Below are positions 1-64,000 of a stretch of DNA of 64,000 nucleotides, piece by piece; positions within the stretch are counted from its first letter, which is position 1, and every line of letters starts with the position of its first letter. A program made the translations under genes and the position numbers. The stretch is from Eubacteriales bacterium (GTDB lineage: Bacteria; Bacillota; Clostridia; Oscillospirales; Butyricicoccaceae): NCBI GenBank assembly GCA_030524285.1, contig JAUNGQ010000001.1:62001-126000 (forward strand). The letters are read 5' to 3'. The notes under the pieces are model-generated. The model did not search any database. It worked only from the letters and a program-made list of their open reading frames with translations, and had not been told where the DNA came from.

Positions 1-770
1 GCGATTATGTTACCCTGAGCGGCAACCAGATGGGCGTTCTGCTGATCGATTATATCATTACTGCGAAGAAGCTGACCAACACCATGCCGGAACATCCGGC
101 AGTGCTGAAATCTGTTGTATCAACTGAAATGGCACGCAAGGTTGCAAATGACAATGGCGTTGCATGCTTCGATACCTTTACCGGCTTTAAGTTCCTCGCT
201 GAGAAGATCAAGCAGTTTGAAGGCACCGGTTCTCATCAGTATCTGTTCGCATTTGAGGAATCCTATGGCTATCTGTGCGGTGACCATGCACGCGACAAGG
301 ATGCTGTCATTGCTGCTATGCTGATTGCAGAAATGGCTGCTTACTACCGTACCAAGGGCATGACCCTGTACGATGCAATGCAGGATATGTATAAGCGTTA
401 TGGCTATTATGCAGAAGAGACTCTGTCCATCGTTATGCCGGGCGTATCCGGTCTGACACGCATGGCAGAGCTGATGAAGGAGCTGCGTGAGTCTCCGCTG
501 GCTGAGGTTGGCGGCACTGCTGTGAAGGATGTACGTGACCTGCAGACTGGCGTCCAGACAGAACTGGCAACCGGTGAAACCTCTGAGGTTGAGCTGAAGG
601 GCCAGAACGTACTGTATTATGACCTGACTGACGGCACCAGCTTCATTATCCGTCCGTCCGGCACCGAGCCAAAGGTCAAGGTTTATATCATGGCAAACGG
701 TGCAGACAAGGCAGAGGTTGACGCAAAGATCGAAAAGTATGCCGCTGCTGCAAAGGAAATCGTAAAGTAA
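1..770 (+). CDS. Phosphohexomutase (phosphoglucomutase/phosphomannomutase family), C-terminal part
   Basis: The reading frame is open from the window edge (first full codon at base 3), so the N-terminal half, with the catalytic phosphoserine and metal loop, lies outside. What remains shows the sugar-binding loop FEESYGYLCGDHARDKD and, near the C terminus, the phosphate-binding loop RPSGTEPKVKVY, both diagnostic of the alpha-D-phosphohexomutase superfamily. The EESYGY form is typical of the roughly 570-residue Firmicutes enzymes (PgcA type) that interconvert glucose-6-phosphate and glucose-1-phosphate in the cytoplasm. Substrate choice between glucose and mannose cannot be settled from this half. 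The gene is followed by a chain of hairpins and an intrinsic terminator-like palindrome. Confidence 0.9.
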   Translation, partial: DYVTLSGNQMGVLLIDYIITAKKLTNTMPEHPAVLKSVVSTEMARKVANDNGVACFDTFTGFKFLAEKIKQFEGTGSHQYLFAFEESYGYLCGDHARDKDAVIAAMLIAEMAAYYRTKGMTLYDAMQDMYKRYGYYAEETLSIVMPGVSGLTRMAELMKELRESPLAEVGGTAVKDVRDLQTGVQTELATGETSEVELKGQNVLYYDLTDGTSFIIRPSGTEPKVKVYIMANGADKAEVDAKIEKYAAAAKEIVK

Positions 771-775
771 CCTCC

Positions 776-865
776 GCTTTTCTTTACAGAAAGAAAAGCT
801 TGGCAAAAGAAATGTCTGGTGCGCTCCCGCGCACAGCAGACACGCCGGACGAGACAAGTCCGGCG
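776..865. other. Chain of three perfect hairpins downstream of the mutase
   Basis: Three perfect inverted repeats follow the stop codon. The first has arms 776-785 and 790-799 (10 bp, loop ACAG). The second has arms 819-824 and 829-834 (6 bp, loop TCCC). The third has arms 843-850 and 858-865 (8 bp, loop of 7). None has a T-run directly behind it, so they look more like mRNA 3'-end structures or a compound repeat element than simple terminators. Confidence 0.55.
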
Positions 866-927
866 GTCTGCCCGCTGAGATACCAATGAAACAGTTATGG
901 TATTTTGAGTAAAAGGAACAAAACGAA

Positions 928-968
928 CTCCCTCCGTAAAAGCATAGCTTTTTGCGGAGGGAGCTTTT
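928..968 (+). terminator. Long palindrome, probable terminator of the mutase gene
   Basis: CTCCCTCCG at 928-936 pairs with CGGAGGGAG at 955-963. The interior (TAAAAGC against GCTTTTTG) continues the stem almost to the tip, and CTTTTG follows. The CTCCCTC/GAGGGAG arms are those of the dispersed repeat family found across the window, so this may be a repeat copy serving as terminator. Confidence 0.5.
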
Positions 969-998
969 GTGAATGCAATCAAAAAGGGAGGACGCTCT

Positions 999-1640
999 GT
1001 GAGCAAACAAAAGGAACAACAGAGGAAACTAACGAAAGCAGAACAGCGGAGACAACAACAGCTTGAGCAGCTGGAAATAAAGCTGTATGCACAGGGCTAT
1101 CAGAAGCATGATTTGACGATCGGGCTAGTTTTTGCGAATGTTATGGCAATTGTTCTGGGAACACCCATTGTCATCGTGCTGTATGCAGCGTTTTTTATGC
1201 GGAATCCATCCTTTTATATGGAGGAGAATATCGGCGGCGGAGCGTTGCAGATTCTCCTTGTGCTGATTGTACTCATTGTCGTACATGAATTGATTCACGG
1301 TATCACATGGGCGGTATTTGCATCAAATCATTGGAAATCTATCGAATTTGGATTTATTATGAAATATCTGACACCATATTGCACCTGTGTCGAGCCGCTG
1401 AAACGGTATCAACATATTATTGGCGCCCTGATGCCGACGTTGGTGCTGGGAATTTTTCCATCTGTGATTGCCATTTTTACCGGCAGTATGTTCTGGCTAC
1501 TGGTTGGCTGTGTGATGGTTCTGGCAGGTGGTGGAGACTTGACGATTGTTTTGAAGCTTCTGTGGTATCGCAGCGAAGGGAAAGATGTTGTGTACATAGA
1601 CCATCCGTATCAGGCGGGTGTGATTGCATTTGAACGCTAA
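999..1640 (+). CDS. DUF3267-type membrane zincin-like protein
   Basis: A 213-residue protein. The GTG at 999 is chosen because GGGAGGA sits about 7 bases upstream; an earlier in-frame GTG at 969 would lie before that site. The N terminus is highly charged (Lys/Gln/Glu, cytoplasmic). About four hydrophobic segments follow, and between the second and third is HELIH (His96, Glu97, His100), the HExxH zinc-protease signature of the DUF3267 putative zincin family. A membrane metalloprotease role is inferred from that motif alone; substrate and pathway are unknown. The gene stands alone between two terminators, so it is probably monocistronic. Confidence 0.7.
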   Translation: MSKQKEQQRKLTKAEQRRQQQLEQLEIKLYAQGYQKHDLTIGLVFANVMAIVLGTPIVIVLYAAFFMRNPSFYMEENIGGGALQILLVLIVLIVVHELIHGITWAVFASNHWKSIEFGFIMKYLTPYCTCVEPLKRYQHIIGALMPTLVLGIFPSVIAIFTGSMFWLLVGCVMVLAGGGDLTIVLKLLWYRSEGKDVVYIDHPYQAGVIAFER

Positions 1641-1646
1641 CAGATC

Positions 1647-1680
1647 AAGCTCCGAATCACAGGGTTCGGAGCTTTTTTGT
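1647..1680 (+). terminator. Intrinsic terminator of the DUF3267 gene
   Basis: Perfect 10-bp stem AAGCTCCGAA (1647-1656) / TTCGGAGCTT (1665-1674), followed by TTTTTTG. Confidence 0.9.
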
Positions 1681-1693
1681 AACATCTCTGCAT

Positions 1694-1846
1694 AAAAGAA
1701 AAACACACGACACCCAGGCCGCACTGTTGCACAGCCCCTGTCATGTGTTTTCGGCAGAAAAGAGAAAAAAAGGAAGGATTCCGCACCCGAATGTGCGGAA
1801 GAAAGATACATGACGGTATAAACTGTTATCATGTCTTTCGTTGATG
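1694..1846 (-). ncRNA. Candidate small RNA with own promoter and terminator, about 150 nt
   Basis: On the minus strand an extended -10 (TGCTATAAT, plus positions 1853-1861) with a weaker -35 (TTTTCA, 1876-1881, 17-base spacer) would start RNA near 1846. Read 5' to 3' on that strand, the RNA has three parts. The first is a bulged hairpin (1802-1838). The second is a perfect 8-bp hairpin (1779-1800, loop AUUCGG), followed by a C/U-rich unpaired stretch (1755-1778) containing UCCUUCC. The third is an 11-bp terminator stem (1739-1749 with 1702-1712) followed by TTTTTCTTTT (1703-1694). The C/U-rich stretch complements GGAGG-type ribosome binding sites, as in several Firmicutes regulatory RNAs. No coding potential with a ribosome binding site was seen. 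I do not recognise the family. Confidence 0.5.
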
Positions 1847-1852
1847 CTTTGC

Positions 1853-1881
1853 ATTATAGCACGGGATGAAAAAACTGAAAA
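1853..1881 (-). promoter_or_regulatory. Promoter for the minus-strand candidate small RNA
   Basis: Minus-strand TGC-TATAAT extended -10 (1861-1853) and TTTTCA -35 (1881-1876), spacer 17. Confidence 0.5.
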
Positions 1882-2300
1882 GAAGCAAAATTCATGAATT
1901 ATTGACAAAAACAGCGCGCGTTAGTTGTATAATTTCAACATAAAAGAAATTTGAAATCCGACATCTTGCAAAAATACGAATTTTAGCCTTGCGAAATAAG
2001 ATAAAATGCAGGAACGGGATAAAAAACTTGCGTAAAAATGTAAATTTTTTTGCCAAAAAAGTATGATATTCGTAAAATTATTTCCCGATGATAGTTTGGG
2101 AAACTCAAAATTTGAATAAACAACCAAGCATTTTTGAATAAGTAGCCAAAAATATTGGGAAAATATAGACGTTTTGGTATGGATTGAAAGAAACCATTCG
2201 GTATTGATAAAGTTTACACGGCGGGGCATAATATTGACAATTTCTGAAAAAATAAATGTATCATTCCACTTTACAAAAATCTTCCGGTGTGATATCATGC
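1882..2300. other. AT-rich intergenic block upstream of rpsO
   Basis: About 400 bases visibly richer in A/T than anything else in the window. There is no open frame with a ribosome binding site on either strand. CTTGC followed by A/T-rich sequence recurs at 1965, 1988 and 2027 without regular spacing. TTGACA/TATAAT at 1902-1933 has a 20-base spacer and is doubtful. The block ends in the likely rpsO promoter. Confidence 0.5.
2234..2264 (+). promoter_or_regulatory. Possible rpsO promoter
   Basis: TTGACA (2234-2239) and TATCAT (2259-2264). The spacer of 19 is longer than ideal, but the -35 is perfect and the position suits a leader of about 150 nt. Confidence 0.4.
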
Positions 2301-2307
2301 AATAGTT

Positions 2308-2412
2308 AGTGTATCCCTACACTTAGCAGTCTGGATACCGGACATGTCAGACCGTGTCCATCACCTTGCGCCGCTGCCCGGTGTTTGGGAAACTGGCAAT
2401 ATAAAATTTTTA
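2308..2412 (+). promoter_or_regulatory. Structured rpsO leader, candidate S15 autoregulatory element
   Basis: Between promoter and start codon are a perfect GTGTA/TACAC hairpin and two mutually exclusive pairings, GTCTG with CAGAC and GGACA with TGTCC. A GTTT-GGG-AAAC hairpin follows just before the ribosome binding site. S15 is known to repress its own translation through structured leaders that differ between bacterial groups. That this is such a leader is inferred from position and pairing only. Confidence 0.35.
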
Positions 2413-2428
2413 TTATGAGGTGTCTATT

Positions 2429-2695
2429 ATGATCCGCAAAGAACAGAAGGCAGAAGTAATCGCTGCAAACCGTACCCATGAAACGGATACCGGTTCCCCG
2501 GAGGTACAGATCGCTATCCTGACCGAGCGCATTAAGCAGCTCACCGAGCATCTGAAGGAGCACAAGCATGATAACCATTCCCGCCGCGGCCTGTTGAAGA
2601 TGGTTGGCCAGCGCCGCAGCATGCTCACATACCTGAAGAAGAAGGATATCGAGCGTTACAGAGCAATCGTTAAGAAGCTCGGCCTGAGAAAGTAA
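2429..2695 (+). CDS. rpsO: 30S ribosomal protein S15
   Basis: Primary rRNA-binding protein of the small-subunit platform; it binds the 16S rRNA central domain and bridges to 23S rRNA. The 88-residue product matches the family length and carries [18 protein letters not shown], the loop [15 protein letters not shown] and the tail [16 protein letters not shown] at 2429 is preferred over an in-frame GTG at 2420 because TGAGG lies 8 bases before it. A strong terminator follows, then pnp, the same neighbour as in many bacteria. Confidence 0.98.
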
Positions 2696-2706
2696 GAGAA
2701 ACATAG

Positions 2707-2741
2707 AAAAGAGGAGGCCTATGAACAGACCTCCTCTTTTC
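2707..2741 (+). terminator. Intrinsic terminator of rpsO
   Basis: AAAAGAGGAGG (2707-2717) pairs perfectly with CCTCCTCTTTT (2730-2740). Confidence 0.9.
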
Positions 2742-2777
2742 CCTGACATGAGAAAGGCACGGCAATTCCTTGAGCAG

Positions 2778-2805
2778 TTGAAGGACAGGCTTATCATACT
2801 ATAAA
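2778..2805 (+). promoter_or_regulatory. Possible pnp promoter
   Basis: TTGAAG (2778-2783), 16-base spacer, TATAAA (2800-2805), placed just after the rpsO terminator. Confidence 0.4.
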
Positions 2806-2840
2806 AACGCAGTATAAACGTAAGAGAGATTTGATCAAGA

Positions 2841-2892
2841 CTCCCGCGGTCCGCACCCGCCTGCGCGGACAGTTCCCTCCAATGAGGGAGCC
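2841..2892. repeat. Dispersed CTCCCTC repeat, short copy in the pnp leader
   Basis: CTCCCGCGG, a GTCCGC...GCGGAC hairpin, then TTCCCTCCAATGAGGGAGCC. It shares the right-arm ending of the repeat family. It would be transcribed as part of the pnp 5' untranslated region. Confidence 0.6.
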
Positions 2893-2998
2893 AAAAATCA
2901 GGAAATGCTGCTGAACTTAAACCTGTGCTTCAAGTGCTTGAAGGACTGTCGGACTTTCCAAAATTCCCACAAATTATAGAAAAGGAGACAGTTTGATT

Positions 2999-5122
2999 AT
3001 GACGACGATTACACATAAGTCATTTGATGAAGAACGTGTATTTGAAACAATGTTTGCCGGACGCAAGCTGACTGTAGAGACTGGCAAGGTTGCCCAGTTG
3101 GCTAACGGCGCTGCACTGGTTCGCTATGGAGACACCGTTGTTCTGGTTACCGCAACCGCTTCCCCGAAGCCGCGTGAAGGCGTTGATTTCTTCCCGCTTT
3201 CGGTTGATTTTGAAGAAAAGCTGTATGCAGTAGGCCGTATCCCGGGTTCCTTTATGCGCCGTGAGGGCAAGGCAAGCGAGCAGGCAACCATCGCTTCCCG
3301 CCAGATTGACCGCCCGATGCGTCCGCTGTTCCCGAAGGATCTGCGCAATGATGTATCCATCGTCTGCACCGTTATGGGCAATGACTATGATAACTCCCCG
3401 CAGGTTACTGCACTCAATGGCGCATCCATTGCAGTTGCAATTTCCGATATCCCGTTTAACTACACCGTGGCAGGTGTAGATGTCGGTCTGGTTGACGGCG
3501 AGTTTGTTCTGAACCCGACGGTTGCGCAGCGTGAAAAGAGCCTGATGGACGTTACCGTTTGCGGTACTGCTGAGAAGATCGTTATGATCGAAGCAGGCGC
3601 GAAGGAAGTTCCGGAGGATCAGATGCTGGAGGGCCTGCTGTTTGCACATGAGGAAATCAAGAAGATGTGTGCGTTTATTGATTCCATCAAGGCAGAAATC
3701 GGTAAGCCGAAGTTTGAATATGAGCATCATGATGTAGACCATGATCTGTTTGACCAGATTGAAGCATTTGCACGCGATAAGGTTGAAGTTGCATTTGATA
3801 CCGATGACAAGACCGTGCGCGATGCACGGATGCAGGTTGTCCGTGAGGAAATCGACGCAATGCTGGGCGAAGAGGTTGCAGCAGAGCGTGCAGGCGAGGT
3901 TTCCGAGATCGTTGACAAGCTGTGCAAGAAGGTTGTTCGCCACTGGCTGACACAGGGCAAGCGCGTCGATGGCCGCGGCATGGAAGAAGTGCGTCCGCTG
4001 GCATCGCAGGTAGGCATCCTGCCGCGTGCACATGGCACCGGCCTGTTTACCCGTGGTCAGACACAGGTTCTGTCTATCTGCACACTGGGTACGCTGTCTG
4101 ATGCACAGCAGCTGGACACCATCTTCGAGCAGAAGGAAAAGAGATATATCCATCATTACAATTTCCCGTCCTTCTCCGTCGGTGAAACCCGTCCGTCCCG
4201 CGGCCCTGGCCGCCGTGAAATCGGTCATGGTGCGCTGGCTGAACGTTCTCTGGTTCCGGTACTGCCGTCTGTTGAGGAATTCCCGTATGCAATCCGTGTT
4301 GTATCCGAGGTTCTGTCCTCCAATGGTTCTACCTCGCAAGGCTCCGTCTGCGGCTCTACCCTGGCTCTGATGGATGCAGGCGTTCCGATTAAGGCGCCGG
4401 TAGCTGGTATTTCCTGTGGCCTGATTACCGATGACGGTCAGGAAACCACCTTTACCGATATTCAGGGTGTCGAGGACTTCTATGGTGATATGGACTTCAA
4501 GGTAGCAGGCACCAAGAAGGGCATTACCGGTATTCAGGTAGATATCAAGGTTGACGGCCTGACGCCGTCCATCATCAAGGAAGCGTTCCGCAAGTGCCGC
4601 GATGCACGCTACAAGATTCTGGATGAGGTCATGCTGAAGGCAATTCCGGAGCCGCGTGCAAACCTGTCTCCGTGGGCACCGAAGACCATTACGATCAAGA
4701 TCGATCCGGACAAGATCCGTGATGTTATCGGCAAGGGCGGCTCTGTGATCCAGAAGATTACCGCCGAGTCCGGCGCAAAGGTTGATATTGCTGAGGACGG
4801 CACCGTAAGCATTTCTTCTGTCAACGGCGCTGACGGCGAGAAGGCAAAGAAGATGATCGAAACCATCGTAAAGGACCCGGAGGTTGGCGATGTCTTCTAT
4901 GGCAAGGTTGTCCGCCTGATGGGCTTTGGCGCATTCGTGCAGATTGCACCGGGCAAGGATGGTCTGGTTCACATTTCCAAGCTGGAAAAGCGCCGCGTCG
5001 AGAAGGTTGAGGATGTTGTCAAGGTTGGCGACATGTGCTGGGTTAAGGTTATCGAGATCGATGACAAGGGCCGCATCAACCTGTCCCGCAAGGACGTGAA
5101 GGAAGAGGAAAAGGTTCTGTAA
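2999..5122 (+). CDS. pnp: Polynucleotide phosphorylase
   Basis: Phosphorolytic 3'-5' exoribonuclease that degrades mRNA to nucleoside diphosphates and is a degradosome component. The 707-residue product has the full family architecture: first RNase PH-like domain (about 10-145), helical linker, second RNase PH-like domain (about 320-540) with FSVGETRPSRGPGRREIGHG, KH domain around DPDKIRDVIGKGGSVIQKI (about 560-610) and S1 domain VGDVFYGKVVRLMGFGAFV (about 625-695). ATG at 2999 has AAGGAGA 10 bases upstream; a TTG at 2993 is closer to it but less likely. Ends at a strong terminator. Confidence 0.98.
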   Translation: MTTITHKSFDEERVFETMFAGRKLTVETGKVAQLANGAALVRYGDTVVLVTATASPKPREGVDFFPLSVDFEEKLYAVGRIPGSFMRREGKASEQATIASRQIDRPMRPLFPKDLRNDVSIVCTVMGNDYDNSPQVTALNGASIAVAISDIPFNYTVAGVDVGLVDGEFVLNPTVAQREKSLMDVTVCGTAEKIVMIEAGAKEVPEDQMLEGLLFAHEEIKKMCAFIDSIKAEIGKPKFEYEHHDVDHDLFDQIEAFARDKVEVAFDTDDKTVRDARMQVVREEIDAMLGEEVAAERAGEVSEIVDKLCKKVVRHWLTQGKRVDGRGMEEVRPLASQVGILPRAHGTGLFTRGQTQVLSICTLGTLSDAQQLDTIFEQKEKRYIHHYNFPSFSVGETRPSRGPGRREIGHGALAERSLVPVLPSVEEFPYAIRVVSEVLSSNGSTSQGSVCGSTLALMDAGVPIKAPVAGISCGLITDDGQETTFTDIQGVEDFYGDMDFKVAGTKKGITGIQVDIKVDGLTPSIIKEAFRKCRDARYKILDEVMLKAIPEPRANLSPWAPKTITIKIDPDKIRDVIGKGGSVIQKITAESGAKVDIAEDGTVSISSVNGADGEKAKKMIETIVKDPEVGDVFYGKVVRLMGFGAFVQIAPGKDGLVHISKLEKRRVEKVEDVVKVGDMCWVKVIEIDDKGRINLSRKDVKEEEKVL

Positions 5123-5143
5123 TTCCGCAAATTGGATAAAATC

Positions 5144-5178
5144 AAGGCTGTACTCCGAGACGGGGTACAGCCTTTTTG
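5144..5178 (+). terminator. Intrinsic terminator of pnp
   Basis: AAGGCTGTAC (5144-5153) / GTACAGCCTT (5165-5174), extended inward by TCC/GGG, followed by TTTTG. Confidence 0.9.
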
Positions 5179-5223
5179 CTTGCAAAAAGTAAACTTGGTT
5201 GTAAGAAAATTGTTTTGAACAAA

Positions 5224-5379
5224 GCCTCCCTCTTCGAGGGAGGTGGATTCGCCGCAGGCGAAGACGGAGGGAGTTAAAATTTAAGTGTTTCATATCAACT
5301 GCAACCACTGTGCAGTAGACGAATGTGATTAAACTCCCTCAGTCAGCTTCGCTGACAGCTCCCTCGTCTGAGGGAGCCT
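5224..5379. repeat. Full-length dispersed repeat, tandem copy 1 (156 bp)
   Basis: Order of parts: outer hairpin GCCTCCCTC-TTCG-AGGGAGG; inner hairpin TTCGCC-GCA-GGCGAA (5248-5262); GAGGGAGTT (5267-5275); a core of about 56 bases; AACTCCCTC (5332-5340), which pairs perfectly with GAGGGAGTT; hairpin GTCAGC-TTC-GCTGAC; and a closing hairpin CTCCCTC-GTCT-GAGGGAG followed by CC. The two ends (GCCTCCCTC and GAGGGAGCC) are near-perfect inverted repeats, so the element has a mirror-like, MITE/REP-like layout. No coding capacity. Confidence 0.85.
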
Positions 5380-5410
5380 GATAGCCAGACTTTTAAATTT
5401 ACGCATCAGA

Positions 5411-5567
5411 GCCTCCCTCTTGGAGGGAGGTGGATTCGCCGCAGGCGAAGACGGAGGGAGTTAAAACGTAAGTGTTTCATATCAATTGTAACCACTGTGT
5501 AGAAGACGAATGCGATCGAACTCCCTCAGTCAGCTTCGCTGACAGCTCCCTCGTCTGAGGGAGCCTT
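5411..5567. repeat. Full-length dispersed repeat, tandem copy 2
   Basis: Same order and orientation as the copy starting 187 bases earlier, with roughly ten substitutions by eye, almost all in the unpaired core. All hairpin arms are identical. Hairpin GTCAGC-TTC-GCTGAC lies at 5529-5543. Confidence 0.85.
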
Positions 5568-5590
5568 CTCATCATACATGCATTGAAATA

Positions 5591-5670
5591 TGATATAATG
5601 AGCAGCGCCGTGGAAATAATAATGCAAAAACGGCATAAGCTAGAGTGATACCTGCTGGTCAGCAGGCAAC
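5591..5670 (+). other. Orphan extended -10 promoter followed by hairpins
   Basis: TGATATAAT (5591-5599) is a perfect extended -10 without a good -35. Downstream are GCCGT/ACGGC arms and a perfect CCTGCTG-GT-CAGCAGG hairpin (5651-5666), but no gene on this strand. Could be a short transcript running toward the 3' end of the convergent gene, or chance. Confidence 0.25.
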
Positions 5671-5692
5671 CGTTGTCGTGTGAAAAAAAGGT

Positions 5693-6061
5693 TTATCGTT
5701 TCATTTTGTCATAAAAAATCGTGTAACCGGCGGCAAGTGCACCTGCGTAGCGGAGGGATGCCGTCTTGGAGGCCAGCAGGATGGAAGGTACCGGGTTGAA
5801 CGGTAGTGTAAACGGCAAAACAGCAAAAAATGGGGCAAGCACAGGTGCCAGAGCCAGATACAGACCGGGAACGGTGACAAAAAGAATGGTCAGGATATCA
5901 CGCCCGGGCAGATGGCTGAGAAATGCGCCACAGAGGATACAGGTCAGCAGGGTTATGGCGTATCGGACAGAATCAGAAGAGACCACAGAGGAAGCGGAAT
6001 AGCTGACGGACAAAAGGATGCAGTACAGTGCATCCCAGATCAGCAGGCGCAGAAAACGCAT
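5693..6061 (-). CDS. Small hydrophobic membrane protein, unknown function
   Basis: A 122-residue protein of about four membrane segments, ending in charged TIFYDKMKR. ATG at 6061 is chosen for the AAAGGGG ribosome binding site upstream; a TTG further out lacks one. I recognise no family. It has its own good promoter and is divergent from the radical SAM/MarR operon, with a perfect 17-bp palindrome between the two promoters, so co-regulation by the MarR protein is plausible. That both genes act together is inference. Confidence 0.65.
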   Translation of the reverse strand: MRFLRLLIWDALYCILLSVSYSASSVVSSDSVRYAITLLTCILCGAFLSHLPGRDILTILFVTVPGLYLALAPVLAPFFAVLPFTLPFNPVPSILLASKTASLRYAGALAAGYTIFYDKMKR

Positions 6062-6098
6062 GGTAGAAACCCCTTTCAAAAGCAAATGTCATGAAATC

Positions 6099-6127
6099 AG
6101 TATACTGTTACTGACAGAAAAAAGCAA
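6099..6127 (-). promoter_or_regulatory. Promoter of the membrane-protein gene
   Basis: On the minus strand TTGCTT (6127-6122), spacer 17, TATACT (6104-6099). Confidence 0.6.
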
Positions 6128-6144
6128 GATATTCATAGAATATC
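6128..6144. promoter_or_regulatory. Perfect palindrome between divergent promoters, candidate MarR operator
   Basis: GATATTC-ATA-GAATATC. It abuts the -35 of the minus-strand promoter and ends 23 bases before the -35 of the plus-strand promoter. Size and AT-rich dyad fit sites bound by MarR-family dimers, and a MarR gene is the second gene of the plus-strand operon. Confidence 0.6.
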
Positions 6145-6167
6145 GGCGTTTTATGTCGAAAAGGTAC

Positions 6168-6196
6168 TTGACAGAAACGGGTAATCGGCGTATATT
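6168..6196 (+). promoter_or_regulatory. Promoter of the radical SAM/MarR operon
   Basis: TTGACA (6168-6173), spacer exactly 17, TATATT (6191-6196). Ribosome binding site GGAGG at 6223-6227. Confidence 0.8.
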
Positions 6197-6236
6197 AACT
6201 TTCAGTGAAAGATAATCATATTGGAGGCATAGAACA

Positions 6237-7649
6237 ATGGCTACTTTAACAGAGCTTTCTCATAAAGCGCAAAGAAAGGCTGCAAGCCTGTTGATCGATC
6301 AAGTCCTGTCTCATGTAGATAAAGACAGGGAAAAGGGCTTTTTGGAAATTGTAGATTTTGCAGAAAAATTCTGGGCAGATGGTATGTCCAAGGAAAGCTA
6401 TGATAAGGCGCGGGCTGCAATCAAGGACCCGAACAATAAATGGGTCAGATTTATCAACCGCGTACTGGATGAGACAGACCCGCATGTGGCAAAAATGGCT
6501 GCCCTGAATCTCGGCTTTGAAGCGTTTTTCCGTGGTACCAAGGAAATCCGGAAAAACCGTACCAAGTATGACTGTAATATCCCGTGGCTGATTCTGTTTG
6601 ACCCAACCTCTGCGTGCAATATGCATTGCGAGGGCTGCTGGTCCGGCACCTATGGACATAAGCATAATCTGTCGTTTGAAGATATGGATAAGATTGTTTC
6701 CGAAGGCAAGAAGCTGGGTATTTATCTGTATATGATGACCGGCGGTGAGCCGCTGGTACGCAAGGCAGACATCCTCAAGCTGGCGGAAAAGCACAATGAC
6801 GTGGAATTCTCCCTGTATACCAACTCCACCCTGATTGATGATGCTTTCTGTAAAGAGGTTGTCCGTCTGGGCAATCTGACCTTCCAGCTGTCTATTGAGG
6901 GCACGCCGGAGACAAACGACGCAAGACGTGGCGAAGGTCATTATGCGGCTGTTATGAATGCAATGGATTTGCTGAAAAAATACGGTATTCTGTTTGGCAC
7001 TTCCATCTGTTATACCAGAAATAATGTGGAAGCGGTAACCAACGACGATTTCCTGCGGATGATTTCCGAAAAGGGCGCACGCTTTGGATTCTATTTCCAT
7101 TATATGCCGGTTGGCAACAATGCGGTACCGGAGCTGATGCCGACAATGGAACAGCGCAAATATATGATTGAGCGTATCCGCCATATCCGTTCCAGCAAGT
7201 CTGACATTGAATTCTACCCGATGGACTTCCAGAATGATGGTGAATTTGTCGGCGGCTGTATTGCAGGTGGACGCAACTATTTCCATATCAATTCCGCAGG
7301 CGATGCAGAGCCGTGCGTATTTATCCACTATTCCAATGCGAATATCCATGACCATTCGATTCTGGAAATCCTCCAGAGCCCGCTGTTCATGGCATACCAT
7401 AACGGTCAGCCGTTTAACCACAATCATCTGCGCCCGTGCCCGATGCTGGAAAATCCGGAGCTGCTGCAAAAGATGGTGCATGAAACCGGCGCGCACAGTA
7501 CAGATCTGGAGTCTCCGGAATCCGTAGAGCATCTGTGCGATAAGTGCAAGGATTATGCAAGCTGCTGGAAGGATGAGGCCGATGCAATCTGGGCAAGCCA
7601 GGTGCATAAGAAATATCAGTACGAGAATTATAAGAAGTCAAAGAAATAA
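6237..7649 (+). CDS. Radical SAM protein with C-terminal cysteine-rich (SPASM-like) region
   Basis: A 470-residue protein. The radical SAM cluster motif CNMHCEGC (Cys127, Cys131, Cys134; CX3CX2C) follows DPTSA and is followed by the SAM-binding MMTGGEPL. The C-terminal third has further cysteines (GGC, EPC, RPC, LCDKCKDYASC) that could hold one or more auxiliary Fe-S clusters, as in SPASM proteins. An N-terminal helical region of about 110 residues precedes the barrel. Such proteins catalyse SAM-radical chemistry, but no peptide precursor gene is beside it and the substrate is unknown. First gene of an operon with a MarR regulator starting 21 bases after its stop. Confidence 0.85.
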   Translation: MATLTELSHKAQRKAASLLIDQVLSHVDKDREKGFLEIVDFAEKFWADGMSKESYDKARAAIKDPNNKWVRFINRVLDETDPHVAKMAALNLGFEAFFRGTKEIRKNRTKYDCNIPWLILFDPTSACNMHCEGCWSGTYGHKHNLSFEDMDKIVSEGKKLGIYLYMMTGGEPLVRKADILKLAEKHNDVEFSLYTNSTLIDDAFCKEVVRLGNLTFQLSIEGTPETNDARRGEGHYAAVMNAMDLLKKYGILFGTSICYTRNNVEAVTNDDFLRMISEKGARFGFYFHYMPVGNNAVPELMPTMEQRKYMIERIRHIRSSKSDIEFYPMDFQNDGEFVGGCIAGGRNYFHINSAGDAEPCVFIHYSNANIHDHSILEILQSPLFMAYHNGQPFNHNHLRPCPMLENPELLQKMVHETGAHSTDLESPESVEHLCDKCKDYASCWKDEADAIWASQVHKKYQYENYKKSKK

Positions 7650-7669
7650 GCAGTAGGGGTGTAGAGAAA

Positions 7670-8110
7670 TTGGACTATGATAAAGCCGCAAAAGAGCTTA
7701 CTGACATGCAGCTCTTTTACTCCAAGCCCCTGTGTAAAATTGCAGATCTGATTTCCTCACGTGGGGAAGATCAGGTACTGTTGCTGTTGTATTCCCGTCG
7801 CACACCAGCCTGTGCAGGTGATTTTGCAGCTTGTCTTGGCTTGACCTCCGGGCGTGTTGCAAATCTTTTAAAACAGCTGGAGCGCAAGGAATATATTATG
7901 CGTACATCGGACCCGGGGGATCGGAGAAGAGTACAAATCAGCCTGACAGAAAAGGGAAATGCATATGCCAGCGAGACATATGAAAAAACATTGCGTGATT
8001 ACAAATGGTTGTTGACAAGATTGGGAGATAAGGATTCACAGGAATTTATGCATGTTCTGAAACTCGGTGTTACGCTGCTGGGTCAGCATGAGGAATTGTT
8101 TAAAGAATAA
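7670..8110 (+). CDS. MarR-family transcriptional regulator
   Basis: A 146-residue winged-helix regulator. The recognition region (FAACLGLTSGRVANLLKQLE) is followed by the wing motif DPGDRRRVQISLTEKG, the hallmark of MarR proteins, with dimerisation helices at both ends. The start is a TTG at 7670 preceded by AGGGG; no in-frame ATG exists near it. It most likely controls its own operon, and perhaps the divergent membrane gene, through the palindrome at 6128-6144. The ligand is unknown. A strong terminator follows. Confidence 0.9.
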   Translation: MDYDKAAKELTDMQLFYSKPLCKIADLISSRGEDQVLLLLYSRRTPACAGDFAACLGLTSGRVANLLKQLERKEYIMRTSDPGDRRRVQISLTEKGNAYASETYEKTLRDYKWLLTRLGDKDSQEFMHVLKLGVTLLGQHEELFKE

Positions 8111-8127
8111 AATCAGATAACACGTGG

Positions 8128-8165
8128 AAACAGGGCAGAGAACAGCTTCTTTGCCCTGTTTTTTT
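8128..8165 (+). terminator. Intrinsic terminator of the radical SAM/MarR operon
   Basis: AAACAGGGCA (8128-8137) / TGCCCTGTTT (8152-8161) followed by TTTTG. Confidence 0.9.
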
Positions 8166-8239
8166 GTTGAGGAACAGAACAATATATAACATGCCGATCC
8201 GTTTAGCGAATGTTTTCATAAAAAACCTTTCAAAACAGT

Positions 8240-8267
8240 GTGACTTGTAGTAAGAATATGTTATACT
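8240..8267 (+). promoter_or_regulatory. Promoter of the M16 peptidase gene
   Basis: Extended -10 TGTTATACT (8259-8267) with GTGACT (8240-8245) as -35, spacer 16. Confidence 0.55.
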
Positions 8268-8318
8268 GATTATATTATAACGCAGAAAACAGCAGTATCA
8301 TATAGGAGAGATTGATTG

Positions 8319-9569
8319 ATGTACGAGCGAATAGTTTTGCCAAATGGTGTGCGTATCGTCATGGAGCCGATTTCCGGCGTGCGTTCTACTGCGATTGGCA
8401 TTTGGGTAATGAATGGCTCGCGGCATGAACCGGATGAGCTGAGCGGTATTTCCCATTTTATTGAACATATGGTATTTAAGGGAACGGAAAAGCGCTCGGC
8501 CCAGCATATTGCGATTGCAATGGATGCCATTGGCGGACAGGTGAATGCATTTACAACAAAGGAATGTACCTGTTTTTACTTAAAAACCTTAGATAAACAT
8601 GCACAGACAGGTGTAGAAATTCTGGCAGATATGTTTTTACATTCCAAGTTTGCAGAGCGGGATCTTGAACTGGAACGGGGCGTCGTGCTGGAAGAAATTG
8701 ATATGTATGAAGATTCGCCGGAGGATGTTGCAACAGAAAAGGTATTTGAAACCTGCTATGAAAGTTCAGCCTTGGGACGTTCGATTCTGGGGAAAGAAGA
8801 GACGCTGAACGGCATGACGGGGGAAACCCTGCGGCAGTATGTTTCGGAATATTATCGCCCAAAGGATACTGTTGTTGCCATTGCAGGATCTTATACCAAG
8901 GATGATATCCAGTTTATTTGCGATTTGTTTTCCGCAATGGAAGGGGAAGGACGGAATACCATTGAACAGGCAACATATCAGCCTTGTATTGTTGTTCGCC
9001 CAAAGGAAATTGAACAGAATCATTTATGCCTTGCATTTCCGGGTATCCCGATGCGTGCAGAAGAACGCTATGTCAATGCCCTGATGGGGGCAATTCTGGG
9101 CGGCGGTATGGCATCTCGTCTGTTTCAGACCATTCGTGAGAAGAATGGCCTGTGCTATTCCATTTATTCCTTTAGTACCTCACATGAGGATACCGGTGTA
9201 TTTGGCATTTATACTGCTTTAGGCAAGGAAACCGAAGCAAAAGCCATTCAGTTAATTCGTGAGGAATGCCAGAGGCTGGCGGAGGACGGGCCGGATCGTG
9301 CGGAATTAAGCCGCTGTCGGGAACAGGCAAAGACCAACATGCTTCTGGGAATGGAAAGTACCTCCGGCAGAATGAATCAGCTTGGACGCAGTGAGATGTT
9401 CTTTGGCAAGACATTGGATCTGGATGAAGTTATGGCGTTGTATGATGAAGTAACTGCTCAGGATATCGCCCAGCTGGCAAGACGGATTTTTGATTTTGAT
9501 CAGGCTTCCATTTGTGCAGTCGGTCAGGTGGACGATGAAGCATACTATGAGAAATTATTGAGAGCATAA
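8319..9569 (+). CDS. M16-family zinc peptidase (processing-peptidase-like)
   Basis: A 416-residue protein with the inverted zinc motif HFIEH (His46, Glu49, His50) and the third-ligand region LERGVVLEEIDMYEDSPED, as in insulinase/mitochondrial processing peptidase relatives. The C-terminal half holds the second, inactive M16 domain with AILGGGMASRLFQTIREKNGLCYSIYS. ATG at 8319 follows AGGAGA by 9 bases. In Bacillus the homologue (ymxG/mlpA) lies just after pnp, so the position here, one insertion downstream of pnp, is a remnant of that order. Substrate unknown; cytoplasmic, no signal peptide. Confidence 0.92.
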   Translation: MYERIVLPNGVRIVMEPISGVRSTAIGIWVMNGSRHEPDELSGISHFIEHMVFKGTEKRSAQHIAIAMDAIGGQVNAFTTKECTCFYLKTLDKHAQTGVEILADMFLHSKFAERDLELERGVVLEEIDMYEDSPEDVATEKVFETCYESSALGRSILGKEETLNGMTGETLRQYVSEYYRPKDTVVAIAGSYTKDDIQFICDLFSAMEGEGRNTIEQATYQPCIVVRPKEIEQNHLCLAFPGIPMRAEERYVNALMGAILGGGMASRLFQTIREKNGLCYSIYSFSTSHEDTGVFGIYTALGKETEAKAIQLIREECQRLAEDGPDRAELSRCREQAKTNMLLGMESTSGRMNQLGRSEMFFGKTLDLDEVMALYDEVTAQDIAQLARRIFDFDQASICAVGQVDDEAYYEKLLRA

Positions 9570-9581
9570 TACATTTGTTTG

Positions 9582-9615
9582 AAAAAGCGCTGTAGGCACC
9601 CGCAGCGCATTTTTC
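9582..9615 (+). terminator. Intrinsic terminator of the M16 peptidase gene
   Basis: GCGCTG (9587-9592) / CAGCGC (9603-9608), A-run before and ATTTTTCTT after. Confidence 0.75.
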
Positions 9616-9634
9616 TTATCTGGGGAGTGTTCAA

Positions 9635-11131
9635 ATGAAACAATATATAATGGCGATCGATGCTGGCACTACCAGCGCACGGTGTATTTTATTTGATCGG
9701 AAGGGAAACATGTGTGCTATGGCACAGCAGGAGCTGCCTTTATCTTATCCGCAGCAGGGCTGGGTAGAACAGGATGCTATGGAAATCTGGACGGTACAGC
9801 TGGAAGTATGCCGGGAGGCTATGAAAAAGCTTGCTGTTGAACCGGAGCAAATTGCAGGCATTGGTATTACCAATCAAAGGGAAACGACAATCGTGTGGGA
9901 CAAAGCAACTGGCAAACCAATTGCGCCGGCAATCGTCTGGCAGTGCCGACGGACTGCGGCGCAAGCGGATGCATTACGCGAGCGCGGTTTGGGGCAGATG
10001 CTTCAGGAAAAAACCGGTTTGATTGTAGATGCGTATTTTTCTGCAACCAAGCTGCAATGGATTTTGGATCATGTACCGCAGGCGCGTGAGAAAGCGGAAC
10101 ATGGTGAATTGCTGTTTGGCACAGTAGACTGCTGGTTAATCTGGAATTTCACAGGTGGAAAAAAGCATGTGACGGATGTCACCAATGCGGCACGTACGAT
10201 GCTGTTTGACATCCATAAACGGAAGTGGGATATGGATATCCTACAGGAATTACAGATTCCGGACAGTATGCTGCCGGAGGTTGTTCCATCCAGTGGGGTG
10301 ATCGGGGAAACAGCGCCGGAATGGTTTGGCAAGCCAATTGTATTGGCAGGCATTGCAGGCGACCAGCAGGCAGCTTTATTTGGACAGAACTGTTTTCAGC
10401 CGGGTGACGTAAAAAATACATATGGCACAGGCTGCTTCATGCTGATGAATACCGGAGAAAAGCCGGTCAAAAGTAAAAATGGTTTGCTGACGACCATTGC
10501 ATGGGAAATCGATGGCGTTATCAATTATGCTCTGGAAGGCTCTGTGTTTGTTGCAGGCGCGGCGATTCAATGGCTGCGGGATGAGATGGGGATGATTGAA
10601 CAATCCTCGGATTCCGAAGCAGTTGCGCGAAGCGTACCGGATACGGCAGGTGTCTATCTGGTTCCGGCGTTTACCGGCCTGGGCGCACCGTATTGGGACC
10701 CATATGCCAGAGGAGCCTTGACTGGGCTAACAAGGGGCGCCGGGCGGGCGCATATGATCCGTGCGGCGTTGGAGTCGTTAGCATACCAGACGGCAGATGT
10801 ATTGCAGGTCATGGAACAGGATTCCGGTTTGCAATTGCATTCCCTGAAAGTGGATGGCGGCGCCTGTGCGAATGATTTCCTGATGGAATTTCAGTCCGAT
10901 ATCATTGCAGCAGCAGTAGAACGTCCGGTGTGTGTTGAGACAACTGCGCTGGGTGCGGCATATCTGGCAGGGCTGGCGATCGGCTACTGGGCAGACCGGG
11001 AGGAAATCCGAAAAAATAGTATGCCGGATAAAATCTTCCAGCCGCATATGGAAGAAAAACAGCGTGAGAAGCTGTTATATGGCTGGCATAAGGCGGTTCG
11101 CTGTTGTCTGAACTGGGCTTTGGATATATAA
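9635..11131 (+). CDS. glpK: Glycerol kinase
   Basis: ATP-dependent phosphorylation of glycerol to sn-glycerol-3-phosphate. 498 residues, the family length. Motifs in order: [13 protein letters not shown] (ATP phosphate loop), [24 protein letters not shown] with the catalytic Asp, [15 protein letters not shown] (second phosphate loop), [17 protein letters not shown] and [20 protein letters not shown] replaces the more common DQGTTS. Start ATG with GGGGAG upstream. No glycerol facilitator or glpD neighbour is present, and the gene sits between a terminator and a tRNA promoter, so it seems monocistronic. Confidence 0.96.
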
Positions 11132-11162
11132 AAATGTTTTTGAAAAAAACTGAAAATTTTTG

Positions 11163-11191
11163 TTGACAGAAGGGGATTTTCTTGGTATACT
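11163..11191 (+). promoter_or_regulatory. Strong promoter of tRNA-Arg
   Basis: TTGACA (11163-11168), spacer 17, TATACT (11186-11191). Confidence 0.85.
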
Positions 11192-11231
11192 ATTCAAGCA
11201 GTCAGGAAATGATTGAAAAATATTCCGACAT

Positions 11232-11308
11232 GCGCCAGTAGCTCAGCTGGATAGAGTGTTTGGCTACGAACCAAAAGGTCGGGGGTTCGAATCCCTTCTG
11301 GCGTACCA
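11232..11308 (+). tRNA. tRNA-Arg (anticodon ACG)
   Basis: 77 bases with encoded CCA (11306-11308). Acceptor GCGCCAG pairs with CTGGCGT (first pair G-U). The D-arm contains AGCTCAGCTGGATAGAG, the anticodon arm is TTTGG-CTACGAA-CCAAA with anticodon ACG, and the T-arm contains GGTTCGAATCC. The A34 would be edited to inosine to read CGU/CGC/CGA. Confidence 0.97.
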
Positions 11309-11346
11309 AGAAAAGCATCCGTTTCGGATGCTTTTCTTATTTTTTT
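11309..11346 (+). terminator. Intrinsic terminator of tRNA-Arg
   Basis: The stem begins in the CCA end: AAGAAAAGCATCCG (11308-11321), loop TTT, CGGATGCTTTTCTT (11325-11338), then ATTTTTTT. Confidence 0.92.
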
Positions 11347-11493
11347 ATCATTTTTCGTATTGAATTTACACAGTCGAGCCACAGCCCAAAGCATTTTGAA
11401 TTTCATGACATCGCACAGAGAAAAATACAGTTCTCTTTGATGTGTAAAGAAAATATAACAATAGGATTTGTCCGACAAAAATGCAAAGAAGAC

Positions 11494-11522
11494 TTGCAAA
11501 AGTAAAATATGTTTGCTATGAT
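11494..11522 (+). promoter_or_regulatory. Promoter of a candidate small RNA
   Basis: TTGCAA (11494-11499), spacer 17, TATGAT (11517-11522) with the extended -10 TGC directly before it. Confidence 0.6.
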
Positions 11523-11528
11523 TAGGAA

Positions 11529-11692
11529 AGTCTAGCAGGATTTTTTCTGTATCAAGAGAAATACGGGTGCAGAAAGCTGGACGGATGATAAAGGCTTGCG
11601 TTAGGCAAAAAGTTGTAATTTCGACGATGAAGCCGCTGGATTAACTTGAAAAAGAAGGCCTGAGCGGTTATATTTGTACCGTTCAGGCTTTT
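11529..11692 (+). ncRNA. Candidate structured RNA of about 165 nt before the rRNA methylase gene
   Basis: Starts just after a good promoter and ends at a terminator hairpin, GCCTGAGCGGT (11658-11668) / ACCGTTCAGGC (11678-11688) then TTTT. The predicted 5' end AAGT-CTAGC (11528-11536) pairs with GCTGG...ACTT (11635-11647), a closing stem around smaller hairpins such as TTTTCTG/CAGAAAG and GTTG/CGAC. Without an open frame it is either an independent small RNA or an attenuator leader for the methylase starting at 11794. I find no match to T-box, SAM, TPP, lysine, c-di-GMP or RNase P consensus elements I know. Confidence 0.45.
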
Positions 11693-11793
11693 CCTCTGGA
11701 AATCATTAGACACATAGCCCGTCGGGGATATAGCCATAGCGCTGCCAGAAGGCTGCTATTTCATGTAAGACCCGAGAATAGAAAGAGACAAAA

Positions 11794-12573
11794 ATGAGTA
11801 TACGAATTGAAAGCAGGGAAAATTCGCTGGTAAAGCGGTTTGTCCGCCTGTCCGGTGACCGGAAATACCGCCGGGATATGCAGGAAATGGTCTGTGAGGG
11901 CGGAAAAATGCTGCGGGAAGCGCTTTTAAGCGGGATTGAAATTCATGATATATTGGTGGCAGACGATGTCGAGGTTTCCACAGAGGATTTGCATCGGGCG
12001 CAGCAGCAGGGAGCAAAGCTGTACAACTGTCCCGCAGCTCTGCTACAGAAGATATCTAATGTGAAAACACCGCAGGGTATAGCGTTTTCCTGTGAGCGTC
12101 CCATATCAGGACTGGAAAGTCTCTACGGCGCCAAGCGCATGATGGTGCTGGAGGGTTTACAGGACCCTGGAAATTTGGGAACGATTATCCGTACAGCAGA
12201 TGCGTTTGCGCTGGACGGTATCATCCTTTGCGAAGGCTGTGTGGATCCGACGTCGCCAAAGGTTGTGCGTGCAACAATGGGTGCGGCATTCCGTATGCCG
12301 ATTGCATCAGCTGGGATTGAAGAGGCTGCGGCATTTTTGAGACGACAGAGTCTGCCGCTGTATGCCACCGCGCTGAGCGACAATAGTGTTCCGGTAACAG
12401 AAGTTGATTTACACCGAGCTGCGGTGCTCATCGGCAATGAAGGCAGAGGCATTACGAAAAAGGCAGCTGCTCTCAGTGAAAAACAGATTATTATCCCAAT
12501 GGAGGGCCGTGCAGAGTCGCTAAATGCATCGGTTGCGGCATCTATTATTATGTATGAAATGAGCAGGAAATAA
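11794..12573 (+). CDS. TrmH/SpoU-family RNA 2'-O-methyltransferase
   Basis: SAM-dependent 2'-O-ribose methyltransferase with a trefoil-knot fold. 259 residues: an N-terminal L7Ae-like substrate-binding part (about 1-100, starting IRIESRENSLVKRF) and a C-terminal SpoU domain with LEGLQDPGNLGTIIRTADAF, the mid-domain VLIGNEGRGI and the closing ESLNASVAASIIMYE knot. It resembles RlmB/TsnR-like 23S rRNA methylases, but the exact nucleotide is not inferable. The ribosome binding site is weak (AAAGAGA). It stands 14-20 bases before dprA, so the two are probably co-transcribed. Confidence 0.88.
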   Translation: MSIRIESRENSLVKRFVRLSGDRKYRRDMQEMVCEGGKMLREALLSGIEIHDILVADDVEVSTEDLHRAQQQGAKLYNCPAALLQKISNVKTPQGIAFSCERPISGLESLYGAKRMMVLEGLQDPGNLGTIIRTADAFALDGIILCEGCVDPTSPKVVRATMGAAFRMPIASAGIEEAAAFLRRQSLPLYATALSDNSVPVTEVDLHRAAVLIGNEGRGITKKAAALSEKQIIIPMEGRAESLNASVAASIIMYEMSRK

Positions 12574-12593
12574 GTCGGAAACGGGGAATGGAT

Positions 12594-13793
12594 ATGGCAA
12601 TGTCAAACATATATTGGCTTTGGCTGGCAACCCGTCCGGGTTGCACAGTGCGGTTTTTAACCCGTCTGCTGGAGCAGTTTGCCACACCAGAGGCAGTTTG
12701 GAAAGCTGTGCGGGAGGAACTGAGCGGCTTTCCGCGTATGAACCATATCCGGCTGGAAGCCCTGCTGGATAAGGATTTAACCTATGCAAACCGTATTGAA
12801 CGGGATTGTCGGGAGCAGGATATCCAGATTGTGACATGGGAGGACGAACTGTATCCGGCGCCATTGCGGCAGATTGCAGATCCGCCGCTGGTATTATATG
12901 TACGCGGCACATTACCGGACTTCAGCAGCCAGCTGGCAATTTCGGTTGTGGGTACACGAAAATGTACACCGTATGGCCTGCATGCCGCGCGATATTTCGC
13001 AGGAAAGCTGGCGCAGAATGGCTGTATTATTGTATCCGGTATGGCGTTGGGGATTGACGGCGCAGCCAATCAGGCTGCGCTGGACGCGGGCGGCATGACA
13101 ATTGCTGTGCTCGGCTGTGGTGTGGATGTATGTTATCCATGGCAGCATGAGAAACTGATGCAGGATATGATCCATCATGGCGCTGTCATCAGCGAATATC
13201 CGCCCGGAACAGAACCGAGAGGCAGGCATTTTCCAATTCGGAACCGTATCATAACCGGATTGAGCCGGGGAACACTGGTAGTGGAAGCACCGAAAAAATC
13301 CGGCGCATTGATTTCCGCTGATCTTGCACTCGAACAGGGACGAGAAGTGTTTGCTGTTCCGGGCGACGTCAACCGTCCAAGCTGTGCAGGCTGTAATGGC
13401 CTGATTCGTCAGGGCGGTGCAGAACTGGTGCAGGAGCCGTCTGATATTTTGTCCCATTATGAACGCACGGATGGGAAGCGTACAGCAGTCCGTCAGATTC
13501 GTAAGAAGACAGAGCGGCAGGAGCTGCGGCTTGCATCCCAGACGCAGCTACAGCGTTCCGCACAGCCGGAGCAGCTTCCGCTGGTATATCAGAACAGGAC
13601 GCTGGATGTCTCGCCGGATGAACGTACGGTCTGGCTGGCCGTTCATAACGGGCATGAAACGGTGGATGCCATTGTGGAGGAAACCGGTCTGCCGACAGCT
13701 GTTGTGCTCACAGCATTGACCATGCTGGAAGTAAATGCATATGTTATTATTACCGGCAGTGGCTATCGCCCTGCGGCAGATATACAGTTGTAA
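12594..13793 (+). CDS. dprA: DNA processing protein DprA
   Basis: Binds incoming single-stranded DNA during transformation and loads RecA. Contains the Rossmann-like DprA/Smf core: VVGTRKCTPYG, IVSGMALGIDGAANQAAL, AVLGCGVDVCYP, SEYPPGTEPRGRHFPIRNRIITGLS and VVEAPKKSGALISADLALEQGREVFAVPG. A basic linker and a C-terminal winged-helix region (about 340-399) follow. ATG at 12594 has GGGG 7 bases upstream; ATGs at 12588 and 12600 are alternatives. The gene order dprA-topA-trmFO is conserved in Firmicutes. Presence does not prove natural competence. Confidence 0.95.
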   Translation: MAMSNIYWLWLATRPGCTVRFLTRLLEQFATPEAVWKAVREELSGFPRMNHIRLEALLDKDLTYANRIERDCREQDIQIVTWEDELYPAPLRQIADPPLVLYVRGTLPDFSSQLAISVVGTRKCTPYGLHAARYFAGKLAQNGCIIVSGMALGIDGAANQAALDAGGMTIAVLGCGVDVCYPWQHEKLMQDMIHHGAVISEYPPGTEPRGRHFPIRNRIITGLSRGTLVVEAPKKSGALISADLALEQGREVFAVPGDVNRPSCAGCNGLIRQGGAELVQEPSDILSHYERTDGKRTAVRQIRKKTERQELRLASQTQLQRSAQPEQLPLVYQNRTLDVSPDERTVWLAVHNGHETVDAIVEETGLPTAVVLTALTMLEVNAYVIITGSGYRPAADIQL

Positions 13794-13835
13794 ATCAAGA
13801 AAGCTTCATATTGTATCGAATAGATTTTGAACCCT

Positions 13836-13855
13836 GCTGTATGTAAGGATACAGC
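13836..13855. other. Hairpin between dprA and topA
   Basis: Perfect GCTGTAT (13836-13842) / ATACAGC (13849-13855), just before the topA ribosome binding site (AGGAGG, 13861-13866). No T-run, so an mRNA leader structure rather than a terminator. Confidence 0.4.
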
Positions 13856-13876
13856 GGTACAGGAGGAATGACATTC

Positions 13877-16228
13877 ATGTCAAAGCTAGTCATTGTGGAG
13901 TCTCCCGCGAAGGCGAAGACCATTGGAAAATATCTCGGCGTAGATTATGTGGTAAAAGCTTCCATGGGACATCTGCGTGATCTGCCCAAGAAAAAAATGA
14001 GCGTGGATATCGAACACGACTTTAAACCGGAATATGTTCCGATTGAGGGCAAGGAAAAATTGATCAATGAGCTGCGCGACGCGGTTGAGGAAAGCGATTT
14101 TGTTTATCTCGCAACTGACCCGGACCGCGAAGGCGAAGCGATTTCATGGCATTTAAAGGAACTGCTGCATTTGGGCGATTCCTATACCAAGCGCGTTACC
14201 TTTAATGAGATTACCAAGCACGCGGTACAGGAGGGCATTGCGAATCCGCGGGATATTGACCTTGATCTGGTGGATGCCCAGCAGGCGCGCCGTATTCTGG
14301 ATCGCATTGTAGGCTATGAGCTGTCTCCGTTCCTTTGGCGTAAGGTCAAGCGCGGTCTGTCTGCCGGACGGGTCCAGTCGGTAGCTACCCGGATGGTAGT
14401 TGACCGCGAGAAAGAGATCCGAGCATTTATCCCCGAGGAATATTGGTCACTGGAAGCTGAGCTTGCTGCGCCCGGCGGAACGTTTACAGCATCGTTCTAT
14501 GGCGACGGCACCGGCAAGGTTGAACTGAAAACCGAAGAGCAGACGATGGCAATTGTCGATGCTGTTACCGGCAAACCGTTTACCGTGGGCAAGGTCAAGC
14601 GCGGCAAGAAACGTAAGAATCCAGCGCCCCCGTTTATCACATCAACATTACAGCAGGAGGCCAGCCGCAAGCTGAGCTTTGTTCCGCGCCGTACCATGTC
14701 GATTGCACAGCAGCTGTATGAAGGTATTGAAATTGGGGAACAGGGCCTGACCGGTCTGATTACCTATATGCGTACCGACTCCCTGCGTCTTTCCGATGAA
14801 GCGACAGCGGCGGCAAAGGAATATATCATTGGCCGTTACGGACCAGAATACTATCCGGCAAAAAAGCGCACATTCCGTACCAAGAACAGTGCGCAGGATG
14901 CGCATGAAGCCATCCGCCCAACCAATGTCAATCTGGTACCGGAAGAAATTCGGGATTATCTGACACCGGAGCAGTATAAGCTGTATAAGCTGATCTGGAG
15001 TCGTTTTGTCGCTTGCCAGATGGCAGAGGCGATTTTGGATACCGTATCCGCAGATATTCTTTCCGAAGGCTATGTGTTCCGCGCAAGCGGTTATAAAGTA
15101 GCATTTCCGGGCTTCACTGCGGTTTATGAGGAATCGACAGACGATGCTAAACAGACAGACACTGCCGCAGGCAAGCCGCTGCCGGACTTTGCCGAGGGAG
15201 ATACACTGGACTGCCGCAAGCTCACGCCGGCCCAGCACTTTACACAGCCGCCGGCACGCTATACCGAAGCATCGCTGATTAAGGCGATGGAAGAAAAGGG
15301 AATTGGACGCCCATCCACCTATGCGCCGACGATTTCCACAATTCTAGAGCGCGATTATGTTGCCAAGGAAGGCAGGAGCCTGCGTCCGACGCCACTGGGC
15401 GAGGGCGTTACCGAGCTGCTCGTGGATAAATTCGAGTCCATTTCCGATCTTGCATTTACCGCTCATATGGAGGAAGAGCTGGATGAGGTGGAAAACGGCA
15501 AGATTCCATATGTCGAAGTCCTGCGCAAGTTCTATGGCGGCTTTGAAGCTGCTTTACAGCAGGCGGAAAAGGATCTGGAAGGTCAGCGCATTAAAATCAA
15601 AGATGAGGTCACAGATGAAATTTGTGAACTGTGCGGAAAGCATATGGTGATTAAATCCGGACGTTTTGGCAAGTTCCTCGCCTGCTCCGGCTATCCGGAC
15701 TGTAAAAATACCAAGAATATCGCAATTAAAACCGGCGTAAACTGCCCGAAATGCGGCGGAAATATCGTTGAGCTGAAATCCAAGCGTGGATTCCCGTTCT
15801 TGGGCTGTGACAATTATCCGGAGTGCACATTTATGTCATGGGATAAGGTTACCAGAAAACAGTGCCCGGACTGCGGCTCTGCATTGTTCCGGCATTATGA
15901 CCGCGAGACGGGTGAAGCGCATTATATGTGCTATAAAGATGGCTGTGGCTATAAGGAATTTATCAGCAAGCGCACACCGCGCAAGACCAAGGCGCAGAAG
16001 GAAGCTGAGGCAAAGGCTGCTGCGGAGGCGGCAGGCGAGAGCACGGAAACCGCTGCGGAGGAAAACCCGAAGAAGACGACGCGCAAGACGGCAGTGAAAA
16101 AGACAACGACCAAAAAGGCTACAGCAAAGAAGACCACGAAAAAAGCAGCCGATGCGGGAGAAGAAGCGCCCAAAAAGCGCACCACCCGAAAGAAGAAAGC
16201 TGTAACGGAGGAAAATGCCGATGCATAA
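13877..16228 (+). CDS. topA: DNA topoisomerase I
   Basis: Type IA topoisomerase that relaxes negative supercoils. 783 residues from ATG 13877, which has AGGAGG 10 bases upstream; an ATG at 13868 is too close to it. TOPRIM domain at the N terminus ([35 protein letters not shown]), catalytic Tyr297 in [11 protein letters not shown], then three C-terminal zinc-ribbon modules beginning near residue 583 (CELCGKH, CPKCGGN, CPDCGSA). A Lys/Thr/Ala-rich tail of about 80 residues with repeated TTKK/TAKK-like units ends the protein. The stop overlaps the trmFO start by 8 bases. Confidence 0.97.
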
Positions 16229-17543
16229 GGCGATTGTAATCGGCGCAGGTCTTGCCGGAAGCGAAGCTGCATGGCAGCTGGCACAGCGCGGCATTTTGGT
16301 TGACCTGCATGAAATGAAGCCAGTCAAGTTCACACCGGCACACCATACCAATGATTTTGCCGAGCTTTGCTGCTCCAATTCCCTGCGCGGTGCAGAAATC
16401 TGTACTGCTCCGGGGCTGTTGAAGGAGGAACTGCGCCGGGCAGGCAGCCTGATTATCGCCTGTGCAGATGCGACCCGTGTGGAGGCAGGCGGCGCGCTGG
16501 CGGTTGACCGCAATGCGTTTGCGGCAATGGTCACAGAAAAAATGAAGAACCATCCGAATATCACCGTTCATGCGGGCGAAATCACACATGTTCCGGACGA
16601 AGATAATGTCATCGTTGCCACCGGTCCACTGACTTCGGATGCGCTGTTTGAGGATATCAAAGCAAAGCTGGGTGCGCATGAATACCTGCATTTTTATGAT
16701 GCAGCAGCGCCGATCGTCAGCTTTGAATCCGTCGATATGGAGAGTGCCTATTTTGCTTCCCGCTATGATAAGGGCACGGCGGATTATATCAACTGTCCGA
16801 TGGATAAAGAGCAGTATGACGCCTTCTGGGAAGCGTTATGCGAGGCAGAGCAGGCGCCGGTCCATGGCTTTGAGGACAAAAAGGTCTTTGAGGGCTGTAT
16901 GCCGGTTGAGGTCATGGGACGGCGTGGACACGATACCTTACTGTACGGCCCGTTGAAGCCGGTTGGGCTGCGTGACCCGCGCACCGGTAAGGACCCGTAT
17001 GCAGTTGTTCAACTCCGGCGCGACAATGCGGCCGGTTCGCTGTATAACCTGGTGGGTTTCCAGACCCATCTGCGGTTTCCAGAGCAGAAGCGTGTATTCT
17101 CCATGATTCCGGCGTTGCGCAATGCAGAGTTTGTGCGCTACGGTGTCATGCACCGCAATACGTTTATGGATTCCCCGCGCCTGCTGGACAACCATTTCCG
17201 GCTGCGGGCAGAGCCGCGTATCCGCTTTGCCGGACAGATGACCGGTGTGGAGGGCTATATTGAATCCGCAGCTTCCGGTTTTGAAGCCGGCTTAAATTTG
17301 GCGCGGGAAATGAAGGGCATGGAGCTAATCGAATTTTCCGATCTCACTGCCATCGGTGCACTGGGCTTGTATGTCGCCAATGAAGCCAATACGAAATTCC
17401 AGCCGATGAATATCAACTTCGGCATTATCCAGCCGCTTGGCTATCGTGTGAAGGGCAAGCGGGAGAAAAATACACAGATTGCACTGCGTGCGCTGGAGCA
17501 TCTGGATGGGCTGCTCGACGCTGTTCAGGAAGGAAAGGAATGA
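16221..17543 (+). CDS. trmFO: Methylenetetrahydrofolate-tRNA (uracil-54) methyltransferase
   Basis: Folate- and FAD-dependent enzyme that makes m5U54 (ribothymidine) in the tRNA T-loop. FAD-binding [14 protein letters not shown] at the N terminus, then the family signature [12 protein letters not shown] and the C-terminal [18 protein letters not shown]. 440 residues, as in Bacillus TrmFO. ATG at 16221 is 9 bases after GGAGG; an ATG at 16215 is only 3 bases away. Translationally coupled to topA by overlap, the usual Firmicutes arrangement. Confidence 0.97.
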
Positions 17544-17549
17544 GCACAA

Positions 17550-18557
17550 ATGAAGATCATTATTGACGCGATGAGCGGCGATAACGCACCGGAAGCCATT
17601 GTTTCCGGCTGTGTCATGGCAGCCCATGAATTTGGTCAGGAATATATTCTGGTTGGCAAAGAAGCCGTCATTAGGGAGCTGCTGGCAAAGGAAAAGGCAG
17701 AAGCTCTACCAATTTCCATTCAAAATGCAGACGATGTTATCGACATGCACGATGACCCTGCAACCGCTGTACGCCGTAAGAAGGAGGCTTCCATGTCGGT
17801 TGCCCTGCGCATGCTGAAAAACGGCGAGGGTGACGCACTGGTTTCCGCGGGCAATACCGGCGCGTTGTTGTCCGGCGCAACGCTGGTCACCAAGCGCATC
17901 CGCGGCATCCGCCGAGCAGCATTACCGACGCAGCTGCCCTGTAAGGGTGGACATGTCCTGTTGCTGGATTCCGGCGCCAATGCCGAGTGCACGCCGGAAT
18001 ATCTGATGCAGTTTGCTTATATGGGCAGCTTCTATGCGGAGAAGGTTATGGGGATCAAAAAGCCTCGCATTGGTCTGGTAAACAATGGCGCCGAGGATAC
18101 CAAGGGCGATACCCTGCGCAAGGAAACCTATGCTATGCTCAAAGCGGCAGGCGAGGAAGGCAGAATCAACTTTGTCGGCAATGTGGAAGGCAGTGATGTG
18201 CCGAAGGGCGCCTGCGATGTGGCAGTTACCGACGGCTTTACCGGCAATGTCATGCTGAAAACCGTAGAAGGTGTTGCGAGCTTCCTGATGGGTGAGCTGA
18301 AACATATGTTTATGACCAACACGCGCACCAAGTTGTCATATCTACTGCTCAAGCCTGCGATGGGTGGTCTGAAAAAGCTGCTGTCCTCCAGTGAGGTTGG
18401 CGGCGCACCATTCCTCGGTATCTCAAAACCGGTGTTCAAAGCGCATGGCTCTTCCGATGCACGTGCCATTCGTTCCGCTGTCAAACAGGCAATGGCGTAT
18501 GTTGAGGCGGATGTAACAGGGGAAATTGAGCGCAATATGGATTATATGACGCTGTAA
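17550..18557 (+). CDS. plsX: Phosphate acyltransferase PlsX
   Basis: Converts acyl-ACP and phosphate to acyl-phosphate for PlsY in phosphatidic acid synthesis; peripheral to the membrane. 335 residues with the diagnostic N terminus KIIIDAMSGDNAPEAIV, SAGNTGALLSGA, LLDSGANAEC, GLVNNGAEDTKGD and the closing FKAHGSSDARAI. It starts 6 bases after trmFO and is followed by the promoter and gene of acyl carrier protein, its substrate carrier. Confidence 0.97.
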   Translation: MKIIIDAMSGDNAPEAIVSGCVMAAHEFGQEYILVGKEAVIRELLAKEKAEALPISIQNADDVIDMHDDPATAVRRKKEASMSVALRMLKNGEGDALVSAGNTGALLSGATLVTKRIRGIRRAALPTQLPCKGGHVLLLDSGANAECTPEYLMQFAYMGSFYAEKVMGIKKPRIGLVNNGAEDTKGDTLRKETYAMLKAAGEEGRINFVGNVEGSDVPKGACDVAVTDGFTGNVMLKTVEGVASFLMGELKHMFMTNTRTKLSYLLLKPAMGGLKKLLSSSEVGGAPFLGISKPVFKAHGSSDARAIRSAVKQAMAYVEADVTGEIERNMDYMTL

Positions 18558-18570
18558 TGCAGTTTCCCTA

Positions 18571-18599
18571 TTGACACAGATGCTGCCGGCGCATAATAT
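18571..18599 (+). promoter_or_regulatory. Promoter of acpP
   Basis: TTGACA (18571-18576), spacer 17, TAATAT (18594-18599); CATAAT two bases earlier is an alternative -10. I see no clear FapR operator. Confidence 0.5.
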
Positions 18600-18654
18600 T
18601 ATAGTACAATAACAACGTATATGTTTCATAAGGTATGGGCAAGGAGGTGAGCGT

Positions 18655-18885
18655 GTGGTATTTGAAAAAGTATGTCAGATTCTTTCCGATCAGTTTGGCG
18701 TATCCACCGATTCGCTGAACATGGATACAGCATTTGTTGAAGATCTCGGTGCAGATTCTCTGGATCTGGTTGAGCTGATGATGAGCATTGAGGAAGAATT
18801 CGATGTTGGCGAAATTGACGAAGCAGAGGCTGCCAGCATGAAAACCATCGGTGATCTGGTTCGCCGTATTGGAGAAGACGATTAA
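18655..18885 (+). CDS. acpP: Acyl carrier protein
   Basis: Carries growing acyl chains on a 4'-phosphopantetheine arm attached to Ser35 in the motif GADSLDLVEL. 76 residues, strongly acidic, family length. GTG start at 18655 with an excellent AAGGAGGTG site 5-6 bases before it. Sits between plsX and rnc as in many Firmicutes. Confidence 0.96.
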   Translation: MVFEKVCQILSDQFGVSTDSLNMDTAFVEDLGADSLDLVELMMSIEEEFDVGEIDEAEAASMKTIGDLVRRIGEDD

Positions 18886-18906
18886 AAATGAAAAAGGCAA
18901 CGCCGG

Positions 18907-18934
18907 GCCGGAAGGCTCAGCAGAGCTTTCCGGC
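18907..18934 (+). other. Hairpin without T-run in the acpP-rnc gap
   Basis: GCCGGAAGGCTC (18907-18918) / GAGCTTTCCGGC (18923-18934), 12 bp with one G-U pair and loop AGCA, 18-30 bases before the rnc start region. Not followed by U-rich sequence. Could be a processing site for RNase III itself. Confidence 0.5.
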
Positions 18935-18966
18935 TGGCAGGATAACAAAAGAAAGGAGCGAAACAC

Positions 18967-19647
18967 TTGGAAAAGGATGAATTGATTTATCAGTTTCAGG
19001 ACACCGGACTGCTGACAACGGCAATGACACATTCCTCTTATGCGAATGAGCACCGTGACCAGCATATTCAAAACAATGAGCGTCTGGAGTTTCTTGGCGA
19101 TTCCATACTGGGGCTTGTATCGGCAGATTATGTATTCCATCGGTATCCAAATGTACCGGAAGGTCAACTGACAAAAATGCGTGCAGCTGTAGTCTGTGAA
19201 AAAACACTGTATGAGGTTGCCAAGGAACTCGGATTGGATCATTTGCTGCTGCTCGGCAGGGGCGAGGAAAACGGCGGCGGACGCAAGCGTCCGTCCATTC
19301 TGGCGGATTCTGTGGAGGCGCTGATCGGCGCGATTTATCTGGACGGCGGGTTGGAACCTGCCCGTGCATTTATTTTGTCTTTTTTGGAGGCAAAGGTTGA
19401 TCTTGCAGAGCAGGGCGGCGCATTCCGCGATTATAAGACTGCACTACAGGAAATTGTACAGAAAAACCGTCAGGAAACACTGTGCTATCGTCTGAGCGGC
19501 GAGAGCGGGCCGGATCATGACAAGCGGTTTACCGTGCAGGTAATGCTCAACCGCAATGTGTTTGCGGAAGGCACTGGACGCAGCAAAAAGGAAGCCGAAC
19601 AGATGGCGGCAAAGGCTGCGCTGGAGCTGATGGGTGAGGTTCACTAA
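18967..19647 (+). CDS. rnc: Ribonuclease III
   Basis: Double-strand-specific endoribonuclease for rRNA processing and mRNA turnover. 226 residues: catalytic domain with NERLEFLGDSILGLV (about 37-51) and ADSVEALIGAIYLDGG, then a C-terminal double-stranded RNA-binding domain (FRDYKTALQEIVQ to KKEAEQMAAKAALE). TTG start at 18967 with AAAGGAG 8 bases upstream; no in-frame ATG nearby. The stop shares one base with the start of the next gene (TAATG). Confidence 0.97.
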   Translation: MEKDELIYQFQDTGLLTTAMTHSSYANEHRDQHIQNNERLEFLGDSILGLVSADYVFHRYPNVPEGQLTKMRAAVVCEKTLYEVAKELGLDHLLLLGRGEENGGGRKRPSILADSVEALIGAIYLDGGLEPARAFILSFLEAKVDLAEQGGAFRDYKTALQEIVQKNRQETLCYRLSGESGPDHDKRFTVQVMLNRNVFAEGTGRSKKEAEQMAAKAALELMGEVH

Positions 19648-20606
19648 TGGCGTCGATTGTGCCGGTTTTTGTGCCGCACGCGGGCTGCCCGTGCCGGTGT
19701 GTGTTCTGTAACCAACGCACCATTGCCGGACAGGCGGAGCGCATGACGCCGGAAAAAGCGAAGCAGATTATCGAACAGGCATTATCCGTGCTGCCGGAGG
19801 GAAGCGCGCCGCAGGCAGCATTTTATGGCGGAAGCTTTACGGCAATTCCGGTACAGGAGCAGGAAGCGTTGCTGGCTGTGACAGATGCATATCTGGAAAA
19901 GGGGCTGCTATCCTCTGTGCGGCTGTCCACCCGGCCGGATGCAATAGATACGCAAACATTGGCAAGGCTAAAGACACATGGCGTTACGGTGATTGAGCTG
20001 GGCGCACAGTCGATGGATGATGCTGTTTTACAACGGGCAAAGCGCGGACACACCGCAGCGGATACCGAACAGGCGGTCCGGCTGATTCAAAAGGCCGGTA
20101 TTGCGCTGATTTTACAGGTGATGGCAGGTTTGCCGGGCGATACACGGGAAACTGTGCGCCAGACGGCAGAGAAAACCGCGGCATTGCACCCGGATGGCGT
20201 ACGCATTTATCCGGTGGCGGTGTTGCCGGAAACCGAGCTGTATGACCTGTGGAGGGAAGACTGCTATCAGCCGCTGGAGGTAGAAACAGCAGCGGTATGG
20301 TGCGCCGATATGTTGGAGGTCTTCCAGCGGGAACAGATTCCGGTCATCCGTGTGGGATTAAACCCGACAGAAGAGCTGAACAGCACGGTTGCCGCGGGTG
20401 CGTATCATCCTGCTATGGGTGAACTGGTATACAGTGAGCTGTGGTACCGGAGACTGAAAAAGCAGCTGGAAACCAGCACGGAGGAGATTATGTTTGTCCC
20501 AGCACGAGAGCTTTCCCGCGCGATTGGACACAAAAAAAGAAATATCCTGCGGCTACAGCGGGAATTTCCCGAAAAATCGATTAAAATCAGAAGCCTTCCC
20601 CAGTGA
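19647..20606 (+). CDS. Radical SAM protein, Elp3-like, between rnc and smc
   Basis: 319 residues. The cluster motif CPCRCVFCNQR (CX3CX2C) comes at the very N terminus after VPVFVPHAG, then FYGGSFTAIP and GAQSMDDAVLQRAKRGHTA, as in the Elp3/COG1243-type radical SAM fold. There is no acetyltransferase domain. The position directly after rnc and before smc is widely conserved in Clostridia, to my knowledge, but the reaction is not established. Overlaps the rnc stop by one base, so it is coupled to it. Confidence 0.85.
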   Translation: MASIVPVFVPHAGCPCRCVFCNQRTIAGQAERMTPEKAKQIIEQALSVLPEGSAPQAAFYGGSFTAIPVQEQEALLAVTDAYLEKGLLSSVRLSTRPDAIDTQTLARLKTHGVTVIELGAQSMDDAVLQRAKRGHTAADTEQAVRLIQKAGIALILQVMAGLPGDTRETVRQTAEKTAALHPDGVRIYPVAVLPETELYDLWREDCYQPLEVETAAVWCADMLEVFQREQIPVIRVGLNPTEELNSTVAAGAYHPAMGELVYSELWYRRLKKQLETSTEEIMFVPARELSRAIGHKKRNILRLQREFPEKSIKIRSLPQ

Positions 20607-20617
20607 GGAGGGCTTTT
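20591..20617 (+). terminator. Terminator overlapping the radical SAM stop codon
   Basis: AAGCCTTCC (from 20591) pairs imperfectly with GGAGGGCTT (to 20615), followed by TTG. Confidence 0.45.
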
Positions 20618-20649
20618 GTGTTGTTTTATGCAATTTCCAGTCGGATTGA

Positions 20650-20685
20650 TTGCATCGGGCGGAAAAACATGGTATCCTGTATAAT
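20650..20685 (+). promoter_or_regulatory. Possible smc promoter
   Basis: TTGCAT (20650-20655), spacer 17, TGG-TATCCT; a perfect TATAAT stands at 20680-20685 but lacks a spaced -35. Either could serve. Confidence 0.35.
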
Positions 20686-20746
20686 AGAATTCATATCGGC
20701 AGGCGGCAGCATATGCCGGTAAGATCAACAAACAAGGAGTAACTGC

Positions 20747-23700
20747 GTGTATTTAAAATCACTCGAACTACAGGGCTTTAAATCATTCCCTGACCGGACA
20801 ACCATTCGTTTTTCAGACGGTATGACAGCAATTGTCGGCCCGAATGGAAGTGGAAAATCGAATATTTCCGATGCCATTCGATGGGTGTTGGGCGAACAAT
20901 CCACCAAAAGCCTGCGCGGCGCCAAGATGGAGGATGTTGTCTTTGGCGGAACGGCAAAGCGCAGTCCGATGGGTGCGGCAAAGGTCACATTGATTCTGGA
21001 TAATTCCGCCGGACAATTCCCGGTGGATGCCGCCGAAGTGATGGTCACACGCAAATACTTCCGTTCCGGTGAGAGTGAATATTTTATCAACCGCAAGCGT
21101 GTGCGCCTGCGTGATGTCCGTGAGGTATTTATGGATACCGGTCTGGGTCATGATGGCTATTCCATCATTGGACAGGGACGCATTGATGAAATTCTTGCGA
21201 CAAAGAGCACGGACCGGCGTGAGGTATTTGAGGAAGCTGCAGGCGTCACCCGTTTCCGTACCCGCAAGGAAGAGGCGGAACGCAAGCTCAGCCAGACAGC
21301 AGATAATTTAGTGCGCATCCGTGATATCTGGAATGAGCTGACAGCACGCTCCGGCCCGCTCGAAAAACAGGCGGAAAGTGCAAAGAAATATATGGAGCTG
21401 CGGGAACAGCTGCGATTCCATGAGGTTTCCCTGTGGATGGATACGCTGGACGGCATGAAGGATGTCCGGGAAACAAGTGACCGGGAACGCCGTGAGGCAC
21501 AGCAGCAGCTGGAAGCGGTACGCAAAGATCAGCAGGAGCAGTATGCCTGTGCGGAGCAGCTGACGGAGGCCATGCGACAGTCGGATATACAGGCAGAACA
21601 TCTGCAGGCGGAGCTGTCCCGCGCAGAGGAAACAGCAGCAGACCTATCCAGAAGAATGGCGGTGCTGGCAGAAACACGCCGCAATGCTGCGGAAAATATT
21701 GGGCTTGCCAAAGGACAGCTCGAAGCGCAGACCGAACAGGGCGGCGCGCTGGAGCAGCAGCTCAAGGTCAGACAGAACCGCCTGCACGAGCTGGAGCATG
21801 AAATTCAGGAGAAAACCGCGGCTTACCAAAGCAAGCAGAAGGAAATAGAAACGCTGACCGCCCGGATTGACGGCGGGCAGCAGCAGGCGGAAGCATTGCG
21901 CCTGCGCGCCGATACCATCGGTGAAAAGATGTTTGCCGTGCAGGCGGACCAGCGTGCGGCGCAGGCACAGTTGGAAACGCTGGAAGGGCGCGGCAAAGCA
22001 GTAGGAGATGATGTGCGCTCCGCGCAGGAGCGCACGCAGCAGGAGCAGCAGGCACAACAGGAAATGCAGGGCGAGCTGAACCATCTGCGTAAAAGTCTGA
22101 CACAGGCGGAGCTGGAGCACAAGCGGCGCCGGGAAGCAGCAGACGAAGCGGCACATAAGCTGTCTGCTGCAAGGGCAGAGCACCAGAAGCTGTCCACTGC
22201 ACTGGCAGACAGCCAGAACCGTGCGCGTATGCTGGCTGAATTGCAGCGGGAATATGAAGGCTTTTCCCGCGCGGTCAAGCTGGTTATGAATCAGGCCTCC
22301 TGTGGCGCAATCAAGGGCGTCAGAGGGCCGTTGTCCTCGTTGATCCATGTTTCGGACCGATATGTGACGGCAGTTGAAACCGCATTGGGCGCGGCGGCAT
22401 CCAATATTATTGTCGAGCGTGCAGAGGACGGTAAAAAAGCCATCCAGATGCTCAAACGGCGCGACGGCGGCAGAGCAACCTTCCTGCCGATGGATACCAT
22501 TCGTCCGCAATCCCTGCGGGAAAGCGGTCTGGAACGCAATGCGGGCTTTTGCGGCGTAGCAGCTGATCTGGTGGAATGCGAAGCGGATTATCGTGATATC
22601 GTGGACAATGCGCTTGGCAGGACGGTTATAGCCGAGGACATGGACTGTGCGCTGGCAATTGCACGACAGTACCGCAACCGTTTCCGTATTGTCACATTGG
22701 ATGGACAGCTTATCAATGCAGGCGGCTCGATGACCGGCGGCTCGGCAAATCGTTCCGCTGGTATTTTATCCCGTGCAAACCAGCTGGAGCAGATGCTGGA
22801 GCGTGTCAGCCAACAGGAGAAAAAGCTTCGTGCGTTGACCGAGCAGGGCAGACAACTGGCAGAGCAGGCGAAGCAGGCAGAGGCAGAAACCGAACAGACT
22901 GCGGCTGCACTCGCGGAGCATCGGCAGCAGTTGGCAGCGCTTTCTGCACAGATACAGCAGCATCAGCTGCTGTTGGACAGCGTGCGTCAGGCAGAGGAAC
23001 AGTTCCGTGCGGAGCAGGACAATGCCGAGCAGCAGAAAAAAGAATTGCGCCGTAAACTTGCTGCACTGGAATTGCAGGCGGCACAGCTGGCGCGGGAGCG
23101 TCAGAATGCCCTGTATGCGCTGCATCAGGCGGCCGGACAGACACAGGAAATCACACAGCAGATGACGGCATTGACCGATGCGGCGGCGGCGCTGTATACC
23201 GGGCTGGTACAGGCACGGACCGAACGGGAAACCGTCGGACAGGCGCTGGCAGATTTACAGCAGATGGCAGATGCAGCCCGGCAGACAGCGGAAGACCACC
23301 GGCGTCGGATTGCAGAATATGAAGCCACCATTCAACAGGCGGACGAAGAGCGGCAGACGCTGGAACAGGCAAATGAAGAAAGCGGTTTGCAAAGCGGGAA
23401 GCTGCGTGCACAGCTACAGGAGTGCGGACAGAACCGTATGCGGCTGGAACAGAATAAAACCGAAGTTGAAAAAAGGGCTCGTGAAATCGGTAATATGATG
23501 GTTGTGCTCGAACGCCGCCATGCAGAGGCGGAAGCGGCAGCGCAGCGTGTTCACAGCGAAGAGCAGCAGATTCTCGATAAAATGTGGGAAAACTATGAGT
23601 TGACACCGACAGGCGCCCGCCCGCTGGTGCATGCAATCGCGGACCGGCAGGAGGAAGAAAAGCAGGCAACATCCCTGCGCCGCGCTGTGAAGGAGCTGGG

Positions 23701-24322
23701 GCCGGTTAATTTGGCGGCGATTGAGGAATATAACGAGCTGCGCGAACGATTGACCTTCCTGACTGAGCAGAAGGATGATCTGGAACAGGCAGAAGCAGAC
23801 CTGCGCGGCATTATTGATAAGCTCACCGAGCAGATGAAGCAGACCTTTGCGGAGTCGTTCGCACAGCTGAACCAGTATTTCGGAGAAACCTTTCAGGAGA
23901 TTTTCGGCGGCGGCAGTGCAGAGCTTGCTTTGGAGGATGAAAACGATATCCTTGGCTGCGGTATTGAAATCCGTGTGACACCGCCGGGCAAATCGCTCAA
24001 AACGCTGTCGCTGCTCTCCGGCGGTGAGAAGGCATTTGTTGCGATTGCATTGTATTTTGCGATTTTGAAAGTGCGTCCGACGCCATTCTGCGTATTGGAC
24101 GAGATTGAAGCTGCACTCGATGATGTCAACGTCACCCGGTTTGCGCAGTATTTGCAGCGTTTGTCGGATAAAACACAGTTTATTGTCATCACCCACAGAC
24201 GCGGCACGATGGAGGAAGCGGATATGCTGTATGGTGTTACCATGCAGGAGCGCGGCGTTTCCAAGCTGCTGATGCTCAACATTGCGGATGTCGAGCGGGA
24301 AATGAAGCTGGAATTGACATAA
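20747..24322 (+). CDS. smc: Chromosome segregation ATPase SMC
   Basis: Condensin subunit that organises and segregates the chromosome with ScpA/ScpB. 1191 residues. Walker A GPNGSGKSN (31-39), long heptad-rich coiled coil (about 170-510), hinge (about 520-670, beginning GVRGPLSSLIHV), returning coil (about 680-1010), then the C-terminal signature LSGGEK (about 1090) and Walker B FCVLDEIEAALDD. GTG start with AAGGAGT 6 bases upstream. The coils are unusually rich in Gln and Ala. Followed by ftsY, the usual order, with a dispersed repeat between. Confidence 0.97.
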   Translation: MYLKSLELQGFKSFPDRTTIRFSDGMTAIVGPNGSGKSNISDAIRWVLGEQSTKSLRGAKMEDVVFGGTAKRSPMGAAKVTLILDNSAGQFPVDAAEVMVTRKYFRSGESEYFINRKRVRLRDVREVFMDTGLGHDGYSIIGQGRIDEILATKSTDRREVFEEAAGVTRFRTRKEEAERKLSQTADNLVRIRDIWNELTARSGPLEKQAESAKKYMELREQLRFHEVSLWMDTLDGMKDVRETSDRERREAQQQLEAVRKDQQEQYACAEQLTEAMRQSDIQAEHLQAELSRAEETAADLSRRMAVLAETRRNAAENIGLAKGQLEAQTEQGGALEQQLKVRQNRLHELEHEIQEKTAAYQSKQKEIETLTARIDGGQQQAEALRLRADTIGEKMFAVQADQRAAQAQLETLEGRGKAVGDDVRSAQERTQQEQQAQQEMQGELNHLRKSLTQAELEHKRRREAADEAAHKLSAARAEHQKLSTALADSQNRARMLAELQREYEGFSRAVKLVMNQASCGAIKGVRGPLSSLIHVSDRYVTAVETALGAAASNIIVERAEDGKKAIQMLKRRDGGRATFLPMDTIRPQSLRESGLERNAGFCGVAADLVECEADYRDIVDNALGRTVIAEDMDCALAIARQYRNRFRIVTLDGQLINAGGSMTGGSANRSAGILSRANQLEQMLERVSQQEKKLRALTEQGRQLAEQAKQAEAETEQTAAALAEHRQQLAALSAQIQQHQLLLDSVRQAEEQFRAEQDNAEQQKKELRRKLAALELQAAQLARERQNALYALHQAAGQTQEITQQMTALTDAAAALYTGLVQARTERETVGQALADLQQMADAARQTAEDHRRRIAEYEATIQQADEERQTLEQANEESGLQSGKLRAQLQECGQNRMRLEQNKTEVEKRAREIGNMMVVLERRHAEAEAAAQRVHSEEQQILDKMWENYELTPTGARPLVHAIADRQEEEKQATSLRRAVKELGPVNLAAIEEYNELRERLTFLTEQKDDLEQAEADLRGIIDKLTEQMKQTFAESFAQLNQYFGETFQEIFGGGSAELALEDENDILGCGIEIRVTPPGKSLKTLSLLSGGEKAFVAIALYFAILKVRPTPFCVLDEIEAALDDVNVTRFAQYLQRLSDKTQFIVITHRRGTMEEADMLYGVTMQERGVSKLLMLNIADVEREMKLELT

Positions 24323-24344
24323 TCTGTGCATTTTTTACTCAAAA

Positions 24345-24394
24345 GCCTCCCTCTTTGCGGGAGGGGAACCGCCGCATAGCGGTGGTGGAAGGAG
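24345..24394. repeat. Dispersed repeat, left-arm copy between smc and ftsY
   Basis: GCCTCCCTCTTTGCGGGAGG, then the inner hairpin ACCGC-CGCATA-GCGGT (24368-24383), then GGAAGGAG. The inner stem differs from that in the 5224 copy but is still self-complementary. Confidence 0.7.
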
Positions 24395-24486
24395 TGAAAT
24401 GTAAGGAAGCCGGATAGAGGAATAGTTTACGTTATCAAAAAAACGTTCATTTTTTTTGAATTTAATAGAAAAAGGAGGATTCCAAC

Positions 24487-25407
24487 GTGGGATTTTTCGA
24501 CAAAATCAAACAGGGATTAAAAAAGACAACAGACGCCGTCAGTGAATCGCTTGGCGATGTGATGGCGGCATTCGTCTCAGTGGATGATGATCTGCTGGAA
24601 GAACTGGAAGAAGCAATGATCCTTGCCGATCTGGGCGCGGCAACGGCATCCAATGCAGTAGAGGAGCTGCGGGATCGGGCCAAACATAAACGGATCAACA
24701 CAAGAGAAGAACTGCGGGATGTATTGTGTGATATCCTCAGCGGCATGATGCAGGAGGATACAGGACTGGACATTTCCAACCAGCCAGCAGTAATTTTGGT
24801 CATCGGCGTCAATGGCGTTGGCAAGACGACTACCATCGGTAAGCTGGCAGCAGCGTATACCGCGCAGGGCAAACGGGTGATGCTGGCGGCAGCGGATACG
24901 TTCCGCGCTGCGGCGGCAGATCAGCTCGCTATCTGGGCAGAACGTTCGGGTGCGGATATTGTCCGCCATGAAGAAGGTGCAGACCCGGCTGCGGTTGTTT
25001 TTGATTCCATTGCAGCAGCAAAAGCACGCGGCTGCGATATCATTATCGTGGATACCGCAGGACGCCTGCATAACAAGACGAACCTGATGAATGAGCTGAA
25101 TAAGATTGACCGTGTCATTACCCGCGAACTGCCAAATTCCAGCCGGGAAACCCTGCTGGTGCTGGATGCCACCACCGGACAGAATGCGGTTTCACAGGCA
25201 GAGCAGTTCAATAAAGCGGCAAAGCTGACCGGAATTGTGTTAACAAAACTGGATGGCACCGCAAAGGGCGGCATTGTTGTGGCAATTTCCGCCGGACTGG
25301 GTGTACCGGTCAAGTATGTTGGTGTCGGTGAGGGGATTGATGACCTGATGCCGTTTGAGAAAGAAGCATTTGTGCAGGCACTGCTGCCGATGGAAGGAGA
25401 TGCGTGA
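24487..25407 (+). CDS. ftsY: Signal recognition particle receptor FtsY
   Basis: GTPase that docks SRP-ribosome complexes at the membrane. 306 residues: short N domain without the long acidic A domain, P-loop GVNGVGKTTTIGKLA (from residue 107), AADTFRAAAADQL, DTAGRLHNK, TKLDGTAKGG and the closing GVGEGIDDLMPF. GTG start with AAAGGAGG upstream. Overlaps or abuts rph. Confidence 0.97.
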   Translation: MGFFDKIKQGLKKTTDAVSESLGDVMAAFVSVDDDLLEELEEAMILADLGAATASNAVEELRDRAKHKRINTREELRDVLCDILSGMMQEDTGLDISNQPAVILVIGVNGVGKTTTIGKLAAAYTAQGKRVMLAAADTFRAAAADQLAIWAERSGADIVRHEEGADPAAVVFDSIAAAKARGCDIIIVDTAGRLHNKTNLMNELNKIDRVITRELPNSSRETLLVLDATTGQNAVSQAEQFNKAAKLTGIVLTKLDGTAKGGIVVAISAGLGVPVKYVGVGEGIDDLMPFEKEAFVQALLPMEGDA

Positions 25408-25412
25408 TTACG

Positions 25413-26138
25413 ATGGCAAGACCAGATTTACGGCGCAATGATGAAATGCGCAAGATGAAGCTGGTAAAGGATTTTACCATGCATGCAGAAGGCTCTGTGC
25501 TCATTTCCGTGGGCAACACAAAGGTGCTGTGCAATGCGACGGTGGAAGAGGATGTCCCGCCGCATGTCAGAGGAACCGGGCGCGGATGGGTAACTGCGGA
25601 ATACAGTATGCTGCCGCGTGCCACCAATACCCGGAACCGCCGCGATATCTCTAAGCTCAAGCTGAATGGCAGAAGCGCGGAAATCCAGCGGTTAATTGGA
25701 CGCGCGCTGCGTGCGGTGACAGATATGGAAGCGCTGGGCGAACGTCAGATCATCATTGACTGTGATGTGATTCAGGCAGACGGCGGTACGCGCTGTGCAT
25801 CCATTACCGGCGGCTATGTTGCCCTGTGGCTGGCATGCAAAAAGCTTGTAGACGACGGCGTACTGAAAAAAATCCCGCTGACAGGACAGGTAGCAGCGGT
25901 TTCCGCCGGTATCTGGAACGGTGAACCGATTCTGGATCTGGCATATGAGGAGGATTCCCACGCCATTGTCGATGCCAATTTCGTCATGACCGAAAAGGGG
26001 GAATTTGTTGAAATTCAGGGAACCGGCGAAGGAAGACCGTTTACAAAGGAAGAGCTGAACAAGCTGATGTCCCTTGCCCGCCGCGGTACGGCAAAGCTGT
26101 GCCGCGAGCAGAGAAAGATTACGGGTGAGGTTGGATGA
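25413..26138 (+). CDS. rph: Ribonuclease PH
   Basis: Phosphorolytic trimming of tRNA 3' ends. Starts ARPDLRRNDEMR, followed by GSVLISVGNTKVLCNATVEE and RGTGRGWVTAEYSMLPRAT; LIGRALRAV and IDCDVIQADGGTRCASITG are also diagnostic. About 241 residues. The ATG at 25413 fits homologues that begin with Met just before RPD; a GTG at 25404 overlapping the ftsY stop is closer to AAGGAG and cannot be excluded. Ends by an ATGA overlap with the next gene. Confidence 0.96.
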   Translation: MARPDLRRNDEMRKMKLVKDFTMHAEGSVLISVGNTKVLCNATVEEDVPPHVRGTGRGWVTAEYSMLPRATNTRNRRDISKLKLNGRSAEIQRLIGRALRAVTDMEALGERQIIIDCDVIQADGGTRCASITGGYVALWLACKKLVDDGVLKKIPLTGQVAAVSAGIWNGEPILDLAYEEDSHAIVDANFVMTEKGEFVEIQGTGEGRPFTKEELNKLMSLARRGTAKLCREQRKITGEVG

Positions 26139-26731
26139 AGCTTGTATTCGCATCACATAATAAGGGTAAGATACAGGAAGTGAAGGATATTCTGGGACCG
26201 CTCGGCATTGAAGTCGAGCCGATTCCGGAGGATTTTCCGGAAATTGAAGAAAATGGTACATCCTTTGAGGAAAATGCAAAGATCAAGGCGCGTGCCGTGT
26301 GTCACGCAACCGGACTGCCGGCAGTGGCAGATGATTCCGGCCTGACCGTCGATGCACTGGACGGCTTTCCGGGCATCCATTCCGCACGCTGGGCGGGACC
26401 GGACACGACGGCACAGGAACGCAATCTGCTGTTGCTGGAAAAAATGCTGGCAGTCCCGGATGGACAGCGCGGAGCAGATTTTGTCTGTGTAGCGGCATGT
26501 GTCTTCCCGGACGGTCAGGAAATGACTGTACGCGGGCAATGCCGCGGCACCATTCTGCATGAGGAGCACGGCACTGGCGGCTTCGGTTATGATCCGATTT
26601 TTTGTGTGCCGGAATTTGGCTGCACATTCGGTGAGCTGGAGCAGGAGGTAAAAAACGCAATTTCACACCGTGCACGTGCCTTTACCGCACTGGGCAGTGC
26701 ACTGCGTACAAAACTGGAAGAAGGAGAATAA
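26135..26731 (+). CDS. rdgB: XTP/dITP diphosphatase (RdgB/HAM1)
   Basis: Nucleotide-pool sanitiser that hydrolyses ITP, dITP and XTP to monophosphates. 198 residues with the substrate loop SHNKGKIQEVKDIL, ENAKIKARAV, VADDSGLTVDALDG FPGIHSAR and GTGGFGYDPIF, and the closing SHRARAF. Starts within the rph stop (ATGA), so translation is coupled. Confidence 0.96.
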   Translation: MKLVFASHNKGKIQEVKDILGPLGIEVEPIPEDFPEIEENGTSFEENAKIKARAVCHATGLPAVADDSGLTVDALDGFPGIHSARWAGPDTTAQERNLLLLEKMLAVPDGQRGADFVCVAACVFPDGQEMTVRGQCRGTILHEEHGTGGFGYDPIFCVPEFGCTFGELEQEVKNAISHRARAFTALGSALRTKLEEGE

Positions 26732-26735
26732 AGCA

Positions 26736-27035
26736 ATGCTGACAAGCAAGCAGCGCGCACGGTTGCGTGCGATGGCAAACACATTACATGATACCGTACT
26801 GATTGGCAAGGAAGGCATCACGGATGCGGTAATTGCGCAGGCAGAGGAGGTATTGGAAAAGCATGAGCTGATCAAGATCAAGCTTTTGGAAACCTCGATG
26901 CTGACACCACGGGAAGCACAGGGAATCCTGTGTGAGGAACTGGATGCAGAGCCGGTACAGTGTATTGGTACAAAAATCGTCATTTTCCGCGTTGCCCGTG
27001 AACCGGACAACCGGCACATCAATCCGAACGCATGA
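26736..27035 (+). CDS. yhbY: YhbY-type RNA-binding protein (CRM domain)
   Basis: 99 residues, a single CRS1-YhbY domain; homologues associate with pre-50S ribosomal particles. LTSKQRARLRAMAN, VLIGKEGITDAVIAQAEEVL and ELIKIKLLE are typical, as is the GTKIVIFR strand. ATG at 26736 follows AAGGAG by 8 bases. Overlaps nadD by 4 bases. Confidence 0.93.
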   Translation: MLTSKQRARLRAMANTLHDTVLIGKEGITDAVIAQAEEVLEKHELIKIKLLETSMLTPREAQGILCEELDAEPVQCIGTKIVIFRVAREPDNRHINPNA

Positions 27036-27628
27036 GCCGGATCGGGATTATGGGCGGAACCTTCAATCCGCCGCATAACGGGCATGTACATGCGGCACAG
27101 CAGGCGGTGGAAGCGCTGCATTTTGACAGACTGCTGTTGATTCCGGATAATATCCCGCCGCATAAAGTCATGCCGAAAGGCTCTGCCAGCAGTGAACAGC
27201 GGATGGAAATGACCCGCAGGATGGCAAAGCTGATTCCAGGGGCAGAGGCATCGGATTTGGAGCTGAAGCGCGGCGGCAGAAGCTTTACGGCGGATACCCT
27301 GCGGCGTTTGACTGTGGAAAATCCCGGCAGTAAGCTGTATTTTATCATGGGAACCGATATGCTGCTGACATTGGACAAATGGCGGGAGCCGGAAACCATC
27401 TGCGCCCTTGCAGCGCTCGCCGTGATTGCACGGGATGAAAAAGACCGCGCGGCGATTGCGCAAAAGGCTGCATGGCTGCATGAAACATGGCAGGCACAGA
27501 TAGAGATGATAGACTGTCCGGCATTGCCGGTTTCCTCGACACAGGTGAGGGAAGACCGCAGCGTATGCCGAAACATGGTGCCGCCGGAAATATTTGCATA
27601 TATCGAACAGCAGGGGCTGTATTTTTGA
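27032..27628 (+). CDS. nadD: Nicotinate-nucleotide adenylyltransferase
   Basis: Adenylates nicotinic acid mononucleotide in NAD synthesis. 198 residues with the nucleotidyltransferase motif GGTFNPPHNGHV at 8-19 and VSSTQVRE near the end. ATGA overlap with yhbY. The order yhbY-nadD-yqeK is the standard Firmicutes arrangement; here a truncated repeat separates nadD from yqeK. Confidence 0.97.
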   Translation: MSRIGIMGGTFNPPHNGHVHAAQQAVEALHFDRLLLIPDNIPPHKVMPKGSASSEQRMEMTRRMAKLIPGAEASDLELKRGGRSFTADTLRRLTVENPGSKLYFIMGTDMLLTLDKWREPETICALAALAVIARDEKDRAAIAQKAAWLHETWQAQIEMIDCPALPVSSTQVREDRSVCRNMVPPEIFAYIEQQGLYF

Positions 27629-27657
27629 GATAATGAAACAAAAACGCGCAGAGATAA

Positions 27658-27729
27658 GCCTCCTTCTTGGAGGGAGTGAAACGGCAGGTGGTATGTATCC
27701 TATGCAGCCACTGTGCAACAAACGATAAG
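27658..27729. repeat. Degenerate/truncated dispersed repeat between nadD and yqeK
   Basis: GCCTCCTTCTTGGAGGGAG at the left, then GCAGCCACTGTGCAACAAAC, which resembles the core of the 5224 copy (GCAACCACTGTGCAGTAGAC). The right arm is missing. Confidence 0.55.
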
Positions 27730-27744
27730 GAACGGAGGATAACC

Positions 27745-28308
27745 ATGCTTTATGATGACGAGATGAGAAGAGATATCCTTTCCCGCCTGTCAGGATATCG
27801 GTTGAAGCATACGCTTGGCTGTGAAAAGGCTGCACGCCAGCTTGCGCAGAAATATGGCGCGGATGAGGAAAAATGTGCCTTTGCGATGCTTCTGCATGAT
27901 ATCACAAAGAACTTTTCTCAGGAAGAGCAGTTGAACTTGTGCGAAAAATACGGTATAATACCCAATGATGTCGAAAAAATAGAATGGAAGATGCTGCACG
28001 GAAAAACGGCAGCGGCTATTGCGGCAGATGTTTACGGTGCACCGCCCGATGTGGCACATGCGATTGCGTACCATACGACTGGCTGCGCAGACATGACACT
28101 GTTGGATAAGGTTGTCTATATGGCGGATTACATAGAGGAAAATCGCAGCTTTGACGGTGTCAAGACCGCGCGGAAGCTGGCAGCCTGTAATCTGGATAAA
28201 GCGTTGCTGTATGGATTGAATGCATCCCTGCGTGAGCTCGTGCACCGCGGCAAGCTGATTCATATTGACACGGTTCTTGCGAGAAACTGGCTGATGAATC
28301 ATATGTAG
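27745..28308 (+). CDS. yqeK: YqeK-type HD-domain hydrolase
   Basis: 187 residues. HD-fold metal site from His (LKHTLGCEKAARQLA), LLHDITKNF and the downstream histidines HGKTAAAIA and AIAYHTTG; ends with DKVVYMADYIE. YqeK homologues hydrolyse diadenosine tetraphosphate symmetrically. ATG at 27745 has GGAGG upstream. Located between nadD and the LCP/rsfS genes as in Bacillus and Clostridia. Confidence 0.94.
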   Translation: MLYDDEMRRDILSRLSGYRLKHTLGCEKAARQLAQKYGADEEKCAFAMLLHDITKNFSQEEQLNLCEKYGIIPNDVEKIEWKMLHGKTAAAIAADVYGAPPDVAHAIAYHTTGCADMTLLDKVVYMADYIEENRSFDGVKTARKLAACNLDKALLYGLNASLRELVHRGKLIHIDTVLARNWLMNHM

Positions 28309-28344
28309 GATTTTTTGTACGGATTGTGATGGGACGATAGATGC

Positions 28345-29472
28345 ATGGAAAAAAAAGATAACGCACTGCTTTACCGCGTGCTCAAGATTGTAACGGTGAT
28401 TGCGGCTGTCTGCGTAGTGGGATATTTTGCATTTTGTTACTGGGTGAATGCATATGGTTCGCTGGCTGGCGGAGATAATGTTGATGTGTCAAAGGCCGAT
28501 CAGGGGTCTGCGGTTGTTGTAGACAGCATTGGCCGACGGAGCGGCGTTTTTACGCTGTTTGTCGGCGCTACCGATGAGGAAGGTTTGCGCACCGATACAA
28601 TGATGGTGATTGTGTTCGATACCGAAAAACATACGGCAAATGTTATCAATATCCCGCGCGATACGCTTGTGGATTGTGACCGTACCGGATCGGGACGCAA
28701 GATCAATGCAGCATATGCCTCCGGTGTGGATGAAATGCTGGATGAGGTGAGCACGGTTGTCGGGTTCCGGCCGGATAAGTATGTGGTTGCCAATTTTGAC
28801 GGCATTGCAGATATTGTCGATGTCATTGGCGGTGTGGATTATGACATCCCGTTTGATATGTCCTATCATGACCCGGCGCAGGATCTTTCCATTGAGTTTA
28901 AAAAAGGCAGGCAGCATCTGGACGGCGAGCAGGTTGTAGAATATCTGCGCTGGCGTCACAATGATGACGGTGAAGGCTATGCGGACGGTGATATCGGACG
29001 TGTAACCAAGCTGCAGGATTTCCTTGTGGTTTTAGGAGAAAACGTGCTGTCTCCATCCAATGTATTCAAAATACCAACCATAGCATCGACTGTCGCAAAA
29101 AATGTGGAGACAGACCTGAAAACCTCTCAGATTATCTGGATTGGTATGCAGGGTATGAAGATGGATATGGATAAGGATGTTGCTATGGAAACGCTGTACG
29201 GCGATTCTGCAATGGTAAATTTCGGCAGCAATATCTGGTTCTATATTCTCGATGAGGACATGGTTATCGACCAGATCAATGAAAGCTACAACCCCTATAT
29301 CTTCAAGCTGACGTCAAAGCATTTCAGTATTGTGACCCCGGATACCTATGGCATTTATAGCAGTAGCTGGGAGAATGAAAAGGCGGTCCGCTATGCACTC
29401 TATAAAAGAAATCGAGATAATGGAAGTGGAAGCGGAGAAGTTAGCTCATCGGAAGATGACGAGGATAGATAA
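28345..29472 (+). CDS. LytR-CpsA-Psr (LCP) family protein
   Basis: Membrane-anchored enzyme family that transfers anionic glycopolymers onto peptidoglycan. 375 residues: cytoplasmic basic N terminus, one membrane segment (about 12-33), then an extracellular LCP domain with RTDTMMVIVFD, NVINIPRDTLV, KINAAYASG and the DGEGYADGDIGRVTKLQ block. The C-terminal end is Gly/Ser/Asp/Glu-rich (about 20 residues). The ribosome binding site is weak. Which polymer it attaches is unknown. It follows yqeK by 36 bases. Confidence 0.93.
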   Translation: MEKKDNALLYRVLKIVTVIAAVCVVGYFAFCYWVNAYGSLAGGDNVDVSKADQGSAVVVDSIGRRSGVFTLFVGATDEEGLRTDTMMVIVFDTEKHTANVINIPRDTLVDCDRTGSGRKINAAYASGVDEMLDEVSTVVGFRPDKYVVANFDGIADIVDVIGGVDYDIPFDMSYHDPAQDLSIEFKKGRQHLDGEQVVEYLRWRHNDDGEGYADGDIGRVTKLQDFLVVLGENVLSPSNVFKIPTIASTVAKNVETDLKTSQIIWIGMQGMKMDMDKDVAMETLYGDSAMVNFGSNIWFYILDEDMVIDQINESYNPYIFKLTSKHFSIVTPDTYGIYSSSWENEKAVRYALYKRNRDNGSGSGEVSSSEDDEDR

Positions 29473-29483
29473 CAACATAGTTC

Positions 29484-29501
29484 CCACTCTTATATGAGTG
29501 G
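29484..29501 (+). other. Small hairpin before rsfS
   Basis: CCACTC-TTATAT-GAGTGG, perfect, just upstream of the GAGGAG ribosome binding site of rsfS. No T-run. Confidence 0.4.
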
Positions 29502-29519
29502 AAATGAGGAGACGTTTTT

Positions 29520-29876
29520 ATGCCAAACGATACAAAAGCATATGTCAAAGCCATGGTACAGGCTTTGGACAGCAAAAGAGGCGAGGATATTCAGGTGCTC
29601 AGAGTGGCTGACCTGACCTCAATTGCAGAATATTTTGTCATCTGTACAGCAAACAGCACCACACAGGTCAAAACGCTGGCAGATGAAGTGGAATTCCGTT
29701 TGAAGAAGGACTATGAGGTGGTCCCGCACCATATCGAAGGACATGATTCCGCAAGCTGGATTCTCATGGATTACGGCTTTGCGCTGGTGCATGTATTTCT
29801 GGATTCTGCACGTGAATTCTATGGTTTGGAAAAGCTGTGGAAGGATGCGACAGCAATTCCGACAGACGAGCTGTAA
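29520..29876 (+). CDS. rsfS: Ribosomal silencing factor RsfS
   Basis: Binds L14 on the 50S subunit and blocks 70S formation when nutrients are scarce. 118 residues, single domain, with LRVADLTSIAEYFVICTANS, VPHHIEGHDSASWILMDYG and VHVFLDSAREFYGLEKLW. Standard position after nadD-yqeK. Confidence 0.96.
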   Translation: MPNDTKAYVKAMVQALDSKRGEDIQVLRVADLTSIAEYFVICTANSTTQVKTLADEVEFRLKKDYEVVPHHIEGHDSASWILMDYGFALVHVFLDSAREFYGLEKLWKDATAIPTDEL

Positions 29877-29903
29877 AATGTTTTGCAGGATATTCTTCTA
29901 AAA

Positions 29904-29954
29904 GGCTCCATCCTTTGAGGGAGTTGTCCGCGCTGTCTGCGCGGACTGAGGGAG
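29904..29954. repeat. Dispersed repeat copy between rsfS and leuS
   Basis: GGCTCCATCCTTTGAGGGAG, inner perfect hairpin GTCCGCGC-TGTCT-GCGCGGAC (29926-29946), then TGAGGGAG. The inner stem sequence is again different but complementary. Confidence 0.65.
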
Positions 29955-30030
29955 TTTTATCATAATCCTGCTTGATACCGTAAATAATTATTCATTCGCA
30001 TATATTTCAAATAGATGGGAGCCATTGACA

Positions 30031-32556
30031 TTGGAAAAGTATAACTTTAAATCCATTGAAGCAAAGTGGCAGAAGACCTGGGATGAAAAGCAGGCATTTG
30101 CCGCAACAACGGATTATACCAAGCCGAAGTTTTACGCACTGGTTGAATTTCCGTATCCGTCGGGCGCAGGTCTGCATGTAGGACATCCGCGTTCTTATAC
30201 CGCGCTGGACATCGTTGCCAGAAAACGCCGTATGCAGGGCTATAATGTTCTGTATCCGATGGGCTGGGATGCCTTCGGCCTGCCGACGGAAAACTTTGCA
30301 ATCAAGAATCACGTGCATCCAGCTGATGTTACCAAGCAGAATGTAGCACGCTTTAAGAGCCAGCTCAAGGCGCTGGGTCTGTCCTTCGACTGGAGCCGTG
30401 AGATCAATACGACGGACCCGAGCTATTACAAGTGGACGCAGTGGATTTTCCTCCAGCTGTTCAAAAAGGGACTGGCATATAAGAAGGAAATGGCAGTAAA
30501 CTGGTGCACCAGTTGTAAGTGTGTACTCGCAAACGAAGAGGTTGTCAACGGCGTGTGCGAGCGCTGCGGCAGCGAGGTCATCCGCAAGGATAAGAGCCAG
30601 TGGATGCTCAAGATCACCGAATATGCACAGCGTCTGATTGACGATCTGGATGACGTCAATTATATTGAACGAGTCAAGACCCAGCAGCGCAACTGGATTG
30701 GACGTTCCACCGGCGCTGAGGTTGATTTCACCACCACCGAAGGTGATATTCTGACAATCTATACCACCCGTCCGGATACCCTGTTTGGCGCAACCTATAT
30801 GGTTATCTCCCCGGAGCATCCGATGGTGGAGAAGTGGGCGGATAAACTGGCCAATATCGATGCAGTTCGTGCCTATCGTGAGGAAGCAGCGCGCAAGTCT
30901 GATTTTGAACGTACCGAGCTGGTTAAGGACAAGACCGGCGTCAAGCTGGACGGCGTCCGCGCCATTAATCCGGTAAACGGCAGGGAAATCCCGATTTTCG
31001 TATCCGACTATGTTCTGATGAGCTACGGCACCGGCGCCATCATGGCGGTACCGGCACATGATGAGCGTGACTGGGATTTTGCAAAGAAATTTGATCTGCC
31101 GATTATTGAGGTTGTCAAGGGCGGCAATGTGCAGGAAGCTGCATTTACCGATTGCGCTACCGGCATTATGGTCAATTCCGGTTTCCTTGACGGCATGAGC
31201 GTAGAGGAAGCCAAGAAGGCGATTACCGAATTCCTGACCGAAAAGGGCGTTGGTCATGCGAAGGTGAACTATAAGCTCCGCGACTGGGTATTCTCCCGTC
31301 AGAGATATTGGGGCGAGCCGATCCCGCTGGTACATTGCCAAAAGTGTGGCTGGGTAGCGATTCCGGAATCCGAGCTGCCGCTGGAGCTGCCGAATGTAGA
31401 TTCCTATGAGCCGACAGATGACGGTGAATCCCCGCTGGCACCGATGACCGATTGGGTGAACACTACCTGCCCATGCTGTGGCGGCCCGGCAAAGCGTGAG
31501 ACAGATACCATGCCGCAGTGGGCTGGTTCTTCCTGGTACTTCCTGCGCTATATGGACCCGCATAACGATGATGCACTGGCTTCGAAGGAAGCGCTGGAAT
31601 ACTGGGGACCGATTGACTGGTATAACGGCGGTATGGAGCACACCACACTGCATCTGCTGTACTCCCGTTTCTGGCATAAGTTCCTGTATGATATCGGCGT
31701 TGTACCGTACAAGGAGCCGTATCAGAAGCGCACCAGCCATGGTATGATTCTGGGGCTGAACCCGCACAGCTTCGTCAACCTGCCGGAGGACGAAAAGAAG
31801 AAGCTGATTGAGGAGTTTGGCGATGAAGCAGGTGCAAAGAAGCATCTGAAGGAAAAGTTCGGTGAAATGGCTGACCACCCGGTTGTTAAAATGTCCAAGT
31901 CTCTGGGCAATGTTGTCAATCCGGATGATACCATTGATGAGTATGGCGCAGATACCATGCGTCTGTATGAGATGTTCATCGGTGACTTTGAAAAGTCCGC
32001 TGCATGGTCCCAGAAGGCCATCAAGGGTTGCCGTCGATTCATTGAGCGTGTATGGCAGCTGTTTGATAAGGTACAGCCGGGAGAGGAATACAGCCGTGAA
32101 AATGAGGTTGCAATGCACCGCACCATCCAGAAGGTTACCGAGGATATCGAGGGCCTGAAAATGAATACGGCGATTGCACAGATGATGACCCTGCTGAATC
32201 AGCTGGCTGACAAGGGCGTTAATCGTGCAGAATACAAGACCCTGCTGACGCTGCTCAACCCGTTTGCGCCGCATGTCACCGAGGAGCTGTGGCAGATGCT
32301 GGGTGAAGACGATCTGCTGAGCCTGCATACATGGCCGGAATTTGATGAGAAGAAGACGGTTGAGGCTTCGATCGAGATTGCCGTACAGGTAAATGGCAAG
32401 GTGAAGGGTAAGGTAACCCTGCCGATGGACTGTCCGAAGGATGAAGCGCTGCGCATTGCTATGGAAGATGCCAAGGTGCAGAATGCAATTGCAGGCAAAA
32501 ACGTGGTAAAATCCATCGTTGTACCGAATAAAATCATCAATCTCGTTGTCAAATAA
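30031..32556 (+). CDS. leuS: Leucyl-tRNA synthetase
   Basis: Class I aminoacyl-tRNA synthetase, 842 residues. HIGH-type motif in [15 protein letters not shown], zinc-like cysteines CTSCKC...CERCG, the editing (CP1) domain with [22 protein letters not shown], and KMSKS at about residue 620 ([16 protein letters not shown]). The start is one of two in-frame TTG codons: 30031 lies 9 bases after GGGAG and is preferred over 30025, which is only 3 away. No T-box (no TGGNACCGCG) is visible upstream. No clear terminator follows. Confidence 0.97.
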
Positions 32557-32596
32557 GAGCTGGACAAGGTTTTTGTAATAAATACAAAACAATTGC

Positions 32597-32625
32597 TTGA
32601 CAGTCTCTTGGTAAGGCGATATAAT
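32597..32625 (+). promoter_or_regulatory. Consensus promoter of rpsU
   Basis: TTGACA (32597-32602), spacer 17, TATAAT (32620-32625): a perfect sigma-A promoter. Confidence 0.95.
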
Positions 32626-32689
32626 ATATTCACGGCATTTTTGCCGGTGCATAAGCGTTTATTGGCAACGCGCGGAGGGAGGGAAAACA

Positions 32690-32869
32690 ATGTCGGAAAT
32701 CCGCGTAAAGGAAAACGAGTCTCTCGACAGCGCACTGAGAAGATTTAAGAGATCGTGCGCAAAGGCGGGTGTGCTTTCCGAGCTTCGCAAGCGTGAGCAT
32801 TATGAGAGCCCGAGCGTTAAGCGCCGTAAGAAGTCCGAGGCGGCTCGCGCAAAGAGAAGAAAGTATTGA
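32690..32869 (+). CDS. rpsU: 30S ribosomal protein S21
   Basis: 59 residues, very basic: [18 protein letters not shown] at the N terminus, then [17 protein letters not shown] and a tail ARAKRRKY. S21 is needed for initiation on natural mRNAs and sits near the anti-Shine-Dalgarno. Start ATG 32690 with a strong GGAGGGAGGG ribosome binding site. Own consensus promoter and terminator, so monocistronic. Confidence 0.97.
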
Positions 32870-32883
32870 TTACTTGCTCAAAC

Positions 32884-32918
32884 AACACTGGAATGGGAAA
32901 CTGTTCCAGTGTTTTTTG
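32884..32918 (+). terminator. Intrinsic terminator of rpsU
   Basis: AACACTGGAA (32884-32893) / TTCCAGTGTT (32904-32913), then TTTTG. Confidence 0.92.
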
Positions 32919-32919
32919 A

Positions 32920-33087
32920 TGTCTGCATGCATACTTTTGCACGCAGCGGACATACTGGAATTGGAGCAGAAATCCACGGTGTACAGAGCATCTGTATACC
33001 GGCATCCGGACGGCATTGGAGAGAATATATGATAATCAATAACCCGATCCGGACTCTGTAAGCCTGAATCATGTGCCGCGGATGCGG
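32920..33087 (+). other. Gene-free structured stretch between rpsU and the next gene
   Basis: No open frame with a ribosome binding site. A 10-bp hairpin GGTGTACAGA-GCA-TCTGTATACC (32978-33000, one G-U) is followed by GCATCCG, which can pair with CGGATGC about 80 bases later, just before a terminator hairpin. No convincing promoter was found inside. It may be a small RNA or the folded 3' part of a read-through transcript. Confidence 0.35.
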
Positions 33088-33127
33088 GAATACGGTTTCC
33101 TATTTCGATGGGAAGCCGTATTCTTTT
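33088..33127 (+). terminator. Second intrinsic terminator downstream of rpsU
   Basis: GAATACGG (33088-33095) / CCGTATTC (33116-33123), extended inward by TTCC/GGGAA, followed by TTTTG. No gene ends here. Confidence 0.75.
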
Positions 33128-33154
33128 GCATTGGGGATAGAAATATGGTAGAAT
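33126..33154 (+). promoter_or_regulatory. Promoter of the 62-residue membrane protein gene
   Basis: TTGCAT (33126-33131), spacer 17, TAGAAT (33149-33154) with an extended TGG. Confidence 0.65.
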
Positions 33155-33183
33155 AGAAGCAATCAAGACAGGAGGACGAGACT

Positions 33184-33372
33184 ATGGGCAAGGCAGAAAA
33201 GTTTTTCCGTGCAATGGCATGGCTGTGTCTGGGTATTATCATTGGATTCTTCATCGCCCCGATGAAAGAGGGCGTGAACGTCAGCATTTGCAGCAACAAT
33301 ACCGATACGGCATTTGGATGTGATGGCGGCGAAGACGATGAGGACGGACCGGAGGAGCTGGTTCTGGAATAA
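33184..33372 (+). CDS. Small single-span membrane protein, unknown
   Basis: 62 residues. Basic N terminus (GKAEKFFRAM), one membrane segment (about 10-26, WLCLGIIIGFFIAP), and a strongly acidic C-terminal tail (GGEDDEDGPEELVLE). AGGAGG stands 7 bases before the ATG, and the gene has its own promoter and terminator, so it is very likely real. The C terminus probably faces outward by the positive-inside rule. No family recognised. Confidence 0.75.
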   Translation: MGKAEKFFRAMAWLCLGIIIGFFIAPMKEGVNVSICSNNTDTAFGCDGGEDDEDGPEELVLE

Positions 33373-33392
33373 TCTTTTGTGAACAGAACGTA

Positions 33393-33424
33393 AAGAACAC
33401 CCGCATTTGGGTGTTCTTTTTTGA
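33393..33424 (+). terminator. Intrinsic terminator of the 62-residue protein gene
   Basis: AAGAACACCC (33393-33402) / GGGTGTTCTT (33409-33418), then TTTTTG. Confidence 0.9.
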
Positions 33425-33490
33425 ACAGATATGGTATACTAAATACGTTCGGAGAAATGCGAAAATTTGCAGGACATGATTTTATTGAAA

Positions 33491-33541
33491 CTCCTTCTGT
33501 CCGCGCTGCTGGCGCGGCCAGCTTCCTCCAGTGAGGAAGCC
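33491..33541. repeat. Dispersed repeat, diverged short copy
   Basis: CTCCTTCTGTCCGCGC-TGCT-GGCGCGG with a closing TTCCTCCAGTGAGGAAGCC. The closing arm pairs with itself (TTCCTC/GAGGAA), a double change from CTCCCTC/GAGGGAG. Confidence 0.55.
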
Positions 33542-33617
33542 TTTTAAAGGAAAGTCCTGCATTATATTGAGCATGAACGGAAATATCCGAAGTATTACAG
33601 GAAGAGAGCAAAAATCT

Positions 33618-33998
33618 ATGAGTAAGAAAGAGAAAAAAAGACGGGAAGCGGATGGCATCTGGGTGAGCGATGAGCGCCGTATCACGGAGGAATGTAAGCA
33701 GGTTTATCCCACGATTTATAGGATGCAGCGCTTTGTTTTGGCAGTTACGGTTGTCGTCTGGATTGTGGAGCTGCTGACACCTACGGTATTTAATCGGGTC
33801 ATTCCAAGCTATGGCTCTTGGGGCGGAACCTATGAAAATGTTATGCTGGTTTTGGCGTTGGTCATGCTGGTTATTTATATTATTTCCAACTATTTCTGGC
33901 AAAAGAAAATGGAACGGTTCCGTGAGAAATATGAGCTTCAGAAATATAAGCAGAAGCAGGAAGCAGCCAAGCGCAAAAGAGAAGAAAAGAAAAATTAA
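33618..33998 (+). CDS. Small two-span membrane protein, unknown
   Basis: 126 residues: very basic N terminus (SKKEKKRREADG), two membrane segments (about 44-62 and 80-102) and a long basic C-terminal helix (KMERFREKYELQKYKQKQE...KREEKKN). Both ends are probably cytoplasmic. ATG at 33618 is chosen because the hydrophilic start fits and AGGAAGAGAG lies upstream; earlier in-frame ATGs at 33531 and 33573 would run through the dispersed repeat. No family recognised. Confidence 0.6.
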   Translation: MSKKEKKRREADGIWVSDERRITEECKQVYPTIYRMQRFVLAVTVVVWIVELLTPTVFNRVIPSYGSWGGTYENVMLVLALVMLVIYIISNYFWQKKMERFREKYELQKYKQKQEAAKRKREEKKN

Positions 33999-34012
33999 AA
34001 AGAATATGTCAA

Positions 34013-34048
34013 AAGCCCCCTTGCGTCCAGACCACGGATAGGGGGCTT
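34013..34048. other. Hairpin AAGCCCCCT/AGGGGGCTT after the two-span protein gene
   Basis: AAAGCCCCCT (34012-34021) with AGGGGGCTT (34040-34048). The T-run lies on the minus strand, where no gene ends, so its terminator role is uncertain. Confidence 0.4.
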
Positions 34049-34079
34049 CGCTGACAGCTCCCTCGTCTGAGAGAGCCTG
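34046..34079. repeat. Dispersed repeat, right-arm fragment
   Basis: CTTCGCTGACAGCTCCCTCG then TCTGAGAGAGCC, nearly identical to the right arm of the 5224 and 5411 copies; the left arm is absent. Confidence 0.7.
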
Positions 34080-34102
34080 AAATCCTGTTATTTTATAAGC
34101 TG

Positions 34103-34131
34103 TATCCTGTCAGATGACGGGATATTTTTTC
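34103..34131 (+). terminator. Intrinsic terminator
   Basis: TATCCTGTC (34103-34111) / GACGGGATA (34116-34124), then TTTTTTC. Closes the 33618 transcription unit. Confidence 0.8.
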
Positions 34132-34194
34132 GCCTGATTGATGGCAGAAACCATGCGATATCATTTGTAAATCGTGGATTTTTCAACCTGTGAT

Positions 34195-34223
34195 TTGACG
34201 GAACGGAAGTTTTGCGCTATAAT
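34195..34223 (+). promoter_or_regulatory. Promoter of the divergent topoisomerase pair
   Basis: TTGACG (34195-34200), spacer 17, TATAAT (34218-34223). Confidence 0.8.
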
Positions 34224-34277
34224 ACCGAGTATTCGGGCAAAGAAGTCTTTGAAATGTATGATTTGGAGTAATTATAA

Positions 34278-36269
34278 ATGAAAAAAACGAATCAATACGG
34301 TAATGAGAGCATATCTGCGCTCAAGGGCGCTGACCGTGTCCGCAAGCGTCCGGGTGTTATTTTCGGCTCGGACGGTCTGGATGGATGCCAACATGCAGTA
34401 TTTGAAATCCTGTCCAACTCCATTGATGAAGCGCGTGAAGGCTATGGCAGTGAAATTGTTGTCACACGTTATGCAGACCATTCCATTGAGGTAGAGGATC
34501 ATGGCCGTGGTATTCCGATTGATTATAATGCAAACGAGAAGCGGTATAACTGGGAGCTGGTCTTCTGTGAGCTGTATGCCGGTGGCAAATATAAAACCAT
34601 GGACGGGGAAAATTATGAGTTCTCATTGGGCCTGAATGGCCTTGGCACGTGTGCAACGCAGTATTCCTCGGAATATATGGATGTTACGGTACGCCGTGAC
34701 GGAACCGAATATACCCTGCATTTTGAAAAGGGTGAAAATAAAACCGGAACCAAATCCGGATTTAAAAAGAAAAAGTATCCGCATAAGGATACGGGTACAA
34801 CAATCCGCTGGAAGCCGGATTTGGAGGTATTTACCGACATTGCCGTACCGGAATACTATTATCTGGATACGCTCAAGCGGCAGGCGGTTGTCAATCCGCA
34901 TTTGAAGTTTATTTTCCGCAATGAAACACCGGACGGCATGGTGGAAACGGAATTCTGCTATGAAAACGGTATTACAGATTATGTAGCTGAAATTGCTGAG
35001 GAGAAGAACCTGACCTCTATCCAGTCGTTGAGCGGCGAACGCAGCGGCAGGGATCGTTCGGATAAGCCGGAATACAGGGTGAAGCTGAATTGCTCCTTTT
35101 GCTTCTCCTCCAGCATTTCCCGTTTGGAATATTATCACAATTCGTCGTGGCTGGAATATGGCGGTTCGCCGGATAAGGCGGTGCGTTCTGCCTTTATTTC
35201 TGCAATTGATGCGTATTTGAAGCAGAATAACAAGTATAATAAGAATGAAAGCCGGATTTCCTTTCAGGATGTTTCCGACAGCCTGATTTTGGTAACAAAC
35301 TGTTTTTCCACATATACGTCGTATGAAAACCAGACCAAGAAGGCAATTACCAACAAATTCATTCAGGAAGCCATGACAGAATTTCTGCGTTCCGGTCTGG
35401 AAATTTATTTTATTGAAAATAAAGCGGAGGCAGATAAAATTGCAGAGCAGATTCTCATCAATAAGCGTTCGCGTGAGCAGGCGGAAAAGGCGCGTCTGAA
35501 TATCAAAAAGAAGCTGTCCGGCAATCTGGATTTGGCAAATCGCGTACAAAAGTTTGTAGACTGCCGCACCAGGGATGTCACCCGCCGAGAACTATATATT
35601 GTCGAGGGCGATTCTGCACTCGGTTCCTGTAAGCAGGGACGTGATTCGGAGTTTCAGGCAATCATGCCAATCCGCGGCAAGATTCTGAACTGTCTGAAGG
35701 CGGATTATGATAAGATTTTCAAGAGTGATGTCATTACAGACCTGTTGAAGGTTTTAGGCTGTGGCGTAGAGGTTCAGGCAAAGTCCAATAAGGAGTTATC
35801 TACGTTCTCACTGGAAAATCTACGCTGGAATAAGGTCATTATTTGTACCGATGCCGATGTCGATGGCTTCCAGATTCGTACTCTGATTTTAACTATGCTG
35901 TACCGGTTGACACCGACATTGATTGATGAGGGCTTTGTTTATATCGCGGAATCCCCGCTGTATGAAATTGAGTGTAAGGGCAAATCCTATTTTGCATTTG
36001 ACGAAAGCGAAAAGGCTACCATTCTCAAAAAGCTGGAAGGGAAAAAATATACCATCCAGCGATCCAAAGGACTGGGTGAGAATGAGGCGGATATGATGTG
36101 GGAAACCACAATGAATCCGGAAACACGCCGCCTGATTCGTGTCATGCCGGAGGATATTGCGGCAACGGGTGAAATGTTTGATCTGCTGCTGGGTGAAAAC
36201 CTGTCCGGACGTAAGGAATATATCGCAGAAAATGGCTGGCAGTATCTGGAGTTTGCAGATATCTCATAA
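34278..36269 (+). CDS. Divergent type IIA topoisomerase subunit B (GyrB/ParE-like)
   Basis: 663 residues. GHKL ATPase with ILSNSIDEAREGYG and EDHGRGIPI, transducer domain, then TOPRIM with VEGDSALGSCKQGRD (Glu443, Asp445), PIRGKILN and TDADVDGFQIRTL (Asp525, Asp527, Asp529), and QRSKGLGENEADMMWETTMNPETRRL. All catalytic residues are present, but several near-invariant neighbours differ from gyrase (EGDSAGGS is EGDSALGS; VDGSHIRT is VDGFQIRT). Paired with an equally divergent A subunit 275 bases downstream, it probably forms a second enzyme beside the housekeeping gyrase, which is not in the window. Decatenation versus supercoiling cannot be told. Confidence 0.9.
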   Translation: MKKTNQYGNESISALKGADRVRKRPGVIFGSDGLDGCQHAVFEILSNSIDEAREGYGSEIVVTRYADHSIEVEDHGRGIPIDYNANEKRYNWELVFCELYAGGKYKTMDGENYEFSLGLNGLGTCATQYSSEYMDVTVRRDGTEYTLHFEKGENKTGTKSGFKKKKYPHKDTGTTIRWKPDLEVFTDIAVPEYYYLDTLKRQAVVNPHLKFIFRNETPDGMVETEFCYENGITDYVAEIAEEKNLTSIQSLSGERSGRDRSDKPEYRVKLNCSFCFSSSISRLEYYHNSSWLEYGGSPDKAVRSAFISAIDAYLKQNNKYNKNESRISFQDVSDSLILVTNCFSTYTSYENQTKKAITNKFIQEAMTEFLRSGLEIYFIENKAEADKIAEQILINKRSREQAEKARLNIKKKLSGNLDLANRVQKFVDCRTRDVTRRELYIVEGDSALGSCKQGRDSEFQAIMPIRGKILNCLKADYDKIFKSDVITDLLKVLGCGVEVQAKSNKELSTFSLENLRWNKVIICTDADVDGFQIRTLILTMLYRLTPTLIDEGFVYIAESPLYEIECKGKSYFAFDESEKATILKKLEGKKYTIQRSKGLGENEADMMWETTMNPETRRLIRVMPEDIAATGEMFDLLLGENLSGRKEYIAENGWQYLEFADIS

Positions 36270-36314
36270 GGGATCAGCCGATCTGTGTGTAAAAAGTCAA
36301 AGAGTTGTTCAAAA

Positions 36315-36492
36315 GCCTTCCTTAAAGAGAGGCTTCAGCTTGTCGAAAAAATACAGACTAGGCTCTGACGTGACTGAGGGAGTATGATCTCATTCGTTGC
36401 GTGTACACAGGTTGCAATTGATACAAGAATTGTCACGTTTCACTCCTTCCACCACCGCTTCGCGGCGGTCCCCCTCCCGCAAAGAGGGAGGC
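36315..36492. repeat. Dispersed repeat, full-length copy in inverse orientation between the topoisomerase genes
   Basis: From the right end, read on the minus strand: GCCTCCCTCTTTGCGGGAGG, inner hairpin ACCGC...GCGGT, GGAAGGAGT, and a core whose CAATTGATA..CATTCG order is the reverse complement of the 5411 core. The left end has GCCTTCCTTAAAGAGAGGC plus CGAAAAAATACAGACTAGG (36344-36362), a block also seen at 41354. Confidence 0.7.
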
Positions 36493-36544
36493 TTATACAT
36501 TACACCATATTATTTGATATTTTAAGGAAAGGTAGATTTCCTGC

Positions 36545-38758
36545 ATGGCAAAGAAAAAGAAGAAACAGGAGCCGGAGAAGGAATACCATCCGCTGGAACC
36601 GTCCCCACAGAGGATTACGGAAACGCTGCGGGAAAATTATATGCCGTATGCAATGAGTGTCATTGTATCGCGTGCCATTCCAGAGCTGGATGGTTTCAAG
36701 CCTTCCCATCGTAAGCTGCTGTATACAATGTATAAAATGGGTCTGATGGGTCAGACCCGCACCAAATCGGCGAATATTGTCGGTCAGACAATGAAGCTGA
36801 ATCCGCATGGCGATGGTGCAATTTATGAGACAATGGTGCGTTTGACCAGAGGCAATGAAGCCCTGTTGACACCCTTTGTCGATTCCAAGGGCAACTTTGG
36901 CAAGGTATATTCCCGTGACATGGCATATGCTGCATCACGTTATACCGAAGCCAAGCTGGACAAAATCTGTGCCGAGCTGTTCCGCGAGATTGACAATGAT
37001 GCCGTTGATTTTGTAGATAACTATGACGGTGAATTAAAAGAGCCGACATTGCTGCCAACAACGTTTCCGAACATTCTGGTTTCTGCCAATACCGGCATTG
37101 CAGTCGGCATGGCAAGTAATTTCTGCGGCTTTAATCTGGAAGAGGTGTGCCGGACAACCATTGCCTATATGGAAGATAACAACTGTGATCTGATGGCAAC
37201 TCTGCCGGCACCGGATTTCCCAACGGGCGGTGAAATCATTCTGGACCGTGCCCAGATGCAGAAGATATATGACACCGGACGCGGTTCCTTTAAAATCCGT
37301 TCCAAATGGCAGTATATAAAAAAGGAAAATCTGATTGAAATTTATCAGATTCCCTATACCACAACCATTGAAGCGATTATTGATAAAATTGCAGATTTGG
37401 TCAAAGGCGGCAAAATTCGTGAAATTTCTGATATCCGCGATGAAAGTGATCTGTCCGGTCTGAAAATTGCCATTGATTTAAAGCGCGGTACGGATCCGGA
37501 TAAGCTGATGGATCGCCTGATGCAGATGACACCGTTGATGGACAGCTGTTCCTGTAATTTCAATGTATTGATTAACGGTATGCCAAAGGTACTGGGCGTC
37601 CGTGGCATTTTAGAGGAATGGACGAAATGGCGGATGGAGTGCAAACGCCGTACCATCCGGTATGATCTGGCAAAGAAAAAGGAAAAGCTGCATCTGCTGC
37701 TCGGTCTGAAAACAATTCTGCTGGATATCGACAAGGCAATCCATATTATTCGCCATACCGAAAAGGATGCAGATGTTGTGCCAAACCTGATGGAAGGCTT
37801 TGGCATTGACCAGCCGCAGGCAGAATACATTGCGGAAATTAAGCTGCGCCATATCAATAAGGAATATATTTTGAAGCGCATCGAGGAAACCGATGGACTG
37901 GAAAAGGAAATTGCCCGTCTGGAGGGTATCCTGAAAAGTGATGCCAAAGTACGCAGGCTATTGATCCGCGAGTTGGAAACGATCATCAAAAAATACCCGT
38001 CTCCCAGGCGGTCTGATATTTTGGAAGCAGACAAGCTGGAACGCTTTGAAGAAGAGGACCATATTGAAGATTATCCGGTGCATTTATTTGTATCCAGGGA
38101 AGGCTATTTTAAGAAGATTACCGCACAATCCTTGCGTGGCGGCTCAGACCAGAAGTTCAAAGAAGGCGATGGTCTGCTGCAAACGCTGGATTCCAGCAAC
38201 AAACAGGAAATTATCTTCCTGACGGACAGGCAGCAGGCATATAAAGCGCATCTGTATGATTTTGATGATACCAAGGCAAGTGCGCTGGGCGATTATCTGC
38301 CATCCAAGCTTTCTATGGATGAAGACGAGCATGTTGTCTTTATGCTGTTGCCGGGAGATTATACCGGAAGCATGGTTGTATTGTTTGAAAACGGCAAGGC
38401 AGCACGTTTTGAGCTGGCAGGCTTTGCAACCAAGACAAACCGCCGCCGACTGACCGGTGCATATTCTGATCGTTCTCCGGCTAAGGCATTTTTTCATATT
38501 ATACAAGAGCATGATATCACTGTTTTTGCAACAAATGGACGTGCGTTGACGGTCAATACTGCTATTATCCCTGCAAAATCGACGCGAACAACAGTTGGCG
38601 TACAGGTCATGGTGCTGCGCGGCGCACATACTGTGACACATGCCTGCTATGCTATGGAAATGTCGTTTGCACAGCCAAAACGATATGTTTCTCATTCGAT
38701 TCCATCCATCGGCGCCCTGCTGAAGGATGAGGATAAGGGTCAGATGAGCCTGCTGTAA
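36545..38758 (+). CDS. Divergent type IIA topoisomerase subunit A (GyrA/ParC-like)
   Basis: 737 residues, shorter than typical GyrA. Lysine-rich start (AKKKKKQEPEKEY), then YMPYAMSVIVSRAIPELDGFKPSHRKLLYTM, HPHGDGAIYETMVRL-type quinolone region (NPHGDGAIYE) and catalytic Tyr133 in AASRYTEAKL. The coiled-coil arm and a reduced C-terminal beta-propeller (from about 500) follow; no clear GyrA-box (QRRGGKG) is visible, which argues for a topoisomerase IV-like, non-supercoiling role. Partner of the B subunit upstream; a dispersed repeat lies between them, so they are likely on one mRNA. Confidence 0.9.
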   Translation: MAKKKKKQEPEKEYHPLEPSPQRITETLRENYMPYAMSVIVSRAIPELDGFKPSHRKLLYTMYKMGLMGQTRTKSANIVGQTMKLNPHGDGAIYETMVRLTRGNEALLTPFVDSKGNFGKVYSRDMAYAASRYTEAKLDKICAELFREIDNDAVDFVDNYDGELKEPTLLPTTFPNILVSANTGIAVGMASNFCGFNLEEVCRTTIAYMEDNNCDLMATLPAPDFPTGGEIILDRAQMQKIYDTGRGSFKIRSKWQYIKKENLIEIYQIPYTTTIEAIIDKIADLVKGGKIREISDIRDESDLSGLKIAIDLKRGTDPDKLMDRLMQMTPLMDSCSCNFNVLINGMPKVLGVRGILEEWTKWRMECKRRTIRYDLAKKKEKLHLLLGLKTILLDIDKAIHIIRHTEKDADVVPNLMEGFGIDQPQAEYIAEIKLRHINKEYILKRIEETDGLEKEIARLEGILKSDAKVRRLLIRELETIIKKYPSPRRSDILEADKLERFEEEDHIEDYPVHLFVSREGYFKKITAQSLRGGSDQKFKEGDGLLQTLDSSNKQEIIFLTDRQQAYKAHLYDFDDTKASALGDYLPSKLSMDEDEHVVFMLLPGDYTGSMVVLFENGKAARFELAGFATKTNRRRLTGAYSDRSPAKAFFHIIQEHDITVFATNGRALTVNTAIIPAKSTRTTVGVQVMVLRGAHTVTHACYAMEMSFAQPKRYVSHSIPSIGALLKDEDKGQMSLL

Positions 38759-38831
38759 AAGGCATTGATGAAAAAAGTATACGGATCCTGCAAATAGAGA
38801 TTTGCAACGATCATTTCTGGCTGATTCCACA

Positions 38832-38874
38832 GAGAAGCCCTCGAGAGTGACAGGACGCAAGGGGGCTTTTCTCA
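38832..38874 (+). terminator. Terminator of the topoisomerase pair
   Basis: GAGAAGCCCTC (from 38832) / GGGGGCTTTTCTC (to 38873); imperfect, T-rich on the descending arm. Confidence 0.6.
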
Positions 38875-38897
38875 TATTCTTTCATATAGCACAATGG

Positions 38898-38929
38898 ATA
38901 AGTCTGTCATAAACTGACAGGCTTTTTTC
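38898..38929 (+). terminator. Second terminator-like hairpin upstream of dpaA
   Basis: AAGTCTGTCA / TGACAGGCTT with loop TAAAC, then TTTTC. Confidence 0.6.
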
Positions 38930-38982
38930 TGTGTCAATCCGTTCGCTTCCGCATAGAATGGAGCAGTGAAGGGGGAAGGGCA

Positions 38983-39849
38983 ATGAGACACACGTTGACC
39001 TTTGCACTGGCAGGCGGCGATGTGCGGCAGGTCTGTCTTGGAGAGCTGCTGGCAGCAGACGGTGCAAAAGTACAGACAGTTGGATTGGAACGGCATAACA
39101 GGAAGCTTCCGGCATGCAGCAATTATCGAGAGTTGTTTGCAGAAGCAGATGTGATTCTGTTTCCTATGCCGGTGATGGGAACCCGCGGCAGACTCAATGC
39201 ACCGCTTGCCAATGCACCGTATAAACTCACAGACTTGTTGGATGCCATTCCTGCACAAAAAACAATTTACGGTGGAGCTGTACCCAAAATGGTGCATGAA
39301 ATGGCTGCACGACGGGGCATTCAGGTTTCCGATTATTTACAGCGGGAGGAGCTTGCGCTGCTCAATGCGATTCCGACAGCAGAGGGTGCAATACAGATTG
39401 CGATGGAAGAGCTACCCGTCACAATCCATGACCTGCCGGTTTTGATTCTTGGTGCGGGCAGAATTGGCTCGGCGCTGGCGCCGCGTCTGCGCGGACTGGG
39501 GGCAAAGGTTACCATATCCGCACGAAAATATGAGGACTTTGCCCGGATTCAAAGTGCAGGTTATCCATGGCTGGATACACGGAAGCTGGAAGGAGAGCTG
39601 CATCGTTTTCCGTTAATCATCAATACGATACCGTTTACAGTTCTGACGCGGAGTATCCTTTCGGACTGTGCAGAGGATACGCTTGTGATTGATCTTGCAT
39701 CCGGAAAAGGCGGCGTAGCAGAGGATGCCGAGGAGCTTTGCCGGGTTATTCATGCGCTGAGCCTGCCGGGAAAGACAGCTCCCAAAACTGCAGCGAAAGC
39801 GATTTATACTACAGTTTGTCATATGCTCGAAGAGGAGGGTCTGCTATGA
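38983..39849 (+). CDS. dpaA: Dipicolinate synthase subunit A
   Basis: With DpaB oxidises dihydrodipicolinate to dipicolinic acid, which the mother cell supplies to the forespore core. 288 residues: N-terminal domain (LTFALAGGDVRQVCLGELLA; PMPVMGTRGRLNAP) and C-terminal NAD(P)-binding Rossmann domain (VLILGAGRIGSALAPRLRGLG, about 149-170), ending in NTIPFTVL and IDLASGKGG. Expression should be late sporulation (sigma-K in Bacillus), but I see no convincing sigma-K promoter in the short leader; GCATAGAAT at about 38957 is only suggestive. Overlaps dpaB by ATGA. Confidence 0.93.
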   Translation: MRHTLTFALAGGDVRQVCLGELLAADGAKVQTVGLERHNRKLPACSNYRELFAEADVILFPMPVMGTRGRLNAPLANAPYKLTDLLDAIPAQKTIYGGAVPKMVHEMAARRGIQVSDYLQREELALLNAIPTAEGAIQIAMEELPVTIHDLPVLILGAGRIGSALAPRLRGLGAKVTISARKYEDFARIQSAGYPWLDTRKLEGELHRFPLIINTIPFTVLTRSILSDCAEDTLVIDLASGKGGVAEDAEELCRVIHALSLPGKTAPKTAAKAIYTTVCHMLEEEGLL

Positions 39850-40415
39850 GTTTGACAGCAGGATTCGCCATGTGCGGGTCCTTTTGCACAATAGAACGTG
39901 TGCTGGCGGTTATGGAACGCATGGCACAGGATGGCTGGAATCTGATTCCGATTGTATCAGAACCGATTTTCACACAGGATACACGGTTTGGCGCGGCCAA
40001 AGATACACTGGATCATATTGAACATATCTGTGGGCGAAAGCCAATGCATACCCTGCAGGATGTAGAGCCGATTGGCCCAAAGAAAATGATGGATGTATTG
40101 ATTATTGCCCCCTGTACGGGAAGCACGCTTGCACGGCTGGCAAACGGACTCAGTGATAATCCGGTTTCCCTTGCTGCGAAATCACAGCTGCGTGTGGAAC
40201 GTCCGGTTGTGCTGGCAGTTTCCAGCAACGATGCGCTCGCAGCATCCGCGCCGAATATTGCCGCATTGCTCAACCGCAAGCATTATTATTTTGTTTCCAT
40301 GCGGCAGGATGCACCGCATACCAAGCCGCGTTCTCTTGTGGCTGTTATGGAAAATATACCGGAAACAGCCAAGGCTGCTGTTGAGGGAAAGCAGCTCCAG
40401 CCGATTTTTTTGTAA
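39846..40415 (+). CDS. dpaB: Dipicolinate synthase subunit B (flavoprotein)
   Basis: 189 residues of the flavoprotein (phosphopantothenoylcysteine decarboxylase-like) fold: GFAMCGSFCTIERVL, the middle LIIAPCTGSTLARLANGLSD and RPVVLAVSSNDAL. Starts inside the dpaA stop codon. The pair is normally followed by asd/dapG/dapA in Bacillus; here it ends at a terminator instead. Confidence 0.95.
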   Translation: MSLTAGFAMCGSFCTIERVLAVMERMAQDGWNLIPIVSEPIFTQDTRFGAAKDTLDHIEHICGRKPMHTLQDVEPIGPKKMMDVLIIAPCTGSTLARLANGLSDNPVSLAAKSQLRVERPVVLAVSSNDALAASAPNIAALLNRKHYYFVSMRQDAPHTKPRSLVAVMENIPETAKAAVEGKQLQPIFL

Positions 40416-40426
40416 TGGGGGATTAT

Positions 40427-40459
40427 AAACGCTCTGCCACGTGGACAGAGCGTTTTTTC
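40427..40459 (+). terminator. Intrinsic terminator of dpaAB
   Basis: AAACGCTCTG (40427-40436) / CAGAGCGTTT (40446-40455), then TTT. Confidence 0.92.
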
Positions 40460-40488
40460 TTGCATTTCCCCGTATTGTACGATATGAT
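40460..40488 (+). promoter_or_regulatory. Promoter of the TIM-barrel isomerase gene
   Basis: TTGCAT (40460-40465), spacer 17, TATGAT (40483-40488). It begins within the T-tract of the preceding terminator. Confidence 0.65.
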
Positions 40489-40544
40489 AATCATGAGAGA
40501 AGCTTGTAGGATGCAAAAAAATAAAATTGTTAGGAGAGAGTATC

Positions 40545-41333
40545 ATGGGATTACAAAAATGTGCTTGTATTGACACACTGTACACAGAGCTGCCATGGTT
40601 GGAACGCTTTCAGGCAGCAAAGGATGACGGCTTTGCCGCAGTAGAGTTCTGGGACTGGCGTATCCGTGATCTGGACGCAACCCGTGAAGCAGCGCAAAAG
40701 GCAGGTATTGTCATATCCGGCTTCAATGGTGATGCGGATTATTCCCTCGTAGACCCAATGCATAAGCAATCGTATCTGGATTATCTGAAGCAGTCCATTG
40801 CAGCGGCAAAGCAGGTTGGTGCGAAAAGTGTTACCATTCATTCCAATGCGCTGGGTGACGGTGGTATTGTCGTCAATCATTACGATGAACTGTCGGATAC
40901 CGTCAAGCTGTGTTCCATGTATGATACACTGTTGGCATGTGTTAAGCTGGCGGAGAAAGAGGAAATCAACCTGAATCTGGAAGCGCTGAATATTACGACA
41001 GACCATGTAGGAAACTTTTTGAAAAATACGCAGATGAGTGCAGAAATCTGCCGTTTGATTGGTTCCCCGCGCTTGAAGGTATTATATGATGTATATCACA
41101 TGCAGCTGAACGAGGGCTGTATCTGTGATACGATTTCCAGTTTTGCAGATCAGTTTGGACATATCCATGTAGCAGATGCACCGGGACGCCATGAACCGGG
41201 TACTGGCGAAATCAATTATAAAACAGTGATTCGACATCTGGAGGCGTGCGGCTACACCGGCTATGTCGGCTATGAGCTGTTCCCGCAGACAGATACTGCT
41301 ACTGCTGTTCAGGCAATCATGGAAAACGCATAA
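40545..41333 (+). CDS. Hydroxypyruvate isomerase-like sugar isomerase/epimerase
   Basis: 262 residues of the xylose isomerase-like TIM-barrel family (AP endonuclease 2 fold). Metal-site residues are carried by AVEFWDWR, LNLEALN, VLYDVYHMQLNEG, FGHIHVADAPGRHEPGTGEINY and GYVGYELFP, the set seen in Hyi/OtnI-type isomerases. Start ATG at 40545 with AGGAGAG before it. The sugar substrate is unknown and there is no sugar operon around it. Ends at a repeat whose last hairpin is a terminator. Confidence 0.85.
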   Translation: MGLQKCACIDTLYTELPWLERFQAAKDDGFAAVEFWDWRIRDLDATREAAQKAGIVISGFNGDADYSLVDPMHKQSYLDYLKQSIAAAKQVGAKSVTIHSNALGDGGIVVNHYDELSDTVKLCSMYDTLLACVKLAEKEEINLNLEALNITTDHVGNFLKNTQMSAEICRLIGSPRLKVLYDVYHMQLNEGCICDTISSFADQFGHIHVADAPGRHEPGTGEINYKTVIRHLEACGYTGYVGYELFPQTDTATAVQAIMENA

Positions 41334-41350
41334 AAACGTGATCGGTTTCT

Positions 41351-41447
41351 TGCCGAAAAAATACGGACTAGGCTCCCTCTTAGAGGGTCTTGTACTGCTG
41401 AGTGCATGAGTGTATTCCTCTATCAGGCTCCCTCGAAGCGGGAGCCT
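41351..41447. repeat. Dispersed repeat copy whose right end acts as terminator
   Basis: Begins with the block CGAAAAAATACGGACTAGG (41354-41372) shared with 36344, continues GGCTCCCTCTTAGAGGG, and closes with AGGCTCCC-TCGAAGC-GGGAGCCT (41425-41447) followed by TTTT. Confidence 0.7.
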
Positions 41448-41452
41448 TTTTA
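41425..41452 (+). terminator. Intrinsic terminator of the isomerase gene
   Basis: AGGCTCCC (41425-41432) / GGGAGCCT (41440-41447), then TTTTAT. Part of the repeat above; it lies at the 3' end of the convergent acylphosphatase gene. Confidence 0.8.
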
Positions 41453-41719
41453 TGTGCTTTTAATCCAAAATCGGCTTTCCTCCGATAGTTCGATCTCCTC
41501 TGCTTGAAGAATGGTATACCGGATACCGGGCAGGCGGTGCAAATATTCCAAAAGGCTGTCGATGTTATATTGCTCGCCCTGTAGCTCCAACTCTACATCG
41601 CCGTTGTTCAGATTACGTATCCAGCCGGTTACCTGAAACTGCTGTGCCGCGTATTTTGCGCGGTAGCGCAGGCCGACACCCTGTACACGGCCGGATAAGA
41701 TTAGATTCCATCGAGTCAT
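41450..41719 (-). CDS. Acylphosphatase
   Basis: 89 residues; hydrolyses carboxyl-phosphate bonds. Has the signature GRVQGVGLRYR with the phosphate-binding Arg, and WIRNLNNGDVELELQG with the catalytic Asn. The canonical Phe before Arg (GVGFR) is Leu here. Lies 90 bases after pgi on the same strand but behind a strong terminator, so expression may need its own promoter. Confidence 0.92.
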   Translation of the reverse strand: MTRWNLILSGRVQGVGLRYRAKYAAQQFQVTGWIRNLNNGDVELELQGEQYNIDSLLEYLHRLPGIRYTILQAEEIELSEESRFWIKST

Positions 41720-41760
41720 GATGATTCACCTCTTTTTTCGTATAAACGAAGTCTTTTGAT

Positions 41761-41789
41761 AAAAAACAGCCCGCCAAACGGCGGGCTGT
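41761..41789 (-). terminator. Intrinsic terminator of pgi
   Basis: On the minus strand ACAGCCCGCC / GGCGGGCTGT (plus 41789-41780 and 41775-41766), loop GTTT, then TTTTT. Confidence 0.92.
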
Positions 41790-41809
41790 GACGATATTCG
41801 GATTGGAAC

Positions 41810-43153
41810 TTAACCGTTGATACGCGCTTCCAAAATCTTCTTTTCTTCCTCAAAGCCCGGCTTGCCAAGCAGAGCAAACATGTTCTTCTTGTAGCTCTCA
41901 ACGCCCGGCTGGTTGAACGGGTTAACACCCAGCAGATAACCGCTCAGGCCGCATGCCTTCTCGAAGAAGTATGCCAGATAACCGAAGTGGTAAGCATCTG
42001 CCTTGTCGATTTCGATGAGGATATTCGGGCATCCGCCGTCAACATGTGCCAGCAGAGTGCCTGCATATGCCTTGGAGTTTACAAACTGCATGGTCTTGCC
42101 AGCCAGATAGTTCAGGCCATCCAGATCGTTGTCTGCACTTTCCAGAACGATGTCAGAACGCTGCTCCTTGACCCATACAACTGTCTCAAACAGGTTGCGG
42201 GTACCGTCCTGAATAAACTGACCGATGGAATGCAGATCGGTAGAGAATGCAGCGGATACCGGGAAAATGCCCTTCAGATCCTTGCCCTCGGATTCAGCAT
42301 ACAGCTGCTTATACCATTCACCGAACATAACAAGAGACGGATCATAGTTAACGAGGATTTCCGTACCCTTGCCCTTGCGGTAGAGGATATTGCGGAGCGC
42401 TGCATAGCGGAAGCAGGCGTTGTCAGCAGTCGTGCCGTCAGTGAACGCCTCGCGGGATGCTGCATAGCCCTTCATCAATTCTTCGATATCAATGCCAGCG
42501 GCTGCGATTGGCAGCAGGCCTACAGCAGACATGACAGAGAAACGGCCGCCGACATCATCTGGTACAACGAAGGTTTCATAGCCTTCTGCGGTAGCCAATT
42601 CCTTCAGAGCACCGCGAGCCTTATCGGTAGTAGCATAGATGCGGTCCTTTGCACCTTCCTTGCCATACTTCTTCTCAGCCAGAGCCTTGAAGATACGGAA
42701 TGCGATAGCCGGCTCGGTAGTTCTGCCGGATTTGGAGATAACATTGACAGAGAAGTCGCGCTCACCGATAACCTTGATGATATCGTTAATCTGTGCAGAG
42801 CTGATGTTGTTACCTGCGAAGTAAACTTCCGGAATACCTTCCTCGCGGACTGCATTGTACATCTGACCTTTGACGAACTCAATTGCTGCACGTGCGCCCA
42901 GATACGAGCCGCCGATACCGATAACAACCAGTACATCGGACTGCTTCTGAATTTTCCGGGCAGCAGCCTGGATGCGTGCAAACTCCTCCTTGTCATATTC
43001 CAGCGGGAGATTTACCCAGCCAAGAAAATCGTTACCTGCACCGGATTTTTCCAGCAGCATTTTATTACAGGTATCGATCAGCGGGTTCATATTGGTAATC
43101 TCTTCTTCGTTTACGAAGGAGGTCAGACCGGTCATTTTCAGTTCCATTGCCAT
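41810..43153 (-). CDS. pgi: Glucose-6-phosphate isomerase
   Basis: Second step of glycolysis, glucose-6-phosphate to fructose-6-phosphate. 447 residues, the short Firmicutes/Thermotoga form rather than the 550-residue type. [32 protein letters not shown] (phosphate site), [17 protein letters not shown] and [15 protein letters not shown] are all present. ATG at 43153 has AAGGTGG 8 bases upstream; an outer GTG at 43165 lies within that site. Confidence 0.97.
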
Positions 43154-43238
43154 TACAAATTCCACCTTTTTTATAAAATCTCAAATTCTCGTACAAACAG
43201 TTTCTTATATAGAAAGTATTTCCTTAAGAACACCATAT

Positions 43239-43247
43239 AGTATACCA
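43239..43247 (-). promoter_or_regulatory. Extended -10 promoter of pgi
   Basis: Minus-strand TGG-TATACT (43247-43239) with a weak -35 (TGGAAT). Leader of about 80 nt. Confidence 0.5.
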
Positions 43248-43440
43248 TGTATTGGAGGAAGATTCCAGTGTTTCTTGTGCAATTTTGTTGTTTTTCTGCA
43301 AAAAGAAAACAAAATTTTGTCACCTTTTCCAATCTGGGTGTAGATCTACATAAAAAACGGATATGACTTTTTTCTATGTAAACACTCAAGCGGAAAAAAC
43401 AGAGGCATAGCACGCTTTTCAACAGCGCTGAAATGAATTG
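43248..43440. other. AT-rich divergent spacer with a long imperfect inverted repeat
   Basis: Between pgi and the 43506 gene no frame is convincing. At 43280-43319 CAATTTTGTTGTTTTTC faces GAAAACAAAATTTTG, a long imperfect A/T hairpin of unknown role. Confidence 0.4.
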
Positions 43441-43443
43441 ACA

Positions 43444-43471
43444 TAGACAAATTCTTTCTTTCTGTTATTAT
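43444..43471 (+). promoter_or_regulatory. Promoter of the two-gene appendage-like cassette
   Basis: TAGACA (43444-43449), spacer 16, TATTAT (43466-43471) with an extended TGT; a TTGACA at 43438 is spaced too far (22) from this -10. Confidence 0.5.
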
Positions 43472-43505
43472 GAGCTATATTTTATGAAAGGAAGGATTTC
43501 TTATT

Positions 43506-43712
43506 ATGGTTTCAGTTCTCTCGCAGAATTATCTGAATGAAGAATCCACACGCTTTGAGTTGTGTGGACTTTCGAGCGACGGAAAGCCTACGGCAACATT
43601 TTCCGGCAGCACGATTGCAAATGGCAGCTTTTTTATCGAAATGGATACGGGTTCTATTTTCCTTTTCGATGCGATGTCCCGTACATGGGTTTTATTTGGA
43701 GGTACAATCTGA
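43506..43712 (+). CDS. Small protein of an appendage-like cassette, unknown
   Basis: 68 residues, beta-rich in appearance: ESTRFELCGLSSDGKPTAT then GSFFIEMDTGSIFLFDAMSRTWVLF. The sense 'value display, then a measured quantity' pattern resembles short proteins encoded next to phage tail or head-decoration genes in Firmicutes, but I cannot name the family. AAGGAAGG precedes the ATG. Its stop overlaps the next start (TGATG). Confidence 0.6.
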   Translation: MVSVLSQNYLNEESTRFELCGLSSDGKPTATFSGSTIANGSFFIEMDTGSIFLFDAMSRTWVLFGGTI

Positions 43713-44320
43713 TGGCTTCTGATATTATCGCAAGAGGGATGGCGGCACAGGCGCTGAAAAACGGTGCAAGCAAGGTTGACGCAAACGGTATCGGGCAGAT
43801 CAAGCCGGAAAATACTACATTTCTGCGGATATCGACAGCAAATCTGTTTGATGGAAATTATATCGAAGGCTATACATTGGCCGGAGCGGGTTCAATCCTC
43901 GAGTTGCAGGAAAATGCCGATTATCATGCGTTGACAGTGCTGTATGTCAAGCCATCGACAGCATATTCCGTTATTGTGGAAGAAACAGCTGCGGAAGAGG
44001 GATTATGGTGGCTGAAAATTGCAACGTCTACAGAGACCGATATTGCAGATGTGATGCATCACAAATATGTGCCGGATGGCGCTTTCCGCCAGTCCTATAT
44101 AACCGCTTATACCAGGACAGTTCATTTTACAACCGGAGAAAATGACCACATTTTGTTTGTGCAGGCGGCAAGATCTGCACAGCCCCTTTTACAGATTGCT
44201 GAGGGCACACAGTCGGATTTTACAGTATCCGGCTATGATACCATCTATCCGGGAGAAGGGGTCTCCATATATAGCAAGGAGGAAGTAAATGCGCTGATTG
44301 CTGCTGCGTTATCACAGTAA
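43712..44320 (+). CDS. Phage-appendage-like protein, unknown
   Basis: 202 residues, no signal peptide or membrane segment. N-terminal helical MASDIIARGMAAQALKNG, then a probable beta-sandwich carrying NLFDGNYIEGYTLAGAGS, a pattern common in phage baseplate/receptor-binding and carbohydrate-binding modules. It ends in YSKEEVNALIAAALS, typical of the coiled tail of trimeric phage fibres. GGAGG at 43698-43702 supports the ATG at 43712, one base overlapping the previous stop. No other phage gene is nearby. The functional guess is weak. Confidence 0.55.
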   Translation: MASDIIARGMAAQALKNGASKVDANGIGQIKPENTTFLRISTANLFDGNYIEGYTLAGAGSILELQENADYHALTVLYVKPSTAYSVIVEETAAEEGLWWLKIATSTETDIADVMHHKYVPDGAFRQSYITAYTRTVHFTTGENDHILFVQAARSAQPLLQIAEGTQSDFTVSGYDTIYPGEGVSIYSKEEVNALIAAALSQ

Positions 44321-44346
44321 TCAGAAATTTATCCTGGATGAAAAAG

Positions 44347-44386
44347 AGGCTCTCTGTCACTGAGATTCGTGAACAGGGAGCCTTTG
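44347..44386 (+). terminator. Terminator of the two-gene cassette
   Basis: AGGCTCTCTGT (44347-44357) / ACAGGGAGCCT (44373-44383), then TTGG; weak T-run. Confidence 0.55.
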
Positions 44387-44412
44387 GTTTGACATGGTAT
44401 TCTTTACAGCAG

Positions 44413-44436
44413 AAAAGCCGCTGGGCGGCGGCTTTT
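44413..44436 (-). terminator. Terminator of the Na/Pi transporter gene
   Basis: AAAAGCCGC (44413-44421) / GCGGCTTTT (44428-44436), loop TGGGCG; T-rich on both strands, so probably bidirectional. Confidence 0.7.
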
Positions 44437-44508
44437 CCGACTGACTGAGCACACAATTGTCAGGATGTTGTGTCCAATAGAAAAAGAGAAAATAGGGAAT
44501 TGATTTGC

Positions 44509-46263
44509 TTATACAGCTCCGGCTGGCGAGCTTCCAGACGACACCGGTACTGAGATTGCGTCTGTTCTGGCTGCAAGCTCACGAATTTGAGATTCATCCA
44601 GATCAACAAAGGTGATATGATCCATTGCTTCTTCTGCAATGCTGACACAGTTGTCTACAATGCGTTCCAGACCATACAGAATTGCTGAAAAATCACTGGT
44701 CAAGTCGGCATTACATTCACCATTCTTGATGCGTACAACGTGTGCCTTGTTGAATCGCTTTTGTGCTTTGCGCATTTTTTTCTTGTCCAGCATGACCGCG
44801 TGGGCAAGGTCAACATCACCGGTTCGGATGGATGCAATGGATTGCAGGAATAACCGCTCCGCAATGCTGTAACATTCATCCAGCTCAGCGATGGCTGCGT
44901 CGGAAAGATTCCGTCCGGCGTTGTTTAGCTGACGGACAGCCTGTGCGATTTCTTCGCTGCGGTCTGCAATACGGTCTACATTGTTGATAACATATAGCAG
45001 ACCGACAGTCTGTTCGGATTGTGCTTCGGTCAGGCCGCCGCGGGAGAGCAGGCGCGTGGTATATTCTGCAATGCTTTCGCGCAGACGCTTTACCGCCTGT
45101 ATGCTGTTGTCAAAAGTAGCAGCTTCCAGATCACCCATGAGTACGGCTCTTGCAGAATGCAGCATACCGGAAGCGAAGCCTGCACAGCGTTCGATTTCCC
45201 GGGAAATCAGATACATGGCGGCAACCGGCTGATCGAGAATGTTGTTATCCAAATACTTTGGCTGATAGTTAATCTGCTCCATGGTGTCATCACCACGGAT
45301 GATAAAGGTGACAATCTTGACCATCAGTGGAATCAGTGGGAGCCAGATCAGCGTACATACGATATTAAAAGTTGTATGTGCGTTGGCAATCTGACGGGCA
45401 ATGACATCCACTTCGTTGCCCCTGGTAGAGATAAAGGTAATCAATGCTGCAAATGGCTGAATCAGGAAAGCAAATACAATACTGCCGCTGATATTAAAAA
45501 TACTGTGGGAAATCGCGGTACGCTTGGCTGCCCTGGACTGTCCGATGGAAGCGAGCAGGGCGGTAATTGTTGTACCGATATTATCGCCGAGCAGAATCGG
45601 AATCGCACCGGCAAGCCCCATGATACTGGTAACACCATCCGGACCTGCCTGCGAAGCGAAGTTTTGCAATACGGCAATGGTTGCAGAGGAGCTTTGTACA
45701 ATCAATGTCATAACGGCGCCGAGCAAAATGCCGAGGGCGGGGATTTCAGAAACCCGTGCCATGAGATCCGTAAAGATCGGACTGCTGGCCAGCGGCTTCA
45801 TAACGCCGCCCATAATCTCGATGCCTTCGAACAACAGGCCGAAGGAGAAGATAACCATACCGATGCTTTTGACCTTCTCGTGCTTGCTGATAAAATAAAT
45901 AATAAAGCCGATAAAAATAATGGGGTAAATAAAATCACTGATTTTAAATGCCAGCAGCTGAGCGGTCATCGTCGTACCGATATTTGCGCCGAAGATGACC
46001 GAAATTGCCTGCGGCAGGGTCATCAGCCCTGCGCTGACAAAGCCGATGACCATAACGGTTGTTGCGGAGCTACTCTGTAAAACTGCCGTTACCAGAGCGC
46101 CGGCCAGTGCGCCCATAACCGGATTACGGGTTAAAAAACTTAGAATTTGTTTCATGCGTTCGCCTGCTGCTTTTTGCAGGGCATCGCTCATGCTGTTCAT
46201 ACCGAACAGGAACATGGCAAGGCCGCCAGCCAGACCGAACAATGTGGTTGCTACATCGTTCAT
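44509..46263 (-). CDS. Na/Pi-cotransporter family protein with PhoU-like domain
   Basis: 584 residues. Two inverted NaPi-II repeats with the ion-binding QSSSATTVMVIGF (about 63) and QSSSATIAVLQNF (about 193), plus GANIGTTMTA and GDNIGTTITA; about 8-9 membrane segments to residue 330. A cytoplasmic helical PhoU-like region (about 345-565) follows, as in the COG1283 family. Predicted sodium-dependent phosphate transport; the PhoU-like part may regulate it. The second of two adjacent ATGs (46263) is 6 bases after AGGAGG and is preferred over 46266. Confidence 0.92.
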   Translation of the reverse strand: MNDVATTLFGLAGGLAMFLFGMNSMSDALQKAAGERMKQILSFLTRNPVMGALAGALVTAVLQSSSATTVMVIGFVSAGLMTLPQAISVIFGANIGTTMTAQLLAFKISDFIYPIIFIGFIIYFISKHEKVKSIGMVIFSFGLLFEGIEIMGGVMKPLASSPIFTDLMARVSEIPALGILLGAVMTLIVQSSSATIAVLQNFASQAGPDGVTSIMGLAGAIPILLGDNIGTTITALLASIGQSRAAKRTAISHSIFNISGSIVFAFLIQPFAALITFISTRGNEVDVIARQIANAHTTFNIVCTLIWLPLIPLMVKIVTFIIRGDDTMEQINYQPKYLDNNILDQPVAAMYLISREIERCAGFASGMLHSARAVLMGDLEAATFDNSIQAVKRLRESIAEYTTRLLSRGGLTEAQSEQTVGLLYVINNVDRIADRSEEIAQAVRQLNNAGRNLSDAAIAELDECYSIAERLFLQSIASIRTGDVDLAHAVMLDKKKMRKAQKRFNKAHVVRIKNGECNADLTSDFSAILYGLERIVDNCVSIAEEAMDHITFVDLDESQIRELAARTDAISVPVSSGSSPAGAV

Positions 46264-46308
46264 CATATTCCTCCTGTTATCTCAGATCTTTCTTTCATTC
46301 TCTGCTTT

Positions 46309-46336
46309 ATTGTAAGGAGGAAATGTAAAGTTTCAA
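46309..46336 (-). promoter_or_regulatory. Promoter of the Na/Pi transporter gene
   Basis: Minus-strand TTGAAA (46336-46331), spacer 16, TACAAT (46314-46309). Confidence 0.6.
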
Positions 46337-46365
46337 ACCATCAGATCGTAAAATCCATGTAAAAC

Positions 46366-46391
46366 AAAGTCTCCCTCATTGAGAGGGAGAC
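46366..46391 (-). terminator. Terminator of the lipoprotein gene (repeat-like arms)
   Basis: Minus-strand GTCTCCCTC / GAGGGAGAC (46391-46383, 46377-46369), then TTTG. The arms are those of the dispersed repeat family. Confidence 0.8.
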
Positions 46392-46401
46392 AAAATGAAG
46401 G

Positions 46402-46947
46402 TTAATACTGGTGTGAATCCTCGGTGGCTTCTGCTTCATACTGCTTTAATGTAATGCAGATATAACCATCCGATTGTGTGATGTTGACGGTTGCAGTATC
46501 CGTTGTCCATGCGCCGCTGTCATTCGGCTCGCGCCCAAGCAGCTCTGTCATGGCATGAATGACCTGTTCTTTGGTTACAGACTTTCCAAATGTAACATAA
46601 ATGGAATCTACATCATTGTATTCATTATAAGATACGGTAAAAGAGACCTTTTGACCGTAGACAATACCATCATATTCACGCTGCGAAAGTGTGCCATCTG
46701 CATTATACTTTTGGTGATTTCCGTCACCCAGCAGCTCGGTGACACCGTTATCCGGCGTACTCATGAGGGAGAACAGCATATTCAGATGCATGGTATCGTC
46801 ATCCTGAATGGTCAGGGTTTCGCTGGAAGCGTTGTTTGCTGAAGCAGCGTCGGCATCATCGCTTTTTTTATTGCCGCAGCCGGCCAGTATGCCTGATATA
46901 AGGACTGCGGAGAGAAACAGGCAGAAAAATCGGCGGAATTGTTTCAT
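46402..46947 (-). CDS. Predicted lipoprotein, unknown function
   Basis: 181 residues with a clear lipoprotein signal: basic start KQFRR, hydrophobic core, lipobox LAGC with Cys24. A Ser/Ala/Asp-rich linker follows, then a globular domain of about 130 residues containing YDGIVYGQKVSFTVSYNEYNDV and VTKEQVIHAMTELLG, which recalls small SmpA/BLc-like beta-lactamase-inhibitor folds (uncertain). ATG at 46947 has a perfect AAAGGAGG site. Located upstream of the Na/Pi gene on the same strand, but separated by a terminator. Confidence 0.75.
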   Translation of the reverse strand: MKQFRRFFCLFLSAVLISGILAGCGNKKSDDADAASANNASSETLTIQDDDTMHLNMLFSLMSTPDNGVTELLGDGNHQKYNADGTLSQREYDGIVYGQKVSFTVSYNEYNDVDSIYVTFGKSVTKEQVIHAMTELLGREPNDSGAWTTDTATVNITQSDGYICITLKQYEAEATEDSHQY

Positions 46948-47071
46948 GAAAAGAACCTCCTTTGACGGGGAATGCACAGCCGCAGACAGCATATATCTGC
47001 GGGCTTATACGAATGGAGGGGAAATTTGTTTGATTATGCATTTATAAATTACCACTCCGCGTATCAAGGCT

Positions 47072-47100
47072 ATCATAAAATAAAACACGGGAATTTGCAA
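47072..47100 (-). promoter_or_regulatory. Promoter of the lipoprotein gene
   Basis: Minus-strand TTGCAA (47100-47095), spacer exactly 17, TATGAT (47077-47072). Confidence 0.65.
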
Positions 47101-47213
47101 GTGTATGACACAAAAAATGTGTAAAAATCACGTGTTTTCTGTGTAGATATCAAACTGATTTTAGGGGAGAAAGGAATTGCAGGAGAATTTATCTGCGGAA
47201 AAGTAATAGACGG

Positions 47214-47231
47214 TATGAATAAATATACATT
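47214..47231. promoter_or_regulatory. ArgR operator (ARG box)
   Basis: TATGAATAAATATACATT matches the 18-bp ARG-box pattern WNTGAATWWWWATTCANW at 17 of 18 positions. A poorer AT-rich second half-match follows at about 47235. It lies 24 bases upstream of the argG -35. Confidence 0.8.
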
Positions 47232-47255
47232 TTATAAAATATTTAAAAGTTTTTC

Positions 47256-47284
47256 TTGCATTCCGGCTATATCAGGCTTATAAT
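47256..47284 (+). promoter_or_regulatory. Promoter of the arg gene cluster
   Basis: TTGCAT (47256-47261), spacer 17, TATAAT (47279-47284). Confidence 0.8.
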
Positions 47285-47382
47285 ATGGTCATGACAAAAA
47301 ACGAGGCGGTTGAAGTGGAAAAAACGCGGTTTTTGCGCTTTGCACAAAACAAATCCGCCTATTTCATGGAGGAATATATAAA

Positions 47383-48642
47383 ATGTCTACTGCTACCAAG
47401 GATATCACCATTAAGAAGGCTGCACTCGCATATTCCGGCGGTCTGGATACTTCCGTACTCATTCCGTGGCTGAAGGAAAACTATGGCTGTGAGGTTGTAG
47501 CAATTTCCGGCAACGTAGGTCAGGCTGGCGAACTGGACGGTCTGGAGGAAAAGGCGCTGGCTACCGGCGCTTCCAAGCTGTATGTTATGGATCTGACCAA
47601 GGAATTTGTAGATGACTACATCATCCCGACGATGAAGGCTGGCGCTGATTATGAGGGCTACCTGCTGGGTACTTCCTTTGCACGTCCGATTATTGCAAAG
47701 GAACTGGTTAAGATCGCAAAGGCTGAGGGCTGTGACACCATCGTACATGGCTGCACCGGCAAGGGCAATGATCAGGTACGTTTTGAGCTGGCAATCAAGG
47801 CATTTGCACCGGAGCTGCAGGTTCTGGCTCCGTGGCGCTTCTGGGAGCTGGATAGCCGTGATAAGGAAATCGATTACGCAGAAGCACATAATATTCCGCT
47901 GAAGATTAACCGTGAGACAAACTACTCCAAGGACAAGAATATCTGGCATCTGTCCCATGAAGGTCTGGATCTGGAGGATCCGGCAAACGAGCCGAAGTAT
48001 GATGAGATTCTGGAAATGGGCGTTTCTCCGGAAGCTGCTCCGGATAAGCCGACGTACGTATCCATTCATTTTGAGCAGGGCGTTCCGACTGCTGTTGACG
48101 GTGTAGAGATGGATTCCGTGGCTCTGCTGAACAAGCTCAATGAGCTGGGCGGCGCAAATGGCATCGGTCTGCTGGACGTTGTGGAAAACCGTCTGGTTGG
48201 TATGAAGAGCCGTGGTGTTTATGAGACACCGGGCGGCGCTATCATGTATGCTGCACATAAGAAGCTGGAAGAGATCACACTGGACAGAGAGACCGCACAT
48301 TATAAGGCTCAGATGGCAATGAAGTTCGGCGAACTGGTATACAACGGACAGTGGTACACGCCGCTGCGCAAGGCAATGAGCGCATTTGTCGATGAAACGC
48401 AGAAGACCGTTACTGGTGACGTGAAGCTGAAGCTGTACAAGGGCAACATCATTCCGGCGTCTGTCACCTCTCCGTATAGCCTGCATTCTGAGGCGATGGC
48501 TACCTTTGATGCAGATGAAGCGTATAACCATGCAGATTCCGAGGGCTTCATCAATTTGTACGGCCTGCCGCTGAAGGTCCGTGCCATGAACGATGCTGCA
48601 CTGCAAAAGGAGCAGGGTCTGGCATTCCCGACAGTCGAGTAA
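47383..48642 (+). CDS. argG: Argininosuccinate synthase
   Basis: Condenses citrulline and aspartate with ATP. 419 residues; P-loop [15 protein letters not shown] near the N terminus, [14 protein letters not shown] and APWRFWEL in the middle, [11 protein letters not shown] late. GGAGGAA precedes the ATG by about 10 bases. First gene of the arg cluster, under an ArgR box, so arginine should repress it. Confidence 0.98.
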
Positions 48643-48678
48643 TTTGATACAATTATATCGGAAACGATTGCTGCAATC

Positions 48679-48699
48679 GGGCGGACTGGCTGTCCGCCC
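48679..48699 (+). other. GC-rich hairpin between argG and argH
   Basis: GGGCGGAC-TGGCT-GTCCGCCC, perfect 8 bp, with CGATTG-CTG-CAATCG just before it. No T-run, so perhaps an mRNA stabiliser or processing site. Confidence 0.45.
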
Positions 48700-48797
48700 A
48701 TTGTGCGTTATAGAAGAAGGTTGCCTGCGGTACTGTTTGCCGCATATATCACGAAATACCGGTAGGATACCGGACGATTCCAAAGGAGAAATCCCAT

Positions 48798-50216
48798 ATG
48801 AAGCTTTGGGCTGGACGTTTCCAGAAGGAAACAAATGACGTTGTAAATGACTTTAACTCTTCCATTCAGTTCGATGGACGCCTGTACCGTGAGGATATCA
48901 CCGGTTCGATCGCACATGCCACCATGCTGGGCAGACAGGGTATCATCGAAGCACATGAATCAGAAAAGATTGTGGAAGGCTTGAAGGAAATCCTCTCTGA
49001 AATCGAGAAGGAAGAGTTGGATGTATTCAATCCGGAATATGAAGATATTCATATGAACGTGGAGGTTGCACTGACCAGCCGCATCGGCGCCACGGGCAAG
49101 CGCCTGCATACTGCACGTTCGAGAAACGATCAGGTGGCCCTTGATATGCGTATGTATGTCAAGAAGGAAATCTGTGAGATCATGCAGCTGGCCATTGACT
49201 TTGAAAAGGAGCTGGTTGCCAAGGCAAAGGAAAACCTGGATACTGTCATGCCGGGCTATACCCACCTCCAGCGTGCACAGCCGACTACCTTCGGTCACTA
49301 TATGATGGCATATGCACAGATGCTGCGCCGTGATATTTCCAGACTGGAGGACTGCTATGAGCGTATGGATGAAATGCCGCTCGGCTCCGGTGCACTGGCT
49401 TCCACCACATATCCGATTGATCGCCAGTTTGTCTGCGATCAGCTGGGCTTTGCACGTTTGACCGATAACTCGCTGGACGGTGTTTCTGACCGCGACTACT
49501 GCATCGAGCTGATGAGCTGCCTGTCCATGATGATGATGCACCTCTCCCGTCTGTCGGAAGAGGTGATTTCCTGGTGCTCCTGGGAGTGGCGTTTTGCTGA
49601 ACTGGATGATGCCTATTCCACTGGCTCCTCCATCATGCCGCAGAAGAAGAACCCGGACGTTTGTGAACTGATCCGCGGCAAGACCGGACGCGTTTACGGC
49701 GATCTGATGACGTTATTGACCACCATGAAGGCATTGCCGCTGGCATACAACAAGGACATGCAGGAGGACAAGGAATGCGTCTTTGATGCAATTGATACGG
49801 CAAAGCAGTGCCTTGAGGTATTTGCACCGATGTTCCGCACCATGACCCTGCGCAAGAAGAACATGCGTAAGGCGGCAAGCCGCGGCTTTATCAATGCAAC
49901 CGACTGCGCTGACTATCTGGTTAAGAAGGGCGTACCGTTCCGCGATGCATATATGATTGTCGGCAGACTGGTCAATACCTGTATCCGCACCGATGAGACG
50001 CTGGAAACCATGACCCTGAAGGATTTCAAATCCATTTCCAATGATTTTGGTCCGGATGTATATGACGCACTGGATTTGAAAACCTGCGTCGAGGGACGTT
50101 CTGTCATCGGCGGTCCGGCTCCGAAGGAGGTTTCCCGCCAGATTGGAAAGATCGAGGACTTCCTTGCGGATGCAGAGGAGCAGTTGGTCACCATGCGTGC
50201 CGGTCTGCGCACGTAA
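48798..50216 (+). CDS. argH: Argininosuccinate lyase
   Basis: Splits argininosuccinate to arginine and fumarate. 472 residues of the fumarase/aspartase superfamily with the signature GSSIMPQKKNP (276-286), HTARSRNDQVALD and GYTHLQRAQPTTFGH. Start has AAAGGAGA 8 bases before. Completes arginine synthesis together with argG. Confidence 0.98.
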   Translation: MKLWAGRFQKETNDVVNDFNSSIQFDGRLYREDITGSIAHATMLGRQGIIEAHESEKIVEGLKEILSEIEKEELDVFNPEYEDIHMNVEVALTSRIGATGKRLHTARSRNDQVALDMRMYVKKEICEIMQLAIDFEKELVAKAKENLDTVMPGYTHLQRAQPTTFGHYMMAYAQMLRRDISRLEDCYERMDEMPLGSGALASTTYPIDRQFVCDQLGFARLTDNSLDGVSDRDYCIELMSCLSMMMMHLSRLSEEVISWCSWEWRFAELDDAYSTGSSIMPQKKNPDVCELIRGKTGRVYGDLMTLLTTMKALPLAYNKDMQEDKECVFDAIDTAKQCLEVFAPMFRTMTLRKKNMRKAASRGFINATDCADYLVKKGVPFRDAYMIVGRLVNTCIRTDETLETMTLKDFKSISNDFGPDVYDALDLKTCVEGRSVIGGPAPKEVSRQIGKIEDFLADAEEQLVTMRAGLRT

Positions 50217-50231
50217 GACAGGAGGAATACC

Positions 50232-51170
50232 ATGAAGCCTGTTGTTTATATTGATGGCAAAGAGGGAACCACCGGCTTACAGATTTTTGAACGCCTAGGC
50301 TCCCGCGATGATATTGATTTAATCCTTATCGATGAGGACAAGCGCAAGGATACGGCAGAGCGCAAAAAGTTTATCAATGCAGCGGACATTGTATTCCTAT
50401 GCCTGCCGGATGCTGCTGCAAAGGAAGCTGTGGCGCTGTGCGAGAACGATAAAACCCGGTTTATCGATGCTTCCACAGCACACCGTACCAATCCGGCATG
50501 GGATTATGGTTTCCCAGAGCTGTCTGATGCGCATCGCGCAGCAGTCAAGGCATCCAAACGCGTTGCCAATCCGGGCTGCCATGCTTCCGGCTTTATTTCC
50601 TCGGTGTATCCGCTGGTCAAATTGGGTATCATCCCGGCAGATTACCCGTTGACTTGCTCGTCGTTGACCGGATATTCCGGCGGCGGCAAGAAGCTGATTG
50701 CGGAATATGAGGATGCAAACCGTGACCCGCGCCATGATTCCCATCGTATTTATGGTACAGCGCTCAAGCACAAGCATCTGCCCGAGATGGTGCATGTTTG
50801 TGGATTGAAAACCGCGCCGGTATTTGTCCCGATTCTGGGTGACTTTTACAAGGGCATGGCATCTACGATTATGCTGCACAATAAGAACCTGCCGGGACAG
50901 CCGACAGCACAGGATATTCATATGAAGCTGGCGGAATACTATGCAGGTCAGACATTTGTCAGCGTTGCGCCATTTGGCGGTGAAGAACCCGTCATTTATG
51001 CGAATACGCTGGCAGGACACGACAGTTTGCAGCTGATTGTCTGCGGACATGAGGAGCAGACGATTGTAACTGCTCTGTTTGATAACCTCGGCAAGGGCGC
51101 ATCCGGCGCCGCAGTCCAGAATATGAATCTGATGCTGGGATTTGAAGAAGCCGCAGGACTGACGAAGTAA
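50232..51170 (+). CDS. argC: N-acetyl-gamma-glutamyl-phosphate reductase (type 2)
   Basis: NADPH-dependent reduction of N-acetylglutamyl phosphate. 312 residues, the short type 2 form, starting KPVVYIDGKEGTTGLQIFER; catalytic Cys116 in ANPGCHASGF and GYSGGGKKLI. Most Firmicutes carry the 345-residue type 1, so this is a minor variant. Starts 15 bases after argH with AGGAGG upstream. A full dispersed repeat follows before argJ. Confidence 0.95.
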   Translation: MKPVVYIDGKEGTTGLQIFERLGSRDDIDLILIDEDKRKDTAERKKFINAADIVFLCLPDAAAKEAVALCENDKTRFIDASTAHRTNPAWDYGFPELSDAHRAAVKASKRVANPGCHASGFISSVYPLVKLGIIPADYPLTCSSLTGYSGGGKKLIAEYEDANRDPRHDSHRIYGTALKHKHLPEMVHVCGLKTAPVFVPILGDFYKGMASTIMLHNKNLPGQPTAQDIHMKLAEYYAGQTFVSVAPFGGEEPVIYANTLAGHDSLQLIVCGHEEQTIVTALFDNLGKGASGAAVQNMNLMLGFEEAAGLTK

Positions 51171-51199
51171 GAAGTTTGAAACATATGCGCGAAGCAGAA

Positions 51200-51354
51200 G
51201 CCTCTCTCTTGGAGGGAGGTGGCACGGCGCAAGCCGTGACGGAGGGAGTACGTAGCCTGAAACCGGATAGTACAGAGTTATCTGTAGCAAGAGTGGTTTC
51301 TTTTTTTACTTCCTCCGTCAGCTTCGCTGACAGCTCCCTCCTCTGAGGAAGCCT
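51200..51354. repeat. Full-length dispersed repeat between argC and argJ
   Basis: GCCTCTCTCTTGGAGGGAGG, inner perfect hairpin CACGGC-GCAA-GCCGTG (51223-51238), GACGGAGGGAGT, a core unrelated to that at 5224, then the standard right arm CTTCCTCCGTCAGCTTCGCT to GAGGAAGCC. It must be transcribed if argC and argJ share an mRNA. Confidence 0.8.
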
Positions 51355-51373
51355 TGTGAAAAGAGGAAATCAT

Positions 51374-52594
51374 ATGAAAAAAATCGAAGGCGGCGTTTGT
51401 GCCGCAAAGGGCTATCGTGCAGCCGGTATTCATTGCGGCGTCAAGGAAAACAGCCCGAAGGAAAAAAATGATCTGGCATTGATTGTCAGTGATGTAGCGT
51501 GCGCTACCGCAGCTACGTTTACCAATAACCGTGTCAAGGCAGCGCCACTGTATGTCTGCATGGAGCATCTGGAAAATGGTATTGCACAGGCAATTGTTGC
51601 AAACTCCGGCAATGCCAATGCCTGCGCACCGAATGGCACGCAGAATGCAAAACGCATGGCAGCCGCTGCTGCGAAGGCAGCCGGTATTGAGGAGGAGCTG
51701 GTTCTGGTCAGCTCTACCGGTGTGATCGGTCAGCGCCTGAATATTGAAGCTATTGAAGCGCACATGGATGAGCTGGTAGCAAAGCTGTCTACCGATGGCT
51801 CCGCAGCAGCGAACCATGCGATTATGACCACCGATCTGGTGGAAAAGACCGCAGCGGTGGAATTTACCTGTGGCGGCAAGACCTGCCGTATTGGCGGTAT
51901 TGCAAAGGGTTCCGGCATGATTCATCCGAATATGGGTACGATGCTGTGCTATATCACCACAGACTGTGCCGTTGACCCGTCTATCCTGCGCACTGCATTG
52001 CAGGACGTGGTAGCGCATACCTTCAACCGTATTTCCGTTGACGGCGACACCTCCACCAATGATACCTGTGTTGTTATGGCAAACGGAATGGCAGGCAATG
52101 AGCTGATTGATTGGAAGAATGAGGATTATCATGTGTTCTATGCAGCGCTGTATGAGGTTGCGCTGACGCTGGCAAAGAAGATGGCAGCAGATGGCGAGGG
52201 CGCCTCCCGCCTGATTTCCTGTACCGTCAAGAACTCCCGTGCAGAGGAATACGCAGAGCGTCTGGCAAAGGCAGTCATTGCCTCCAGTCTTGTCAAGGCA
52301 GCAATGTTCGGTGCTGATGCAAACTGGGGACGTGTTCTGTGTGCAATGGGCTATTCCAAAGCACCATTCCGTCCGGAATATGTCAGCATCGGTTTTTCCA
52401 GTGCAGCAGGCGCCATCACTGTATGTGAAAAGGGCAAGGGTCTGGACTTTGACGAGGATGTTGCAAAGAAGATTCTGCTGGAGAAGGAAGTTTCCATTGA
52501 TATCGATATTCAGGAAGGCGATGCGGAAGCAACAGCCTATGGCTGTGATCTGACCTATGATTATGTAAAGATCAACGGCGATTATCGTACGTAA
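51374..52594 (+). CDS. argJ: Glutamate/ornithine acetyltransferase
   Basis: Bifunctional enzyme that recycles the acetyl group from acetylornithine to glutamate. 406-residue precursor that self-cleaves before Thr189 in KGSGMIHPNMGTMLC. VANSGNANACA and the late GADANWGRVLCAMGYS are family marks. ATG at 51374 follows AGAGG by 7 bases. With argJ present, the cyclic pathway needs no ArgE. Confidence 0.97.
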   Translation: MKKIEGGVCAAKGYRAAGIHCGVKENSPKEKNDLALIVSDVACATAATFTNNRVKAAPLYVCMEHLENGIAQAIVANSGNANACAPNGTQNAKRMAAAAAKAAGIEEELVLVSSTGVIGQRLNIEAIEAHMDELVAKLSTDGSAAANHAIMTTDLVEKTAAVEFTCGGKTCRIGGIAKGSGMIHPNMGTMLCYITTDCAVDPSILRTALQDVVAHTFNRISVDGDTSTNDTCVVMANGMAGNELIDWKNEDYHVFYAALYEVALTLAKKMAADGEGASRLISCTVKNSRAEEYAERLAKAVIASSLVKAAMFGADANWGRVLCAMGYSKAPFRPEYVSIGFSSAAGAITVCEKGKGLDFDEDVAKKILLEKEVSIDIDIQEGDAEATAYGCDLTYDYVKINGDYRT

Positions 52595-52611
52595 TTTGGG
52601 GGAACGCAAAC

Positions 52612-53490
52612 ATGTCTGAATTATCGGAAAAAATGATGTTGAACCGTGCGCAGGTGCTGATTGAAGCGCTGCCGCACATCCAGAAATATTATGGCAAGAC
52701 CGTCGTTGTCAAGTACGGCGGCAATGCCATGATCAATGAAAACCTGAAGGATGCTGTCATCCATGATATCGTCCTGCTGAGCCTTGTCGGCGTTCGCGTT
52801 GTTGTCGTACACGGTGGCGGGCCGGAAATCAGCGCCATGCTGAAAAAGATCGGTAAAAAATCCGAATTTGTCAAGGGCCTGCGGTATACGGATCGGGAAA
52901 CCATGGATATTGTACAGATGATTCTGTGCGGCAAGGTCAATAAGGATTTGGTATCCCTGTTGGGTAAAGCAGGCGGTACTGGCGTTGGACTGAGCGGCAT
53001 GGATGGCGGGATGTTCCAGGCAGTGCGTAAAAAGGATACAGACGGTACCGATTATGGCTATGTCGGTGAAATCGTGAAGGTAAATCCGGAGCCGGTTGTT
53101 GACATGCTGGAACATGGCTATATTCCTGTTGTATCCACTGTGGCGCTCGGTGTGGATGACGATACCAATTATAATATCAATGCCGATCTGGCGGCAGCCA
53201 AGCTGGCAGTTGCTTTGCAGGCAGAGAAGCTGATCCTCCTGACGGATGTGCGCGGACTGCTGCTTGACCGCAACGATGAAGATACATTGTTGCCGGAGAT
53301 CAAGGTTTCCGCCGTACCGAAGCTGATTAAAGACGGCGTCATTGCAGGCGGCATGATCCCAAAGGTTGACTGCTGTGTGGAAGCAGTTCGTGAGGGTGTA
53401 CATCAGGCGAATATTCAGGACGGACGCGTCGAGCATTCGATCCTGATTGAGCTGTTCAGCGATCAGGGCGTCGGCACGATGTTCTATTGA
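52612..53490 (+). CDS. argB: Acetylglutamate kinase
   Basis: Phosphorylates N-acetylglutamate. 292 residues of the amino-acid kinase fold: VVKYGGNAM, VVVHGGGPEISAML, GKVNKDLVSLL, NINADLAAAKLAVAL and the late GGMIPKVDCCVEAV. The N-terminal helix SELSEKMMLNRAQVLIEALP is the extension that allows hexamerisation and arginine inhibition in other species; feedback control is thus plausible here. Confidence 0.97.
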   Translation: MSELSEKMMLNRAQVLIEALPHIQKYYGKTVVVKYGGNAMINENLKDAVIHDIVLLSLVGVRVVVVHGGGPEISAMLKKIGKKSEFVKGLRYTDRETMDIVQMILCGKVNKDLVSLLGKAGGTGVGLSGMDGGMFQAVRKKDTDGTDYGYVGEIVKVNPEPVVDMLEHGYIPVVSTVALGVDDDTNYNINADLAAAKLAVALQAEKLILLTDVRGLLLDRNDEDTLLPEIKVSAVPKLIKDGVIAGGMIPKVDCCVEAVREGVHQANIQDGRVEHSILIELFSDQGVGTMFY

Positions 53491-53508
53491 TAGAAGGGAA
53501 GACAGAAA

Positions 53509-54687
53509 ATGACATATCATGAGCTAAAGGAACAGGAAAATCAATATGTAATGCCTACCTATGGCCGTTTTTCCATTGCACTGGATCACGGCGAAGGCGC
53601 CCGGCTTTGGGATGTAGAGGGCAAGCGATATATTGACCTGACCAGCGGTATCGGTGTATGCTGCCTTGGCTATAACAATGAGAAGATTATCAATGCAATC
53701 ACCCAGCAGGCGCACAAGCTGATGCATGTATCCAATCTGTTTACCACCGAACCGATGGTACAGACCGCAAAGACGCTGGCTGAGCAAACCGGCATGGGGA
53801 AGGTATTTTTTTCCAATTCCGGTGCAGAATCCAATGAGGGTATGATCAAGCTGGCGCGTAAGTATTCCTATGACAAGTACGGTGAAGGGCGCGCTGAAAT
53901 CGTAACGCTGTATAATTCCTTCCATGGGCGCACGGTGACAACGCTGAAGGCAACTGGTCAGGACAAGTTCCATCAGTATTTCTTCCCGTTTACCGAAGGC
54001 TTTGCCTATGCCAAGGCAAACGATTTTGCGTCTGTCAAGGCCGCAGTCAATGAGCACACCTGTGCGATTATGATGGAGCTGATCCAGGGTGAAGGCGGTG
54101 TCATGCCGCTGGATCCTGCATTTGTCAAGCAGGTTGAAGCATACTGCCGTGAGCATGACCTTTTGTTGTTGATCGATGAGGTGCAGACTGGTATTGCCAG
54201 AACCGGCTCGCTGTTCTGCTTCCAGCAGTATGATATCATGCCGGATGCCGTCTCTATGGCAAAGGGCCTTGGCGGCGGCGTCCCGATTGGTGCTGTGATG
54301 GCATCCAAGGCGTGCGCAGATGTTCTCGGCCCGGGAACCCATGCGACTACGTTCGGCGGTACACCGATGATTTGTGCAGCTGCCAATGCCGTACTGTCTG
54401 AGGTAACCAAACCGGAATTTTTACAGTCTGTCCGTGAAAAGGGCGAATACTTGAAAAAGCAGCTGCTGGCAATGGGCTCTGACAAGATTCAGGACGTGCG
54501 CGGCATGGGCCTGATGGTTGGCATTGTTGTTGACCAGGAGGAGCGTGCCGGACTGGTTGCCGAGATCATGGAAAAGGGCGTTTTGGTTCTGACTGCCGGC
54601 GCCAATGTCATCCGTCTGCTGCCGCCGCTGTCGATTTCCTATGAGGAAATGGATGAAGCGCTGGCCGTTATGAAGACGGTATTCTGA
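53509..54687 (+). CDS. argD: Acetylornithine aminotransferase
   Basis: PLP-dependent class III transaminase, 392 residues. PLP lysine Lys252 in SMAKGLGGGVPIGAV, LLIDEVQTGIARTG before it, SNSGAESNEGMIKLARKY and the late HATTFGGTPM. Ribosome binding site AAGGGAAG. Completes ornithine synthesis from acetylglutamate semialdehyde; argF follows after a repeat. Confidence 0.97.
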   Translation: MTYHELKEQENQYVMPTYGRFSIALDHGEGARLWDVEGKRYIDLTSGIGVCCLGYNNEKIINAITQQAHKLMHVSNLFTTEPMVQTAKTLAEQTGMGKVFFSNSGAESNEGMIKLARKYSYDKYGEGRAEIVTLYNSFHGRTVTTLKATGQDKFHQYFFPFTEGFAYAKANDFASVKAAVNEHTCAIMMELIQGEGGVMPLDPAFVKQVEAYCREHDLLLLIDEVQTGIARTGSLFCFQQYDIMPDAVSMAKGLGGGVPIGAVMASKACADVLGPGTHATTFGGTPMICAAANAVLSEVTKPEFLQSVREKGEYLKKQLLAMGSDKIQDVRGMGLMVGIVVDQEERAGLVAEIMEKGVLVLTAGANVIRLLPPLSISYEEMDEALAVMKTVF

Positions 54688-54749
54688 AACCATGCCGAAC
54701 TTGCTTTATGGAATCATGATAATCGTTTCAGAATAACCTGCACCAAGGG

Positions 54750-54794
54750 CCACCACCGCTGCGCGGAGGTTCCCCTCCCTCGAAGAGAGAGGCT
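54750..54794. repeat. Dispersed repeat, inverse-orientation short copy between argD and argF
   Basis: On the minus strand GCCTCTCTCTTCGAGGGAGG, then an inner stem CCTCCGC-GCA-GCGGTGG with one mismatch. A separate perfect hairpin CAGAGC-AGTC-GCTCTG follows at 54823-54838. Confidence 0.65.
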
Positions 54795-54865
54795 TTCGGC
54801 ATGAGGTAAGAGATTAAAGATACAGAGCAGTCGCTCTGATACATATAGATTAGGAGTGAAAGAAG

Positions 54866-55801
54866 ATGAAGCATTTTCTCAAGCTGCTCGACTGCTCAAA
54901 GGATGAAATTGTAGCAATCCTTGATCTGGCCGATCAGCTGAAATATGAAAAGAAACATAATATTGCACACCGTATTCTCGAGGGCAAAAGCCTTGGCATG
55001 ATTTTTCAGAAGCCGTCTACGCGTACCCGTATTTCCTTTGAGGCGGGTATGTACCAGTTGGGGGGACAGGCCATGTTCCTGACCAACCGGGATTTGCAGA
55101 TTGGACGCGGTGAAATGATTCAGGATACTGCGCGCGTGATGTCTCGCTATCTGGATGGTATTGTCATCCGGACCTATGATCAGCAGGAGGCGGAAACACT
55201 GGCAAACTATGGCTCTATTCCGATCATCAATGGTCTGACGAACTTTGCGCATCCATGTCAGGTGATGGCTGACCTGATGACCATCCGGGAGCATTTTGCA
55301 CAGTTAGAGGGCCTGAAAATGGGGTTTGTCGGTGATGGCTTCAATATGTGCAATTCCCTGATTGTGGGCTGCCTGAAAGCGGGCATGGATGTTTCGGTTG
55401 CAACACCGGCAGGCTATGAGCCGCATCCGGATGTCCTGGCCTTTGCAAAGCAGATGCAGACAGAGGGAGCGAAGTTTGACATTTCCAATGACCCGCGTAA
55501 GGCTGCCGAACATGCAGACGTCCTGATTACCGATGCATGGACAGGCATGGGGCAGGAGGACGAGGCGGAAAAGCGTCGCCAGGATTTTGCCGGTTTCACC
55601 GTGAATCATGACCTGCTTGCGTGCTGCAAGGAGGATGTCATGGTACAGCATTGCCTGCCGGCATATCGCGGGGAGGAAATTTCCGACGAGGTGCTGGAGG
55701 AGCATGCGGATGAAATCTTTGAGGAATCAGAAAATCGTTTGCATGCGCAAAAGGCTGTTCTTGTGACACTCATGAGCGAAAAGTATGAAATTCTCGGATA
55801 A
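54866..55801 (+). CDS. argF: Ornithine carbamoyltransferase
   Basis: Makes citrulline from ornithine and carbamoyl phosphate. 311 residues. Carbamoyl-phosphate motif STRTR (51-55), FAHPCQVMADL, GDGFNMCNSL and the ornithine loop HCLPAYRGEE. FAHPCQ and TDAWTGMGQE differ slightly from the usual FHPCQ and TDVWxSMG but keep the catalytic Cys and Asp. Last gene of the arg cluster; strong terminator after it. Confidence 0.96.
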   Translation: MKHFLKLLDCSKDEIVAILDLADQLKYEKKHNIAHRILEGKSLGMIFQKPSTRTRISFEAGMYQLGGQAMFLTNRDLQIGRGEMIQDTARVMSRYLDGIVIRTYDQQEAETLANYGSIPIINGLTNFAHPCQVMADLMTIREHFAQLEGLKMGFVGDGFNMCNSLIVGCLKAGMDVSVATPAGYEPHPDVLAFAKQMQTEGAKFDISNDPRKAAEHADVLITDAWTGMGQEDEAEKRRQDFAGFTVNHDLLACCKEDVMVQHCLPAYRGEEISDEVLEEHADEIFEESENRLHAQKAVLVTLMSEKYEILG

Positions 55802-55817
55802 AAGGGAAGTATCTCAC

Positions 55818-55854
55818 GAAGCATAGTGCAACGGCTGCACTGTGCTTCTTTTTT
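55818..55854 (+). terminator. Intrinsic terminator of the arg cluster
   Basis: GAAGCATAGTGCA (55818-55830) / TGCACTGTGCTTC (55836-55848), one G-U pair, then TTTTTT. Confidence 0.93.
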
Positions 55855-55907
55855 ATGTGGAAAATTTCACCGAAAGAGAGGAAACAATAGATTTTTAATG
55901 GTATATA

Positions 55908-55916
55908 TGTTACAAT
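55908..55916 (+). promoter_or_regulatory. Extended -10 promoter of the SLH protein gene
   Basis: TGT-TACAAT with a weak -35 (TAGATT, spacer 17). Confidence 0.45.
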
Positions 55917-55950
55917 AATAATCATCATTAAAAGAGAAATGAGGGATCTT

Positions 55951-57741
55951 ATGAAAAAACGACTGACAGCATATCTGCTTGCCATGGCTTTGGTATGTAC
56001 ACTCATACCGACAGCATTTGCATCACAGAATGCAGACAATGCATCTACGGCCGGGACAGATATCAGCAGCTTGTATGAACAGCTTCCACAGGAGGAAGGC
56101 AGTTTGACAAAGTCTGTTGCAACGGAGGATGTAGTTTTTGAGCCTGAAATCCTTTCACAGGATATGCATGAAAGGCTTGCCGATTCGGACGATTTTGAAG
56201 AGTTTGAATACAGCAGGAATTATAGCAATGAAGCTGTGGAAAACAAGGAAAATGCTTCGTTGAATGCAAACGGTACGGCTTCTTTCTCCACCTATGGAGA
56301 ACAGCTGGACGGCCTGTACTATACATTTGATTCTGTTTCTTATGCCCCGGTTTATGTCGGTCCTGCAATGAAGCAGATGTATGACAATGTCAAGGCAGAT
56401 ATCAGCAAAGGCACCTCCGGCGCTGTTTTTAACGGCAATACAGAGGAACTCAAAAAGCTTGGCGTGTCCCTGACGATACCGAGCATGCAGGAGCTTGGTC
56501 TGAGTCTGGATGATTATAAGACTGTGATTGGGGAAATGGCATTGAACCTGAGCTGGGTTGTATACCGTTGTTTGGATTCTGACTGTCCGGAGATGTTTTA
56601 CTCCAATGGCTATTGCCGTATGGGATATGGTGTTCGCGGTACCACAATGACCGTTTATCTGCTGCCACAATATCGTGCAGGCTTTACCTCTCTGAGCCAG
56701 CGCCAGCAGCTGCAAGCACAGCTCGATGCAAAGGTAAGCGAGGTTGTAGCCAATGCGGCAAAGTATTCTACAGCTTATGATAAGATGAAGTATTTCAATG
56801 ACTGGCTGTGTGAAAACAACGAATATAACGACGATGCGATCAGCGATTCTTCCTATTCCGAACAGGTATCTGGTTTGCCGTGGTCTGCTGCCAGCGGCCT
56901 GCTGAGCAGTTCGGACAGCAGTATCAAGGGTCCGGTATGCGAGGGCTATGCAAGAGCATTCCAGCTGCTGTGTAAACAGGTAGGCATCAATGCAACGGTT
57001 GTTGTCAGTGACACCGGATGGCATATGTGGAACAATGTCCGGTATGGCAATCAGTGGACTGGTGTGGATGTCACATGGAATGATTCTATGCATACCAGCC
57101 AGTATTTTTGCAGTAAAGTAAATAATATCAGCGGACACTGGCTGGACGATTCGGATTTTGCAGGCTGGTTCCAATATCCCGAACTGACTGAGATTGCAGA
57201 CTCGAGTGTATTGCCGTTTTATGATGTATCGGATTCCTTCTGGGGAAGAAGCAATATCCAGTATGTGTATGACCATTCCTATATGGTAGGCACGAACTGT
57301 GTAACCTTTGGTACAAAATCGCAGATCACCCGTGCAGAATTTGCACAAATTCTGTATAGCATTGCCGGAAGTCCGGAAGTCGCATATACCGGACGGTTTC
57401 AGGATGTTGCACAGGGAAAATGGTATACCAATGCCGTACTGTGGGCAGCTGAAAAGGGTATTGTAAGCGGTTATCCAGATGGCAGATACGGTGTTCATGA
57501 TCCGATCAAACGTGAGGATATCGCGGTGATCCTGTATCAATATCTTGGATCGCCAGCCGCAGAAGCTGTAGACCTGGGAGCTAAGTTCACCGATGCAGAT
57601 CGTATTCATGGGTATGCGCAACCTGCAGTGAACTGGGCAGTTGCCAAGGGTGTTATGAGCGGAAACGGAAATGGTACGCTCAATCCGCGCGGCACAGCAA
57701 CCCGCGCAGAGTCTGCTGTACTGATTTCCAAAACAATATAA
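55951..57741 (+). CDS. Secreted transglutaminase-like protein with C-terminal SLH domains
   Basis: 596 residues. Sec signal peptide (KKRLTAYLLAMALVCTLIPTAFA, cleavage near 24). An acidic linker is followed by a transglutaminase-like domain with a complete Cys330-His358-Asp373 triad (GPVCEGYARAF, GWHMWNN, GVDVTWND). The C-terminal third has about three SLH repeats (AVLWAAEKGIVSGYPDGRYG and similar), which bind secondary cell-wall polymers. So it is probably held on the cell surface. Whether it is a protease, a transglutaminase or a binding protein is unknown. ATG at 55951 follows GAGGG; an ATG at 55939 lies before that site. Confidence 0.88.
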   Translation: MKKRLTAYLLAMALVCTLIPTAFASQNADNASTAGTDISSLYEQLPQEEGSLTKSVATEDVVFEPEILSQDMHERLADSDDFEEFEYSRNYSNEAVENKENASLNANGTASFSTYGEQLDGLYYTFDSVSYAPVYVGPAMKQMYDNVKADISKGTSGAVFNGNTEELKKLGVSLTIPSMQELGLSLDDYKTVIGEMALNLSWVVYRCLDSDCPEMFYSNGYCRMGYGVRGTTMTVYLLPQYRAGFTSLSQRQQLQAQLDAKVSEVVANAAKYSTAYDKMKYFNDWLCENNEYNDDAISDSSYSEQVSGLPWSAASGLLSSSDSSIKGPVCEGYARAFQLLCKQVGINATVVVSDTGWHMWNNVRYGNQWTGVDVTWNDSMHTSQYFCSKVNNISGHWLDDSDFAGWFQYPELTEIADSSVLPFYDVSDSFWGRSNIQYVYDHSYMVGTNCVTFGTKSQITRAEFAQILYSIAGSPEVAYTGRFQDVAQGKWYTNAVLWAAEKGIVSGYPDGRYGVHDPIKREDIAVILYQYLGSPAAEAVDLGAKFTDADRIHGYAQPAVNWAVAKGVMSGNGNGTLNPRGTATRAESAVLISKTI

Positions 57742-57750
57742 GCGAATGAA

Positions 57751-57782
57751 AAAACAGCCGGATTTTGTCCGGCTGTTTTTGT
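57751..57782. terminator. Bidirectional terminator between the SLH and Crp/Fnr genes
   Basis: AAAACAGCCGGA (57751-57762) / TCCGGCTGTTTT (57768-57779), T-rich on both strands. Confidence 0.92.
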
Positions 57783-57783
57783 G

Positions 57784-58458
57784 TCATTCTGTTTCCGACT
57801 GTATCAGGGTAAAGGTATTTTTATGAAAGCTGAGGATGCCTTCATCACGCAGGCGTCCCAGTTCAGCCGATAATGCGCTGCGGTCAATGGAAAGATAATC
57901 TGCCAGCTGCTGGCGGTTGTATGGAATGGAAAAGGTTGTCTTTCCGGTCAGTGCACGCTGTTCGGAAAGATAGGACAGCAGCTTACTGCGGATACTGCGC
58001 TGAGTCAGGTGATGGATTTTTCGATTCAATATACGGTTTTTTCGGGCGAGTGCTGTAACAAAATTCTGAATCAAGCGGGTATGGAAGCGACAGGTATTGG
58101 GACAGGAAACCAGCAGGCGCTGCATATCCAGATACAGAATTTCCGAAGGCAAAACGGCTCTTGCAGATACGTCCGCCGAACAATCTGGAAGGCAGGCGAA
58201 TACTTCTGCGAATAAATCTCCTGGCTGGAAGTCGGCTAAAATCATCTGATTTCCCCAGAAATCCTCACGGAATATATGCAGCTCACCTTTTAGGATAATA
58301 CCGGCATGTGGGATCGGATCACCGGCGTGAAATAAAATTTCCTGTTTTTCATAGCATTGACGTCGTACGGAAATACAGCCGAGTACAGTAAGGATTTCTT
58401 CGTCGGTTAAGCCCTGAAATAGCCAGCAGCTGCGTAGAATCGGAATGATTTCCTCCAT
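57784..58458 (-). CDS. Crp/Fnr-family transcriptional regulator
   Basis: 224 residues: N-terminal cyclic-nucleotide-binding-like barrel (KQEILFHAGDPIPHAGIILKG, DLFAEVFACLP), long dimer helix, and C-terminal helix-turn-helix with NRQQLADYLSIDRSALSAEL. No N-terminal cysteine cluster of FNR type, and the phosphate cassette for cAMP is not conserved, so the effector is unknown. ATG at 58458 has a perfect AAAGGAGG. It is divergent from a ferredoxin gene with a dyad in between, the arrangement of a local regulator and its target. Confidence 0.92.
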   Translation of the reverse strand: MEEIIPILRSCWLFQGLTDEEILTVLGCISVRRQCYEKQEILFHAGDPIPHAGIILKGELHIFREDFWGNQMILADFQPGDLFAEVFACLPDCSADVSARAVLPSEILYLDMQRLLVSCPNTCRFHTRLIQNFVTALARKNRILNRKIHHLTQRSIRSKLLSYLSEQRALTGKTTFSIPYNRQQLADYLSIDRSALSAELGRLRDEGILSFHKNTFTLIQSETE

Positions 58459-58498
58459 TGGAACCTCCTTTCGTGAAAAATCAAATAAAAAAAGATTT

Positions 58499-58512
58499 GT
58501 TGGAAATACAAC
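58499..58512. promoter_or_regulatory. Candidate Crp/Fnr operator
   Basis: GTTG-GAAATA-CAAC: inverted arms with the 6-base gap typical of Crp/Fnr sites. Its centre is about 41 bases before the likely start of the ferredoxin transcript, the class II activator position. Confidence 0.5.
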
Positions 58513-58534
58513 GGAAATAAAACGCTGTTTGCAG

Positions 58535-58540
58535 TATACT
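58535..58540 (+). promoter_or_regulatory. -10 element of the ferredoxin gene
   Basis: TATACT with no -35 match at 17 bases (CGGAAA), as expected for an activator-dependent promoter. Confidence 0.45.
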
Positions 58541-58623
58541 ACTGTTTGAAAAGAACGGCAAGCAGAAAACGGAATCTGCGTTAGGATATGATTTTTGGAA
58601 GGATTCATACGAGGAGGAACGGT

Positions 58624-59313
58624 ATGAAAAGAAGAATTATTGCAATCAATCAGGAGAAATGCGATGGCTGTGGATTATGTGTCAATGCCTGTCATGAGGG
58701 CGCCATTGGTCTGATAGACGGTAAGGCTGTCCTGCTGCGGGATGATTACTGTGATGGTCTGGGCGACTGCCTGCCCAACTGTCCGACAGGTGCGATTACA
58801 TTTATTGAAAAGGAAACTGTACCATATGACGCAGAAGCTGTGAAAAAACACATGGAAGAGCGTGGAAAGCAGCAGACGGCAGGCGGCGGATGTCCGGGCG
58901 CACGTATGCACAGCATGAAAGCAGAAAGGCAAGTTGTGGCAGGCGAAGCGCCGAGCCAACTGACCATGTGGCCGGTGCAGATCAAGCTTGCAGCGCCAAA
59001 TGCACCGTATTTTAACGGCTGTGATTTGCTAATTGCAGCGGACTGTACTGCCTATGCATATGGCAATTTTCATACAGATTTTATCCGGGATCATGTTACC
59101 ATCATCGGCTGTCCAAAGCTGGATAACATCGATTACAGCGTAAAGTTGGCAGCCATTCTGCAATATAACGATATCAAATCGATTACGGTTGCCCGTATGG
59201 AGGTTCCCTGCTGCGGTGGGCTGACTGCAATGGTGCAAAAGGCTGTACAGGCAAGCGGAAAGGATATTCCAGTACGGATTCAGGTGATTTCGATAGATGG
59301 GAAATTGCTGTAA
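58624..59313 (+). CDS. Two-cluster ferredoxin-domain iron-sulfur protein
   Basis: 229 residues. First 4Fe-4S motif Cys13-Cys16-Cys19-Cys23 (CDGCGLCVNAC), second set Cys43-Cys49-Cys53 (CDGLGDCLPNC) plus Cys in between as fourth ligand or from elsewhere. The C-terminal domain (about 105-229) carries WPVQIKLAAPNAPYFNGCDL, IAADCTAYAYGNFH, IGCPKLD and PCCGG, with further cysteines that could bind a cluster. Predicted electron carrier or redox sensor. In other Clostridia, to my knowledge, such proteins neighbour Crp/Fnr regulators and hydroxylamine reductase; no hcp gene is here. GAGGAGG supports the ATG. Confidence 0.88.
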   Translation: MKRRIIAINQEKCDGCGLCVNACHEGAIGLIDGKAVLLRDDYCDGLGDCLPNCPTGAITFIEKETVPYDAEAVKKHMEERGKQQTAGGGCPGARMHSMKAERQVVAGEAPSQLTMWPVQIKLAAPNAPYFNGCDLLIAADCTAYAYGNFHTDFIRDHVTIIGCPKLDNIDYSVKLAAILQYNDIKSITVARMEVPCCGGLTAMVQKAVQASGKDIPVRIQVISIDGKLL

Positions 59314-59375
59314 TGATATCATAAGCATATAAAAGCAATACGATATATTGGATTGTGCAGGATATGGCAGACCAA

Positions 59376-59410
59376 AAATGCTCTCTTTCATTTGGAAGGA
59401 GAGCATTTCC
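59376..59410. terminator. Bidirectional terminator between convergent genes
   Basis: AAATGCTCTC (59376-59385) / GAGAGCATTT (59399-59408), with TTTC/GGAA continuing the stem inside. Confidence 0.8.
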
Positions 59411-59449
59411 GCTATAGAAAATAATTTTTAGATGCCATTTCGGTTGAGT

Positions 59450-60103
59450 TCAGGGGAATAGGAACCGCTGCAAAGGTTCGGTCAAATGTCGTTCCCAGAA
59501 ACGGATGCACATACCGACGCCAAAGGCTGCGATGAATGTACCTTCCCGAATACCACTGATGTTATGCAGCTGTGTCAGAGAAAGAATGACCGTTAATGCA
59601 ACAACAGACCAATCAAAGAAAATCTTACAGGTAGACATTGGTTTGCCAGTGACCTCTGCCAATGCGAGTGAAACACCATCCGCGGGCATGGACATGATAT
59701 CAGTTGCCACATACAGAAAAATACCGGTGCCGAGAAATCCCATGCTGAGCAGCATATACAGAAATTTGACCGGATAAACCGGATCAGCCGGCAGCAGGCC
59801 CGTAAGCATACCGGATAAGCTGACAAACCAGCCGAAGATAATAGAAAGTATAATTTGAAGCAGATTTTTCCATTTGAATTTCCGGCGAAGGATAAGAATC
59901 TGCAATACAATATAGACGGAAAAAACCAGTGTTGAACTGAGTCCAAGACTTTTACCGGAAATCAGGCTGATAATATATGGGATTGTATCGATTGGGGAGA
60001 CCCCGAGTCCCGAAAGTACAGATAAATTGACACCAATTGTCATCAAAAACATGCCGATGAGATAAACCGGGATACGACGTACCCAGTGTCCGGATTTTGT
60101 CAT
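59450..60103 (-). CDS. YczE/YyaS/YitT-type membrane protein
   Basis: 217 residues, about five membrane segments. LIGMFLMTIGVNLSVLSGLG and GVSPIDTIPYIISLI near the start, and GTGIFLYVATDIMSMPADGV in the middle, are marks of this family (YczE-like). Function is unsettled; homologues are implicated in export or in nonribosomal peptide production in Bacillus. ATG at 60103 is preceded by AGAGGTGG on the minus strand. Confidence 0.82.
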   Translation of the reverse strand: MTKSGHWVRRIPVYLIGMFLMTIGVNLSVLSGLGVSPIDTIPYIISLISGKSLGLSSTLVFSVYIVLQILILRRKFKWKNLLQIILSIIFGWFVSLSGMLTGLLPADPVYPVKFLYMLLSMGFLGTGIFLYVATDIMSMPADGVSLALAEVTGKPMSTCKIFFDWSVVALTVILSLTQLHNISGIREGTFIAAFGVGMCIRFWERHLTEPLQRFLFP

Positions 60104-60205
60104 AGAACCACCTCTTTTGTCTGATGAACATATTATACCAGAGAAATTGGAGGAAAAATAGAAGAATCTTGCCAAATATATCGCACATTTGCACCAGAAT
60201 TGCCG

Positions 60206-60235
60206 TTTACAGGCAGTGGTTCGCCGTGCTATGAT
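60206..60235 (+). promoter_or_regulatory. Promoter of the inositol monophosphatase-like gene
   Basis: TTTACA (60206-60211), spacer 18, TATGAT (60230-60235) with an extended TGC. Confidence 0.6.
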
Positions 60236-60268
60236 AGGGGAAAAAGAAACAAAGGAAGTGCATTTTGG

Positions 60269-61030
60269 ATGATAATGGAGCAGATTCAGCAGGTCATGCG
60301 GGAGTGTGGACAGCTGATGCTGGGTGCAGACCGTTCCCACGCCAATATTGAAACCAAGGGAACCAGCAATAACCTTGTCACAAAATATGATAAAGCTGTA
60401 CAGGAGATTTTGCAGAAAAAGCTGTTGGAAATTGTACCAGAGGCACATTTTGTCGGTGAAGAAGAGACCGTACATGATCCCATTGCAACAGGGAAGGCAT
60501 TTATTGTCGATCCAATTGATGGCACGACAAACTTTGTTAAGGATTATAAAAGCAGTGTCATTTCCGTCGCCATGACACAGGACGGTGAATTGGAGCTGGG
60601 ATTGGTGTATCATCCGTATTTGGATGAAATGTTCACTGCCCAGCGTGGAAAAGGGGCTTTCCGCAATGGAAAACCAATTCATGTTTCCAGCCAGCCATTG
60701 GAGGCCGGTTTAACACTGTATGGCTCGGCATCGTATTATCCGGAGCTGATTGACGATTCCTTCCGGCTTTTACGTAAGGCGTTTGACCGTTCCATGGATA
60801 TTCGCCGTTCCGGCTCTGCTGCATGGGATTTGTGCTGCATTGCAGCCGGACGAGCAGAGCTGTTTTTTGAATTGCGCCTATATCCATGGGATTATGCAGC
60901 AGGTGCGTTAATTGTGCGTGAGGCAGGAGGTATGGTCACCCGTGTGGAAGGTGGAGATATCAGCTTGAGCGGTCCATGCTCTATTTTGGCAGTCGGGAGC
61001 AATGTGGATGCCGGCTTCCTGCGGGAATAA
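60269..61030 (+). CDS. Inositol monophosphatase-family phosphatase
   Basis: 253 residues of the Mg-dependent, lithium-sensitive phosphatase fold. Metal motifs VGEEETV, VDPIDGTTNFV and late YPWDYAAGALI are all complete. Family members act on inositol-1-phosphate, 3'-phosphoadenosine phosphate or fructose-1,6-bisphosphate; the substrate is not decidable here. ATG at 60269 is 10 bases after AAGGAAG. Followed by a repeat hairpin and a convergent histidine kinase gene. Confidence 0.92.
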   Translation: MIMEQIQQVMRECGQLMLGADRSHANIETKGTSNNLVTKYDKAVQEILQKKLLEIVPEAHFVGEEETVHDPIATGKAFIVDPIDGTTNFVKDYKSSVISVAMTQDGELELGLVYHPYLDEMFTAQRGKGAFRNGKPIHVSSQPLEAGLTLYGSASYYPELIDDSFRLLRKAFDRSMDIRRSGSAAWDLCCIAAGRAELFFELRLYPWDYAAGALIVREAGGMVTRVEGGDISLSGPCSILAVGSNVDAGFLRE

Positions 61031-61038
61031 TGTGTAAG

Positions 61039-61059
61039 GCCTCCCTCAAAGAGGGAGGC
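61039..61059. repeat. Minimal dispersed-repeat hairpin, possible terminator
   Basis: GCCTCCCTC-AAA-GAGGGAGGC, a perfect 9-bp stem made only of the outer arm of the repeat family. It lies between two convergent genes and has no T-run. Confidence 0.7.
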
Positions 61060-61088
61060 TAAAGTATTTCATGTTTCTTCTTTTTGTA

Positions 61089-63494
61089 TTACGGTTTTTC
61101 GTTGGAAATACTGTCGGTCCATTTGGGGATAGAAACGACAGCTTTGAACAGATCGCCGTCAATCTCCACATAGCAGCTGCCGCCCATCAGATCAGCAAGG
61201 CTTTGTGCAATTGACAAGCCCAGGCCGCTGCCTTCGGTATGGCGGGAGCGGTCACCGCGGGTGAAACGCTGCATGAGTTCTTCTGCGGAAATATTCAGTT
61301 CAGCAGCTGAGATATTTTTCATAGTCAAAGTGACAAAAGCTCCGGCAGCTTCCATGGTAATATAAACCCGGCTGTTTGGCATAGCATAACGGGTACAGTT
61401 GGAAATCAGATTATCCAGAATCCGCCACAACAGCCTGCCGTCCGCATAGACATACATCGGTGGATTGGAGCGGATGCGGATATCCAGACCGGCTTTTTCA
61501 ATGTGTTCCGAGCGCTCACCGAGTGCCTGACGAAGCAATGCGTCAAAATCGGTCTGTGCCAGATCCAGCTTCATGGCACCACTGGTTGCCTTGGAAGCAT
61601 CAAATAAATCGATGGTCAGTGTACGCAGGCGCTGTGCCTTCTGATCAAGAACGGTAAGATATTCCTGCGCCGTCACATCTGGAATATTGCATTTTTTCAG
61701 CAGATCAATGTATGTGATAATGCTGGTGAGCGGCGTTTTGATATCATGCGATACATTGGAAATCAGCTCGGATTTCAGCCGTTCAGATTTCACCGCCGTT
61801 GTAACAGCATCCTGTAAGCCTTCGGAAATCTGATTCAGGTTATCCGCTAAACCATTGATTTCCGGTCCGCCGCCGATAAGCTTGATTTTCGTATCGGTTT
61901 TACCGGCACGGATATCCGCTGCGCTGCTTGTGATTGTCTCGAAGCGGTCCGCTGCACGGATACCCCAACAAATGGCTGCTGCACCCAGTACGATCAGCAG
62001 GATAAAGCAAAGGGTCAGGGCCATAACATGTTCCCAGAACAGAAACATGGCAGACAGATATACAAATACAAGCAGGAAGGGGATACCGATACTCAACAGA
62101 ATGATTTTCCTGCGGAGTGGTGTCTTGCGCAACTGGCGATACAGCCAGAGAAAGCGGTTCCAGACACGCTTGCTGCCGGGGATAATATACTTTTGGAATA
62201 GGTTTCGCATCAGTCTCCAGCAGATCCAGCTGTTTAACCACTGCTTTGCTTTGATTCGGCGCACCCGGGACAGAAGGAGTAGCAGGCTGGAGGCTGCGAA
62301 TAGTACAGTTGTACCACAAATCAACGCGTATTTCACAGAATCGATCATGTAAATCCACGTGTTATCTGTGCCGACAATTGCAGCACACCATGCGCCGAGT
62401 ACACAGAAGAACAGGATATACAGAATTTCTGCCCAGATACGGTCATACCAGACAAGATATACTTTGTCATCATCCTGGCGTCTGCCAGCACCGAAGCAAA
62501 GGATAGTCATGCAGAGCAGGAAGATGATTCCGGCAGTGCATTCGATGGCTAACAGCATGATCAACGGGTGACGGTTCTCCGTCCATTCTGTCTGCATATT
62601 TTGCAGTATTTGCGGTTTCATTGCGATGTACACGCTATCAGAACTACTCCTGTTAATATATCCGGATCTGGAAAAATAGTCAGTATATTCATTGCCCAAG
62701 GATGACAGAACCGTTGAGTCGATGGTATTACCAAGAAATTTGACCTGATTATCCGAAATGGAGCAGACCATCTGATAATTGGAACTTTTACCGAGTAATG
62801 TATCTACAGCCGTTTCAGCATCCGTCATATTGCAAAGGGTTGTATTGGATTCCTTGCAGGAAACATAATAATCGAACGTATTGTAGGAATTCCCATCTTC
62901 GGTAAACTCTTTGAACAGGTTTAATTCTTCCTGAATCAGTTGCTGACGGAAATACTGGTATACGCCGCGGTTATAACCGAGCCAGCTGCGGAAGTTGGCA
63001 GAGTCGCCGGAATCCTGTATAAGATTGTCACGTTGTGCTTGTGTGACCAACTCGTCCAGCAGATCATCGGTCAGATAATTGGTACTGTCCTCTTTAGCAG
63101 GATATCTGGTACGGTAATTTTGTGCCTCTTCATTGCTGATTGCTGTTTCCTCGGTTATAGAATCATAGAAAACATTAAAATATTCTTCATAGATGCTGAT
63201 AAGCAGCTCATTCTCGTCGATCGTATCACCATTTTTGATAGCTTCCTCGTTCCCATAGCTTGCACGGTATAATAAATCTACAGCGGGATAGTACAGCTCT
63301 CCGGCAAGATAGGTTTCTGTCATTTCTTTGTGGAACAGCATATCTTCGTCGATCATTGAAATATCGTTTTCAGTTACATAAATCGCAAATGTAACCGCCT
63401 GCCATGCGGCCAGTCCCGCCATCAGCAGGGCGAGCAGCCATGCAGCAGCCTTAACCCAGCTGCTTCGGGTGAAGTTTTTCCACTTTGTAGCCAA
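61089..63494 (-). CDS. Sensor histidine kinase
   Basis: 801 residues, unusually long for a kinase of this type. One N-terminal membrane segment (about 14-38), an extracytoplasmic domain of about 260 residues, a block of five or six membrane segments (about 305-510), a HAMP-like linker, the phospho-acceptor His583 in SNVSHDIKTPLTSI, and the ATPase domain with LDNLISNCTRY and GSGLGLSIAQSLADLMGG. The start is a TTG at 63494 with GGGGA upstream, overlapping the response regulator by 44 bases, so translation is coupled. The signal is unknown. Confidence 0.93.
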   Translation of the reverse strand: MATKWKNFTRSSWVKAAAWLLALLMAGLAAWQAVTFAIYVTENDISMIDEDMLFHKEMTETYLAGELYYPAVDLLYRASYGNEEAIKNGDTIDENELLISIYEEYFNVFYDSITEETAISNEEAQNYRTRYPAKEDSTNYLTDDLLDELVTQAQRDNLIQDSGDSANFRSWLGYNRGVYQYFRQQLIQEELNLFKEFTEDGNSYNTFDYYVSCKESNTTLCNMTDAETAVDTLLGKSSNYQMVCSISDNQVKFLGNTIDSTVLSSLGNEYTDYFSRSGYINRSSSDSVYIAMKPQILQNMQTEWTENRHPLIMLLAIECTAGIIFLLCMTILCFGAGRRQDDDKVYLVWYDRIWAEILYILFFCVLGAWCAAIVGTDNTWIYMIDSVKYALICGTTVLFAASSLLLLLSRVRRIKAKQWLNSWICWRLMRNLFQKYIIPGSKRVWNRFLWLYRQLRKTPLRRKIILLSIGIPFLLVFVYLSAMFLFWEHVMALTLCFILLIVLGAAAICWGIRAADRFETITSSAADIRAGKTDTKIKLIGGGPEINGLADNLNQISEGLQDAVTTAVKSERLKSELISNVSHDIKTPLTSIITYIDLLKKCNIPDVTAQEYLTVLDQKAQRLRTLTIDLFDASKATSGAMKLDLAQTDFDALLRQALGERSEHIEKAGLDIRIRSNPPMYVYADGRLLWRILDNLISNCTRYAMPNSRVYITMEAAGAFVTLTMKNISAAELNISAEELMQRFTRGDRSRHTEGSGLGLSIAQSLADLMGGSCYVEIDGDLFKAVVSIPKWTDSISNEKP

Positions 63495-64000
63495 TTCCCC
63501 ACACCACCTTTACATATTTTGGTTCCTTCGGGTTGATTTCAATTTTCTCCCGAATCCGTCGGATATGGACAGCAACCGTATTTTCCGGATTGTAGGCAGG
63601 TTCATTCCACACTGCTTCATAAATCTGGGAAATGGAGAACACCTGGCCGGCATGTTGGGTCAGAAAGCACAGGATACCATATTCCCGCGGCGTCAGATTA
63701 ACCGCCTCACCGTCAACGGTGACAGTTTTGGAGGCATTGTCAATGACCAATTCACCGGTGCGGTAAATTTTTGCGGTGTTTTCTGTCTGGCTCATGCCGC
63801 CGAGCGCGGTATACCGCCGTAGCTGGGATTTCACACGTGCCATCAGCTCTGCCGGATTAAACGGTTTGGTAACATAATCATCTGCGCCAACTGTCAGACC
63901 ATCAATTTTATCCACGTCTTCACTTTTTGCCGAAAGCATGATAACGGGAATGTTCTGGGTCTGCCGGAGAATCTCTGTAGCACGCATACCGTCCAGACCC
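63451..64000 (-). CDS. OmpR/PhoB-family response regulator, C-terminal part
   Basis: The N terminus, with the phospho-acceptor Asp, lies beyond the window. Present are the end of the receiver domain (VIMLSAKSEDVDKIDGLTVG, GADDYVTKPF with the switch Lys) and a complete winged-helix DNA-binding domain (ELVIDNASKTVTV, LTPREYGILCFLTQHAGQVF, VHIRRIREKIE). It is the cognate partner of the overlapping kinase downstream. Confidence 0.95.
   Translation of the reverse strand, partial: GLDGMRATEILRQTQNIPVIMLSAKSEDVDKIDGLTVGADDYVTKPFNPAELMARVKSQLRRYTALGGMSQTENTAKIYRTGELVIDNASKTVTVDGEAVNLTPREYGILCFLTQHAGQVFSISQIYEAVWNEPAYNPENTVAVHIRRIREKIEINPKEPKYVKVVWGIGYKVEKLHPKQLG

Follow-up and report, generated by a model that had tools for sequence, protein, structure and literature searches.

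In the window (the whole 64-kb stretch of DNA that was analysed) the motif AACTCCCTC occurs seven times against 0.27 expected, a count that 0 of 100 shuffles reached. A covariance model of the repeat unit, R1, which we made from 32 units of the same genome, some of them within the window so that their own matches hold by construction, identified 11 unit matches in the window with E-values of 1.2e-9 or less. The features of this repeat family are as follows:

2840-2892, minus strand: single unit with both hairpins and GCGGGAG as its third arm (R1 49.8 bits, E 3.7e-14)
5224-5378, plus strand: complete two-ended element (left unit, core, right unit), its units at 5224-5274 (plus, 69.6 bits) and 5333-5378 (minus, 60.2 bits)
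5379-5410, no strand: spacer separating the tandem copies (tandem period 187)
5411-5565, plus strand: second tandem complete element, 93% identical to the copy at 5224-5378, its units at 5411-5461 (plus, 68.5 bits) and 5520-5565 (minus, 60.2 bits)
24345-24395, plus strand: single left-type unit with an ACCGC/GCGGT hairpin (36 bits, E 1.2e-9)
29904-29955, plus strand: single right-type unit within a short outer inverted repeat, GCAGGAT..ATCCTGC (51.7 bits)
33490-33541, minus strand: single right-type unit within an outer inverted repeat, GCAGGAC..GTCCTGC (54.1 bits)
34016-34077, minus strand: decayed right-end fragment (20 bits, E 1.9e-4)
36371-36494, minus strand: element with an intact left unit at 36442-36492 (minus) and a decayed right unit (38.7 bits), forming an inverted repeat with 5480-5532
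51200-51353, plus strand: complete two-ended element, its units at 51200-51249 (plus, 67.9 bits) and 51308-51353 (minus, 48.1 bits)
54750-54792, minus strand: left unit with the nested repeat CCTTGGTGCAGGTTATTCTG in place of the third arm (19.6 bits, model positions 2-43)
61040-61058, no strand: hairpin A alone, palindromic (22.5 bits, model positions 2-20)

The weaker or partial matches at 34016-34077, 54750-54792 and 61040-61058 had E-values of 2.9e-5 to 2.4e-4, and those at 41372-41446 and 46369-46402 had 0.0025 and 0.0036. Junctions like that between the 54750 unit and CCTTGGTGCAGGTTATTCTG recur in other copies in the genome. A preliminary description of this DNA had rightly recognized a dispersed, MITE- or REP-like family with conserved boundaries, and we likewise found its three full copies (5224-5378, 5411-5565 and 51200-51353, the element at 36371-36494 being a fourth with a decayed end) and units on both strands, as it had stated. 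Its label "mirror-like" does not apply, since the copies are inverted repeats (hairpins). Of its 15 sites at least two (928, E 1, and 27658, E 0.24) score outside the family, and a few are no more than simple hairpins. All copies were said to lie between genes; this holds for the clear copies, which are outside the large ORFs of a mechanical ORF list, with the exception of that at 33490, which overlaps ORFs of uncertain status. An Rfam search of the 64-kb window identified no family at gathering score except one tRNA. Sites 46366 and 41429 resemble intrinsic terminators (a hairpin and a T run).

The unit is 45–53 nt long and consists of two hairpins and a third GAGGGAG arm, and two inward-facing units make up an element of ~155 bp with terminal inverted repeats. 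By inspection, the outer ends of units are (CC)AAAGCC / GGCT and the inner ends GAGGGAGTT, and neither GTAG nor CGTC was found at a unit end. The stems show compensating changes: 89.4% of pair cells are paired versus 77.4% when shuffled, and there are 52 double-sided stem changes versus 20.5 (0 of 500 shuffles as high). Hairpin B varies in sequence and keeps its stem, with a loop that is usually C(GNA)G; among the hairpin-B variants of three unit types in the fetched loci, 40/49, 15/19 and 48/57 have a Watson-Crick stem of at least 5 bp, compared to 0, 2 and 2 in the shuffled control, and among the 76 distinct hairpins whose loop is 3 nt long, the loop is GNA in 57 and the closing pair C-G in 73. 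Parts of PMC4686876 describe GNA-loop DNA mini-hairpins as exceptionally stable. The genome-wide profile scan that the preliminary description had proposed gave at least 147 R1 matches in the draft genome (E ≤ 0.01, partial ones included; a lower bound, as 150 of 950 candidates were scored), and a BLAST search with the 160-bp copy at 5220-5379 gave 71 matches in the genome. Leaving out the weakest ten R1 matches, the remaining 137 units form 73 dispersed clusters, 37 of them single units, and neighbouring units alternate in strand in 63 of 64 pairs, with usual gaps of 57–60 and 30–33 nt, the latter being usual between outward-facing units. Spacers group by inspection into shared sequence families. 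We tried the core of the short element as a coding sequence for the peptide INCNRCAEDECD and rejected it, its codon-position variability (0.197/0.154/0.211) giving no coding signal.

A RAYT-like gene had been suggested as partner, and this was not supported: PF01797 (RAYT/HUH Y1) had 0 matches in the genome, which is 73% complete, its presence among relatives is not associated with that of the repeat (8/15 repeat-positive versus 9/25 repeat-negative, our genome counted), and only one of eight PF01797 loci (L058) has units. The advice to look for a gene with matching ends proved the key one. Seven ORF groups recur in the compared contexts around copies (L094-L105 left out), with no DDE transposase among them, and one stands out, a freestanding DUF559 (PF04480) Vsr-like nuclease, as the only group not purposely fetched that we judged neither housekeeping nor unrelated; the others were by eye an ABC-F ATPase, a response regulator, a DEAD-box helicase, an HTH regulator and a radical-SAM-like protein, together with Y1 transposases that were fetched on purpose. 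Three of the proteins scored 104.7, 103.7 and 106.7 bits against PF04480 (Pfam gathering cut-off 20.6), and their relatives in the PDB include 3hrl (E 2.6e-22) and the 'mobile intron protein' 3r3p (E 4.4e-4), which we take to be I-Bth0305I.

Units and DUF559 co-occur. Among 295 genomes of the host order, scanned for units with strict filters and at most 20 candidates scored per genome, 70 carry units together with DUF559, 48 carry units alone, 11 carry DUF559 alone and 166 have neither (odds ratio 22; Fisher p 3e-24, a guide only because the genomes are related). PF04480 had no match in 48 of the 118 unit-positive genomes, nor in the unit-rich congeners G005 and G008 (29 and 22 BLAST matches; 94–96% completeness), and was present in only 3 of 13 R1-positive genomes of a phylum-wide sample. 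The two are also adjacent. In 80 DUF559 loci, the best 80 of at least 572 relatives by protein similarity (at least three of them, L195, L204 and L209, duplicate or nearly duplicate loci in the order set), a unit lies within 150 bp in 71, versus 13/251 distal control ORFs, and units lie on both sides in 35, versus 2/379 control ORFs; 79 of the 379 other ORFs in these loci also lie no more than 150 bp from a unit, and many of these 79 adjoin the DUF559 gene. These counts used 214 of 239 R1 matches, the excluded ones being half-unit matches on the opposite strand and matches that were cut off, and for the right-hand window of DUF559 the stop codon and then the match end were tried, control ORFs having one try. 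A sequence-blind inverted-repeat score reached 15 or more at 43/76 of the similarity-picked and 17/26 of the order DUF559 loci versus 4/275 controls (76 of 80 and 26 of 28 loci were taken, the others having no flank or being L167). Of the 30 order DUF559 loci, 28 yielded an ORF, and 26 of these formed the query set. As 21 of the 26 have a unit on one side or both, the homology search is biased toward relatives of such ORFs. No R1 unit was found near the gene at 7 of the 28 order ORFs, three of the seven coming from unit-positive genomes, or at 9 of the 80 similarity-picked loci.

In its clearest form the gene fills an element of ~450 bp with a recurrent fixed geometry: a unit, a few bp, a DUF559 gene of ~122 codons, and a stop codon within an inverted unit. 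Such tiny elements, with ends that match scattered repeats, are present in many related bacteria. Of 19 distinct elements in which R1 marks the two ends, 11 are 443–457 bp long (21 elements less L304, the same as L183, and L300, its right end set by eye), and as the stop codon is often inside the unit, C-termini such as QSLSQLR result. By a strict pattern, 51 of 104 distinct DUF559 proteins have one of three unit types and the other 53 none; in a tree of these 51, made with C-termini cut off, unit type tracks protein clade exactly, with two changes for three types, the fewest possible; 200 shuffles averaged 21.4 and none came down to two. Our genome agrees, with 104 hairpins of one type and 0 of the other two in ~203 kb fetched around copies, and a DUF559 copy that carries this same type. 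This copy, the sole one found in the genome, has kept its left unit, but a right unit is no longer recognisable, and the family may therefore have ceased to be active in this genome.

We identified one interspecies insertion difference, a 1,065-bp DUF559-bearing insertion in G378 for which the congeners G557 (10 bp) and G604 (34 bp) have empty sites; it is a composite that holds, besides DUF559, a third unit and an ORF resembling an ATPase. In one MAG, copies 95% identical over 701 bp lie within otherwise unlike stretches. Comparing occupied and empty sites at the window, as the preliminary description had advised, was partly informative: congeners mostly lack the elements, and their intergenic DNA is too diverged to fix edges. 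The unit at 24345-24395 is absent from the orthologous intergenic regions of G008, G005, G001, G011 and G003, that at 29904 from a region of 64–81 bp between anchors in six relatives, and that at 33490-33541 from G008, G005 and G003, and at 34046 relatives carry related hairpin fragments; the 10 examined of 12 relative stretches had no R1 unit. Two flank scans for empty sites in viral contigs gave occupied records only, and a pattern for DUF559 matched none of 27 viral stretches. No consistent target duplication was found at element flanks. Direct repeats in the flanks of 61 clusters reached a score of at least 12 (background 99% level 12) in six, C14:7730, C14:120614, C14:66544, C14:74356 (a palindrome), C23:128633 and C9:29669, none of which abuts units directly. 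The idea that spacers derive from a target duplication of ~27 bp was rejected, as single-copy flanks lack adjacent direct repeats. Insertion into palindromes or terminators is suggestive at a few loci and weak overall, with p 0.049 (mean) and 0.0008 (count above the 95% level) for 40 DUF559 elements, among which the top case consists of nested units, and p 0.08 for both mean and count in 25 elements of our genome.

We infer from these associations that DUF559 mobilises the family. The repeats in the window are probably non-autonomous members of a mobile family whose autonomous form is the ~450-bp DUF559 element, and our best reading is a system of the REPIN/RAYT kind in which a PD-(D/E)XK nuclease takes the part of the transposase. 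We know of no enzyme of this Vsr-like class that acts as a transposase. The autonomous element would comprise an outer hairpin unit, a few bp, the ~122-codon DUF559 PD-(D/E)XK gene and an inverted unit. The protein would recognise its own element's ends, and likewise those of the short copies, in the form of single-stranded hairpins, the putative recognised structure being hairpin A and hairpin B with its C(GNA)G loop, and would cut beside them; host replication or repair would then copy a unit or unit pair to a new, mostly intergenic, site. The ~187-bp tandem arrays may come from slippage or recombination, as for published REPIN clusters. Several of the results above speak against this reading: the unit-positive genomes, G005 and G008 among them, that lack PF04480, the small overlap in the phylum-wide sample, the DUF559 genes with no R1 unit nearby, the units close to other genes, the short element's dissimilar core, the composite nature of the clean empty site and the lack of a consistent target duplication.

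Bacteria commonly carry REP-like hairpin repeats. Enterobacterial BIMEs are alternating units with two linker kinds and differ from the present family in sequence and partner. IS200/IS605 elements are similarly small, with one small gene, end hairpins and no clear target duplication; however, IS200-type elements are longer than ~450 bp, and here there is no HUH/Y1 gene and the ends are inverted repeats. The terminal inverted repeats, ~155-bp length, intergenic location and many copies are those of MITEs of DDE insertion sequences, but the compared contexts held no DDE transposase with matching ends and there is no consistent target duplication. By its relatives 3r3p and 3hrl the protein belongs with Vsr and the EDxHD/Vsr-like homing endonucleases (I-Bth0305I), whereas the gene was not seen within an intron or intein; it lies between hairpin ends, and the genome has many gene-less copies. 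According to parts of PMC3116915 and PMC3733652, REPIN/RAYT systems share the short intergenic hairpin units, inverted doublets, tandem clusters with their flanks, and a small gene between cognate units; they differ in that the gene here is PD-(D/E)XK DUF559, not a PF01797 HUH Y1, and the unit has two hairpins and a third arm with no GTAG end seen. A part of PMC3733652 also reports CGTC REPs without a dedicated transposase. Caulobacter VsrA, in parts of PMC12907096, is Vsr-like, contains a DUF559 domain and is named as the cause of the SOS response in a fraction of the cells that lack a cytosine methyltransferase; unlike our family it is tied to cytosine methylation, and a link to repeats is absent from the parts of that source on 'mobile' and 'repeat'. 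In the openly licensed literature searched, nothing was found that ties DUF559 to repeats.

DUF559 might instead be a homing-endonuclease-like parasite that invades pre-existing repeats, the units being its target or landing site and something else spreading them. The 'mobile intron protein' 3r3p of the EDxHD homing family (PMC3943268, in part), one of two solved relatives, the many genomes with units and without DUF559, and a core of the short elements that is by inspection unlike the DUF559 gene all fit this; yet we think it unlikely, as unit type and protein clade co-segregate, the gene fills the clearest elements at a fixed spacing with its end inside the unit, and DUF559 is the only recurrent ORF of the compared contexts, those fetched on purpose aside, that we did not set aside as housekeeping or unrelated. 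Elements lie mostly between ORFs with differing flanks, and a conserved target, be it a gene, an intron or an intein, was not seen among their insertion sites.

It is quite improbable that a missed REPIN/RAYT or other classical transposase moves the units with DUF559 as cargo: the REPIN-like inverted doublets and flanked tandem clusters (PMC3116915, in part) and the 73% completeness of our genome would allow it, whereas the compact ~450-bp elements leave space for DUF559 only and PF01797 is unassociated with the repeat, as described above. Ordinary terminators or RNA-stability hairpins under transcript selection, with DUF559 merely in hairpin-rich regions, are a very improbable account as well; hairpin A with a short T run can terminate transcription, and sites 928 and 46366 resemble simple hairpins, but two-ended elements, near-strict alternation, orthologous sites that lack the element, an adjacency far above that of distal genes and the type co-segregation largely contradict it. 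The repeats may nevertheless have an added terminator role.

Units of different sequence but the same C-run/G-run plan lie beside DUF559 elsewhere. In other orders of the phylum they are on both sides of the gene (L329) or on the side present in the contig (L328), and such units also lie around or next to it in Pseudanabaena and Sphingomonas plasmids and, less clearly, in Synechocystis. In gut phage records the units next to DUF559 are of the R1 type. We consider it an even call that DUF559 proteins are the mobilising enzymes of an unrecognised superfamily of minimal transposable elements, in several phyla, that leaves gene-less hairpin repeats; its plan, on which we are as evenly balanced, would be one Vsr-like PD-(D/E)XK gene between inverted units of C-run, G-run, optional hairpin B and G-run. 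If DUF559 moves the family, this would give a role to a widespread 'protein of unknown function', and a new jumping-gene machinery would bring this nuclease class into mobile-DNA biology; short oligonucleotides and a protein of ~120 residues would then suffice to test where many clostridial intergenic hairpins come from.

The preliminary description had proposed a dispersed family of repeats with CTCCCTC/GAGGGAG arms, and a profile scan upheld this across the window's own genome (a 1.56-Mb, 73%-complete draft) with at least 147 unit matches, a count that includes partial ones and for which 150 of 950 candidates were scored. In this draft the window corresponds to positions 62001-126000 of contig 23. 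The sites it had listed in the window held up in part: three are complete copies and several others single units or fragments, but two do not belong to the family. Read from its outer to its inner end, the unit consists of G(G/C)CTCCCTC-n3/4-GAGGGAG(C/G), a second hairpin that varies among copies (GTCAGC/GCTGAC, TTCGCC/GGCGAA, CACGGC/GCCGTG or ACCGC/GCGGT) and GAGGGAGT; two inward-facing units and a core, usually of 57–60 nt, make up an element of ~155 bp. In arrays, 63 of 64 neighbouring unit pairs alternate in strand, and outward-facing units usually lie 30–33 nt apart. The ~30-nt spacers of tandem arrays form at least two sequence families common to distant loci, e.g., contig positions C14:74.5k, C7:9.8k and C19:39.6k. 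Other repeats accompany several copies, as follows:

Window 54750-54792: left unit whose third arm contains another small repeat, CCTTGGTGCAGCGTATTCTGAAACC...GGTTTCAGAATACCTGTA.
Own genome C10:45947-46188, C14:74910-75165, C22:16175-16430 and C2:8318-8558: elements with the same nested repeat.
Own genome C14:7730-7883, C14:120614-120768, C14:66544-66697 and C2:20975-21128: elements enclosed by the outer repeat CAGTCTGTCGATAAAC...TTTTTCGACAAGCTG.
Own genome C14:74356-75165: array of eight units flanked on each side by a copy of AATGTTTCACGTGAAACATT.
Window 29904 and 33490: single units inside the short outer inverted repeat GCAGGAY...RTCCTGC.

The nesting gives elements of ~240–256 bp, the outer repeat is bounded by 16–28-bp direct copies of a terminator-like palindrome, and AATGTTTCACGTGAAACATT resembles the parS consensus. 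A long intergenic mosaic in another genome (locus L116, G428 contig 1) combines numerous different hairpin repeat modules, among them CCCCACCGCCCCTGCGGGGCACCTCCCCC units built on the two-hairpin plan of the window unit.

Across 32 units the two helices were paired at 89.4% of positions, compared with 77.4% in shuffles, and double-sided stem changes numbered 52 compared with 20.5. Among units of three sequence types from the loci collected by that point, a perfect stem of 5 bp or more was present in 40/49, 15/19 and 48/57 distinct second hairpins, and was kept after shuffling by 0, 2 and 2, respectively. Three-base loops were GNA in 57 of 76 distinct hairpins, where letter composition alone predicts ~6.5% (hairpins that share descent are not independent), and 73 of the 76 had a C-G closing pair. 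DNA mini-hairpins with a GNA loop are described as exceptionally stable in PMC4686876. These features suggest that the unit may be recognised as single-stranded DNA.

A gene with matching ends, suggested at the outset as something to look for, emerged from a cross-genome comparison of the ORFs around units: it encodes a DUF559 protein (PF04480). The RAYT-like identity envisaged for it was not borne out: a search of the 73%-complete own genome yielded no PF01797 match, and PF01797 presence does not follow the repeat among relatives. Vsr-like and EDxHD proteins have a PD-(D/E)XK-type nuclease fold; in an alignment of 26 DUF559 proteins the invariant residues include E24, Q42, D51, E62, D64, H68 and R80, and sequence relatives of solved structure are 3hrl (endonuclease-like) and 3r3p (a mobile intron protein). 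One section of PMC12907096 blames a Caulobacter DUF559 protein for the SOS response in part of the methyltransferase-less cells.

Searches with R1, a covariance model of the unit, identified it in 118 of the 295 genomes of the order (E ≤ 1e-6), and PF04480 was present in 81; both occurred in 70 genomes, units only in 48, DUF559 only in 11 and neither in 166 (odds ratio 22; p = 3e-24, a guide only, as the genomes are related). Counting against DUF559 as the driver, the unit-rich G005 and G008 have no PF04480 match, and 48 unit-positive genomes of the order have none; copies may have outlasted their driver, or there may be another driver. In a phylum-wide sample the unit was found in 13 of 299 genomes (E ≤ 1e-3), 11 of them with one or two matches each; most PF04480 matches across the phylum were weak or within long proteins.

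A unit lay within 300 bp of 21 of the 28 DUF559 ORFs of the order, on both sides in 15; four of the seven unit-less ORFs came from unit-negative genomes and three did not. A second set, drawn from named genomes, comprised the best 80 of 572 relatives when ranked by similarity of the protein; at least three of the 80 repeat loci of the order, so that the sets are not fully separate. In this set 71 of 80 DUF559 loci had a unit no more than 150 bp away (on both sides in 35, and in the canonical inward orientation in 30), compared with 13 of 251 control ORFs more than 600 bp away in the same loci. Among all other ORFs of these loci the figure was 79/379, many adjoining the DUF559 gene, with units on both sides in 2/379. 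An inverted-repeat score blind to unit sequence reached at least 15 across the gene in 43/76 and 17/26 DUF559 loci versus 4/275 control ORFs.

The clearest elements have a left unit that stops 3–9 bp upstream of the DUF559 start codon and a right unit that contains the stop codon, so that the proteins end in QSLSQLR or similar; among the 19 distinct elements in which R1 marks both ends, 11 measured 443–457 bp (two rows were dropped from this count). The core of the short element has no apparent derivation from the DUF559 gene. Beyond the window type we defined two unit types, s1 (CTCCCTTGTGTAAAGGGAG) and s2 (CTCTCCCTTTGGGAGAG), and on a tree of 51 DUF559 proteins, their unit-coded C-terminus cut away, the three types require two changes, the minimum, which none of 200 shuffles matched. 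In ~203 kb of own-genome stretches, chosen for holding copies, there were 104 window-type hairpins and none of the other two types, and the genome's sole DUF559 match is likewise accompanied by the window type:

G000 (own genome) C17:1287-1664, minus strand: DUF559 match whose start codon follows a window-type unit at a distance of 6 bp; past its stop, no unit is marked by R1.

Evidence for mobility came from genome G378:

G378, 1,065-bp stretch: insertion with an s1 element, absent from the corresponding position in G557 and G604.
G378, locus L161 1861-2390: ATPase-like ORF of ~173 codons, start MKKLLTILGPNGVGKSTTAKAF, within the same insertion, flanked by the DUF559 element and a third unit.

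The boundaries of the insertion are the left unit's outer edge and the third unit's inner edge; in place of the insertion G557 has 10 bp (flank identity to G378 86–88%) and G604 34 bp (76–78%), and the more diverged G605 has 195 bp between matches that are separated by 1,250 bp in G378. One MAG holds a pair of copies with 95% identity across 701 bp, in otherwise unlike surroundings. We looked for a consistent target duplication and found none. The proposed comparison of occupied and empty sites succeeded in part for the window elements, which are mostly absent from the orthologous intergenic regions of congeners, although divergence there blurs their exact edges. Units are also carried by 27 IMG/VR stretches, where those observed were solo or in short forms and no DUF559 was found by pattern.

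R1 had no match at 18 DUF559 loci outside the order; at two of these (L328 and L329), strong DUF559 genes adjoin hairpin units of different sequence and the same plan. Of two gut phage records with DUF559, R1 units flank the gene on both sides in one and on a single side in the other. Among four plasmid records, that of Pseudanabaena has DUF559 between long inverted hairpin repeats (35-nt arms, 97% complementary), such repeats are weaker in Synechocystis and not clear in Azospirillum, and the fourth is as follows:

L351 680-1090, plasmid of Sphingomonas parapaucimobilis: inverted repeats with 33-nt arms (88% complementary) enclose a DUF559 gene that separates sufB from sufC.

The sufB-sufC stretch lacks the DUF559 gene in Azospirillum and Xanthomonas plasmid records.

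We found no account of a DUF559-partnered hairpin repeat family in the open-licence literature searched. The family is real, structured and dispersed, and has a partner gene. It probably works in the manner of REPIN/RAYT systems, but with a DUF559 nuclease in place of the HUH transposase; because that transposase was not found and the nuclease stands in its stead, we do not assign the family to them. The incomplete separation of the two locus sets shifts a very little weight from this reading to a rival in which DUF559 is a homing-type nuclease. On account of L328 and L329 and the plasmid, gut phage and sufB-sufC cases, we retain, at an even chance, the broader reading that DUF559 proteins mobilise a new superfamily of minimal transposable elements in several phyla.
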